A DNA stretch of 40,624 nucleotides, taken from NCBI GenBank assembly GCA_015207195.1, contig JADEXJ010000045.1, positions 1 to 40,624 of the forward strand, written 5' to 3'. This DNA is from Pleurocapsales cyanobacterium LEGE 10410. Lineage in GTDB: Bacteria > Cyanobacteriota > Cyanobacteriia > Cyanobacteriales > Xenococcaceae. The position numbers and the translations under genes were made by a program. Every line of letters starts with the position of its first letter. The first letter of the stretch is position 1. The notes under the pieces are model-generated. The model was not told where the DNA came from, searched no databases, and saw only the letters and a list, made by a program, of their open reading frames with translations. Positions 1-40,624 of the stretch are shown here, piece after piece.

Positions 1-861
1 AGTAAAAATTTGCCTGGGTAATCCCATCACAACTTGGGAAACTAGCTGATTGATTTCGCGAATATCTCGCAAACGACTGACAATTTCGCCACTGCGACGA
101 GCTTCGTAATAGCTTAAAGGTAAACGTAATATTTGCCGTCCAAAGGCGAGAACTAGCCCCAACTCTAGACGCTGAGTAAAATGAGAAATTAAATTTGACT
201 GAATAAATTGCAGAATACTGCTAAAGAGATTAATCGCCACTACCCCAATCGCCACAACAGTAAGCAGTTGGGTATCCCCCCGTACTAATACATCGTCAGT
301 GAGAATCTGAAACAGAAAAGGGGTGGCTAGAGAAAGAACACCAATAACTAGGTTGATTAATAACGCTTCGCCTAGGATTCCTCGATAGGGCAAAACTCGT
401 TTGAGAAAGCGAGAAAATCCGCTAACGTGATCGTCTGGTTGCTGCTCGAAACGAATCGCATCTGGTACTAGCAACAACATCATGCCATTTGTCCAGCTGC
501 TGGTTAGTTCCTTACGAGTCACATAACGCAGTCCGACGGCAGGATCGGCGATCGCATATTTGTTGCCTTTCTTGCCATATAAGACGACCCAATGATCTCC
601 TTTCCAGTGAATGATGGCGGGTAGGGGAGCTTTATTTAGCTGCTTGAACAGTCGAGCAGTAACTCTGACTTGGCGGGCATTAAAGCCCATGGTTTCTGCT
701 CCTCTTCTCAAACCCAACAGAGTCGTACCTTGCTGTCCAGTACCGACAATCTCGCGAATACGATTAATCGCAAATGTGCGTCCGTGGTGTTTGGCAATAG
801 TGGCAAGACAAACCGCGCCACAGTCTTCTTGGCTGTGCTGTAAAACTGTCTGGTATTTCAT
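1..861 (-). CDS. C39-peptidase ABC exporter (5' part; runs off left edge)
   Basis: Reading the minus strand from the ATG at 861 gives an open frame of 287 codons continuing past base 1, so the C-terminal part, including the whole ATPase domain, lies outside the window. The N-terminus is a peptidase C39 domain: catalytic Cys14 in QEDCGAVCLA, His in GDHWVVL and Asp in ADPAVG. The ABC transmembrane region follows (LINLVIGVLSLATPFLFQIL, then the SYYEARRSGEIVSRLRDI loop). Family knowledge: such proteins cut double-glycine leaders and export the peptide across the inner membrane, working with a HlyD-type adaptor. A GG-leader precursor and an HlyD gene lie just beyond it, which fits. No upstream in-frame ATG exists before a TAG stop, and a weak GGAAG lies upstream of the chosen start. 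Confidence 0.93.
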   Translation of the reverse strand, partial: MKYQTVLQHSQEDCGAVCLATIAKHHGRTFAINRIREIVGTGQQGTTLLGLRRGAETMGFNARQVRVTARLFKQLNKAPLPAIIHWKGDHWVVLYGKKGNKYAIADPAVGLRYVTRKELTSSWTNGMMLLLVPDAIRFEQQPDDHVSGFSRFLKRVLPYRGILGEALLINLVIGVLSLATPFLFQILTDDVLVRGDTQLLTVVAIGVVAINLFSSILQFIQSNLISHFTQRLELGLVLAFGRQILRLPLSYYEARRSGEIVSRLRDIREINQLVSQVVMGLPRQIFT

Positions 862-1135
862 GAAAATGCTGGAGTCTTCCAGAATTATTTTGGTCTAGAT
901 TGCCGAAAGAGCAAGCTATGTCGGCTAGAGAGCATATCCAATCGCCATGTTGAAGAACCGATACTGCCGACTCAGATTGTATAACCCTTGCTCAAACTGA
1001 CTATAAGTTTGATTCTATGAGTTTGATTTCGATCTAGCTGCAATAAATTTATAAATTCGCAACGCCTTGGGATGTGTAGTTGAAAGCGAATTGAGGTAAT
1101 TTAACCGAATCTGCGATCGAGGCAGATTTGCTGTT

Positions 1136-1182
1136 GACAAAAAAAAGATAAGTCTTAGGAATGGGACTCCTTTACCTAAGAC
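1136..1182 (-). terminator. Rho-independent terminator-like hairpin, minus strand
   Basis: On the minus strand, GTCTTAGG (from 1182) pairs perfectly with CCTAAGAC (ending 1152) around a 15-nt loop, and is followed by TTATC and a run of eight T. It would stop transcription reading leftwards towards the C39 exporter gene, so that gene probably needs its own promoter. Confidence 0.6.
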
Positions 1183-1419
1183 CTGTTTCATGAGCTTTAG
1201 AACTTGTTACGTTGTCAGGTAATAGTATAAAAATAGTACTATCCCATCTACGTTAGATGATTATCGAGCGATAACGAAATAGGGGTGCTATCTAGAAGAC
1301 AAGTGCTTCTGCGAAGTTCCAACATAAGGATGCTGGGCAGGATCTCGATCATTGAATCGATTTCAAATCATGAGTTATCCATAATTCGCTAATAGAATAG
1401 GCACCAAGAAAGCGAGTAA

Positions 1420-1463
1420 AAAAAATGGTTGCAGGTAACTTGAATTTTATTTTTTACCTGCAA
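1420..1463 (-). terminator. Rho-independent terminator of the GG-precursor gene, minus strand
   Basis: On the minus strand a perfect 10-bp stem, TTGCAGGTAA/TTACCTGCAA (1463-1454 and 1438-1429, 15-nt loop), is followed by CCA and eight T. It lies about 100 nt after the precursor stop codon, the usual place for that gene's terminator. Confidence 0.75.
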
Positions 1464-1564
1464 AGCGATGCAGTACCCTTTTTGTTGGGTTCGATCGCCC
1501 ATAGCAAGGGCTAAAGATACGATCGAATCCAGAAAGGTAATTAAGAAAAGCGAGCTTTATAGCT

Positions 1565-1864
1565 CTATCTATAGCCGTTGTCGTTGCCGTTAGGTAATAG
1601 CTCTTTAGGATCTGGTAGCTTAGGAAGATCGGGTGTGGGCAAAGCGGGTAGGGTTAGACCTAATGCTCCTGCCAAGGTGCTAATCGAGCCAATTAGACTA
1701 GTCATTGAATCAAATGGCATAGTCAAAGGGTTACCCAAATCAAGTTCCTGCGAGCCACCCAGTGTTAATCCTACACCTCCAGAAATAGTTTCGGCTGCTT
1801 CATTGGAAACTTCCTCAAATAAAAGAAAGTCTAGTTGCGAAGTGGTACTATTTTTTCCCATCAT
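1565..1864 (-). CDS. Double-glycine leader peptide precursor (bacteriocin-like)
   Basis: A 99-aa protein. The start is the first of two adjacent ATG codons at 1864, preceded by a strong Shine-Dalgarno (AAGGAGATATAAACAAG); an upstream GTG at 1930 would extend the frame but has no such site. Residues 1-30 form a typical leader rich in Leu, Phe and Glu ending EAAETISGG, so cleavage after Gly30 is predicted. The remaining 69-residue core starts VGLTLGG, has a hydrophobic helix-prone middle (SLIGSISTLAGALGLTL) and a proline-rich polar tail (PALPTPDLPKLPDPKELLP, ending NGNDNGYR). It has no cysteine, so disulfide or lanthionine rings are not expected. Neighbouring C39 exporter and HlyD genes supply the export machinery. 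Whether the product is an antimicrobial or a signal cannot be told. Confidence 0.85.
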   Translation of the reverse strand: MMGKNSTTSQLDFLLFEEVSNEAAETISGGVGLTLGGSQELDLGNPLTMPFDSMTSLIGSISTLAGALGLTLPALPTPDLPKLPDPKELLPNGNDNGYR

Positions 1865-1937
1865 CTTGTTTATATCTCCTTGTATATTTGTAAGCAAGAA
1901 AAGTAGTTGAATACTTGTTTCTTTTCTCACTAAATAA

Positions 1938-1980
1938 ATTTAAACTCAATATTTTTCTTTTGTCAGTCGATAAAATCTAC
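1938..1980 (-). promoter_or_regulatory. Promoter of the GG-precursor gene (shared 20-nt box family, site A)
   Basis: On the minus strand, GTAGATTTTATCGACTGACA spans 1980-1961. Its last six bases (CTGACA) act as a -35-like element, followed after exactly 17 nt by TTAAAT (1943-1938). Predicted transcription start is near 1931, about 67 nt before the ATG. A second, partial copy of the upstream half (GTTGAATTTTTCGAC) lies about 49 nt further upstream at 2028-2014. The same arrangement occurs at four other places in the window. Confidence 0.65.
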
Positions 1981-2424
1981 ATTCAAAAAAACTTTTTCTA
2001 ATTTGTTTTCAAAAGTCGAAAAATTCAACAACTCAAACAACACTAGTTTGACACTTTTTGTTCTAAAATATAACTACAGATCGGTTGCAGTGCTTACGGA
2101 CTTACTTGCTAAGCCTAATTAATAAGGGTTTTCAGTGATTTTATTCAATAGAAAACTGCAATCAAAAATACTCTGACAACAAACTGTATCGATCGCAACC
2201 AGCCGATTTGTTCAATATTAAAGTCGGCATATTTTTGTTTTTTAACCAGTCAATAAATTTATTTTTTCACAATAGACCTAAGTTGCCTGGCAAAAAGAAT
2301 AGATTTCCTGGTATTGAGCAACAAAATAACTAGCTAACATCAATTAATTTGATCGACCAGGCAGCGTGTTGTACTCAGGCTTCGTATTGTAATCTCACTA
2401 AACTTATTTACAGAATTACTAATC
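1981..2424. other. Divergent intergenic region before HlyD gene
   Basis: AT-rich spacer between the precursor gene (minus) and the HlyD gene (plus). It contains the partial promoter box at 2014-2028 and a short palindrome TTGCCTGGCAA at 2283-2293 that could be an operator for the HlyD gene. No ORF is convincing here. Confidence 0.45.
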
Positions 2425-3780
2425 ATGCTAATCAACCTTGAGACAAAATCTCTCGACGTAAAGCGAGAAGAGGACGTTCTCTGTCCCGTCAATCCAGACG
2501 AATTTTTACCCCGAATTGACTGGTGGATAACTATGGGGGGGCTAGCCTTCCTGGCAATCTTTGGGGCAGCGATCGCTCTTGTTAGCGTTCTTGAATATAA
2601 AGTAACTATTAAAGCTCCCGCTACCGTGCGTCCCGTGGGCGAACTGCGAATTGTTCAGGCTGCTGTGGAAGGAAAAATTGAAAGTATCGAAGTTAGGGAA
2701 AATCAGCAGGTCGAGCGAGGAGATGTAGTTGCTTATATTAATGATTCCCGTCTCCAGACACAAAAAACTCAGCTACAGGGCAACATTAATCAAACTCAAT
2801 TGCAGCTGACCCAGATTGCTTCCCAGCTTGAAGCCACTACCGAGCAAATTGCTGCCGAAACCAGTCGTATTCAGGGGTCTATTGCCTCCACAGTCGCCGA
2901 ACTCAGCCGTGTAGAGCGAGAATATCGAGATAAGCTAGTCACGACAGCATCACAAGCTAAGGAAGCAGAGGCTGCTGTAGAATTAGCCCAAGAAGAAATG
3001 ACTCGCTATCGGCAGTTGTCAGATTCTGGGGCAATTACTCTGATCCAGCTCAAGGAGAAAGAAGCTGCCTATAAAACTGCTGTTGCCAGACTAGAAACCG
3101 CCAATGCAGCCCTCAATCCTAGTCAGGCGGGAATTGAGATCGCCCGACAACAAGTTTTTCAAACCAAAGCTGAAGCCCAAGCTATGCTCGCCACCTTAAA
3201 TAAAGAACGAAAACAACTGATTCAACAGCAAATTGAAGTTCAAAATCAACTCAATCGCGATCGCCAAGAACTGCAACAGGTTGAAACTGAACTCAAAGGT
3301 ACGATCGTTCGCGCTGCTGCATCGGGTATCGTTCATCAATTGAATCTGCGTAACCCAGAGCAAATAGTCAGTCCTGGAGATATGATTGCCCAAATTGCTC
3401 CTAGTGATGCTCACCTAGAAATTAGAGCTTTAGTTGCATCACAAGATATTGACAAGGTAAAGAAGGGTCGCAAAGTACAAATGCGAGTGTCTGCCTGTCC
3501 CTATCCCGACTACGGTACTCTTTCAGGTACTGTCACAGCGATCGCCCCAGATGCCAGCGTTCCCCAAGGCAAACCAGCCAGTGCGGGGGGTACCAACGGC
3601 TCAAACCAGGCTGAATCTGCATATAACGTTACTGTCGTGCCAAACAGTTTATCTTTGAATGCTTCTAGCAAAAGTTGCCAGATTCGCTCTGGCATGGAAG
3701 GTAGAGCGGATATTATTTCTAAAGAGGAAACAGTACTAACTTTTATTCTCCGAAAAGCCAGGTTACTAGTAGATATGTAA
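2425..3780 (+). CDS. HlyD-family membrane-fusion protein of a peptide exporter
   Basis: 451 aa. A short cytoplasmic N-terminus (residues 1-33) is followed by one membrane segment (about 37-57, MGGLAFLAIFGAAIALVSVL). Next comes the first half of a barrel-sandwich (lipoyl-like) domain (VRPVGELRIVQAAVEGKIESIEVRENQQVERGD), a long coiled coil rich in Gln, Glu and Ala (about 110-290), the second half of the lipoyl domain (TIVRAAASGIVHQLNL, PGDMIAQIAPSD) and a beta-barrel C-terminus. This is the standard adaptor that links an inner-membrane ABC exporter to the outer-membrane exit duct. It is divergent from the GG precursor and close to the C39 exporter, so the three are read as one export system. 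The start ATG has only a weak ribosome site. Confidence 0.92.
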   Translation: MLINLETKSLDVKREEDVLCPVNPDEFLPRIDWWITMGGLAFLAIFGAAIALVSVLEYKVTIKAPATVRPVGELRIVQAAVEGKIESIEVRENQQVERGDVVAYINDSRLQTQKTQLQGNINQTQLQLTQIASQLEATTEQIAAETSRIQGSIASTVAELSRVEREYRDKLVTTASQAKEAEAAVELAQEEMTRYRQLSDSGAITLIQLKEKEAAYKTAVARLETANAALNPSQAGIEIARQQVFQTKAEAQAMLATLNKERKQLIQQQIEVQNQLNRDRQELQQVETELKGTIVRAAASGIVHQLNLRNPEQIVSPGDMIAQIAPSDAHLEIRALVASQDIDKVKKGRKVQMRVSACPYPDYGTLSGTVTAIAPDASVPQGKPASAGGTNGSNQAESAYNVTVVPNSLSLNASSKSCQIRSGMEGRADIISKEETVLTFILRKARLLVDM

Positions 3781-4719
3781 CCATGCCTGCAAATAAAGTA
3801 ATCTACAGCGGGAGCGATAGAATGATTGGCGTTGAGTATTATAGGGCAGCAAGGCAAAAACAGTAAACAGCAAAAAGTCGCGATTAATACTTTTTATTTC
3901 CTGGCTAGACGTAACAATAAACTTTTAATCGGCGATTGTTTCTTAAGAAAGCTCTACCAGCTTTTCTTAGATATTCTGACTATCACAAATAGGCGCACTT
4001 TAGTTTTCTAAAATTTATCAATCTACCATGAAGACATAAAGAAATTTAATATGCTATTTGTCGTTTTTATAAGGTACATCTCGATTGTGTTTGATACAGA
4101 AGCAGAGGAAAAAAGCAAAAGAAAAAAGGTCAAAAAGGCTGTGGTTGACGCAACAGAGAATCTCTATAGAGCATTTTTGCTTACTAAAAACTACTTTTTG
4201 GAGTTTTGTCTAACAAACTTAACATGAGTAATTTATAAATATTGTCTTAAGATTCTCGAACATATTCTGCTAGATTTTTATTCATTCTCTTTTGCGTTAG
4301 TTGCCATGAGAATTTATCTATAGATTAGATCGTTTGTTTTGATGAATTTGATGAATTTGATGAATTTTAATAAACTCAATTGTAAAATTGCGCTTTAATC
4401 AATCCCCTAGGGTAAGATAAGTGATATGTTAGTTAACCGTGTATTGTAAGCAGCTGATTCATATATAATCTGGACGTTTATAGATTCGTGCGATCGCGTA
4501 CGAACTAATAGCACATTGTCTGGTATTGCCAACAGGCTAACCAAACCATGTCTTAACACTATAGTATTGAGCGATACTGATTTGTTAAACGTTCAACTGA
4601 TGCCTTTTTGGAAAAATTACGGCTGTACGAACTATAAATTTCAACTTAGTTTTGTGTAACAAAAAACATTTTAGGTTTTGTAGACCTAATCAACAAATTC
4701 GTAAGAGAGTTAGTATACT
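3781..4719. other. Long intergenic region, no supported gene
   Basis: 939 nt, AT-rich. A hairpin at about 3942-3972 (AAGAAAGCT/AGCTTTTCTT, loop CTACC) could terminate the HlyD transcript, although no long T-run follows. A 9-nt tandem repeat (GATGAATTT, three copies) lies at 4341-4367. A 61-codon frame at 3826-4011 starts with TTG, has no ribosome site and looks non-coding. Confidence 0.5.
4341..4367. repeat. Tandem repeat GATGAATTT x3
   Basis: Three uninterrupted copies of a 9-nt unit in the spacer after the HlyD gene. It is a simple-sequence repeat of the kind that changes copy number by slippage; no function is visible. Confidence 0.8.
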
Positions 4720-5010
4720 ATGGCTTTTTTAAAAATTGGCAATATCATCCTTAACACAAATTACATTGCTAGTGTGAAACTAGAGAGCCAAACCTTTAGT
4801 GGAGAAAGAAGCATTTCTATTTTGATCGCTACTCCCAGATTCCCTTTGTTGGCAGGGGCAGATTCAACCTCCCCAGAATTATATCACTACGAATGGCTTC
4901 ATTTTACTGGTAAGCAGGCGCAAGGACTTAGGGACTATTTTAGTAGTTACAACAATGTCATCGACCTGCTACCGCAAGAAGAACCAGAGCAATGTGAAAG
5001 GATCAGATGA
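4720..5010 (+). CDS. Conserved-looking hypothetical protein, 96 aa
   Basis: No known family is recognised. The protein begins MAFLKIGNIILNTNYIASVKLE, a pattern of short beta strands, and has a possible helix near the end (GKQAQGLRDYFSSYNNVIDLL) with an acidic tail. No signal peptide or membrane segment is seen. The sequence just before the start (AGAGTTAGTATACT) is nearly repeated before the next gene, the ParB-like gene at 5278 (AGAGTTAGTATA), so the two may share translation signals. It is a soluble protein of unknown role; the composition and the clean start make it likely to be a real gene. Confidence 0.65.
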   Translation: MAFLKIGNIILNTNYIASVKLESQTFSGERSISILIATPRFPLLAGADSTSPELYHYEWLHFTGKQAQGLRDYFSSYNNVIDLLPQEEPEQCERIR

Positions 5011-5062
5011 TCCGCGAAATATAAAGTAAGCTTACAGATTTTTCAAAAAAAGTCAAACAACT

Positions 5063-5091
5063 GTGACAAAGGAGTTATAATAACTTATGCT
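5063..5091 (+). promoter_or_regulatory. Candidate promoter for the ParB-like gene
   Basis: GTGACA, 17 nt, TATGCT, with an additional TATAAT inside the spacer. It lies about 190 nt before the ParB-like start codon. It lacks the upstream box of the shared promoter family. Confidence 0.3.
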
Positions 5092-5277
5092 TATACATGG
5101 CTCGAATTCGACAAGATACTAGAAGGCTCAGGCTATTATTCCACAATAATTCGGACTCTAATCAATCGAGCTTTTTCCTAAGGTTTGCTATCTTAGTTAT
5201 CAACCAAAAAGAATTAACACTGTCGAGCGAGTTAGTAAAGATAAATTACTGTACCCTAAAAAGCATAGAGTTAGTAT

Positions 5278-6654
5278 ATGTCTACCATAGAGATAGAGCG
5301 AATCAAAGTTAAATCTGCAAGGCGTTCTCTCAAACCAGAGAAGGTCGCCGAACTAAAAGAATCGATCGCCGTTAATGGGCTGCTTAATCCAATTACCGTA
5401 GACCAAGATTTAAACTTGATTGCAGGCTTACACCGTCTTACCGCCTGCACGATGCTCGGATTCAAGGAAATTGAATGTAACATTATTGACTATGAAGACG
5501 ATCGTCAATCGCGGTTGGCAGAAATTGACGAAAATCTCATTCGTAGTGAGTTAGAGGCTTTAGAGCGTGCGGAACTATGGCTAGAGCGGGAAAAGATTTT
5601 AGCTAACATGGGGCTGAGGGCTAAACCAGGGGATAATCAACACGCCCGTAAGCAGGAATCTCTGGGGCGACCTGTGAAAACTACGGAAGAGCTAGCCAAA
5701 GAGACGGGCTATACCAAAAGAACCTATCAGTATGGCAAACAGATTGCCAGTAAAATTCTTCCAGAAGTCAAGCAGGTGATTCGGGGAACTAAAGTAGCTA
5801 AAAAGACGACAGCTTTGCTAGAAATAGCGAGAGCTGGTAGCGAAGAGTATCAGAAAGCAGATGTCGCAGAAAAAGCAGCGCGTCAGGCAAAAACAGCAGG
5901 CAACAATGAAGAAGCCCACCGTCAGGCGATGATCGTCGCTAAAGCCAGAGCCAAACAAAAAGAACTACAGCTATCAACCCTGGCAGAAATTCAGGCAAAA
6001 AAAGCTAAGGCTGCTACTGAAGAAAAAGTTGTTACCGAAGCCAAACTGGATCGAGAACCTGGGGTAAAAGTTGGCGATGAATGGCTTTTGGGTCGGCATC
6101 TAGTCTACTGTGGAGATCCTGCTGACCAGAATTTTATCAATCTTGCCCCCTCAGAGGTGGCTTTAGCGATCGCTACTACTGCCGATTGGAATTATAACTA
6201 CCTAGTTGACAAAGCTCGTGTGGTGGCGGTGGTGTTAGAACAGGGACAGATTTACAATTTTTGTACTCATCAGCAGATGCCGTTTCAGTTTGAGTTGTTA
6301 GTTGGCAAATCGTACATCGGAATTTTTTCTCATCAGTCTCTGACACAACCTCGCCAACCGACGGAGATCGAAGGGATTGAAGGGATCGTATCCTACCTAG
6401 TCGCTCAATATACTAATCGAAACCTGGGTTTGTTTGTGGTTGCACCCAACTTGGGCAACGGCGAAGTTCTCATTACTTGTGAAAGAATGGGACGTATTTG
6501 CTTTGCAGGCGATCGCCATCCGCAAACGGTTAGTCGCGCTATCTCTCGCTGGCAAAATTGGACTAAAAAGTCTGCCGTTAGGGAAAATCAAACAAAACTT
6601 GGCAAGACAATTCCCCCTCTTAACGGCAATTTAAAACCAAAAATTTTTAAATAA
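5278..6654 (+). CDS. ParB-like domain fused to a degenerate DNA-methyltransferase domain
   Basis: 458 aa. Residues about 5-70 form a ParB/Srx-type N-terminal domain (RSLKPEKVAELKESIAVNGLLNPI, then IAGLHRLTACTMLG). Residues about 70-160 are helical with an HTH-like part (TTEELAKETGYTKRTYQYGKQI), and 165-255 are a long charged, alanine-rich helix. From residue 262 the protein follows the layout of the DNA modification methylases often fused to ParB domains: VGDEWLLGRHLVYCGD at the start and NGEVLITCERMGRICFAGDRHPQTVSRAISRWQNWT at the end. However, the catalytic DPPY is replaced by TADWNYNY, and the SAM-loop DPFxGSGT by APNLGNGE. So it is probably not an active methylase. A second copy of only this domain lies at 9491. 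Confidence 0.85.
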   Translation: MSTIEIERIKVKSARRSLKPEKVAELKESIAVNGLLNPITVDQDLNLIAGLHRLTACTMLGFKEIECNIIDYEDDRQSRLAEIDENLIRSELEALERAELWLEREKILANMGLRAKPGDNQHARKQESLGRPVKTTEELAKETGYTKRTYQYGKQIASKILPEVKQVIRGTKVAKKTTALLEIARAGSEEYQKADVAEKAARQAKTAGNNEEAHRQAMIVAKARAKQKELQLSTLAEIQAKKAKAATEEKVVTEAKLDREPGVKVGDEWLLGRHLVYCGDPADQNFINLAPSEVALAIATTADWNYNYLVDKARVVAVVLEQGQIYNFCTHQQMPFQFELLVGKSYIGIFSHQSLTQPRQPTEIEGIEGIVSYLVAQYTNRNLGLFVVAPNLGNGEVLITCERMGRICFAGDRHPQTVSRAISRWQNWTKKSAVRENQTKLGKTIPPLNGNLKPKIFK

Positions 6655-6772
6655 GAGCATCTCGAACCAAATAAAGATGTCAGCAACAGCTGCCAGCAAC
6701 AATTATTGATTATTAAATAATATAAAATTAAGTAGACAGGCACAATAATTTATCACACCCAAACATCTTAAT

Positions 6773-6934
6773 CTCCCTATCTCCCTATGACGCGCCAGCT
6801 AATCCTTGACCGAAGGGAATCCTTTAGGATAGGACTCCCTATCTCCCTATCTCCCTATCTCCCTATTATGCGAAGCAGTATCCTTTAGGACTCCCTATCT
6901 CCCTATCCCCCTATCCCCCTATCTCCCCATCTCC
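6773..6934. repeat. CTCCCTAT octamer tandem repeat array
   Basis: About eleven copies of an 8-nt unit CTCCCTAT or close variants (CCCCCTAT, CTCCCCAT) in three blocks: 6773-6788, 6835-6866 and 6891-6930. The blocks are separated by inserts that both contain CCTTTAGGA (near 6820 and 6880). The array fills the convergent gap between the ParB-like and sigma-like genes. Short tandem repeats of this kind are common in cyanobacterial spacers. Confidence 0.9.
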
Positions 6935-6951
6935 GACACAATTTTTAATGT

Positions 6952-8727
6952 CTATAAATCGATGTAAATTAATTGGGACAGCCAATTTTCTACCATTTCC
7001 ATAACCTGCTGGTTTTCTGACACTAACGAAATTCGCCAAGTGTGAGCAACCCAATAAAGTACAGAATATTGTAGCTGTTGCTTTGCTTCAACCATCACTT
7101 GAGCTGGATTGACATCAGGATATAAACTGGTGATTTTATGCTCATCCATTCTCTGACAATATCTCAGGTGCAAAATTTCTTGCATTCCAGAATTCAGTTC
7201 TCTAAAAGAAGTCAACAAAACTGTCTGAAACATTTCTTGATAGTATTTCTTTAACCATAACCTGACATATTTTGCCTGCCACTGACCCAACTGTTCCAAA
7301 AGTTCCTCTTGTAGTTTGTTTCTTGCTTGAGCAAGTATTAGCTCAACTTCTTGGGGTTCTCTCAATTGTTGGCTATTCAAGACATCAGCAATATCCGCCA
7401 CGTTCATTTGTTGACTGTAGCGATATTTGAGTATTTTTTGCGCATCACTATCTAAAGCTCGAATAGCCTCAATCAGAATTACATCCAGTAAGTTAGAAAA
7501 TTTGGGGTTAGTAAATCTTTTTTCCAAGAATATTGTCAAATATAATTCAGGATTGATTCGCTCGTTAGCAAACTGTTGAAACTGTTTTAACAGCGGAACT
7601 TCAAAATTTTTATAAATGTAGCGCGAAATCGTTCCCTGATGTACGCCAATTTTATGACCTAACTTTTCTTGATTTAATAACGCAAACCCATGAGAGTAAC
7701 ACAACGGCATAATCGACTGGCGAAATTGCTGAGGAATCTTACTGCGAATTTTGGCAAAACTACCCTCGATTTTTCGAGTTGTTTTTCTCAAGATTAAATC
7801 CGTTTGTTGCAAAAGATCGGCTGATTCTGATTCTTTTATTGACCAGATACTAGATTCGCCGATATACCGCTCATAGCTATCAATCTTACAGGTATCAATA
7901 ATTCTATGGTTATATCGTAGTGCTTTAAGACAAATATTAATCCATTTTTTGATGGTTTCAGGAGACACTTCTCCTCCAGCCGTCGCTTGAAGAGGTGCAT
8001 TGATTGTAAATCTCTGGGAATTATAGAAATTTGCAGCTTCCGCAAAATCTGCTAGTTCTGGTTCGGGCCATCTACTGCCTTCTATTCTCTGAGAATTGTA
8101 AATCCGATTGGTTTTATATACCAAAATAAAGTGCCTTAAGGCAAAAACATAGCGCGATCTCTGGGGTTCTGGTATGCCATATCTTTCTAAAGCTTCTCTT
8201 CTTTTTCTTAAAGCACGATCAAATTTTTTATGACTGTCGATCTCAACATCACACAAAACACGCCAGCTAGACTTTAATTCCAATTTTTCGCGAATGGCAT
8301 TTCTGAGTATACTCAAAATATAAGTTTTAAAGTTGGCACCACTAATATCATGAGCATTATATTTATCAATATGCTTGTAAAATTTGTCTGGTTGAAAAAG
8401 CAGATTGTTAGTAAAATCGTATATTTCTTGAGATTTTGCTATATAAAAAGGAAGCTTACGAAAATTTCTCCAAATTAAATAACACCGATCCAAGTCGAGA
8501 TAAGCTAACAAATGCCAGTAAGCTAATCTTTTTTCTAATTCAGAACGGGAACTATCTCGAATAATTTCCACAAAATAGTTGACCCAGGTAATTTGATCGC
8601 AATTGGGATCGGAGTCTACTAGACAATTTATTCTTCTTCTCAGTTGATTTTGAACCAACGGTCTAAACGGTGGATACCCATTGCGATAATTAAAATCATA
8701 GAATGTATAGAATTTACTAATTTGCAT
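6952..8727 (-). CDS. Divergent sigma-70-like regulatory protein
   Basis: 591 aa, no signal peptide or membrane segment. The pattern resembles a cyanobacterial family annotated as sigma-70-family (group 3-like) factors: a helical N-terminus; a block corresponding to FKTYILSILRNAIREKLELKS followed by DVEIDSHKKFDRALRKRREAL; a second block with FYNSQR and SPETIKKWINICLKALR; then an HTH (NQEKLGHKIGVHQGTISRYIYK, about 352-373). Two region-4-like stretches follow (ALDSDAQKILKYRYSQQMNVADIADVLN and ELNSGMQEILHLRYCQRMDEHKIT). Recognition is from recalled family patterns, so the function is inferred. The start at 8727 follows a GAGAAG ribosome site. A copy of the shared promoter box lies about 350 nt upstream. 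It could act as a sigma factor or as a DNA-binding relative. Confidence 0.7.
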   Translation of the reverse strand: MQISKFYTFYDFNYRNGYPPFRPLVQNQLRRRINCLVDSDPNCDQITWVNYFVEIIRDSSRSELEKRLAYWHLLAYLDLDRCYLIWRNFRKLPFYIAKSQEIYDFTNNLLFQPDKFYKHIDKYNAHDISGANFKTYILSILRNAIREKLELKSSWRVLCDVEIDSHKKFDRALRKRREALERYGIPEPQRSRYVFALRHFILVYKTNRIYNSQRIEGSRWPEPELADFAEAANFYNSQRFTINAPLQATAGGEVSPETIKKWINICLKALRYNHRIIDTCKIDSYERYIGESSIWSIKESESADLLQQTDLILRKTTRKIEGSFAKIRSKIPQQFRQSIMPLCYSHGFALLNQEKLGHKIGVHQGTISRYIYKNFEVPLLKQFQQFANERINPELYLTIFLEKRFTNPKFSNLLDVILIEAIRALDSDAQKILKYRYSQQMNVADIADVLNSQQLREPQEVELILAQARNKLQEELLEQLGQWQAKYVRLWLKKYYQEMFQTVLLTSFRELNSGMQEILHLRYCQRMDEHKITSLYPDVNPAQVMVEAKQQLQYSVLYWVAHTWRISLVSENQQVMEMVENWLSQLIYIDL

Positions 8728-9062
8728 GAATTATAATAACTTCTCAAGGGTGGTTCCACATTGTCAAGTCTGTTCTCAAAAGCAATTGCCAAGTTTTAAG
8801 ATCATTTGCTAAATCAGCAACGAACTAAGTGAGTAGATTTTTAATAGTGGTTTTAATCGTATTTCTTAGCTCAAAAAATTTGCTCGATCCAGCGAATTTC
8901 TCTCAAAACGCATCTAGAGCAATCCTAAATTATTTGTCAAAATACCTTTTTGTCTGTAATCTTGTTAAATTATGACTCAATCAAATAGGATTAGCGATCG
9001 CAGTTGATTGATTGCTTCAAGCTACGTCTGAATTCAATCTTCAATTTTTTTTGATACTGATT

Positions 9063-9105
9063 ATTTTCGCCTAAATAAGACATTTTGTCTGTCGAAATAA
9101 TCGAC
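9063..9105 (-). promoter_or_regulatory. Promoter box of shared family, upstream of sigma-like gene (site C)
   Basis: Minus strand GTCGATTATTTCGACAGACA (9105-9086) matches the family box at 17 of 20 positions. It ends in the -35-like CAGACA, followed after 17 nt by GAAAAT (9068-9063), a weaker -10. It would start a transcript with a leader of about 320 nt before the sigma-like gene. Confidence 0.5.
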
Positions 9106-9246
9106 TTGACAGTTATTAAGCAAACAATATTGCGATCAGACTACAAAAAAAATATTTTACACATTGTTTAATTGTCGAGCGATTCAACATCCATAAATGC
9201 CAATGGCAAGTAGAATTAAGGGAAAGATTTCATTTATCTAAGCATT

Positions 9247-9293
9247 AAATCCTGATTAAAGCATCAACTAGTAGTTAATATCAGGATTTTTCT
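9247..9293 (+). terminator. Terminator-like hairpin in a gene-free spacer
   Basis: AAATCCTGAT (9247-9256) pairs with ATCAGGATTT (9280-9289) around a loop that itself contains TTAA and AACTA/TAGTT pairings, and is followed by TTTCTC. No protein gene on the plus strand ends near it, so it may end an unannotated small RNA starting within 8728-9246. Confidence 0.45.
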
Positions 9294-9490
9294 CAAAAAT
9301 AAACCCGATACTTCTAACAGAACATGAAAAAATACAGCTGTCTCACATATTTTTCGGCAAAATTATCAGTAATCTATATTTATTTATAGTTATTAGAAAA
9401 TCATCACATCTAAAGCAAAATCAATTCTCTTGGTTAATTGTAGACATAATTTACGGTTGAGTTTACTGCACGTTTAACAGTCTAAATAAT

Positions 9491-10033
9491 ATGCCTAGCG
9501 TTAAAATCGGCGACAAGTGGCTTTTAGGTCGGCACATAGTCTACTGTGCGGACACCTCTAGCAACAAATTTATCAATCACCTACCATCGGAGGCGGCTTT
9601 GGCAATAGTCACCCCTGCTGTTGGCTGGAATCATAACTACTCAATCGACAAGGCACATATTGTTGTGGTAATTCTGGAGGAAGACCAAATATACAATTTC
9701 TGTCATCATCAACAAATGCCTTTTCAATTTGAGTTATTAATCCATAATCTATATATCGCTGTCTTTTCCCGCCGATCTATACACAAGCCCGTCAAACCTT
9801 CTGAAATCGAAGGAATTGAGGGAGTCGTCTCTTTCTTGGTTAATCAATATACTCATTGGGGGGGGATCGTTTTGGCACCTTTTTTAAGAAATGGCGAAAT
9901 TCTCATGACCTGTGAAAGAATGGGGCGGGTCTGCGTGTCGGGAGATAAAAATCCTCAGGCAGTTAAACGGACTCTCACTCGATGGCAAAGTTGGACTAAC
10001 AAGCAAGCACAAAAAGAACTAAGTCCGAGCTAG
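9491..10033 (+). CDS. Free-standing degenerate methyltransferase-like domain protein
   Basis: 180 aa. The whole protein corresponds to residues 262-437 of the ParB-like protein at 5278, with roughly 60% identity counted by eye. Identical blocks include QIYNFC, HQQMPFQFELL, EIEGIEG and TCERMGR. The same catalytic losses are present: no DPPY (PAVGWNHNY instead) and APFLRNGE in place of the SAM-binding loop. The ATG lies exactly at the domain boundary; there is no clear Shine-Dalgarno and no trace of a ParB part upstream. The frame is intact although the two DNA copies have diverged, which argues for selection at the protein level rather than a recent fragment. Function unknown; it may bind the same partner as the larger protein. 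Confidence 0.75.
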   Translation: MPSVKIGDKWLLGRHIVYCADTSSNKFINHLPSEAALAIVTPAVGWNHNYSIDKAHIVVVILEEDQIYNFCHHQQMPFQFELLIHNLYIAVFSRRSIHKPVKPSEIEGIEGVVSFLVNQYTHWGGIVLAPFLRNGEILMTCERMGRVCVSGDKNPQAVKRTLTRWQSWTNKQAQKELSPS

Positions 10034-10058
10034 GTAGTGAAATTATTTCACCACCTCG
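10024..10058 (+). terminator. Hairpin spanning the stop codon of the methyltransferase-like gene
   Basis: CCGAG and GGTAGTGAAA pair with TTTCACCACC and CTCGG, leaving one short bulge. The stem contains the TAG stop codon at 10031. No T-run follows, so it may stabilise the 3' end rather than act as a classical terminator. Confidence 0.4.
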
Positions 10059-10137
10059 GCAAATCAAGAGCTAAATAGTCTGTTGAGTGATGCCAAGTAC
10101 TGCGATCGCCTTTGAAACTAAACGTTTTCCCCTCAAA

Positions 10138-10180
10138 GTTGATTTTTTCGACTGACAAGATTGAGAAAGTAAGCTTAAAT
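10138..10180 (+). promoter_or_regulatory. Promoter of shared family heading the NUDIX leader (site D)
   Basis: GTTGATTTTTTCGACTGACA (10138-10157) ends in CTGACA and is followed after exactly 17 nt by TTAAAT (10175-10180). Similarity with site E continues through the spacer (both have AAGCTTAAAT). Predicted transcription start is near 10187, leaving a leader of about 600 nt before the NUDIX gene, or a separate noncoding RNA. Confidence 0.65.
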
Positions 10181-10788
10181 TAAAATTGAATAGAAATCAG
10201 GTAAGAGTGAAATTACATTTCGCGGTAGAAATGCCAACTTAATGCCTTTTCATGGCTTATCTCAGGTTATTTACAACTTTTTCATAGTTTTGATTGGGAA
10301 AATTAACCCCAGCGTGGTTTATCCTCAGAGATTGTTTCTTTTGTCGGAATAATTCTGGGAATATAGCTGGCGTAAATTTGTTATTGGTATTGGTTTTTTG
10401 GCTAATACCAGGTAGATTCTAAGTCGGGCGACTAATTGTTACCGAAGGGTTAGTCCGATCTCTATTGGAAATAACAGCGTCGGTGAATTAAGATCTGATT
10501 TTAAATTTTGTACGTCCTACATTAGATCGCCAACGAAAATATTATCTAAGTAAGAGTGAATCTGCCAACTCTCAGACTTGGAAAAATGAGTGAAAATATT
10601 GATTTTTATTAGCAACACAGCATTGGTTCAGATTTTAGCCAATATTTCTTAGCTAATATTTCTGCTCTGATCAGTGCGATGTTTTTACCGAGTGCTGGAA
10701 GTTAGTGCAAATATCTTTTTTATGGCTCGAACCTACCAAAAAATTGGCAACCTAGAGCTGTTTTCAACTAAATTTCACGACCAACAAT
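10181..10788 (+). other. Long untranslated leader or noncoding RNA region before NUDIX gene
   Basis: No ORF is convincing. The region has an internal repeat (GTAAGAGTGAA at 10201-10211 and 10550-10560, each followed by TGCCAAC) and a 7-bp perfect hairpin TGGTATT/AATACCA at 10385-10410. It shares two phrases with the leader after site E: TAACCC with AGCGTGGTT (10304-10319) and GGCGTAAATTT (10369-10379). Function unknown. Confidence 0.4.
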
Positions 10789-11325
10789 ATGATTAAACTA
10801 AGTAACGATCGAGGCAACAGCAACAGCTTCCGTACAATCATCAACCCGATCAAAGAATTTGGCAATTTTGCAGCTCGTTTGCACCACTTTGCCAGGTCAG
10901 TGTTGGGTCTTATTTTTCGACATCCCGTCACGGGTACTAATATTATACCTGTTTTAGCAGATGGTCGAATTGTCCTATCTCGACGACGGGATACTGGACT
11001 TTGGGCTTTACCAGGCGGTATGGTTGAATGGGGAGAAGATATTGCTACCACGGTTCGGCGAGAGCTTGCAGAAGAGACGGGGTTAGAATTAATTCGTGTT
11101 TCTCGGTTGGTGGGAGTATATTCTCAACCCGAACGAGATCCGCGAGTTCACTCAATCTGTGTTGTAGTAGAAGCAGAGGTAACAGGAAAAATAGAAATTC
11201 AGGACAAACACGAAATTTGCGAAGTTGAAGCTTTTGAACTCAAGGATCTGCCTTTAACCAGGCTTTCTTATGACAACGAAGATCAGCTTAAGAATTATTT
11301 AGATCAGCTGCTTGTTCTAGCTTAA
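10789..11325 (+). CDS. NUDIX hydrolase
   Basis: 178 aa, soluble. A full Nudix box GX5EX7REUXEEXGU is present: G77, E83, R91-E92, E95-E96, G98 in GGMVEWGEDIATTVRRELAEETG. About 45 N-terminal residues precede the first strand (TGTNIIPVLADGRIVLSRRRDTGLWALPGG). Members hydrolyse nucleoside diphosphates linked to another group; the box does not reveal the substrate. The protein lies just before the FAAL, but nothing links it to lipid synthesis, and it appears to have its own distant promoter. An alternative start within the first 45 residues is possible. Confidence 0.9.
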   Translation: MIKLSNDRGNSNSFRTIINPIKEFGNFAARLHHFARSVLGLIFRHPVTGTNIIPVLADGRIVLSRRRDTGLWALPGGMVEWGEDIATTVRRELAEETGLELIRVSRLVGVYSQPERDPRVHSICVVVEAEVTGKIEIQDKHEICEVEAFELKDLPLTRLSYDNEDQLKNYLDQLLVLA

Positions 11326-11558
11326 ATCTTTAAATAAAGAAAAATTTTGGCGTTGGTAAGTCAGAATATGATTTTCTAAGAATTAAGTATTTTTAATTTC
11401 AGGTCGGAGGCAATAACAACCGATCGCCAGTCGCTCAAAAGATGATCGGCGGTTCGAGTTATCACAAGCCTCGTCCGAAAACGTCAACGTTCGCTAAACT
11501 ACCGTCAAAATTGGTTTTTTGGGGTTTAAAAATTAGTTTGAAATTTTAGGAGTACAAG

Positions 11559-13402
11559 ATGACTGCTGCGAGCCGAGAATGGCTGGAAAACCAAAACCGA
11601 CCAGCGACAATTATCGAGCTATTGAGTTGGAGAGCTCAATCTCAGCCAGAAAAGATCGCCTATACTTATCTGCGTCATGGCGAAACCGAATCGGGTCAAT
11701 TGACCTATGGCGAACTAGATCGCCGAGCGCGAGCGGTAGCCAACCAGCTACAGCAGCGAGACCCCCCTGGTAGTCGGGCATTACTGCTCTATCCACCAGG
11801 ATTAGAATTTATTGTTGCTTTATTTGGCTGTTGGTATGCAGGCATTATCGCCGTACCTGCTTATCCACCAAGGCGCAATCAAAACCTCTCGCGACTTCAA
11901 TCAATTGTTACCAACGCAAGAGCCTCGGTCGTTCTTAGCACCAGCACCTTGGTCGCCCAAATTCAAAATCGCCTGAACGATCATCGCGATCTTGCAATTC
12001 TCCCCTGGCAGGCAACAGACAGTATTTTCTCCCCGTCCGAGTCCGCTCCCCGTTGGCAGCAACCAGCGATCGCAATATAGCATTGCTCCAATATACTTCT
12101 GGCTCTACAGGAAATCCTAAAGGTGTAGCGATCGCCCATGATAATTTATGGCACAATCTTGATGCCATCTATCAATGTTTTGGTCATCAACCCGACAGCA
12201 GGGGGGTCATCTGGCTGCCTCCCTACCACGATATGGGATTGATTGGCGGAATCCTACAGCCCCTTTACGGCGGTTTTGAAGTTACTTTAATGTCTCCCGT
12301 AGATTTCTTGCAAAAACCCTGGCGTTGGCTTCAAGCAATTTCTCGCTATCGGGCAACTACCAGTGGCGGACCAAATTTTGCTTACGAGCTGTGCGCTCGC
12401 AAAATAACGGAGGAACAGCTTTCTCGTTTAGACTTGAGCAGTTGGGAGGTAGCATTTACTGGTGCTGAGCCAATCAATGCAGAAACTATCGAGCAGTTTG
12501 CTACTGTCTTCGCTCCCTGTGGCTTTCGTCGAGAAGCTTTTTATCCCTGCTACGGTATGGCAGAAACCACCTTGATTGTTTCGGGAGGTTCGACAACCGC
12601 TGCTCCAGTATTGCACTCGGTAAAAGCCAGTTCTCTGGCACAAAATCAAATCGTGGCTGCAAATGGAGAGCAAGATAGCCGTACCGTTGTTGGCTGCGGA
12701 AAAAGTCTAGCGGATCAAACAGTACTTATCGTCGATCCAGAAACCAGAATTGAATGTCCTGAAGACCAAGTTGGGGAAATTTGGGTTGCTGGACCATCCG
12801 TCGCCCGTGGCTATTGGCAGCGTCCCCAAGAAACAGAACAGGCATTTCAGGCCTATCTTGCCGATACTAATGCTGGACCATTTTTACGCACGGGAGATTT
12901 AGGATTTATTAGTGAGGGAGAACTGTATATTACAGGGCGCATTAAAGACACAATCATCATTCGGGGACAAAACCACTACCCCACGGATATTGAGCGGACA
13001 GTAGAAAACAGCCATCCAGCACTAAGACTCGGCTGTGGTGCAGCTTTTGGTATAGAAATCGCTGGTCGAGAACGATTAGTAGTGGTTCAAGAAGTAGAGC
13101 GTTCCTATCTACGCCGACTCGACGATCGAGAAGTAGTGGGACAACTACGTCAGGCAGTGGCAAGCGAGCATGGTTTAGAAGTTTATGCTGCGGTGCTGGT
13201 GAAGACGGGAAGCATTCCCAAAACTTCTAGCGGTAAAATTCGCCGTTATGCTTGTCGGTCTAGTTTCGAGACGGGCAGCTTGAATGTGGTTTCTGACTGG
13301 AGTGAGAATCCCCACGGCAAAGCTGAGTTCGTACACCTGTGGACTCAAACTGAGTCTCTATTAAAGAAACTACAGCCCAGTGAACATAATTCAAATTTGT
13401 AA
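11559..13402 (+). pseudogene. Fatty acyl-AMP ligase (FAAL), interrupted by a frameshift
   Basis: Two overlapping frames together make one FAAL of about 610 aa. Frame one (11559-12080) carries the N-terminus (PATIIELLSWRAQSQPEKIA, LTYGELDRRARAVANQL, GIIAVPAYPPRR) and stops after PRWQQPAIAI. A frame displaced by -1 continues at once with NIALLQYTSGSTGNPKGVAI (the AMP-binding P-loop), FYPCYGMAETTLIVSGG, TGDLGF and the final catalytic Lys in KTSSGKIRRYA, to 13402. Adding one base near 12075 would restore a single frame reading PAIANIALLQYTSG. FAALs activate a fatty acid as acyl-AMP and load it onto an ACP; the ACP at 17706 is the likely acceptor. The start has a good AGGAG. The break may be a real mutation or a sequencing error. 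Confidence 0.88.
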
Positions 13403-13427
13403 ACTACACCATCTAAAGAGGTACAGG

Positions 13428-13709
13428 ATGATCGTAACTACTAAAAACGACTATCAAATTGATACTGAGAGACTTATCAATCAACTCGACGAATTAGACG
13501 AATTGCATCCTTTAGATTTTCGCCTGGCTTTTGGTCTAACTCACGAACAAGCAGCAGAAGAGTTATGTTTAGAACCACAGACAATGAGAGCTTACCTAAA
13601 AAACAATCCATCTAGGCGAGTCAAAAAATTAGCAGCCACCATCGCCAAGAAATGGCTTTCTGGAGAACGCCCGTTAGTTGACGTAAAATATTTACTCGAA
13701 CCGCGCTGA
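13428..13709 (+). CDS. Small HTH-like protein, 93 aa, unknown function
   Basis: The ATG at 13428 follows AAAGAGGTACAGG, a good ribosome site; an upstream start at 13380 would overlap the FAAL end and is less likely. The N-terminus is acidic (INQLDELDELHPLDF). The central stretch FRLAFGLTHEQAAEELCLEPQTMRAYL reads like a helix-turn-helix, and the basic C-terminus (SRRVKKLAATIAKKWL) could contact DNA. No family is recognised. Directly behind the FAAL and on the same strand, it may be co-transcribed with it and be a local regulator, but this is inference. Confidence 0.7.
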   Translation: MIVTTKNDYQIDTERLINQLDELDELHPLDFRLAFGLTHEQAAEELCLEPQTMRAYLKNNPSRRVKKLAATIAKKWLSGERPLVDVKYLLEPR

Positions 13710-13810
13710 GACGTACGATTATAGGCGTACAGAGTACGTAGTGCTATATCTGGGATAATAGTGGCGATCGCCCTGTAGACTTTTCGCACGACATAATTAA
13801 CCCCGACATA

Positions 13811-14092
13811 TCAACCCCGATTGTCGGTAGAAAGAGGTGTTGGGTATGGTCTAACCTCAGTAACCGAGTCAACTTGACTTTCGATTGATTGTGGTTGACG
13901 AGACAAATTTGTCATTAAATATGCAACAACTGCATCGGTATGCAGCCCTGCAAGCTTGGCGATCGCTTCTGCTCGCTCTCTTTCTTCAGGAGAGGAAACC
14001 GAACGGGCAAATCCAGCAGCTTCTGATTTAGATAGCAAGGTGCAATAAACCTGAAGATAAATTTGGGAATAGTCGTAGGGATGATAATTCAT
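13811..14092 (-). CDS. Hypothetical protein, 93 aa
   Basis: Opposite strand to the biosynthetic genes. The ATG at 14092 is preferred over TTG at 14098; no clear ribosome site is seen. The middle is helical with alternating charge (SSPEERERAEAIAKLAGLHTDAVVAYLMTN), and the last 30 residues look unstructured and proline-rich. No family is recognised, and there is no membrane segment. It could be a small DNA-binding or adaptor protein; the evidence is composition only. Confidence 0.5.
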   Translation of the reverse strand: MNYHPYDYSQIYLQVYCTLLSKSEAAGFARSVSSPEERERAEAIAKLAGLHTDAVVAYLMTNLSRQPQSIESQVDSVTEVRPYPTPLSTDNRG

Positions 14093-14552
14093 TAGCAATA
14101 AGTAATTTTTTTAATTTGGCTATGGGAGTTTTAGTTCTACGTTGAAATATATAGATTGAGAAAATAGCCTAAAAGTTCTCTGGTTAACAATTATTAATCT
14201 CAATGGAATTAATTAATTTACAGGTTAATTAATCCAGCTAAATCTGGGCTAAACTATAGCTGATATTTTACTGAGAACGCTAATCTGTGGTTAGTATAAC
14301 ACTGCTAAAACCCAGAAAACATCCATAAAAATTCAGGTATTGAGCAAAAACACGGCTAAAACCCAGAAAACATCCTACTTTGATATTAAGTAAAAACACG
14401 TATAAGTCCCTTCGCGGGAAAATCAGGAACAATAAATTTTATAAGTCCTACGAGCCAAAGCGATCGCCCTGGCGGTGAAATGTATTCACCGTCAAATAAT
14501 TATCTCTTGAAATATGTCCTATTAAACAACTATCCTCAAGCAGGAGTCCACC
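14093..14552. other. Intergenic region with direct repeats and a hairpin
   Basis: It contains a 21-bp direct repeat (GCTAAAACCCAGAAAACATCC at 14304-14324 and 14355-14375, period 51), with the neighbouring AAAAACACG also repeated. A hairpin CGGTGAA/TTCACCG lies at 14473-14491, about 60 nt before the next gene. No ORF is convincing. Confidence 0.55.
14304..14399. repeat. Two-copy direct repeat, 21-bp core, period 51
   Basis: The 21-bp core is identical in both copies, and a linked GAGCAAAAACACG/AAGTAAAAACACG segment is near-identical. Two copies only, without array character, so this is not CRISPR. Confidence 0.7.
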
Positions 14553-14747
14553 ATGAAAATTCAAAATATAATCGCCATCAATGGTTATACCCTGTTAATT
14601 TATTGCTTGGATCGACTGTATCGTTTTAGCATTATTGACCCGTCTGGTGTGACATTCAACTTTGACTGCAAGTTTTTGACCGCCGAAGCAGCGAATGCTG
14701 AAGGACGCGTGGCGGTAGAAATTGCCTATAGCTTAGACCGTATTTAA
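14553..14747 (+). CDS. Small hypothetical protein, 64 aa
   Basis: The start follows CAGGAGTCCACC, a good Shine-Dalgarno. The protein begins MKIQNIIAINGYTLLIYCLDRLYRFSIID and alternates polar and hydrophobic residues as in a small beta-sheet fold, ending in a helix (AEAANAEGRVAVEIAYSLDRI). No signal peptide is convincing and no family is recognised. It sits in the block of small genes between the FAAL and the desaturases. Confidence 0.55.
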   Translation: MKIQNIIAINGYTLLIYCLDRLYRFSIIDPSGVTFNFDCKFLTAEAANAEGRVAVEIAYSLDRI

Positions 14748-15299
14748 TTAGCAGATAAATTGCTCTTAACTATAGCCAAAAGCTCACTATAGCCAAAAAA
14801 TTTAACAATGTAGATTGTTTCCACAGACAAAATTGAAGAACCAAGCTTAAATATAATTAGAAAGGGAAAGGAAAGTGAGCCAAAGAGTTCGGTCGTTTTA
14901 ACTCAAGTAAAACACCCAAAAAAAATACAGTTAAGTTTCTATTTGGTGCTGAAGTGGTGCCAACAAATTTTACTTATTGGGTCAAGGTTTGCTAAGAAAA
15001 AACGACGGAGTATAGCCAATAGAACCTGCAAAGATCTGCGGACAAGTGCTTGATGCTTTCAAATAAGTAGCGGAGCTGATGGCGTAAATTTCAACTATGA
15101 TTTTTAAGCTCTATCAGCCGAGTCAAGAGCTAACCCGTAGCGTGGTTGCCCCAGTGTAACCATCGATCGCATCCTTTGACTATTCAATCAATCGAGGTAG
15201 CAGGTTAGATATAGGTGCTTTTTGAATTTAATTAATGTGGGTTTATTTACGCCCATATTTACTACAGTTAACTTTCAGTGTTAAAAGAGGAAACAATTA
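14748..15299 (+). other. Leader region with promoter site E, before the 107-aa gene
   Basis: 552 nt with no ORF. It contains a repeated CTATAGCCAAAA motif (near 14770 and 14788), promoter site E, and the phrases GGCGTAAATTT (15081-15091) and TAACCCGTAGCGTGGTT (15131-15147), both of which also occur in the leader after site D. It is probably a long 5' leader or a noncoding RNA. Confidence 0.4.
14810..14852 (+). promoter_or_regulatory. Promoter of shared family heading the small-gene leader (site E)
   Basis: GTAGATTGTTTCCACAGACA (14810-14829) ends in the -35-like CAGACA and is followed after 17 nt by TTAAAT (14847-14852). The spacer ending CAAGCTTAAAT resembles that of site D. It would drive a leader of about 440 nt before the gene at 15300 and possibly the desaturase genes behind it. 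Confidence 0.6.
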
Positions 15300-15623
15300 A
15301 TGTGGGCTACCGACCCAAAAAGCGGCAAAAAAGTTCGGTTTTATAGTCGCCTAGAAGCTAAAAAAAAACTCGATATCAGTGAAGCCACATTCCATAAATA
15401 CATCAATGTATTAGTTGTTAGCTGGAAAGAAAGATTTCAATACATACCCAAGCAAACTCACTGGAGCGATTATCAAGTTTACTGTCTAAATTTTGTCAAA
15501 CGTTTATTCAAAACGGGACGCAATGAATTAGAAGTTATCAACTACATCCTCCAGTATCAAATACCAGAGCCACTAGAGCCAGAAGATAATTTCAATTCCG
15601 ATAGAGATATTTTAAGCTCTTGA
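15300..15623 (+). CDS. Small HTH-like protein, 107 aa, unknown function
   Basis: The start follows AAAAGAGGAAAC, a clear ribosome site. The N-terminal third reads SRLEAKKKLDISEATFHKYINVL, resembling a MerR- or excisionase-like helix-turn-helix. The middle (WSDYQVYCLNFVKRLFKTGRNELEVINYIL) is helical and the C-terminus is acidic and probably disordered. No family is recognised with confidence. It is the first gene after promoter site E and lies 44 nt before the first desaturase, so a role in controlling the lipid cluster is possible. Confidence 0.65.
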   Translation: MWATDPKSGKKVRFYSRLEAKKKLDISEATFHKYINVLVVSWKERFQYIPKQTHWSDYQVYCLNFVKRLFKTGRNELEVINYILQYQIPEPLEPEDNFNSDRDILSS

Positions 15624-15666
15624 GGAAATCGAAGCTCAGTCAATCAAAATTATCACCAAGAGAGCG

Positions 15667-16632
15667 ATGCTATTACGACCAAATAAAACAAGGCGAATTG
15701 AGTTGAAGACTGATTCCCCGCAACGGGATCGAACCCAGACTGCTCAGGCTCGTTTCAAACGAGTACAAAGCTATTTTGGCTGGGCTGCTGTTTTAATACC
15801 TACTCTGGGCTTACTGGTGACAGTTGCTTTAATTCCTACCATAGGTATAGATCTGATCGCAGTATACCTATTAGTCGGGATGTATGTTTTGACCACTCTG
15901 GGTTTAGAAGTAGGTTTTCATCGGCATTTTTCCCACTGTGCCTTTCAAACTACTACCGCGATGCGAGTTGCCCTAGCTATTTTTGGTTCGATGGCGGGAA
16001 TGGGACACGTCATTCATTGGGTGAGTCATCATCGAGGTCATCACCAAGGTAGCGATCGCCCTGTAGATCCTCACTCCCCTCATATCAATGCCGAGGGGAA
16101 AAAACTTGAGGGGCTTGGTGGACTGTGGCACGCCCATATCGGCTGGTTTTTCAAGAGTGAATTCCCCAACGTACTGCTAACCAAAGACCTGCTGCGAGAT
16201 CCAGTTATGGTTAAGGTCAATCAACTGTACCTGTTCTGGGTGTTCTTAGGTTTTGCTATTCCCGCAGCTTTAGGGGGAATTTTAATCGGAACTTGGAGCG
16301 GAGTCTTACAGGGGTTACTCTGGGGCGGATTTGTGCGGGTATTTCTGGCACATCACGCTTTTTGGGGCATCAACTCCATCTGTCACGTCTATGGCAGTCG
16401 TCCTTTTGTTACGGGCGATCGCAGTACCAATAACCTTTGGCTTGCCATCCCAACTATGGGTGAATCTTGGCATAATAACCATCACGCATTTTCCAACTCG
16501 GCAATTGTCGGACTAAATTGGTGGCAAATCGACCCTAGTGCTTGGGTAATTCGAGCATTAGCAGTTGTCGGCTTGGTTTGGGATGTTAAGGCTCCTTCAA
16601 CAGCAGCGATCGAGTCCAAAAGAGTCAAATAA
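15667..16632 (+). CDS. Membrane fatty-acyl desaturase (first of tandem pair)
   Basis: 321 aa, delta-9-desaturase-like membrane di-iron family. All three histidine boxes are present: HRHFSH (85-90), HHRGHH (121-126) and HNNHH (269-273). Four hydrophobic segments flank them (for example AAVLIPTLGLLVTVALIPTIGI and IPAALGGILIGTWSGVLQGLLW). Such enzymes insert a double bond (some relatives a triple bond) into acyl chains on CoA, lipid or ACP. Placed between the FAAL and a free-standing ACP, it likely acts on an ACP-bound fatty acid, as the JamB-type enzymes do beside JamA/JamC. Start ATG at 15667 with AAGAGAG upstream. It is paralogous to the next gene. Confidence 0.92.
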   Translation: MLLRPNKTRRIELKTDSPQRDRTQTAQARFKRVQSYFGWAAVLIPTLGLLVTVALIPTIGIDLIAVYLLVGMYVLTTLGLEVGFHRHFSHCAFQTTTAMRVALAIFGSMAGMGHVIHWVSHHRGHHQGSDRPVDPHSPHINAEGKKLEGLGGLWHAHIGWFFKSEFPNVLLTKDLLRDPVMVKVNQLYLFWVFLGFAIPAALGGILIGTWSGVLQGLLWGGFVRVFLAHHAFWGINSICHVYGSRPFVTGDRSTNNLWLAIPTMGESWHNNHHAFSNSAIVGLNWWQIDPSAWVIRALAVVGLVWDVKAPSTAAIESKRVK

Positions 16633-16658
16633 ATCTTAGTTTTTCTCATGAGCTTGCG

Positions 16659-17570
16659 ATGAATATCACCATTGAAAACAAATACTTGCAAAACACCTAC
16701 AAAAGGTTGGGTTGGTTGGTTGTTTTAGTTCCTACCATCGGAACTTTATTGGGACTCGGATTACTGTTGCAGTTTGGCATCAGTTCGTGGGAAATCTGGC
16801 TGTTAGTCGGGATGTACTTTCTAACCGCCTTGGGACTCGAAGTGGGTTTTCATCGCTACTTTTCCCACCATGCTTTTCAAACTACTACTACAATCCGAAT
16901 TATCTTAGCTATTCTTGGTTCGATGGCTGCTGGTGGCGGTGTCGTCTATTGGGCAGCCCATCATCGCCGTCACCATCAATACGCCGATCGGCCTGGAGAT
17001 GTGCATTCACCATATGTAACAGCAACTAGCGGTATCGGCAATCGCCTGGGAGGACTCTGGCACGCTCACGTCGGCTGGATTTTTCAGGGAGAAATTAGCA
17101 ATTCGATGCTCTTTGCCAAAGACCTGTTGCGCGACCCGATTATTGTCAAAATCAACCAGCTACATCTAGTTTGGGTGGCTTTGGGTCTACTGATACCTGC
17201 CGTTATTGGGGGAATGATTACTGCTACCTGGAGTGGAGTTTGGGGAGGCTTGCTCTGGGGCGGACTCGTCCGCATCTTTTTGGTGCATCATTTTATTTGG
17301 AGTACCAATTCCATCTGTCACGCTTTTGGTAGTCGTCCTTTTGTTACGGGCGATCGCAGTACCAACAACCTCTGGCTGGCTCTCCCCACCCTGGGACAAT
17401 CTTGGCACAACAACCACCACGCTTTTCCCAATTCGGCGATCGTCGGACTGCATTGGTGGCAAATCGATCTTGGAGCCTGGGTAATTCGAGCATTAGAAAC
17501 AATGGGTTTGGTGTGGAATGTCAAGCGTCCCAAACCCACAGCGATCGAGTCAAAGAAAATCAAACAGTAG
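16659..17570 (+). CDS. Membrane fatty-acyl desaturase (second of tandem pair)
   Basis: 303 aa, clearly duplicated from the preceding gene. It has the same three boxes: HRYFSH (65-70), HHRRHH (101-106) and HNNHH (250-254). Long stretches are near-identical to the first copy (GSRPFVTGDRSTNNLWLA, and NSAIVGL with WWQID just after box three). The main differences lie around box two and in the N-terminus, where substrate choice is often set. Two adjacent desaturases could make two double bonds, or one double bond and then a triple bond. The gap to the first copy is 26 nt, so the two are probably one operon. Confidence 0.92.
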   Translation: MNITIENKYLQNTYKRLGWLVVLVPTIGTLLGLGLLLQFGISSWEIWLLVGMYFLTALGLEVGFHRYFSHHAFQTTTTIRIILAILGSMAAGGGVVYWAAHHRRHHQYADRPGDVHSPYVTATSGIGNRLGGLWHAHVGWIFQGEISNSMLFAKDLLRDPIIVKINQLHLVWVALGLLIPAVIGGMITATWSGVWGGLLWGGLVRIFLVHHFIWSTNSICHAFGSRPFVTGDRSTNNLWLALPTLGQSWHNNHHAFPNSAIVGLHWWQIDLGAWVIRALETMGLVWNVKRPKPTAIESKKIKQ

Positions 17571-17705
17571 AGCAGTTTACAGCAGAGCGACCTTCAGACC
17601 ATGGTACATCGAGGGAATTTCTATTTGCTGTTTGGTTAGGTTTCAACAAAGCGAGCTTTTTATCTTTTTCAAGCTATATCAACAAGAATCAAGGAAGTTG
17701 AGAAC

Positions 17706-17987
17706 ATGGAAATTCAGAAATCTTCAATTGCTAATGAGCAATCCGAACTGCCGACAGCAGTAGAAATTCAGGCTTGGATAGTTTCTTATCTAGGTCAATT
17801 GTTAGAAGTCGATCCAGATAGCATCGACACCGCCACTCCTTTTGACCGTTACGGACTCGATTCTTCGGCGGTCATCGGAATGACTGGCGACTTAGAAGAT
17901 TGGTTAAACATAGAACTCGACCCAACTTTGGTCTATGACTACCCGACTATTGAGGCTTTAAGCCAACATCTAGTCGAGGAATTTTAA
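17706..17987 (+). CDS. Free-standing acyl carrier protein
   Basis: 93 aa. The phosphopantetheine attachment site is Ser53 in RYGLDSSAVIGM, in the usual position for a PKS-type carrier domain, followed by the acidic helix GDLEDWLNIELDP and the VYDYPTIEALSQHL ending. Ribosome site AAGGAAG before the ATG. In FAAL-initiated pathways the ligase loads its fatty acid onto such an ACP, where tailoring enzymes then act on the tethered chain. It is flanked by the desaturases and the dimetal enzyme, both plausible partners. Confidence 0.93.
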   Translation: MEIQKSSIANEQSELPTAVEIQAWIVSYLGQLLEVDPDSIDTATPFDRYGLDSSAVIGMTGDLEDWLNIELDPTLVYDYPTIEALSQHLVEEF

Positions 17988-18008
17988 CTAGACAGACGTT
18001 CGCCGTAG

Positions 18009-18026
18009 ATTCACTGCCCAGTGAAT
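18009..18026 (+). repeat. Short perfect inverted repeat between ACP and dimetal-enzyme genes
   Basis: ATTCACTG and CAGTGAAT form an 8-bp stem around CC, about 20 nt after the ACP stop codon. No T-run follows. It may be an RNA-processing or partial attenuation site in the operon. Confidence 0.4.
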
Positions 18027-18061
18027 GTTAGACCGATACTATTATTCAAACCAGGTATATT

Positions 18062-19417
18062 ATGGTAGATACTCTCAACAATTCAGCACTCAAGCCCAAC
18101 TCGGCAACCGTAGAAGCAAAAGGCAAGAGACATTCTAAAATAATCGATATTACTTATCGTAGCAACGTCGATTCAGACTACACCGAAAACATCGAGTCAT
18201 TAGATAAAAGCTTCAAATACAAAGAACACAGTGATTATTATTGGAGTCAGCCAGAACATTCATTGCTTTATGGCACTCCAGTCTACGAAGCTGCTTCGCC
18301 CTCGCAAAAAATCGCCCTCAATCACCTCCATTGGTTTACCAAATACAATTACACTGCCGAAACCGAAACCGAAACTATTACTTTCAATCAAATCACCGCT
18401 AGCGTTTTTCAGGAAATCGGCGGTTACGACACGATTTGCCAAGAGCTAGAGCTAGAAACCGAGCAGGAATATTCTCACGTTCATGCCTTCCGTAAAATGG
18501 GATTAATGACGGCAATGTCCCTAATTGGTAGAAAACCACTACAAAATCTGCAAAAATCCCATTCCTATAAATCGAATTTGGGGCGTAATTCCTGGGTCAC
18601 GGCTCAATACTACGCCCTGCGTTTTTTAGCCAAACATATGCTCAAAAGCAAGCAGGCATATTATTCCCCCTATCTCAACCAGTTAGAAGCAGCAGAAAAG
18701 TTCGTCATCACCACACCCACCAAAGGCATTTTGGGTCGGGGAATTGCCGATTCCTGGCAGGGTTTCTTCACTTTTAATTGGGGTGCGGGTTCGCCGTTTT
18801 TGGCTTGTCAGTACTATACAGCTCGCATGATGGGGAATATCTTACTCAAGGGCATGGAATATCCCCTGGTTAAGTATTACCGTCAGCTGGCAAAACAGGG
18901 AGAATTTATTCCCGCCCCCACCGCAGTTTCCTATTACCACCACCTAGATGAAGCCTATCACACTACTATGTCTAAGGTCTTATCTAGAGATGTCTACAAA
19001 GATTTTCATCAGCCCACGGCATACGAAAAATTTGTGGCTAATATAGCGATCTACATGGTGCAGCAAGCCAGCTTTAGCGGAATGTCTGGGATCTTTCCCC
19101 ATCGCTATTTAAAAGACGATCGCTTTTTAATGCTCTTTATCTATGAAATATTCCAGTCTTCCTTGTTTGGTATGTCCTCTAAAGAAGCACTTCATTGGTT
19201 AGAACAATGTTTTTGTAGGGAACATGAAGGTTTTCATCGAGCAAAGCAAAATCACCAGCATCTACTAAATTCTTTTCGCAGCTTTTTTGACGACCTCGAT
19301 TATCTTTGGCCAATTAATCGCCAGATGAAGCTGATGGCTAAGGGGGGTAACATCGACAGGACAATAACCAACAACATCAAGACTTTCAGGCAATTTTCCC
19401 GACTCGCCGTTGATTAA
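18062..19417 (+). CDS. CylC-like dimetal-carboxylate halogenase/oxygenase
   Basis: 451 aa, soluble, helical. Three ExxH metal-ligand motifs are visible: E136-Y-S-H139, E297-A-Y-H300 and E389-G-F-H392, the pattern expected for an AurF-like dinuclear centre. Size and context match CylC, the enzyme that chlorinates an unactivated carbon of an ACP-bound fatty acid in cylindrocyclophane assembly and has relatives in several cyanobacterial FAAL/ACP pathways. It directly follows the ACP and precedes the PKS genes, as in those pathways. Recognition rests on motif pattern and neighbours; I cannot distinguish halogenation from hydroxylation, and substrate position is unknown. Confidence 0.8.
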   Translation: MVDTLNNSALKPNSATVEAKGKRHSKIIDITYRSNVDSDYTENIESLDKSFKYKEHSDYYWSQPEHSLLYGTPVYEAASPSQKIALNHLHWFTKYNYTAETETETITFNQITASVFQEIGGYDTICQELELETEQEYSHVHAFRKMGLMTAMSLIGRKPLQNLQKSHSYKSNLGRNSWVTAQYYALRFLAKHMLKSKQAYYSPYLNQLEAAEKFVITTPTKGILGRGIADSWQGFFTFNWGAGSPFLACQYYTARMMGNILLKGMEYPLVKYYRQLAKQGEFIPAPTAVSYYHHLDEAYHTTMSKVLSRDVYKDFHQPTAYEKFVANIAIYMVQQASFSGMSGIFPHRYLKDDRFLMLFIYEIFQSSLFGMSSKEALHWLEQCFCREHEGFHRAKQNHQHLLNSFRSFFDDLDYLWPINRQMKLMAKGGNIDRTITNNIKTFRQFSRLAVD

Positions 19418-19481
19418 CAGCAACCCCAAGCAATGACAGAGCAAAGATTTTCTCACAGTACATTCAATAAGTAGGTTTGGT

Positions 19482-22400
19482 ATGGAACCCATCGCAATTA
19501 TCGGCATTGGCTGTCGTTTTCCCCACACTCAGAATCCAGAAGAATTTTGGCATTTATTACGTAATGGCGTAGATGCTATCAGTGAGGTTCCCCCTCAAAG
19601 ATGGAGCATTGAGGCTTTATACGATCCGCAGCCAGGCATTACGGGAAAAATGAGTACTAAGTGGGGAGGATTTTTAGAGCAGGTAGACCTGTTTGAGCCA
19701 AGCTTTTTTGAAATCTCGCCTCGCGAGGCAGAGCAGATGGATCCCCAGCAACGACTGCTGTTAGAAGTAGCCTGGGAAGCTCTAGAAAACGCTGGTATTG
19801 TGCGGGGCGATTTAGCTGGCAGTCAGACGGGGGTATTTGTTGGTCTGAGCAACATCGATTATCATCGGATGCTTTACCAAGAACACGATCTCCTTAGTCC
19901 TTATAGTGGGATCGGTACTGGTCCGAGCATTGCTTCTAATCGCCTCTCCTACCTGCTCGATCTGCGCGGACCGAGTATTACCATTGATACTGCTTGTTCT
20001 TCGTCTCTGGTAGCCATACACCTAGCGAGCCAGAGTTTGCAACGCCAAGAATCAAATCTTTGTTTGGTGGGAGGAGTAAACTTAATGCTTTCCCCAGAGC
20101 CAACGATTACTTTCTCCCAGGCGCGAATGATGGCTGCCGATGGTCGCTGTAAAACCTTCGACGCTGCTGCTGATGGCTATGTTCGGGGTGAGGGGTGTGG
20201 AGTAATCGTCCTCAAACGTCTCTCAGATGCCCTCAGGGATCGGGATCATATTCAGGCAATTATTCGGGGGTCAGCAGTCAATCAAGACGGCACGAGCAAC
20301 GGTATCACAGCCCCCAATGGTCCATCCCAGCAGTCGGTAATCCGCCAGGCTTTGGCAAACGCCGAGTTAGACCCTCAGCAAATTAGCTACATTGAAGCCC
20401 ACGGCACTGGCACTTCTTTGGGCGATCCGATTGAAATTAAATCTCTCAAAGCCGTGTTTGGCAAAAACCGCGAACCAGACCGCCCCTGTAACATTGGCTC
20501 AGTCAAAACCAATATCGGTCATTTGGAAGGGGCTGCGGGAATAGCAGGTCTGATTAAGGTAGTTCTACAGCTAAAACATCGACAGCTTGCGCCCCACCTA
20601 CATTTAAAGCAACTCAATCCTTATATTTCCTTACAAGAAGTACCTATAGATATACCTACCGAACTTCAATCTTGGTCGAGTGATACTACCCGCTGCGCTG
20701 GAATCAGTGCTTTTAGCTTTGGCGGAACTAATGCCCATGTAATCTTAGAAGAAGCCCCCCTGCCCATACCCAAAACTTCGGAAATCGAGCGTCCGCTCCA
20801 GGTCTTGACTCTTTCGGCAAAAAGCGAAACTGCTTTAGTTGAACTAAGCCAACGGTATCGTGATTTCTTATCAACTCATCCAGAAGCATCACTAGCGGAC
20901 ATCTGTTTTACTGCCAACACGGGTAGAGAACATTTTAACTATCGTCTTGGTGTCGTCACCGAATCGAGAGAGCAATTAGAAGAACAGCTCACCGCTTTTG
21001 GTCGGGGAATAGAAGCACCCCAGCTAGTCACGGGACAGGTTCGCCGACGCAAACCACCCAAGGTTGCTTTTTTGTTTACGGGACAGGGTTCGCAATACGT
21101 CGGGATGGCAAGACAGCTATATCAAACCGCCCCTTGCTTCCGACAGACCCTCGATTGCTGTCAGGCACTCCTGAGTTCGGAACTAGAGCGACCGTTGCTC
21201 GAAGTTCTCTATCCTAATGCTGGGGATGATTCCCCATTAGAGCAAACTGCCTATACCCAACCCGTCCTGTTTGCCCTCGAATACGCCCTGGCTCGACTCT
21301 GGATGTCCTGGGGAGTTTATCCCACGGCGGTGATGGGTCATAGTTTAGGAGAATACGTTGCTGCGACGATTGCTGGGGTGTTTAGTCTCGAATCTGCTCT
21401 CAAGCTAGTGACTGCCAGGGCGCGGATGATGCAGGCTCTCCCCGCTGACGGGGCGATGTATGCGGTGATAGCGGAACTCGATACCGTGACTGAGGCGATC
21501 CAACCTTATTCTGATTCAGTGGCGATCGCTGCGGTGAACGGTCCACAAAATATCGTGATTTCTGGCAAGCGAGATGCGGTGGCGACGATTATCGCCGAGC
21601 TAACTACCCGTGGGTTCAAAAGCCAACAGCTACAGGTGTCCCATGCTTTTCATTCTCCCTCAATGCAGCCGATGCTGGCAGAATTTGAGAACCTGACTCG
21701 TGAGATCACCTATTCCCTGCCTAAAATCAAGCTGATTTCTAACTTAACTGGAGCAGAAGCTACCGCAGAAATTGCTACTCCCGAATACTGGTGTCGTCAT
21801 ATTCTCCAGCCCGTTAATTTTACGGCTAGTATGGCAACTTTAGCCCGTCAGAAATATCGCATCTTTGTCGAGATTGGGGCGAAGCCAACCTTGCTGTCTC
21901 TGGGTCGTCGTTGTCTGGGTAGCGATCGCGCTAAACCTCTACACTGGTTACCCAGTCTACGTCCCCAACGCTCCGATTGGCAGCAGCTGTTAACCAGTTT
22001 GGCGCAGCTCTACACTGAAGGAGTCCCCGTGGACTGGGCTGGTTTTGATCGCGACTATCCCCGCAGACGCATCTCCTTGCCGACTTATCCTTTCCAGCGT
22101 CAACCTTACTGGTTTAAAACCGTTGATTGCGACCATTCCGAAACTACCTCTAGCTCGTGGCGATCGCCCAGCAACCAGACCCCAGATCAAGTTCATCCTC
22201 TCCTCGGTCAACGGCTGCCTTCGGCACTCAAAGAAATTCAGTTTGTGACCCAAATCAGTCGAGATACCCCTGGTTTTCTCCAAGATCATCAGATCTATCA
22301 GACGGCGATCGTTCCCGCCACAGCCTACTTAGAAATGGCTCTAGCAGCGGGGAAAACGGTGTTTCAAACCGATAATTTGGTTTTAGAAGAGGTGGTCATT

Positions 22401-25400
22401 CAACAGGCTCTACCTCTGGCAGAAGGGCGGGATCAAACTGTCCAGTTGATTTTGTCCCCAGAAGAGACAGCCTATTCTTTTCAAGTCTTTAGCCTCGATC
22501 CCGAATCAGCAAACCCTGAATCCTGGATCGCTCATGCTTCGGGAAAAGTTTCAGTTGGGGAGGATGGCGACACTCCTCAAGCCGATCTAGCTACGATTCA
22601 GGCTGAATATATCGAACCAGTATCAATAAAAAAATACTATCAACAGTTCCAATCGCGGGGCATGGAGTATGGTTCTAGTTTTCAAGCAATTACTCAGTTG
22701 TGGCAGCAGCCGAGTGATACTGCCCTCGGTCAAATTCAGCTGCCCGCAAATTTGGCATCAGAATCGGAAAAATATCAGCTACACCCCGTCCTCCTCGATG
22801 CCAGCTTTCAGGTACTAGGTGCTGTTTTCCCAGACGAGGAGTCCCCCGACGCTTACCTACCGATGAAAGTCAATCGCCTGAAGCTTTACCGTCGTCCTAG
22901 TTCTCGTCTTTGGAGTCAAGTACAGCTCCAACCAGGTAAAAACAATAAAAGTCTCAGTGCCGATTTGTGCCTGCTGGATGAAACGGGAATTGTGGCTCAT
23001 GTCGAAGGCTTATTTTTAAGGCGGGTGAGTAAAAATGCCCTACAGCGAGTGCTTCAGCCCCAGGCGAAGGAAGATTCCGAGGACTTGCTCTACAAAGTTG
23101 CTTGGCAACCACAAGCTCGTTCTTCGTCAGCAGTACCAACAGAATCAGGTAGCTGGCTATTATTGGTCGATGATTCAGAAATTGGGACAGCACTCTGCCA
23201 ACGATTTGAAGCCGAGGGCGATCGCTGTATTATAGTTAATCCTGGTAATCAATATCAAAAAGCTGATAATAAATATCAAATAAATCCCCTCCAAGCAGCA
23301 GATTTTAAACTACTGCTGCAAGAAACCTCACCGATTAAAGGAATAGTTCACCTTTGGAGTTTGAGCGACAAATCGTCCGAACTCTCCCTCGAAGCCCTAC
23401 AGGAGGCGCAAATAGCTGGCTGTGGCAGTGTCTTGCATTTGGTACAGGCGATCGCCCAAGCTAAATTAACCCAGTTGCCTCGTCTCTGGCTGGTAACTGC
23501 TGGCTCCCAGGCGATCGCCCCAGGGGAACAGCTTCAGCTCCAACAGGCTCCCCTCTGGGGGTTGGGTCAGACAATTGCCTTAGAACATCCCGACTTCCAC
23601 TGCACCTGTCTCGACTTAGATCCTAATGAACCAAGGAATGATTCTAGCTTATTTGAAGAGCTATATTTCCCCGAAGCGGAACAGCAAATTGCTTACCGTC
23701 GGGGGATGCGTCATGTTGCCCGATTAGCCAAATGTCAGCCAGAGGGAGTTTTAGAAAACGGACAGCAGCCCGAAGCTTTCCAAGTCAAGACTACGCGATC
23801 GGGAATTTTGGACAACTTGACCTTTCAGCCCCTCAAACGCCGTCAGCCCAAATCAGGAGAAGTAGAAATTCAGGTTCGTGCTGCGGGACTAAACTTTAGG
23901 GACGTACTCAATGCCTTGGGAATGCTCGAAGAATACGCTGCCGAATTGGGCATAGATTCTGCCACCGAGATCCCTTTTGGCGGAGAATGTGCGGGAGTAG
24001 TTACCGCCATCGGCGAGGGGGTCAGCCACCTCAAAGTTGGGGATGAAATAATTGCAGCTCTGGCGATCGGCAGCCTAAGTAGCTTTGTCACTGTTAGAGC
24101 CGACTTTGTGATTGCCAAACCCCAGGATTTAAGCTTTGAAGCTGCTGCGACGATCTCTACTACCTTTCTAACTGCCTACTATGGACTACAGTATCGGGCG
24201 CAAATCAAGTCTGGCGATCGCGTATTGATTCATTCTGCTGCGGGGGGTGTGGGACAGGCAGCAGTTCAATTGGCACAGCAGGCAGGAGCGGAAGTGTTTG
24301 CTACAGCCAGCACGGGCAAATGGGACTGGCTGAGGTCTATGGGCGTAGAACACGTAATGAACTCCCGTACCTTGGATTTTGCCCAGGAAGTCAAGAACAC
24401 GACTCAAGGACAGGGGGTAGACATCGTACTCAACAGTTTGAACGGAGAATTTATCCCTAAAAGCATCGATACTCTAGGCGAGGGTGGGCGATTTGTCGAA
24501 ATCGGTAAAATTGGCGTATGGTCGGCAAGCCAAGTGGCAGCCAAAAGAGCGGATATTTCCTACTTCCCCTTCGACTTATTGGAGGTGGCAGAACAGAATC
24601 CTGGTCTAATCGCCCAAATGCTTAGAGAACTGATGCAGCAGTTCCGTCAGGGAATATTGCAGCCTCTACCCCACAAAATATTTCCGATTGCTCAGGTGGT
24701 AAATGCCTTCCGCTATATGGCAGGAGCCAAACATATTGGTAAGGTCGTCGTTTCCCTGCCTGCTGCTACCGAGCGGGAGTTATCAATACAACCCCAAAGT
24801 AGCTATCTAATTACGGGGGGGTTGGGGGCTTTAGGATTAAAAGTAGCTCGCTGGCTGGTAGAACAGGGAGCCAGACATCTAGTACTTACTGGACGGCGCG
24901 ATCCTTCGACCCCTGCCCAAAAAACCCTCAAAGAATTAGAGCAGTCTGGAGCAAAAATTCTCACCGTCAAGGCGGATGTTGCCCAAACCGCAGATGTAGC
25001 TAAATTGATCGAGCGCTCTCTGGCTTGGAATTCCTCCCTCAAAGGAATTATTCATGCTGCGGGGGTACTCGATGATGGAGTGTTGCAGCAGCTAAACTGG
25101 CAGCAGTTTACTAAAGTCATGGCTCCCAAAGTAGCGGGGGCTTGGAATCTCCATACCGCAACTCAAGAGTTACCCCTCGACTTTTTTGTTTGCTTCTCTT
25201 CGATTGCCTCTTTGATGGGTTCTCCTGGTCAGGGTAATTATGGAGCTGCTAACGCCTTTCTCGATGCCCTCAGCCATTACCGTCAAGCTAGGGGATTAGC
25301 TGGTTTGAGCATCAATTGGGGACCTTGGGCAGATATCGGAATGGCAGCAAACACCCAAAGCGATCGCTCTGGTTGGGCGACTCAAGGAATTAAACCCATC

Positions 25401-25994
25401 GTTCCCGACCGTGGTTTGCAGCTTCTGGGACAGCTGTTGACCAAAGATTTACCGCGAGTGGGGGTAATGTCTATTGACTGGTCAAAATTCCTGGAGCAAT
25501 TACCCGCTGAAGCCAGATCGCCTTTTTTGGAAAATTTTTACGGAGCAAGGGAGTTGGATTCAACACCAGAACCCGAATTTCTCCAGCAACTAGAGGCAGT
25601 TCCCCTTGCCGAACGTTGGCTGCTGTTGAGAGAATACATTCGCTCGCAGTTAGCTAAAGTCCTGGGCTTAAATTCCCCCGAACAGATCGATCTCCAGCTG
25701 GGTTTTGCCGAATTGGGCATGGATTCCTTGATGGCTGTGGAGTTAAGAAATCACCTCCAAGATAATTTAGGTTGCTCGATTCCTTCAACTCTGGCATTTG
25801 ACTATCCCACGGTAGAAGCACTGGTAGACTACATCGCCCAACTGCTCTCGATCGCTCCTGCTGACAACCTAAATGAGGAAACACCTACTGTAGCCGACCC
25901 AACACCAGCCAGCGATCTAGAAGAACTATCCCAAGCAGAAATTGCCGACCTACTTGCCCGAGAATTAACCGCTATTCAGGAGGAACAAGTTTGA
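19482..25994 (+). CDS. Fully reducing type I PKS: KS-AT-DH-ER-KR-ACP
   Basis: 2170 aa. KS about 3-425 with C172 (DTACSSS), H307 (EAHGTGT) and H347 (NIGHLEG). AT about 520-840 with S621 in GHSLGEY and HAFH, which predicts malonyl-CoA. DH about 895-1165 with H936 and D1106 (HPVLLDAS), although the Gly of HxxxGxxxxP is Gln. Structural half-KR about 1230-1430. ER about 1441-1752 with HSAAGGVGQAAVQ. KR about 1772-1945 with TGGLGALG, Y1920, and LDD in HAAGVLDDG, the mark of a B-type ketoreductase. ACP with S2082. No methyltransferase domain. It would add one fully reduced two-carbon unit to the chain arriving from the ACP. Its stop codon overlaps the next start by one base. Confidence 0.96.
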   Translation: MEPIAIIGIGCRFPHTQNPEEFWHLLRNGVDAISEVPPQRWSIEALYDPQPGITGKMSTKWGGFLEQVDLFEPSFFEISPREAEQMDPQQRLLLEVAWEALENAGIVRGDLAGSQTGVFVGLSNIDYHRMLYQEHDLLSPYSGIGTGPSIASNRLSYLLDLRGPSITIDTACSSSLVAIHLASQSLQRQESNLCLVGGVNLMLSPEPTITFSQARMMAADGRCKTFDAAADGYVRGEGCGVIVLKRLSDALRDRDHIQAIIRGSAVNQDGTSNGITAPNGPSQQSVIRQALANAELDPQQISYIEAHGTGTSLGDPIEIKSLKAVFGKNREPDRPCNIGSVKTNIGHLEGAAGIAGLIKVVLQLKHRQLAPHLHLKQLNPYISLQEVPIDIPTELQSWSSDTTRCAGISAFSFGGTNAHVILEEAPLPIPKTSEIERPLQVLTLSAKSETALVELSQRYRDFLSTHPEASLADICFTANTGREHFNYRLGVVTESREQLEEQLTAFGRGIEAPQLVTGQVRRRKPPKVAFLFTGQGSQYVGMARQLYQTAPCFRQTLDCCQALLSSELERPLLEVLYPNAGDDSPLEQTAYTQPVLFALEYALARLWMSWGVYPTAVMGHSLGEYVAATIAGVFSLESALKLVTARARMMQALPADGAMYAVIAELDTVTEAIQPYSDSVAIAAVNGPQNIVISGKRDAVATIIAELTTRGFKSQQLQVSHAFHSPSMQPMLAEFENLTREITYSLPKIKLISNLTGAEATAEIATPEYWCRHILQPVNFTASMATLARQKYRIFVEIGAKPTLLSLGRRCLGSDRAKPLHWLPSLRPQRSDWQQLLTSLAQLYTEGVPVDWAGFDRDYPRRRISLPTYPFQRQPYWFKTVDCDHSETTSSSWRSPSNQTPDQVHPLLGQRLPSALKEIQFVTQISRDTPGFLQDHQIYQTAIVPATAYLEMALAAGKTVFQTDNLVLEEVVIQQALPLAEGRDQTVQLILSPEETAYSFQVFSLDPESANPESWIAHASGKVSVGEDGDTPQADLATIQAEYIEPVSIKKYYQQFQSRGMEYGSSFQAITQLWQQPSDTALGQIQLPANLASESEKYQLHPVLLDASFQVLGAVFPDEESPDAYLPMKVNRLKLYRRPSSRLWSQVQLQPGKNNKSLSADLCLLDETGIVAHVEGLFLRRVSKNALQRVLQPQAKEDSEDLLYKVAWQPQARSSSAVPTESGSWLLLVDDSEIGTALCQRFEAEGDRCIIVNPGNQYQKADNKYQINPLQAADFKLLLQETSPIKGIVHLWSLSDKSSELSLEALQEAQIAGCGSVLHLVQAIAQAKLTQLPRLWLVTAGSQAIAPGEQLQLQQAPLWGLGQTIALEHPDFHCTCLDLDPNEPRNDSSLFEELYFPEAEQQIAYRRGMRHVARLAKCQPEGVLENGQQPEAFQVKTTRSGILDNLTFQPLKRRQPKSGEVEIQVRAAGLNFRDVLNALGMLEEYAAELGIDSATEIPFGGECAGVVTAIGEGVSHLKVGDEIIAALAIGSLSSFVTVRADFVIAKPQDLSFEAAATISTTFLTAYYGLQYRAQIKSGDRVLIHSAAGGVGQAAVQLAQQAGAEVFATASTGKWDWLRSMGVEHVMNSRTLDFAQEVKNTTQGQGVDIVLNSLNGEFIPKSIDTLGEGGRFVEIGKIGVWSASQVAAKRADISYFPFDLLEVAEQNPGLIAQMLRELMQQFRQGILQPLPHKIFPIAQVVNAFRYMAGAKHIGKVVVSLPAATERELSIQPQSSYLITGGLGALGLKVARWLVEQGARHLVLTGRRDPSTPAQKTLKELEQSGAKILTVKADVAQTADVAKLIERSLAWNSSLKGIIHAAGVLDDGVLQQLNWQQFTKVMAPKVAGAWNLHTATQELPLDFFVCFSSIASLMGSPGQGNYGAANAFLDALSHYRQARGLAGLSINWGPWADIGMAANTQSDRSGWATQGIKPIVPDRGLQLLGQLLTKDLPRVGVMSIDWSKFLEQLPAEARSPFLENFYGARELDSTPEPEFLQQLEAVPLAERWLLLREYIRSQLAKVLGLNSPEQIDLQLGFAELGMDSLMAVELRNHLQDNLGCSIPSTLAFDYPTVEALVDYIAQLLSIAPADNLNEETPTVADPTPASDLEELSQAEIADLLARELTAIQEEQV

Positions 25995-28900
25995 TGAGCG
26001 ACCCAGGTATAGATTATCCAGCTTTGATGAAACAGGCTTTGCTGGAGTTAAAACAAATGCGAGCCAAGCTCAATAACTTAGAAAATGCCAAAACCGAACC
26101 GATTGCTATTGTCGGTTTGGGCTGTCGATTTCCTGGAGCAGCTAACGACCCAGAAAGTTTTTGGCAGCTATTGGAAAATGGTGTTGATGCGATTGGCGAA
26201 GTTCCCACAGATCGCTGGGACATGGATACTTATTACGACCCCGATCCCGATACTCCAGGCAAAATATACACCCGCTATGGTGGCTTTGTCGAACACCCAG
26301 ACGAATTTGACCCGCAGTTTTTTAATATTTCACCCAAAGAAGCTGTCAGTCTCGACCCCCAACAACGGATGTTGCTCGAAGTCAGCTGGGAAGCTTTAGA
26401 ACATGCAGGTGTGGCAGGCGATCGCCTAAGGGGAAGCTCTACAGGGGTGTTTGTCGGCATCTGTAGCAACGATTATTCCCAACGTTTGCTCGCTCAAGAC
26501 CCCACAGAGATCGATGCCTACGTAGGGACTGGCAACTCTCATAGTGTGGCAGCGGGACGTTTATCCTACCTCTTGGGTTTGAACGGACCGAGTTTAGCGG
26601 TAGATACAGCCTGCTCCTCATCGTTGGTAGCGGTTCACCTGGCGGTCACCAGTCTCCGTAACCGAGAGTGTAACTTGGCTCTAGCTGGTGGCGTAAATCT
26701 GATCCTTGCCCCAGAAGTGTCGATCAATTTTTCTAAGGCTCGAATGCTATCTCGCGATGGACGCTGTAAGACTTTTGATGCCACCGCCGATGGCTACATT
26801 CGCGCTGAGGGTTGTGGGGTAATCGCACTCAAACGCCTGTCCGATGCCCTAAAAGACGGCGATCGCATCCTCGCTCAAATTCGTGGCTCGGCGATCGATC
26901 ACGATGGTCGTAGTAGTGGTTTAACCGTTCCCAACGGTCCTGCACAACAGGCAGTAATTCGTCAGGCTCTGGAAAATGCCAGGGTCAAGCCAGAGCAGAT
27001 CGGCTATATCGAAGCTCACGGCACTGGTACGGCTTTAGGGGATCCGATTGAAGTCGGGGCTTTAGCAGGAGTGTTTGCCCAAAATCATTCCCCCGAAGAC
27101 CCCTTGGCGATTGGCTCGGTCAAAACCAATATTGGACATTCCGAAGGAGCAGCGGGAATAGCGGGATTAATCAAGGTAGTACTCACCCTACAGCATCAAA
27201 CAATTCCGCCCCATCTACACTTTAATCAACCCAGTCCCCATATCGACTGGGAACGGCTACCTTTGACCGTGCCGACCAAACCAACAGCCTGGTCTACAAC
27301 CGAGACCCGTATGGCGGGAGTTAGCTCCTTTGGCTTTAGCGGTACTAATGCTCATCTGGTAATTGAAGAAGCACCCCGCTCCGAGGCGGTTCCCAACGAA
27401 GTAGAACGACCCGTTCACCTCCTGACCCTATCTGCCAAAACTGCAACTGCTCTAGAACAGTTAGCCCAACGATATCAAGATTATCTTCAGGCTCATCCAA
27501 ATTTAAATCTGGCAGATGTTTGTTTTACTAGCCATCGCGGGCGATCGCAGTTCGACCACAGATTGAGCATCATCGCAGCTACTCCAACCGAAGCCATTGA
27601 CAAACTGGCTAACTACATCGCAGGACAGACATCTCCTGGGGTGATTGCAGGACGAGTACAGAGTACCACCCCACCTAAGATTGCCTTTCTGTTTACGGGA
27701 CAGGGTTCGCAATACCTCGGTATGGGACGGCAACTCTATCAAACCTCTCCCTATTTCCGCGAGATTATCGACCGCTGTGACGCTATTTTGCGCCCCCTGG
27801 TTTATCCACCCTTATTAGAAATTCTCTATCCCACATCTTCCCACGACTACTCACCAATACACCAAACCGCTTATACCCAGCCAGCTTTGTTTGCTCTCGA
27901 ATACGCCCTGGCTCAGCTCTGGATGTCCTGGGGCGTTCGTCCTACGGCAGTGATGGGTCATAGTCTGGGTGAATATGTCGCTGCGACGATTGCTGGAGTA
28001 TTTAGTCTTGAATCTGCGCTGAAGCTGGTGGCTACTAGGGGACGTTTGATGCAAATGCTCCCAGAAGATGGGGCGATGTATGCAGTAATGGCAGATCTCG
28101 ATACCGTAACTGAGGCAATCCAGCCTTACTCCGAAGAAGTAGCGATCGCAGCGATCAACGGTTCTCATAACGTGATCTCTGGCGATGCCGATTGGCTAGC
28201 GGGGATTGTTAGCAATTTGACCGCCCGTGGGATCAAAACTACTCGGCTACAGGTATCTCATGCTTTTCATTCACCTCTGATGAGACCAATGCTAGAAGAG
28301 TTTGCAGCTGTGGCTGCTGAAGTTAGCTATTCGACTCCCAAGATCGAGCTGATTTCTAACTTAACTGGAGCTAAAGCCACCGCAGAAATTACCACCCCCC
28401 AGTATTGGTGTCGCCATCTGCTCCAGCCCGTCAACTTTGCTACTAGTATCCAAACTCTAGCAAGTAAAGGCTATCGAGCATTGGTGGAAATTGGAGCCAA
28501 GCCCACCCTGCTTTCGATGGGTCGTCAATGTTTGGCAGATGATCAAAGCAGTAACGATCTACAGTGGCTGCCCAGTTTGCGCCCCAAACGTGCCGATTGG
28601 CAGCAGCTTTTGACCAGTTTGGCGCAGCTACACGCTAGCGGTGTCTCCGTTGACTGGTCTGGCTTTGAGCGGGATTATTCTCGTCAAGTCGTGACTTTAC
28701 CAACTTACCCTTTTCAGCGTCAGCGTTATTGGCTGGGAAGCGATCGCCATCACCGACAACCAAACCCCACTACCGAATCATCTCAATCTGCTAAAGCTCC
28801 CAAACAATCTTTAATAGACCCTGAGAAAAAACGCGCTGAAATCTTACAAGCCAACCCCGAACAACAGCAAAAGCTCTTAAAAGATTATTTCGAGCAACTC

Positions 28901-29932
28901 TTAAACCGAGTAATGGGACTTCAGGCATCCCAACTGGATTGGCAACAACGTCTTTTTGATCTGGGATTAGACTCTTTGATGGCAACTGAGTTGAGAAGAC
29001 AGCTGGAAGACAATCTGGGGATTAAAGTACCAGTCGAATTTCTTGCCGAACTAAGTATCAAACAGTTTGTCGAACATATTGTAGTTCTACTTCAGCAGCC
29101 AGAAGGCAAACCATCGTCCTCTGTTCACTATCCTGCTAGTCCACAGCACGTTACTAACGCCAATCAGACAAATAATTCCGATCCTGCTCTTTGGATCGCT
29201 CGTCCCCAACCCAATCCTCAGGCTAGCATTCGTCTGTTCTGCTTTCCCTATGCTGGAGCGGGAATTTCCTGTTTTCGTTCCTGGACCAAGCATCTAGCCC
29301 CAGAAATAGAGGTTTGTCCGATTCAGTTACCAGGTAGGGAAAATCGCCGTCAAGAAGTTCCTCTAACCAGAATGAAGTCGGTAGTTCAAACCCTTGCTCC
29401 GATGCTTCGTCCCTATTTAGATCAGCCCTATGCTTTTTTCGGACATAGTATGGGAGCAATGTTATGTTTTGAATTGGCACGAGAACTGCGACGACGGAAT
29501 TGGCAGCAGCCTTCTCACCTGTTGGTTTCTGCCTGTCGCGCTCCCCAAGTCCCAGATCTCGCTCCGCCTCTTCACCGCCTGCCAGAGGTTAAGTTCTTAG
29601 AAAAGCTGAAAAATCTTAAGGGAATTCCCGAAGAAATTCTAGCAGGTCCGAAGCTGATGCAGCTATTTCTGCCAACTTTACGGGCTGATTTTGAGCTATT
29701 AGAAACCTACTTTTATCTCAATGAACAACCTTTTGACTTTCCGATTACGGCTTTTGGTGGCTTAGCCGATAACAAAGTCAGCATCGAAGAACTCAATGTT
29801 TGGCGCGAGCAAACCAAGGCTGAGTTTAACCTGCAAATGTTTACTGGCGATCATTTCTTTTTGCACACCAGCAACCGCGAACTATTGCCAGAGTTAGCAC
29901 AGCAATTGCAAAAACTTTTAATTCTTAACTAA
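25994..29932 (+). CDS. Type I PKS: KS-AT-ACP-thioesterase
   Basis: 1312 aa from the ATG that overlaps the preceding TGA; a TTG one codon earlier is less likely. Residues 1-35 are a helical docking region (LMKQALLELKQMRAKLNNLENA). KS about 36-460 with C207, H342 and H382. AT about 555-870 with S657 and HAFH (malonyl-CoA). ACP with S994 (LGLDSLMA). Thioesterase about 1085-1300 with S1152 (GHSMGAM), D1259 and H1287. No reducing domains, so it leaves a beta-keto thioester. The TE resembles the stand-alone editing (type II) thioesterases (LFCFPYAGAG, PIQLPGRENR) rather than typical terminal ones. The type III PKS gene follows 17 nt later, which suggests that the beta-keto chain is handed to it. 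Confidence 0.95.
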   Translation: MSDPGIDYPALMKQALLELKQMRAKLNNLENAKTEPIAIVGLGCRFPGAANDPESFWQLLENGVDAIGEVPTDRWDMDTYYDPDPDTPGKIYTRYGGFVEHPDEFDPQFFNISPKEAVSLDPQQRMLLEVSWEALEHAGVAGDRLRGSSTGVFVGICSNDYSQRLLAQDPTEIDAYVGTGNSHSVAAGRLSYLLGLNGPSLAVDTACSSSLVAVHLAVTSLRNRECNLALAGGVNLILAPEVSINFSKARMLSRDGRCKTFDATADGYIRAEGCGVIALKRLSDALKDGDRILAQIRGSAIDHDGRSSGLTVPNGPAQQAVIRQALENARVKPEQIGYIEAHGTGTALGDPIEVGALAGVFAQNHSPEDPLAIGSVKTNIGHSEGAAGIAGLIKVVLTLQHQTIPPHLHFNQPSPHIDWERLPLTVPTKPTAWSTTETRMAGVSSFGFSGTNAHLVIEEAPRSEAVPNEVERPVHLLTLSAKTATALEQLAQRYQDYLQAHPNLNLADVCFTSHRGRSQFDHRLSIIAATPTEAIDKLANYIAGQTSPGVIAGRVQSTTPPKIAFLFTGQGSQYLGMGRQLYQTSPYFREIIDRCDAILRPLVYPPLLEILYPTSSHDYSPIHQTAYTQPALFALEYALAQLWMSWGVRPTAVMGHSLGEYVAATIAGVFSLESALKLVATRGRLMQMLPEDGAMYAVMADLDTVTEAIQPYSEEVAIAAINGSHNVISGDADWLAGIVSNLTARGIKTTRLQVSHAFHSPLMRPMLEEFAAVAAEVSYSTPKIELISNLTGAKATAEITTPQYWCRHLLQPVNFATSIQTLASKGYRALVEIGAKPTLLSMGRQCLADDQSSNDLQWLPSLRPKRADWQQLLTSLAQLHASGVSVDWSGFERDYSRQVVTLPTYPFQRQRYWLGSDRHHRQPNPTTESSQSAKAPKQSLIDPEKKRAEILQANPEQQQKLLKDYFEQLLNRVMGLQASQLDWQQRLFDLGLDSLMATELRRQLEDNLGIKVPVEFLAELSIKQFVEHIVVLLQQPEGKPSSSVHYPASPQHVTNANQTNNSDPALWIARPQPNPQASIRLFCFPYAGAGISCFRSWTKHLAPEIEVCPIQLPGRENRRQEVPLTRMKSVVQTLAPMLRPYLDQPYAFFGHSMGAMLCFELARELRRRNWQQPSHLLVSACRAPQVPDLAPPLHRLPEVKFLEKLKNLKGIPEEILAGPKLMQLFLPTLRADFELLETYFYLNEQPFDFPITAFGGLADNKVSIEELNVWREQTKAEFNLQMFTGDHFFLHTSNRELLPELAQQLQKLLILN

Positions 29933-29949
29933 ATAATCGACAAATCATC

Positions 29950-31071
29950 ATGACTTATATTGTTGCTACATCCACTGGATTTCCCACCCAATATTACCCC
30001 CAGCAGGTACTTGCCACGGCACTGCAAAAGTATTTCCTGGCAATGGAACTGGAATTCGATCTCCAGATTATCGAGCGTTTTTTCACCAACGTCGCGATTG
30101 ACGGACGCTACTTTGCCTTTCCCCTAGACTCCTTTTATGATCCACCAGGATTTGGTACGATCGCCAATGCAGCCATCGAAACCAGCGTCGATCTGCTCAA
30201 GGGAACTATCGGCAAATTGTTAGAGCGAGCAGAATTAGAACCCCAGCAAATCTCACAATTAACCTCGGTCACCCTAACTCCTGCCGTCCCCTCCCTCGAT
30301 GTTCGGCTGATGAATCAAATTCCCTTTGCCAACAATATCAACAGAATGCCTTTGTGTGGCGTAGGCTGTATGGGGGGAGCTTTTGGTTTGGCAAGAGCAG
30401 CAGAATATCTTGAGTGCCGACCGACCGAAGCGTCAGTTTTGTTTGCGATCGAGCTTTCTTCCTGTCTATGGCAAGGTTCACTGCAACGAGATTTGTACAC
30501 CCTAATCAAGCAACTGCCTGAAGATCCCTCACAATATACCAATATCATTATGGGGATCGTTACTGCTGCTTTATTTGGCGATGGTTCGGGTGCAGCGTTG
30601 ATGGTCGGAGACGATCACCCCCTAGCCCAGCCAGGACAACCGCGAGTTATTGATAGTTGCTCGATTATGCTCCCCAATACCGTCCAGTTGATGGGGATGG
30701 ATTTAGTCGATACGGGTACGCGAAATATCCTCAGACCAGAAGTATCCGACCATGTAAAAGTCGGACTACGGCAGGCACTCGATCCCCTGCTAGAGAAACA
30801 CAACATCTCCACCGATAAGATCGCTCGCTGGATCGTTCATCCAGGGGGACCAAAAATTATCCAGGCGGTCGAAGACGAGTTTGCTCTTCCCGATACGGCG
30901 CTCCAGCCCAGTCGCGATGCCCTAGCAAAAATCGGTAATATTTCTTCTCCCACAGTCCTCTATATCTTAGACCAGGTTCTATCGGGAGAACAGCCTCCTT
31001 CAGGTTCTTACGGTCTATTGATTGCTATGGGTCCTGGGTTCTGTCAAGAGGCAATTTTACTCCAGTGGTAA
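29950..31071 (+). CDS. Type III polyketide synthase (chalcone-synthase family)
   Basis: 373 aa. The catalytic triad is visible: C140 in GVGCMGG, H297 in IVHPGGPKII and N330 in GNISSPTVL. The C-terminal GPGFCQEAILLQW is the usual ending. Bacterial relatives extend a fatty-acyl starter with malonyl-CoA and cyclise it to alkylresorcinols or alkylpyrones. Here the starter is most likely the chain made by the two modular PKSs. Placement before two methyltransferases resembles SrsA-SrsB and BpsA-BpsB, where the ring product is O-methylated. Resorcinol or pyrone cannot be chosen from sequence alone. Confidence 0.93.
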   Translation: MTYIVATSTGFPTQYYPQQVLATALQKYFLAMELEFDLQIIERFFTNVAIDGRYFAFPLDSFYDPPGFGTIANAAIETSVDLLKGTIGKLLERAELEPQQISQLTSVTLTPAVPSLDVRLMNQIPFANNINRMPLCGVGCMGGAFGLARAAEYLECRPTEASVLFAIELSSCLWQGSLQRDLYTLIKQLPEDPSQYTNIIMGIVTAALFGDGSGAALMVGDDHPLAQPGQPRVIDSCSIMLPNTVQLMGMDLVDTGTRNILRPEVSDHVKVGLRQALDPLLEKHNISTDKIARWIVHPGGPKIIQAVEDEFALPDTALQPSRDALAKIGNISSPTVLYILDQVLSGEQPPSGSYGLLIAMGPGFCQEAILLQW

Positions 31072-31314
31072 GTACTTTTCAATCATGACTCCATACCTGG
31101 TGGCTAATCGAAATTATACAAAGGCTGGATGTAGGGTGTGGAGCTACGGGAAATTTAAGAGGGCAGGGGGCGGAAAAATATTTCGGTATTGGTACGGTAT
31201 CTAACTTTCTGCTTTCTAGTTCCTGCTTCCTCTCCAAACGTAGCTGTACTGGTTTGATTGCCATTCAAATCGATTCGACTCAACTGTACAAACGAACTAT
31301 TCTTTAATGCCGTC

Positions 31315-32019
31315 ATGCCTTATTGTCTCAAGGAAAGAGCGACTTATTTGCGAGAACTAGCCGACGATCCCGACTGCGATCGCACGACTCTCTATAATAC
31401 TTATATCCAGTTTAAAACTCTCAATCTCATATCTTCACGCTGGCAAAGTATCTATGAAGTTTATATTCGACCCTGGCTACAAATTGAAGAACGGACATTG
31501 ACTTTACTCGACGTTGGCTGTGGCGGAGGCGATATTGCTCTGGCGATCGCCGAATGGGTAGCTCAAGACAATCTGTCGTTAAAAATCACTGCGATCGATA
31601 CCGACATTAGGGCAATTAATTTTACCAATAGCCAGAGCAATCCCCATCATGTCGAATTTCTCAATGTTTCTACAAGCCAGCTGGTCGCCCAAAATCGCTC
31701 TTTTGATTTTGTAATCTCAAACCATTTCCTACATCATCTTAATAGCAATGAATTAAAAGATATTTTAATCGAGTCCGAACATCTGGCAACAAAGATGGTG
31801 CTTTTTAACGATATTGAGCGGTCTGCCCTGCTGTATTATTACTATGCTGCACTTGGTTTGGTGTTAGAGCCATTCTTTCCCCAATCTTTTATTTGGGTAG
31901 ATGGTTGCCGTTCGATCAGGCGTGGCTATACTCGCTCGGAATTGTTGACGATCGCCAACGACCATTGGCAAGTCAAACGTCTATTTTTCTCTCGTCTGTT
32001 GCTGATCTACACACCATAG
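31315..32019 (+). CDS. Class I SAM-dependent methyltransferase
   Basis: 234 aa from ATG 31315 (MPYCLKERATYLRELADDPDCD); a TTG at 31258 would add 19 unlikely residues. The SAM-binding motif I is LLDVGCGGGDIALAIA (near D66), followed by the acidic strand end AIDTDI and FVISNHFLHHL. The N-terminal phrase DDPDCDRTTLYNTYIQFKTLN resembles methyltransferases that accompany type III PKS genes. It likely methylates the aromatic or pyrone product, on oxygen or carbon, in the cytoplasm. It is followed closely by a second, membrane-type methyltransferase. The 243-nt gap before it holds no gene. Confidence 0.87.
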   Translation: MPYCLKERATYLRELADDPDCDRTTLYNTYIQFKTLNLISSRWQSIYEVYIRPWLQIEERTLTLLDVGCGGGDIALAIAEWVAQDNLSLKITAIDTDIRAINFTNSQSNPHHVEFLNVSTSQLVAQNRSFDFVISNHFLHHLNSNELKDILIESEHLATKMVLFNDIERSALLYYYYAALGLVLEPFFPQSFIWVDGCRSIRRGYTRSELLTIANDHWQVKRLFFSRLLLIYTP

Positions 32020-32042
32020 ACACAAACTCAGATTTTTTAACC

Positions 32043-32561
32043 ATGTTGACTCAAATCTTTTTTTGCGGTATCGTTGCTGCGGTCATTTTCCAGCGACTGT
32101 GGGAACTTCGCCTCAGTCGGCGTAACGAAGCATATATCTTAGCCAAAGGTGGACGAAAGCACAACGAAAATCTTCTCGGTTTGGTTAAAGTGCTGCAAGT
32201 AAGCTGGTGGCTGGCAATGCTACTTGAGGTTTGGTGGTTCGATCGCCCCTTTATCCCCTTGTGGGCTGCGATCGGATTATTAGCCACAGTAGCGGGTCAA
32301 GTTTTACGATACCTATCGATGCAGGCTTTGGGATATCGCTGGACTTTACCAATTATGACGATTCCTCACGTTCCCCTAGTGAACAACGGCATCTACCGTT
32401 ATTTACAACACCCCAACTGGCTGGGTGTCATGCTGGAAATTGCTGGTTTGCCCCTAATTCACACAGCTTATTTGACAGCAATTTTTTTTAGTATTGCTAA
32501 TGCTGTATTAATCGCCAAACGGATGCGTAATGAAGAAGTAGCTTTAGCTAACAACAGCTGA
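32043..32561 (+). CDS. ICMT-like membrane methyltransferase (SrsB/BpsB type)
   Basis: 172 aa from ATG 32043, 23 nt after the previous stop codon; an upstream frame starting at 31893 overlaps the preceding gene and is rejected. About four membrane segments (LTQIFFCGIVAAVIF, SWWLAMLLEVWW, PLWAAIGLLATVAGQVL, AYLTAIFFSIANAVLI). The conserved signature is GIYRYLQHPNWLGVMLE, followed by RMRNEEVAL, as in isoprenylcysteine carboxyl methyltransferases and the phenolic-lipid O-methyltransferases of type III PKS operons. It most likely O-methylates the lipid ring in the membrane. In this setting prenyl-cysteine methylation is very unlikely. Confidence 0.9.
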   Translation: MLTQIFFCGIVAAVIFQRLWELRLSRRNEAYILAKGGRKHNENLLGLVKVLQVSWWLAMLLEVWWFDRPFIPLWAAIGLLATVAGQVLRYLSMQALGYRWTLPIMTIPHVPLVNNGIYRYLQHPNWLGVMLEIAGLPLIHTAYLTAIFFSIANAVLIAKRMRNEEVALANNS

Positions 32562-32577
32562 GTATTCGCGATCGCAT

Positions 32578-32592
32578 TGCCAATTATTGGCA
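32578..32592 (+). repeat. Short hairpin after the methyltransferase genes
   Basis: TGCCAA and TTGGCA form a 6-bp stem with a 3-nt loop, shortly after the ICMT-like stop codon. There is no adjacent T-run, so termination is uncertain. Confidence 0.35.
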
Positions 32593-32689
32593 GGGCAACA
32601 ATATTTCTCGCAGGAAAATTAAGCTATATTTTTTAACTAATTTTAAGATCCAAATTTGATAAAAATCCGAGACTACTTTATAAACAATC

Positions 32690-33079
32690 ATGAATAATCT
32701 CGATTTTCTCGCTAATACTTTGGGCATTTTAGCAGCGATTGCCTCTCTATTTGCTTTGTCTACCACCTTGAGCAAATTGTTGAAACTGCCTTTCGATCGT
32801 CGGTTTATTTGGCGCGTAGCTCGTTTGGGTTTGATGAGTACTATCAGCTTAGGTTTGATTCATGGATTGCTCATGACTCAAAAAGAAGAGCTAAATTTTT
32901 GGGATATCAATACTTATTGGGTATATCTGGGAGGGTTGTTCGCCCTCAATTTGTTCCTTGTCCAAGCTGCGATCGCTACAGAGTTGAAATCAGATTCAAA
33001 ACTATTGATTTATCTAAGCTACGGAGCATTATTTTTGCTGGCTTGTCATCTCGGACAACGAATTATACCTTTATTTTAA
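32690..33079 (+). CDS. Small integral membrane protein, unknown function
   Basis: 129 aa, about four hydrophobic segments: LANTLGILAAIASLFALSTT, a mid-protein segment ending LGLIHGLLM, YWVYLGGLFALNLFLVQAAI and LIYLSYGALFLLACHLGQ. Single histidines in segments two and four could be heme ligands, reminiscent of ferric-reductase or cytochrome b561-like proteins, but this is a weak suggestion. It is on the same strand as the lipid cluster, 128 nt after the ICMT-like gene, so it may be a late cluster member (for example a lipid transport or redox partner) or an unrelated gene. Confidence 0.7.
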   Translation: MNNLDFLANTLGILAAIASLFALSTTLSKLLKLPFDRRFIWRVARLGLMSTISLGLIHGLLMTQKEELNFWDINTYWVYLGGLFALNLFLVQAAIATELKSDSKLLIYLSYGALFLLACHLGQRIIPLF

Positions 33080-33980
33080 TCTGGGGCAGATCGGTATTGC
33101 CCCCAAGCGACCAGAATCAAGATCAGGAAGAATACCAAACATCATTGATTTCTTAATTACAAATTCTCAAATAGGCAGGCTTCCTCTGAAAATTTGTTTA
33201 GGCAAGCTGTCTTATTTTCTGCTGCATACATAGTTGTTTGCATTTCCATCTAAGACAATCAAAGTAGCGTCCCCTAAAGGACTAGCTCCGCGTCGCGCAG
33301 ATAAACACAGATGAACGCAGATGGATGGATCGGCTTTTCTACAAGTTGAATTGCGCTATGTACTAATTAGTTGTGCAAAAGACTATATTTTAAGATTTGC
33401 TTGGCAAACAGGCTCTGGCTTTACCAGTAAACAGTACTAAAACAATTTTTTTATCCAAAAGTTTGTAGAATTTATAGACAAAAATTTGCAATTTAGACTT
33501 ACTCTGTAGAAAAAATATACATAATATTATAATTTTGGTTTCAAAAGACGAAAAAATCTAAATGAGCCACGTTTTAAAATATTTTAATTAATTTATCACT
33601 TTACGAGATATAGTGAAACACTAAATTTGTATTAGATAATTTTGCTTATTGTTGTTCGTCTAGCAAGCTAAAAACTACTAAAAATAGCTTTGTCTCGATC
33701 AAAAAATATCGCTACGACGCATAAATGGTTGCAAACCACCCCAATATCTATAGATAAAGACTTACATTTTGGGTTTTTAGATTCTATTAAATAAGCGAAC
33801 TACCTGACCTGAAATACCCAGGGAAGCGAGGTTTAATTTTACACCCTACTGTTTTAGAGATTGTCTCAATGTAGCTCGTTAAGACAATTGAAAACGAATC
33901 GACATTTAAAAAAAATTGTCGTTTGGGCAAAACTTGCTCCCTGCACTGAGTCAAAACGAACAACCATTTTAGTGATAATT
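33080..33980. other. Intergenic region before the peroxidase gene
   Basis: 901 nt, AT-rich, with no convincing gene. It contains dispersed-repeat material: CCCCTAAAGGACTAGCTCCGCG near 33270-33291, sharing CCTAAAGG/CCTTTAGG with the inserts at 6820 and 6880, and the ATAAACACAGATGAACGCAG-type motif at about 33300-33325, which recurs widely in cyanobacterial genomes. GACGAAAAAATCTA near 33550 resembles part of the promoter box but points the wrong way. Confidence 0.5.
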
Positions 33981-35627
33981 ATGAAATTTCTTCCAGAATA
34001 TAGATACCGTTCCTACGACGGTAGCCAAAATAATCTTAGAAATTTTAATTTTGGTAAAGCTGGGGAAAACTTAAGTCGCCAAGCAACGCCTGCTTATGCG
34101 GACGGAGTTGCAGCACCAGCGCATCCAGATTTTCCCAATCCTCGTCTGATCAGTAATATGCTGTCAAATCAGACAGAGTCTATATTAGACGAGAGAAATC
34201 TTAGTAGCTACGTCTGGACATGGGGACAATTTATCACTCACGACCTTGTTTCTACCTTGCGCCAAACAGAAATTGATTTTAATCAAGCGGTTGAGAATAT
34301 CAGTATTCCTATACCTGAAGGCGATCCCGTTTATCAACCAGGCTCGGTTATTCCTGTCACCAGGTCGGTTTTCGATCCTAGTACTGGCAACAATTCTAAC
34401 AATCCACGCCAGCATACCAACGGTGTGACTAGCTGGCTAGACGGCAGCGTGATCTATGGTAGCGATCCTCAACGTGCTAATTGGTTGCGTAGTTTTGAGG
34501 GTGGACAACTCAAAGTCAGTTCCCATGAATCAGGAGACTTACTGCCAATCTTGGGAACTGACCCTAATGCCCCAGAGATGGATAGCATTCGGACAAGTTC
34601 CGAGCTTTTTGTAGCTGGAGATACTCGCGCCAACGAAAATCCAGCACTAACATCTTTTCAGACCTTGTTTGTTCGTGAACACAACCGCATAGCACAGCTA
34701 ATTGATACGTCCCACACGGATTTACCTACCAATCCAATCGAACGTGACGAGGAGATCTATCAACGAACTCGCAAAATTGTTTCGGCACAGCTTCAGTCAA
34801 TTACCTATAATGAGTTTCTCCCCGCATTGGGTGTAACCCTCGACCCTTATACTGGTTACAACTCCAATGTAGATGCCTCGATAAAAAATGAATTTGCAAC
34901 TTTGGGCTTTAGACTGGGACATAGTCAAAGTGGTGAAACCATTCCACTTTTAGCACAGGATGGAAGTCCAGTTGGGGCTGGTGAATTCAACTTAGCTCAA
35001 TCTTCCTTCGATCCTAGCGTTCTGACCAGTGTAGGAGGAATCGAGCCAATCTTGCTTGGCTTAGTTGCCGAGGTGCAAGAGGCAACCGACCTGAAAATAG
35101 TAGATAGTCTACGCAACATATTGTTTACCGACTCTGGTGGCAATAGTCCAGTTGCCAACGGTACCGACCTAGCTGCCTTAGATATTCAGCGTGGTCGAGA
35201 TCATGGTCTGCCAAGCTACAACGATATTAGAGAAGCTTATGGGCTAGACAGAGCGTCTAGCTTTGAGGAAATTACTAACGATCCCATCGTGGCAGAAAAT
35301 CTGGCGACAGTTTATAGTGATGTCGAGCAAATCGATCCTTTGATCGGTATGCTGGCTGAGGGACAGCTAGCTGGTGCAAGTATTGGTGAATTAAACGAAG
35401 CTATTTTAGAAGAGCAGTTCGAGCGGTTGCGTGATGGCGATCGCTTTTGGTATCAAAACGATTCAGACTTTGTTGTGTGGGATGCCCCAGAGCCAAGCAG
35501 TGACATGACGACTTTAGAATGGTTATCACAACTTAGCCTATCAGACATTATCGAGCTAAATTCTGAGATCGATTTTCCAGACAATCCATTTTTTGCCGTA
35601 GATTTGGCAGATTTCTCATCTATCTGA
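33981..35627 (+). CDS. Animal-type heme peroxidase
   Basis: 548 aa from ATG 33981 (MKFLPEYRYRSYDG); a TTG at 33861 opens the frame earlier but adds an unlikely basic stretch. The distal His is H87 in WGQFITHDLVS; the proximal His is H314 in FRLGHSQSG. Other hallmarks are LDGSVIYGSDP, TLFVREHNRIAQLI and LDIQRGRDHGLPSYNDIREAYGL. The family oxidises halides or phenols with H2O2. No N-terminal signal peptide is seen; if exported it would need a C-terminal or non-classical route. It lies 901 nt after the lipid cluster; phenolic lipids would be natural substrates, but the link is only positional. It faces the CHRD gene. Confidence 0.92.
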   Translation: MKFLPEYRYRSYDGSQNNLRNFNFGKAGENLSRQATPAYADGVAAPAHPDFPNPRLISNMLSNQTESILDERNLSSYVWTWGQFITHDLVSTLRQTEIDFNQAVENISIPIPEGDPVYQPGSVIPVTRSVFDPSTGNNSNNPRQHTNGVTSWLDGSVIYGSDPQRANWLRSFEGGQLKVSSHESGDLLPILGTDPNAPEMDSIRTSSELFVAGDTRANENPALTSFQTLFVREHNRIAQLIDTSHTDLPTNPIERDEEIYQRTRKIVSAQLQSITYNEFLPALGVTLDPYTGYNSNVDASIKNEFATLGFRLGHSQSGETIPLLAQDGSPVGAGEFNLAQSSFDPSVLTSVGGIEPILLGLVAEVQEATDLKIVDSLRNILFTDSGGNSPVANGTDLAALDIQRGRDHGLPSYNDIREAYGLDRASSFEEITNDPIVAENLATVYSDVEQIDPLIGMLAEGQLAGASIGELNEAILEEQFERLRDGDRFWYQNDSDFVVWDAPEPSSDMTTLEWLSQLSLSDIIELNSEIDFPDNPFFAVDLADFSSI

Positions 35628-35707
35628 GTAGAGCTGGATGCTGCTGGGCAGATCGACGAGACTCAATTGGGTTTTATAAAATTCAAGCCAAGTCTTTAAA
35701 AAAGTCT

Positions 35708-36292
35708 TTAAATCACTGTAGCCCCTTGATTAATCAGCCCATTGAGAGTAACTGGATCGATTGCTGAGATTGACTCAGATATTTCTGGCGAGATCGAGGC
35801 TATTTGTCCGCGAATCTCTCCTTCAGGATTGCCAACGGTACCAATACTAACGTAAAGGTCGGATATCTGGGGCGAGCCAGTTTCACTTGTCGTTGCTGCT
35901 GCACTGTTCAATCCAGGAACAAAAGTACTCAAGGGAATATTAGCTAAATCTGATTCTTCCCAGATGCCTGAAATAGTCGTCGAACCATCGGGATTGGCCG
36001 TAAAGATTAGGTCATCATCCCCATTCCCGTCAACACCAACCACACCAAAAGCCAGATCCCCTACTTCTCCAATCGGAGCATTACCAAAATTGATTCCCGT
36101 AACATCATCAGCCGTATCCTCCGTTTGGGGAACTCCCTCGCCGATATATGCTCCAAAATCTAAACCAACAACAGTCAGATCGTAGGTCAAAGCTCCAGTT
36201 TCGTCAAAGCCCAAAGCAATTGTTCCTGAAGCTGACGAACCGCTATCGGCAGGAACTTGTTGGTCGCCTGTTAATATTGTGCCAAAAACCAT
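35708..36292 (-). CDS. CHRD-domain protein
   Basis: 194 aa. The N-terminus MVFGTILTGDQQVPADSGSS, the ALTYDLTVVGLDFG strand pair and the late EGEIRGQI phrase identify a CHRD domain, a beta-rich fold found in extracellular or surface proteins. It is rich in Asp, Gly and Ser, low in Lys, with no Cys and no N-terminal signal peptide. The C-terminal tail ends SAIDPVTLNGLINQGATVI, compatible with an uncleaved C-terminal export signal, though this is not proven. It is convergent with the peroxidase (81 nt between stops). Its promoter region carries a close copy of the shared box (site B). Confidence 0.85.
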   Translation of the reverse strand: MVFGTILTGDQQVPADSGSSASGTIALGFDETGALTYDLTVVGLDFGAYIGEGVPQTEDTADDVTGINFGNAPIGEVGDLAFGVVGVDGNGDDDLIFTANPDGSTTISGIWEESDLANIPLSTFVPGLNSAAATTSETGSPQISDLYVSIGTVGNPEGEIRGQIASISPEISESISAIDPVTLNGLINQGATVI

Positions 36293-36325
36293 CTTTTTAT
36301 ACTGTTATTTTTTACATTTAAAGTT

Positions 36326-36368
36326 ATTGAAACATAGTTATTTGACTTTGTCGGTCGAAAAAATCTAC
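36326..36368 (-). promoter_or_regulatory. Promoter of the CHRD gene (shared family, site B)
   Basis: Minus strand GTAGATTTTTTCGACCGACA (36368-36349) differs from the site A box at two positions. CCGACA is followed after 17 nt by TTCAAT (36331-36326). Predicted transcription start is near 36319, about 27 nt before the ATG. Confidence 0.6.
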
Positions 36369-36423
36369 ACTTTGCTAAAAAAAGCTTACTTATACTAAAT
36401 CTCTATAATAATGCACTAAATAA

Positions 36424-36464
36424 AATTTTATTTCTTTGCGCCTTTGCGTCTTTGCGTGAGGTCT
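36424..36464. repeat. Dispersed CTTTGCG-type repeat
   Basis: The spacer contains CTTTGCGCCTTTGCGTCTTTGCG followed by TGAGGTC, a heptamer-like repetition that recurs in many cyanobacterial genomes. No function assigned. Confidence 0.5.
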
Positions 36465-36537
36465 AATTTAAAACTAGAAATAATTGAATGTTTTGATTGC
36501 CTTTAAGTTAAAAATTAATTGTGCCAGCAGATCTAAG

Positions 36538-37557
36538 TTAGGATTCAAGAGTTTCTAGAACAGCACGATTGCGACCTTGTTTTTTAGCTTGATAAAGTGC
36601 TTTGTCCGCAGTAAATAATAGTTGTTTTCTGGTATATTTCGGCTGAGGCACAACAGAAGTAACTCCCAAACTAATAGATACGCGATCGCTAACAGAAGAC
36701 TGAGGGTGAGGAAGGGACAGCTGCTCGATTTGTAGACGAATTTTTTCTGCTACCTTTAAAGCATTATTTGCTGGAGTTTGAGGTAGAATCACCACGAACT
36801 CTTCGCCACCATAGCGGGCGACTAAATCTGCGGGACGCATCACCGTGTTTAAAATTGCTTGCGCTACTTTTCTTAAGCAAACATCTCCTGCTTGATGACC
36901 ATAGGTATCATTGTAAAGTTTGAAATGATCGATATCACAAATTATCAAAGATAAATCTTGTTTTTCTCGTTGTCCTCTTTGCCATTCCCTAATTAAAGCT
37001 TCCTCAAAGGTTCGACGGTTGGCTATTTGAGTAAGACTATCAATGGTGGCTAGTTTACCAAGCTTTTGATTTAGCTGTAAGAGCTTTTCTTCTACTATTT
37101 GACACCTAGCAAGTTCTTGTTCTAAACGAGTATTTTTCGCCTCTAGTTCTGCTTTTAAACGACTAATCTGTAGTTGGTTTTCGACTCTGACAATAACTTC
37201 CTCAAGCTGAAAGGGTTTAGTAATATAATCACTACCGCCACATCTAAAAGCTCTGGTTTTATTGCCAACCTCGTTTAAAGAACTGACAAAAATTATCGGA
37301 GTATCTTTGGTATGTGGGTGGTTTTTAATTCTTCGACAAACCTCAAAACCATCCATTTCTGGCATACTAATATCGAGCAGCATAACATCTGGTGGTTTTG
37401 TTTGTGCTGTTTCCAAAGCAGGCTTGCCACGGTCAAAAACTTCTACTTTATATCCCTGAAGATTCAAGATAGTAGATAACAGGTCTAGATTATCAAGCTG
37501 ATCGTCCACCACCATAATTCTTTCTTTTTTAGAAGGCGATCGCTCCTGCTCGAACAT
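36538..37557 (-). CDS. Response regulator with diguanylate cyclase domain (REC-GGDEF)
   Basis: 339 aa from ATG 37557; a TTG two codons earlier is less likely. The REC domain (about 14-130) has DD, phosphate-acceptor D62 (MLLDISMPEMDG) and the Lys of YITKPF. A short coiled coil (about 135-175) leads to a GGDEF domain with the active-site GGEEF at 250-254 and, five residues before it, RPAD, an intact RxxD product-inhibition site. It should make cyclic di-GMP when phosphorylated, as PleD-type proteins do. The gene is divergent from a hybrid kinase 385 nt away, a possible phosphodonor. Confidence 0.95.
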   Translation of the reverse strand: MFEQERSPSKKERIMVVDDQLDNLDLLSTILNLQGYKVEVFDRGKPALETAQTKPPDVMLLDISMPEMDGFEVCRRIKNHPHTKDTPIIFVSSLNEVGNKTRAFRCGGSDYITKPFQLEEVIVRVENQLQISRLKAELEAKNTRLEQELARCQIVEEKLLQLNQKLGKLATIDSLTQIANRRTFEEALIREWQRGQREKQDLSLIICDIDHFKLYNDTYGHQAGDVCLRKVAQAILNTVMRPADLVARYGGEEFVVILPQTPANNALKVAEKIRLQIEQLSLPHPQSSVSDRVSISLGVTSVVPQPKYTRKQLLFTADKALYQAKKQGRNRAVLETLES

Positions 37558-37941
37558 AGCCAAATTTCCATAATTTGAACATCATAAATACTAGATGAAT
37601 CTTATAGCAATGAGCAATAGAGATCTATCTATCTTTCCTCAGACTTTGATTCGATGCGTCTGGAGCAAACTTTAGATTATAAATCGCCGAGCGTTACCAA
37701 TAAATAGTCATCTACGCCTTGGGACACAATTAATGAGTAGGATCTTTCCTTTCCTCAATTGCTATCAATTATTATTATAAATATATAAAGTAGTAAATAA
37801 AGCAGTTCGTAAATTTTTTTGAGGCGGAGCGAAGATTTCGTCTGCCATGACAATTCTCCCTCGCTTGACAAAATGTGAAATTTTAATTCCCGTCTCTAGT
37901 TTGGCAGTAACAATAAGTGGAAATTTGACACTGAGTATTCT
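37558..37941. other. Divergent intergenic region between REC-GGDEF and kinase genes
   Basis: 384 nt. A very AT-rich stretch (near 37770-37800) could hold promoters for either gene, and TTGACA lies close to the kinase start at about 37926. No gene or clear operator is seen. Confidence 0.4.
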
Positions 37942-40497
37942 ATGAATGAGCGAGCAGAAATTTCGGAGCAGACAATAGATACATCACCAATAAAAAAAAC
38001 CCGAACGGTAATGCTACTCGAAGACAATGAGATAGATCGCCAGGTTTATCAGCGTTATCTACGGTCAGATCTCGAACATGAATACGCTTTTATTGAAGCT
38101 GAATTACGAGAAGTAGGTTTAGCAACATATGCTCCAGAGCTAGTAGATGTTATAGTCCTAGATTTTATGTTGCCCGATATGAATGGCTTGGAATGGTTGG
38201 CTCTATGGCAACAGCAAAACTCCGAACCTCTCCCTCCCGTAATTGTTTTGACGGGACAAGGGGATGAAAATACGGCGGTGCAGTTTATTAAGATGGGAGC
38301 AGCAGACTATATTGTCAAAAATCAACTGACTCCAGAAAAATTTAAGCTGGCGATCGATCGGGCGATCGCTCTCAAACAGCTTGAGCGAGAAAAAGCAGAT
38401 TTAGTGTCCCAGTTGATTGCGGGTAATGAAGAATTGCAGCGTCGCAACCAACTATGGCAAATGGAGGTGGCTAAAAAAGAAAGCCTACAGCAGATTCTCA
38501 ATAATGTTCCCTTGGTGGTTTATGCCAAAGACATCGACCCACAAACAAAACGCTCTGGCAAATTCTGGCTGGTCAATCGAGAATATCAAAGAATATTTGA
38601 CTTATCTGAAGCAGAAATAATTGGTAAAAGCGATCGCGATTTATTTTCTCCTGAGATAGTTGAAGCTTTTGCAGTCAACGATCAAACTGTAGTCGAAACC
38701 CGTATGCCTCTAACTACCGAAGAAGAAGTTTATCACGGCGACGGTCAATTACATGAATATTTGTCTTTTAAGTTTCCTCTATTTGACGAGAAACAACAGG
38801 TAGTATCGATTGTGGGGATTGCCAAAGATATTACGGAGGATAAACAATTTAAAGCTCAATTAGAAATGAGTGAAGTAAGATTCCGCAGTACCTTTGAACA
38901 GGCTGCGGTAGGAATCGCTCATGTAGCACCAGATGGACGATGGCTGAGGGTAAACCAAAAATTTTGCCAAATTGTTGGCTATACCAAACCAGAACTACTG
39001 CAAAAAACCTTTCAAGAGATTACTCATCCCGAAGATTTGCAGTTAGACCTAGAATACATCCGTCAAATGCTGTCGGGAGAGATTGAATCCTTCTCGATCG
39101 AGAAGCGTTACCTTCGTCAAAACAATACGGTCGTTTGGATTAATCTAACGGTATCTTTGGTGAGGAATAGTGCAGGAGAACCAGATTATTTTATTTCTGT
39201 AGTGGAAGATATTAGCGATCGCCATGAACTAAAAGTGTCCTTGCAAAAATCGTTACGACGTTTATCCAACCTACATCTAATAGATCGAGCAATTTTAGAA
39301 GTTCAAGAACCCCAGGAGATTTCTCAAATCGCGATCGCTAATATTAGAAAATTCTTAGCCTGTCAGCGTGTAACGATTGTTGCTTTTGAGCCAGAACAAG
39401 AAACAGCTACCATCCTAGCAACTCGAAGTATTGCAGGGCAAACGACCAATGGTTTGCAGATGTCTTTGAAGGTTTGGCAAAATTTAATCGCACAGATAGA
39501 GCAAAATTTAGACCACAATTATTTTGTTGCCTATTTAAGCCAACTTCCAGAGCTATCTACAGCAGTCCCCCAGTTACAAATTGCAGGATTAAACTGCCTG
39601 ATTGCCTTTCCTCTTAAGGTGGGAGGCACGCTGCTTGGCATCTTAAAAATCTGGGTAGAAAATTTGGGAATGGTAACCACAGAAGAACTAAATATAGTTA
39701 GTGAAGTAAGCAATCAGCTGGCGATCGCCCTACAACAGGCTCGTCTATACAAACAAAATCAAATTTATACTCAAGAATTAGAAACCAAAGTTGCCCAACG
39801 CACTGCCCAGCTTGAAGAGATCAACCAAGAGTTAAAGGCTTTTACCTATAGTATTTCCCACGACTTAAAAGCCCCCCTGCGAGCCATACAGGGGTTTGCT
39901 ACTGCCTTGCAGGAAGATTATGGCGAGAATTTAGACAATCTGGGTAATGAGTATACTTGGCGGTTAATCAACTCAGCACAGCAAATGGAAAAGTTGATTC
40001 AAGATTTGCTTACCTATAGTCGTCTGACTCGCTCTCAAATACAGCTACATTCTGTCAATCTATCTGCCATCGTTGCCAAGCTCATCGAACAGCTAGAATT
40101 TGATCAAGAGCAAAAACAGGCTCAAATCACGGTAGACGAACCGCTGTCGCCTGTTATGGGCAGTAAAACCATTTTGCTGCAAATTATAGACAATCTGCTG
40201 TCTAATGCCATCAAATTTGTTGCTCCTGGGACAACCTCCCAAGTCCATATTTGGACAGAAGAAACAGGGCAGACAGTGCGATTATGGATCGAAGATAATG
40301 GGATCGGCATTAAACCAGAACATCAAGAACGCATTTTTCAAGTGTTTGAACGTCTACATGGTAATGAATCCTATTTCGGTACGGGGATTGGCTTGGCGAT
40401 CGCTAAAAAAGGGATCGAACGCCTGGGAGGAAAAATTGGCGTTGATTCCCAACCAGATCGAGGCAGCCGTTTCTGGATTGAATGTCCAAAAAGTTAA
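37942..40497 (+). CDS. Hybrid sensor histidine kinase (REC-PAS-PAS-GAF-HisKA-HATPase)
   Basis: 851 aa, no membrane segment. An N-terminal REC domain (about 20-140) has D74 in VLDFMLPDMNG and K in YIVKN. Two PAS domains follow (about 170-305 and 310-425, each ending in a PAC-like VVSIVGIAKDITE or FISVVEDISDR segment), then GAF (about 435-600), a coiled coil and HisKA with H640 in SISHDLKAPLRAIQG. The HATPase has the N box (QIIDNLLSNAIKF), G1 (EDNGIGI) and G2 (GTGIGLAIAKKGIERLGGKIGV). A receiver at the N-terminus means the kinase is probably controlled by another kinase. It is likely a cytoplasmic sensor; the signal is unknown. The neighbouring REC-GGDEF protein is a candidate target. Confidence 0.95.
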   Translation: MNERAEISEQTIDTSPIKKTRTVMLLEDNEIDRQVYQRYLRSDLEHEYAFIEAELREVGLATYAPELVDVIVLDFMLPDMNGLEWLALWQQQNSEPLPPVIVLTGQGDENTAVQFIKMGAADYIVKNQLTPEKFKLAIDRAIALKQLEREKADLVSQLIAGNEELQRRNQLWQMEVAKKESLQQILNNVPLVVYAKDIDPQTKRSGKFWLVNREYQRIFDLSEAEIIGKSDRDLFSPEIVEAFAVNDQTVVETRMPLTTEEEVYHGDGQLHEYLSFKFPLFDEKQQVVSIVGIAKDITEDKQFKAQLEMSEVRFRSTFEQAAVGIAHVAPDGRWLRVNQKFCQIVGYTKPELLQKTFQEITHPEDLQLDLEYIRQMLSGEIESFSIEKRYLRQNNTVVWINLTVSLVRNSAGEPDYFISVVEDISDRHELKVSLQKSLRRLSNLHLIDRAILEVQEPQEISQIAIANIRKFLACQRVTIVAFEPEQETATILATRSIAGQTTNGLQMSLKVWQNLIAQIEQNLDHNYFVAYLSQLPELSTAVPQLQIAGLNCLIAFPLKVGGTLLGILKIWVENLGMVTTEELNIVSEVSNQLAIALQQARLYKQNQIYTQELETKVAQRTAQLEEINQELKAFTYSISHDLKAPLRAIQGFATALQEDYGENLDNLGNEYTWRLINSAQQMEKLIQDLLTYSRLTRSQIQLHSVNLSAIVAKLIEQLEFDQEQKQAQITVDEPLSPVMGSKTILLQIIDNLLSNAIKFVAPGTTSQVHIWTEETGQTVRLWIEDNGIGIKPEHQERIFQVFERLHGNESYFGTGIGLAIAKKGIERLGGKIGVDSQPDRGSRFWIECPKS

Positions 40498-40584
40498 GGG
40501 TTACACTAAATCTCGGTAGTCATTCTAAGAGGACATCTGAAAAGTTATTTTTTTACAGTCTAACTGTTATTCTTGCCCCCCCAG

Positions 40585-40602
40585 CCCCCCAATTCTGGGG
40601 GG
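40585..40602. repeat. CCCCCC-AATTCT-GGGGGG hairpin repeat at the right edge
   Basis: A perfect 6-bp C/G stem with a 6-nt loop within a C-rich block (40576-40602), about 90 nt after the kinase stop codon. Similar CCCCCCAATTCTGGGGGG elements recur in cyanobacterial genomes as dispersed hairpins; it may also end the kinase transcript. Confidence 0.55.
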
Positions 40603-40624
40603 AGAACGATTGAAAGTCCCCCAC

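Follow-up and report, generated by a model that had tools for sequence, protein, structure and literature searches.

We propose that five promoter-like blocks in a 40,624-nucleotide stretch of cyanobacterial DNA (hereafter the window) probably serve as promoters for a regulon specific to one pathway, under the control of a sigma-70-family protein encoded at 6952-8727. As far as sequence can tell, the blocks are most likely activated by this sigma of the same cluster, which appears to activate its own gene as well. An earlier note on this DNA had read the blocks as promoters recognised by one factor. That reading is supported by the lack of any other copy in the genome, the co-occurrence of the box with one sigma subfamily across 388 genomes, the conservation of spacer and -10 along with the box, and the mostly similar kinds of genes that the sites face. 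The likely factor would be the window's own sigma-like protein, whose gene carries a site.

The promoter blocks and the genes behind them

Each promoter unit spans 43 bases, consisting of a box, a 17-nt spacer and a -10-like hexamer. A scan of the window found five boxes, which differ from GTAGATTTTTTCGACTGACA by 1, 3, 1, 3 and 1 mismatches and agree with the earlier note in every coordinate and strand, while 100 dinucleotide shuffles of the window contained no such box. The gap of exactly 17 nt was likewise found in all five blocks, as were the hexamers that the note had listed. The core geometry is GACAAA-15-TTNAAT, and the -35 side is unusually long and partly palindromic, GTNGA-N5-TCNAC-NGACAAA.

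Block 1 (1938..1980, minus strand; box 1961-1980, -10 TTAAAT at 1938-1943) lies upstream of the gene for a double-glycine leader-type peptide (1565..1864, minus; NEAAETISGG, leader type assigned by eye), which matches no NCBIfam family and Pfam only below threshold. The next sizeable gene encodes a peptidase C39 and ABC exporter (1..861, minus; PF03412, PF00664) and is cut by the window end. Block 2 (9063..9105, minus; box 9086-9105, -10-like GAAAAT at 9063-9068) is upstream of the sigma gene (6952..8727, minus). Block 3 (10138..10180, plus; box 10138-10157, -10 TTAAAT at 10175-10180) precedes a NUDIX protein gene (10789..11325, plus; PF00293) and an AMP-binding enzyme in two overlapping frames (11559..13402, plus; PF00501, PF23024), fatty-acyl-AMP-ligase-like by eye. 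Behind block 4 (14810..14852, plus; box 14810-14829, -10 TTAAAT at 14847-14852) are genes for a 107-aa protein, two desaturases, a carrier protein and an AurF/CylC-like protein (15300..19417, plus), then two type I PKS proteins and one that resembles a type III PKS (chalcone synthase/DpgA-like; 19482..31071, plus). The desaturase at 15667-16632 (plus) was tested by domain match and the second was named by eye; the carrier protein lies at 17706-17987 (plus), and the protein at 18062-19417 (plus) has an AurF match below cut-off and is CylC-like by eye. Block 5 (36326..36368, minus; box 36349-36368, -10 TTCAAT at 36326-36331) faces a CHRD-domain protein gene (35708..36292, minus; PF07452) that starts 33 nt past the -10. 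The downstream genes had been called unrelated; instead, they fit one polyketide/peptide-export cluster.

Two long leaders had also been described. They measure 447 nt after 14810 and 608 nt after 10138, and the length of the former is specific to the window. The leader after 14810 measures 128 and 121 nt in the two relatives compared, and is long here because the window has about 320 extra bases, which occur nowhere else in the genome and contain only short internal inverted repeats. The leader after 10138 is long in three relatives too (304-653 nt). An RNA element in these leaders was considered and rejected: no Rfam family reaches the gathering score in the window, and the sequence of the 10138 leader is mostly not conserved.

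Box and sigma subfamily among relatives

The earlier note had called for a genome-wide search and a comparison of orthologous spacers. Searched at up to three mismatches, the whole genome (6,644,688 bases, 392 contigs) yielded the window's five boxes and no others, and a reversed control pattern yielded 1 match. Three genomes besides that of the window encode a close relative of the sigma-like protein (61-67% identity), and they have the highest box counts (8, 9 and 13, against 5 in the window genome) among the 388 genomes searched from the order; 11 other genomes of the genus have 0 or 2 each. The sigma subfamily and the box motif are conserved together. The spacer and -10 are kept along with the box at 28 of 30 tested relatives' sites versus none of 32 background boxes, which come from loci L040-L070 and L074 and are a subset of the other-genome matches. 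At two sites in G268 (C251 and C458) the box is present and the -10 side is different.

The set of 30 distinct sites merges identical sites and leaves out G263 C142:60930 and G238 C15:3060; scoring and the palindrome, spacer/-10 and TTNAAT counts also leave out G263 C124:101245. Two further G263 sites (C187 and C262) were scored separately, at 47.4 and 34.2 by matrix, and matrix scores include the training sites. TTNAAT stands at the -10 in only 22 of 30 sites. Of 30 sites, 28-30 show complementary bases at each of the palindrome pairs 1/15, 2/14, 4/12 and 5/11, and only 7 do so at pair 3/13.

Relatives' sites mostly precede cluster or secretion genes, namely acyl-AMP-ligase, carrier-protein and PKS operons, the double-glycine peptide, the CHRD protein and the sigma gene, and a few have no clear target gene. 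The peptides behind the box in G238 (two copies) and G263 are of the same kind as that in the window, with 51-55% identity to it. A gene lies in front of most sites, and where sites are orthologous, so are the genes they point to. In alignments that include four orthologous block 3 promoters, the conserved stretch comprises box, spacer and -10 and runs on for a few tens of bases, and the flanks differ.

More distant relatives of the sigma-like protein (37-47%) also have tandem domains, and their promoter differs while keeping the same geometry: GCATAA-15-CCCAAT versus GACAAA-15-TTNAAT. We found this element, inspecting promoters by eye and leaving out L024-L026 (G032, G074, G152), at distant-group sigma genes as well as at some genes for lantibiotic precursors and exporters. 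The close-group motif did not exceed a score of 8 at distant-group sigma genes in 13 loci, and in a general repeat search of nine distant-group loci the five largest families were mostly long repeats or repeats in coding sequence. When one mismatch is allowed, 34 genomes have 4-22 copies of the GCATAA element each, with a mean of 15.2 in 13 genomes that have a distant-group sigma versus 10.8 in 16 without any, a weak excess in counts that take no account of genome size. The exact element is present in 105 of 388 genomes. As a putative promoter, the GCATAA element is supported by its position beside sigma genes and exporters, not by counts. The window itself has one at 33719, before a peroxidase gene, and its genome has no distant-group sigma.

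The sigma-like protein and alternative readers of the box

The 591-aa sigma-like protein has two sigma region 4 domains in tandem (408-480 and 494-566), a central HTH_3-like stretch (351-371) and, by structure prediction, an ECF-like region 2 at about residues 45-160. Pfam places region 4 just 0.1 bit above its cut-off and region 2 below. Confidence in the full-length model is low (mean pLDDT 56), and only the best of five region 2 models is good (73.8 down to 45.5). Among solved structures, sequence search gave 6pmi FliA as the best match (E 0.007), and the C-terminal part alone gave nothing useful. Structure rows spanning regions 2 and 4 have an rmsd of 14-29 because the linker is not modelled, and the two regions were therefore judged apart; so judged, the protein has both regions of the ECF-like sigma-70 family, with region 2 as predicted. 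The two sizeable neighbours scanned, a ParB-like gene (5278-6654) and its half-copy, have no anti-sigma family match. A plasmid collection held one relative, at 30% and annotated as hypothetical. In each of the three genomes whose assembly includes the start of the sigma gene, that gene carries a box; the hexamer at the sigma-gene site is off-consensus in all four genomes, and block 2 suggests autoregulation.

We envisage that region 2 would read the -10 (TTNAAT), one region 4 would read GACAAA 15 nt upstream of it, and the second region 4 and/or the central HTH would read GTNGA-N5-TCNAC. The sigma would then switch on its own gene through block 2, the double-glycine peptide and exporter through block 1, the acyl-activating operon through block 3, the desaturase/carrier/PKS operon through block 4 and the CHRD protein through block 5, the whole forming a positive-feedback switch for one product system. 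We tentatively extend this, with rather less than even confidence, to a sigma with a built-in activator, in which tandem region 4 domains (and the central HTH) in one 591-aa chain read an approximately 22-bp, partly palindromic extended -35, so that a single cluster would have a promoter language of its own. In several cyanobacteria, the wider family might then control secreted peptides and exporters, with each subfamily having rewritten the promoter and kept the spacing.

Several observations speak against the proposed sigma-driven regulon: the variable -10, including the off-consensus hexamer at the sigma gene and the different -10 side of the two G268 sites; the GCATAA element at 33719 and the weak excess of that element; the retained ParB-like gene; and the low scores for region 2 and the full-length model. 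At 20-22 nt, the conserved box also exceeds what a single region 4 is known to contact, so part of the box may be read by another protein. A separate dimeric activator could sit on GTNGA-N5-TCNAC beside the -35 and recruit, or work with, polymerase carrying the cluster sigma; we consider this unlikely. Candidates in the cluster are the ParB-like protein and small HTH-like proteins at 13380-13709 or 15300-15623 (HTH by eye or sub-threshold matches). Four of the palindrome pairs are complementary as expected of a dimer site, though pair 3/13 mostly is not, and distant-group promoters, judged by eye, lack the upstream part even though that sigma has tandem domains. All four close-group clusters retain the ParB-like gene, but 34 genomes that do not belong to the close group also encode ParB-like relatives (51-60% identity), and these genomes have only 0-3 boxes each (mean 0.6). 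The ParB-like protein retains some probability because the close-group ParB proteins form a group of their own (66-73%).

We judge it highly improbable that these are ordinary promoters of a housekeeping or group 2 sigma plus an activator box, with the sigma-like protein not the factor. CTGACA-N17-TTAAAT does resemble a sigma-70 -35/-10 pair, but sigma-70 promoters need A at the second base of the -10 hexamer, and 24 of the 30 distinct sites have T there; moreover, the box excess tracks the close-group sigma, whose own gene has a box. A dispersed or mobile repeat lying near genes by chance, which the earlier note had named as one refuting outcome, would account for near-identical copies and for the duplication along with the peptide gene in G238 C52, but has a negligible chance of being correct and was set aside, as conservation ends a few tens of bases past the -10 and orthologous sites face orthologous genes.

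Significance and comparison with known systems

If activation by the cluster's own sigma is correct, a single gene is the candidate on-switch of a CylC/type III PKS-type cluster, and its target set would be readable from sequence via the motif. The words sigma and promoter are absent from the main text of two surveys of CylC-type and type III PKS clusters in cyanobacteria. Comparing the close and distant subfamilies would offer a natural experiment in joint sigma/promoter change. Text searches of the literature with box strings returned no cyanobacterial paper by title, a 17-base string had no match, and no paper on this motif was found in the literature searched, judged by title and the start of the abstract.

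The comparisons that follow draw on extracts of the cited papers. Doubt has been printed as to whether cyanobacterial sigma-like proteins work as sigma factors when a region 2 or 4 cannot be recognised in them, with K.1, K.3 and L.1 named there and not J.1 (PMC11119718). Our protein bears on that doubt, having region 4 only by Pfam, yet a region 2 by structure prediction along with a promoter pair that matches. By Pfam cut-offs it resembles J.1, the cyanobacterial "r4-only" sigma-70 family (Gevin 2024, PMC11119718), and differs in its predicted region 2 and proposed -10/-35 pair. Neighbourhoods of ECF sigma, DUF1822 and caspase-like genes, some with CHASE2 (PMC8195603), recall the distant-group sigma gene of G227, which lies in an operon with DUF1822, CHAT/CHASE2 and DUF928, whereas the window's sigma lies in a polyketide cluster and none of these genes is in the window. 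The SigJ J-Box of Nostoc punctiforme likewise marks the promoters of a regulon under an alternative cyanobacterial sigma, but is described as an extended -10 (GGGaAtacT) whose -35 is weak (PMC6495340), while our blocks are strong on the -35 side; GGGaAtacT is absent, by eye, from the -10 of all five, and we regard the J-Box as a different motif.

Two further parallels come from actinomycetes. In the microbisporicin cluster, the ECF sigma MibX switches on its own gene and further cluster operons via GAACC-N15-GCTAC (PMC4973701). It shares with our system a cluster-encoded sigma, a gap of 15 and a lantibiotic theme, the last as in the distant group; it differs in its host, in its anti-sigma MibW, for which no counterpart was identified here among the neighbours scanned, and in a printed motif without a long palindromic upstream part. 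Here too, one motif is present at several cluster operons and at the sigma's own gene, a likeness of motif presence. Sigma-AntA is the orphan sigma of the antimycin cluster; its subfamily is confined to producers and has highly conserved promoter elements (PMC3933326), much as the subfamily of a cluster sigma and its motif are conserved together here, though sigma-AntA belongs to an actinomycete cluster and regulates the antG and antH promoters, with no mention of autoregulation in the abstract. Our best reading, by analogy, is a pathway-specific, self-activating sigma of the MibX/sigma-AntA type known from actinomycetes, set apart here by its unusual long and partly palindromic -35 side.

Distribution and anatomy of the box

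The five blocks of the window, each a 20-nt box followed by a 17-nt spacer and a -10 hexamer, are present as an earlier note described, and on sequence grounds we take them to be real, conserved promoters of one regulon. With up to three mismatches allowed, the window's own genome (G000; 6,644,688 bases) yields five box matches, all inside the 40.6-kb window, and one match to the reversed control pattern. At the same threshold, 167 of 388 genomes hold at least one box, with the highest counts in G263 (13), G238 (9) and G268 (8), then G284 (7), G000, G235 and G381 (5 each), and at most 4 in the rest; the reversed pattern gives a similarly low background, mostly 0-3 per genome (10 in G021). Because the box was defined from the window's genome, the independent evidence comes from the other three genomes of its close group, G263, G238 and G268, which are the top three of 387 by box count (chance 1e-7). 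In the same genus as the window's source, the eleven remaining genomes, which lack a close relative of the window's sigma-like protein, contain 0 or 2 boxes.

The four close-group genomes together contain 35 boxes, and a matrix adds one more in G238 (contig C181). Thirty close-group sites were scored solely on the spacer, the -10 and the three bases beyond it, each against a matrix that left out the genome of that site: 28/30 are positive (the negatives are on G268 contigs C251 and C458), whereas all 32 box matches taken from genomes outside the group are negative (best -2.2). Thirty distinct sites give the consensus GTNGATTTTTTCNACNGACAAA, then a weakly conserved spacer and TTNAAT, with GACAA in 29/30 sites and TTNAAT in 22/30. 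Position pairs 1/15, 2/14, 4/12 and 5/11 are complementary in 28-30 of the 30 sites and pair 3/13 in 7, and four aligned orthologous promoters are similar across the box, the spacer and the -10 and for a few tens of bases beyond, with little likeness elsewhere. Two G268 sites, L163 2642 (-) and L164 949 (-), contain the box and have a AACGGAGGGG stretch in common, and a TATAAT-like hexamer farther downstream replaces the usual -10.

Genes behind the promoters

The window encodes AMP-binding, desaturase, carrier, AurF/CylC-like, two type I PKS, type III PKS-like and methyltransferase proteins, an animal-type haem peroxidase, CHRD and HlyD proteins, and a double-glycine peptide with an ABC exporter of the C39-peptidase type after it. 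We take this cluster to resemble cylindrocyclophane/alkylresorcinol clusters, and CylC-like is presumably an apt name for the window protein. Sites precede NUDIX and AMP-ligase genes in all four close-group genomes (the G238 NUDIX frame is short), double-glycine peptides in G000, G263 and G238 (two tandem copies in the last), a 107-aa protein with desaturases in G000, G268 and G238, carrier protein and CylC-like genes in G268 and G263, CHRD genes in G000 and G268 (plus a short CHRD-like start on G268 C508), and a PKS gene in G263. Two beta-propeller-repeat proteins (Pfam), a lysozyme-domain protein and a HlyD protein lie behind sites in G238; in G263 there are two similar beta-propeller proteins (by eye), a subtilase (C135) and 185-aa and 237-aa proteins of no assigned role (C188, C262). 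Sites without a clear target gene are G263 C187, C142 and C124:101245, G238 C67 (where the first ORF has 62 aa and a larger one begins 757 nt downstream), and G268 C251 and C458, whose nearest ORFs lie 303 and 507 nt downstream.

The window's AMP-ligase gene (11559-13402) occupies two overlapping frames, the matching parts being in one frame in G263 and G268, and is either broken or misassembled. About 320 bases at ~14945-15270, which lengthen the leader after block 4 (14810-14852 (+)), are absent from the two relatives compared and have no second copy in the own genome.

The candidate factor

The factor for the blocks is, we predict from sequence with fair confidence, the cluster's own sigma (591 aa; 6952-8727 (-)). 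Searches of 388 genomes of the order, plus 27 returned for the family, place its close relatives (61-67% identity) in G268, G263 and G238, the last in pieces at contig ends. The G238 fragments, L106 2-772 and L107 2986-3300, correspond to stretches of the protein that overlap, and this genome may therefore carry two such genes. A site precedes the sigma gene itself in G000, G268 and G263, and in G238 a weaker site points to a contig end, where the sigma gene is expected. Sigma-gene sites retain the box, with TTAGG and then an A-rich hexamer on the -10 side, and from this off-type side the promoter may be weaker or differently controlled. The ParB-like protein (5278-6654) is a less likely candidate for a separate activator that would bind the palindrome and act with the sigma, its gene being present in all four close-group clusters, but its relatives (51-60% identity) occur in 34 other genomes, each with 0-3 boxes, which weakens its case. 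A neighbouring ORF (9491-10033) resembles its C-terminal half, and full and half copies occur together in 4/4 close-group genomes.

Distant relatives and known systems

Distant relatives of the cluster sigma show 37-47% identity (two partial ones 42-50%), and close and distant groups split at 100/100 (three and ten proteins). Upstream of distant-group sigma genes we find GCATAA-N15-CCCAATAA in 9/12 cases (at most one mismatch; one with gap 14; absent in G380, G361 and G258) and in three of four further loci (a G120 fragment, G240 and G377; not G362). In both groups 15 nt separate the -35 (GACAAA or GCATAA) from the -10 (TTNAAT or CCCAAT), and the GCATAA type is probably ancestral, the window's type derived, since even ~30%-identical members (G240, G377) have the former. 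The element also stands before a lantibiotic precursor of the mersacidin/lichenicidin type in G258 (NCBIfam) and, in G227, G380 and G358, before peptides that by eye look like precursors. In G362 it precedes subunits of an NHLP exporter, and remaining copies precede genes of no assigned role. Such placement before lantibiotic-type precursors and exporters hints that in some cyanobacteria this family of sigma factors serves secreted peptides. Loci L169 (8014-8280 (-)), L168 and L111 are instances of the element before such precursors and NHLP exporters.

The element (at most one mismatch) is only slightly enriched in genomes with a distant-group sigma compared with genomes that have none (mean 15.2 vs 10.8). 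An exact GCATAA-N15-CCCAATA lies in the window at 33719-33746 (+), ending 114 nt before the peroxidase's first start codon, yet a search of the own genome found no distant-group sigma; more than one sigma may therefore use the element. The distant-group sigma genes have other surroundings than the window's: when further window genes were looked for near them, the one hit among those tested was a HlyD relative, in G358. The G227 sigma gene is followed by DUF1822, CHAT/CHASE2 and DUF928 genes, a kind of neighbourhood already described in PMC8195603.

By structure prediction, the cluster sigma would be an ECF-like member of the sigma-70 family in which region 4 is duplicated, and we propose that it works like MibX (PMC4973701) or sigma-AntA (PMC3933326). 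Two features set it apart from this known kind: a -35 side that is long and in part palindromic, and its place in a cyanobacterial polyketide cluster.
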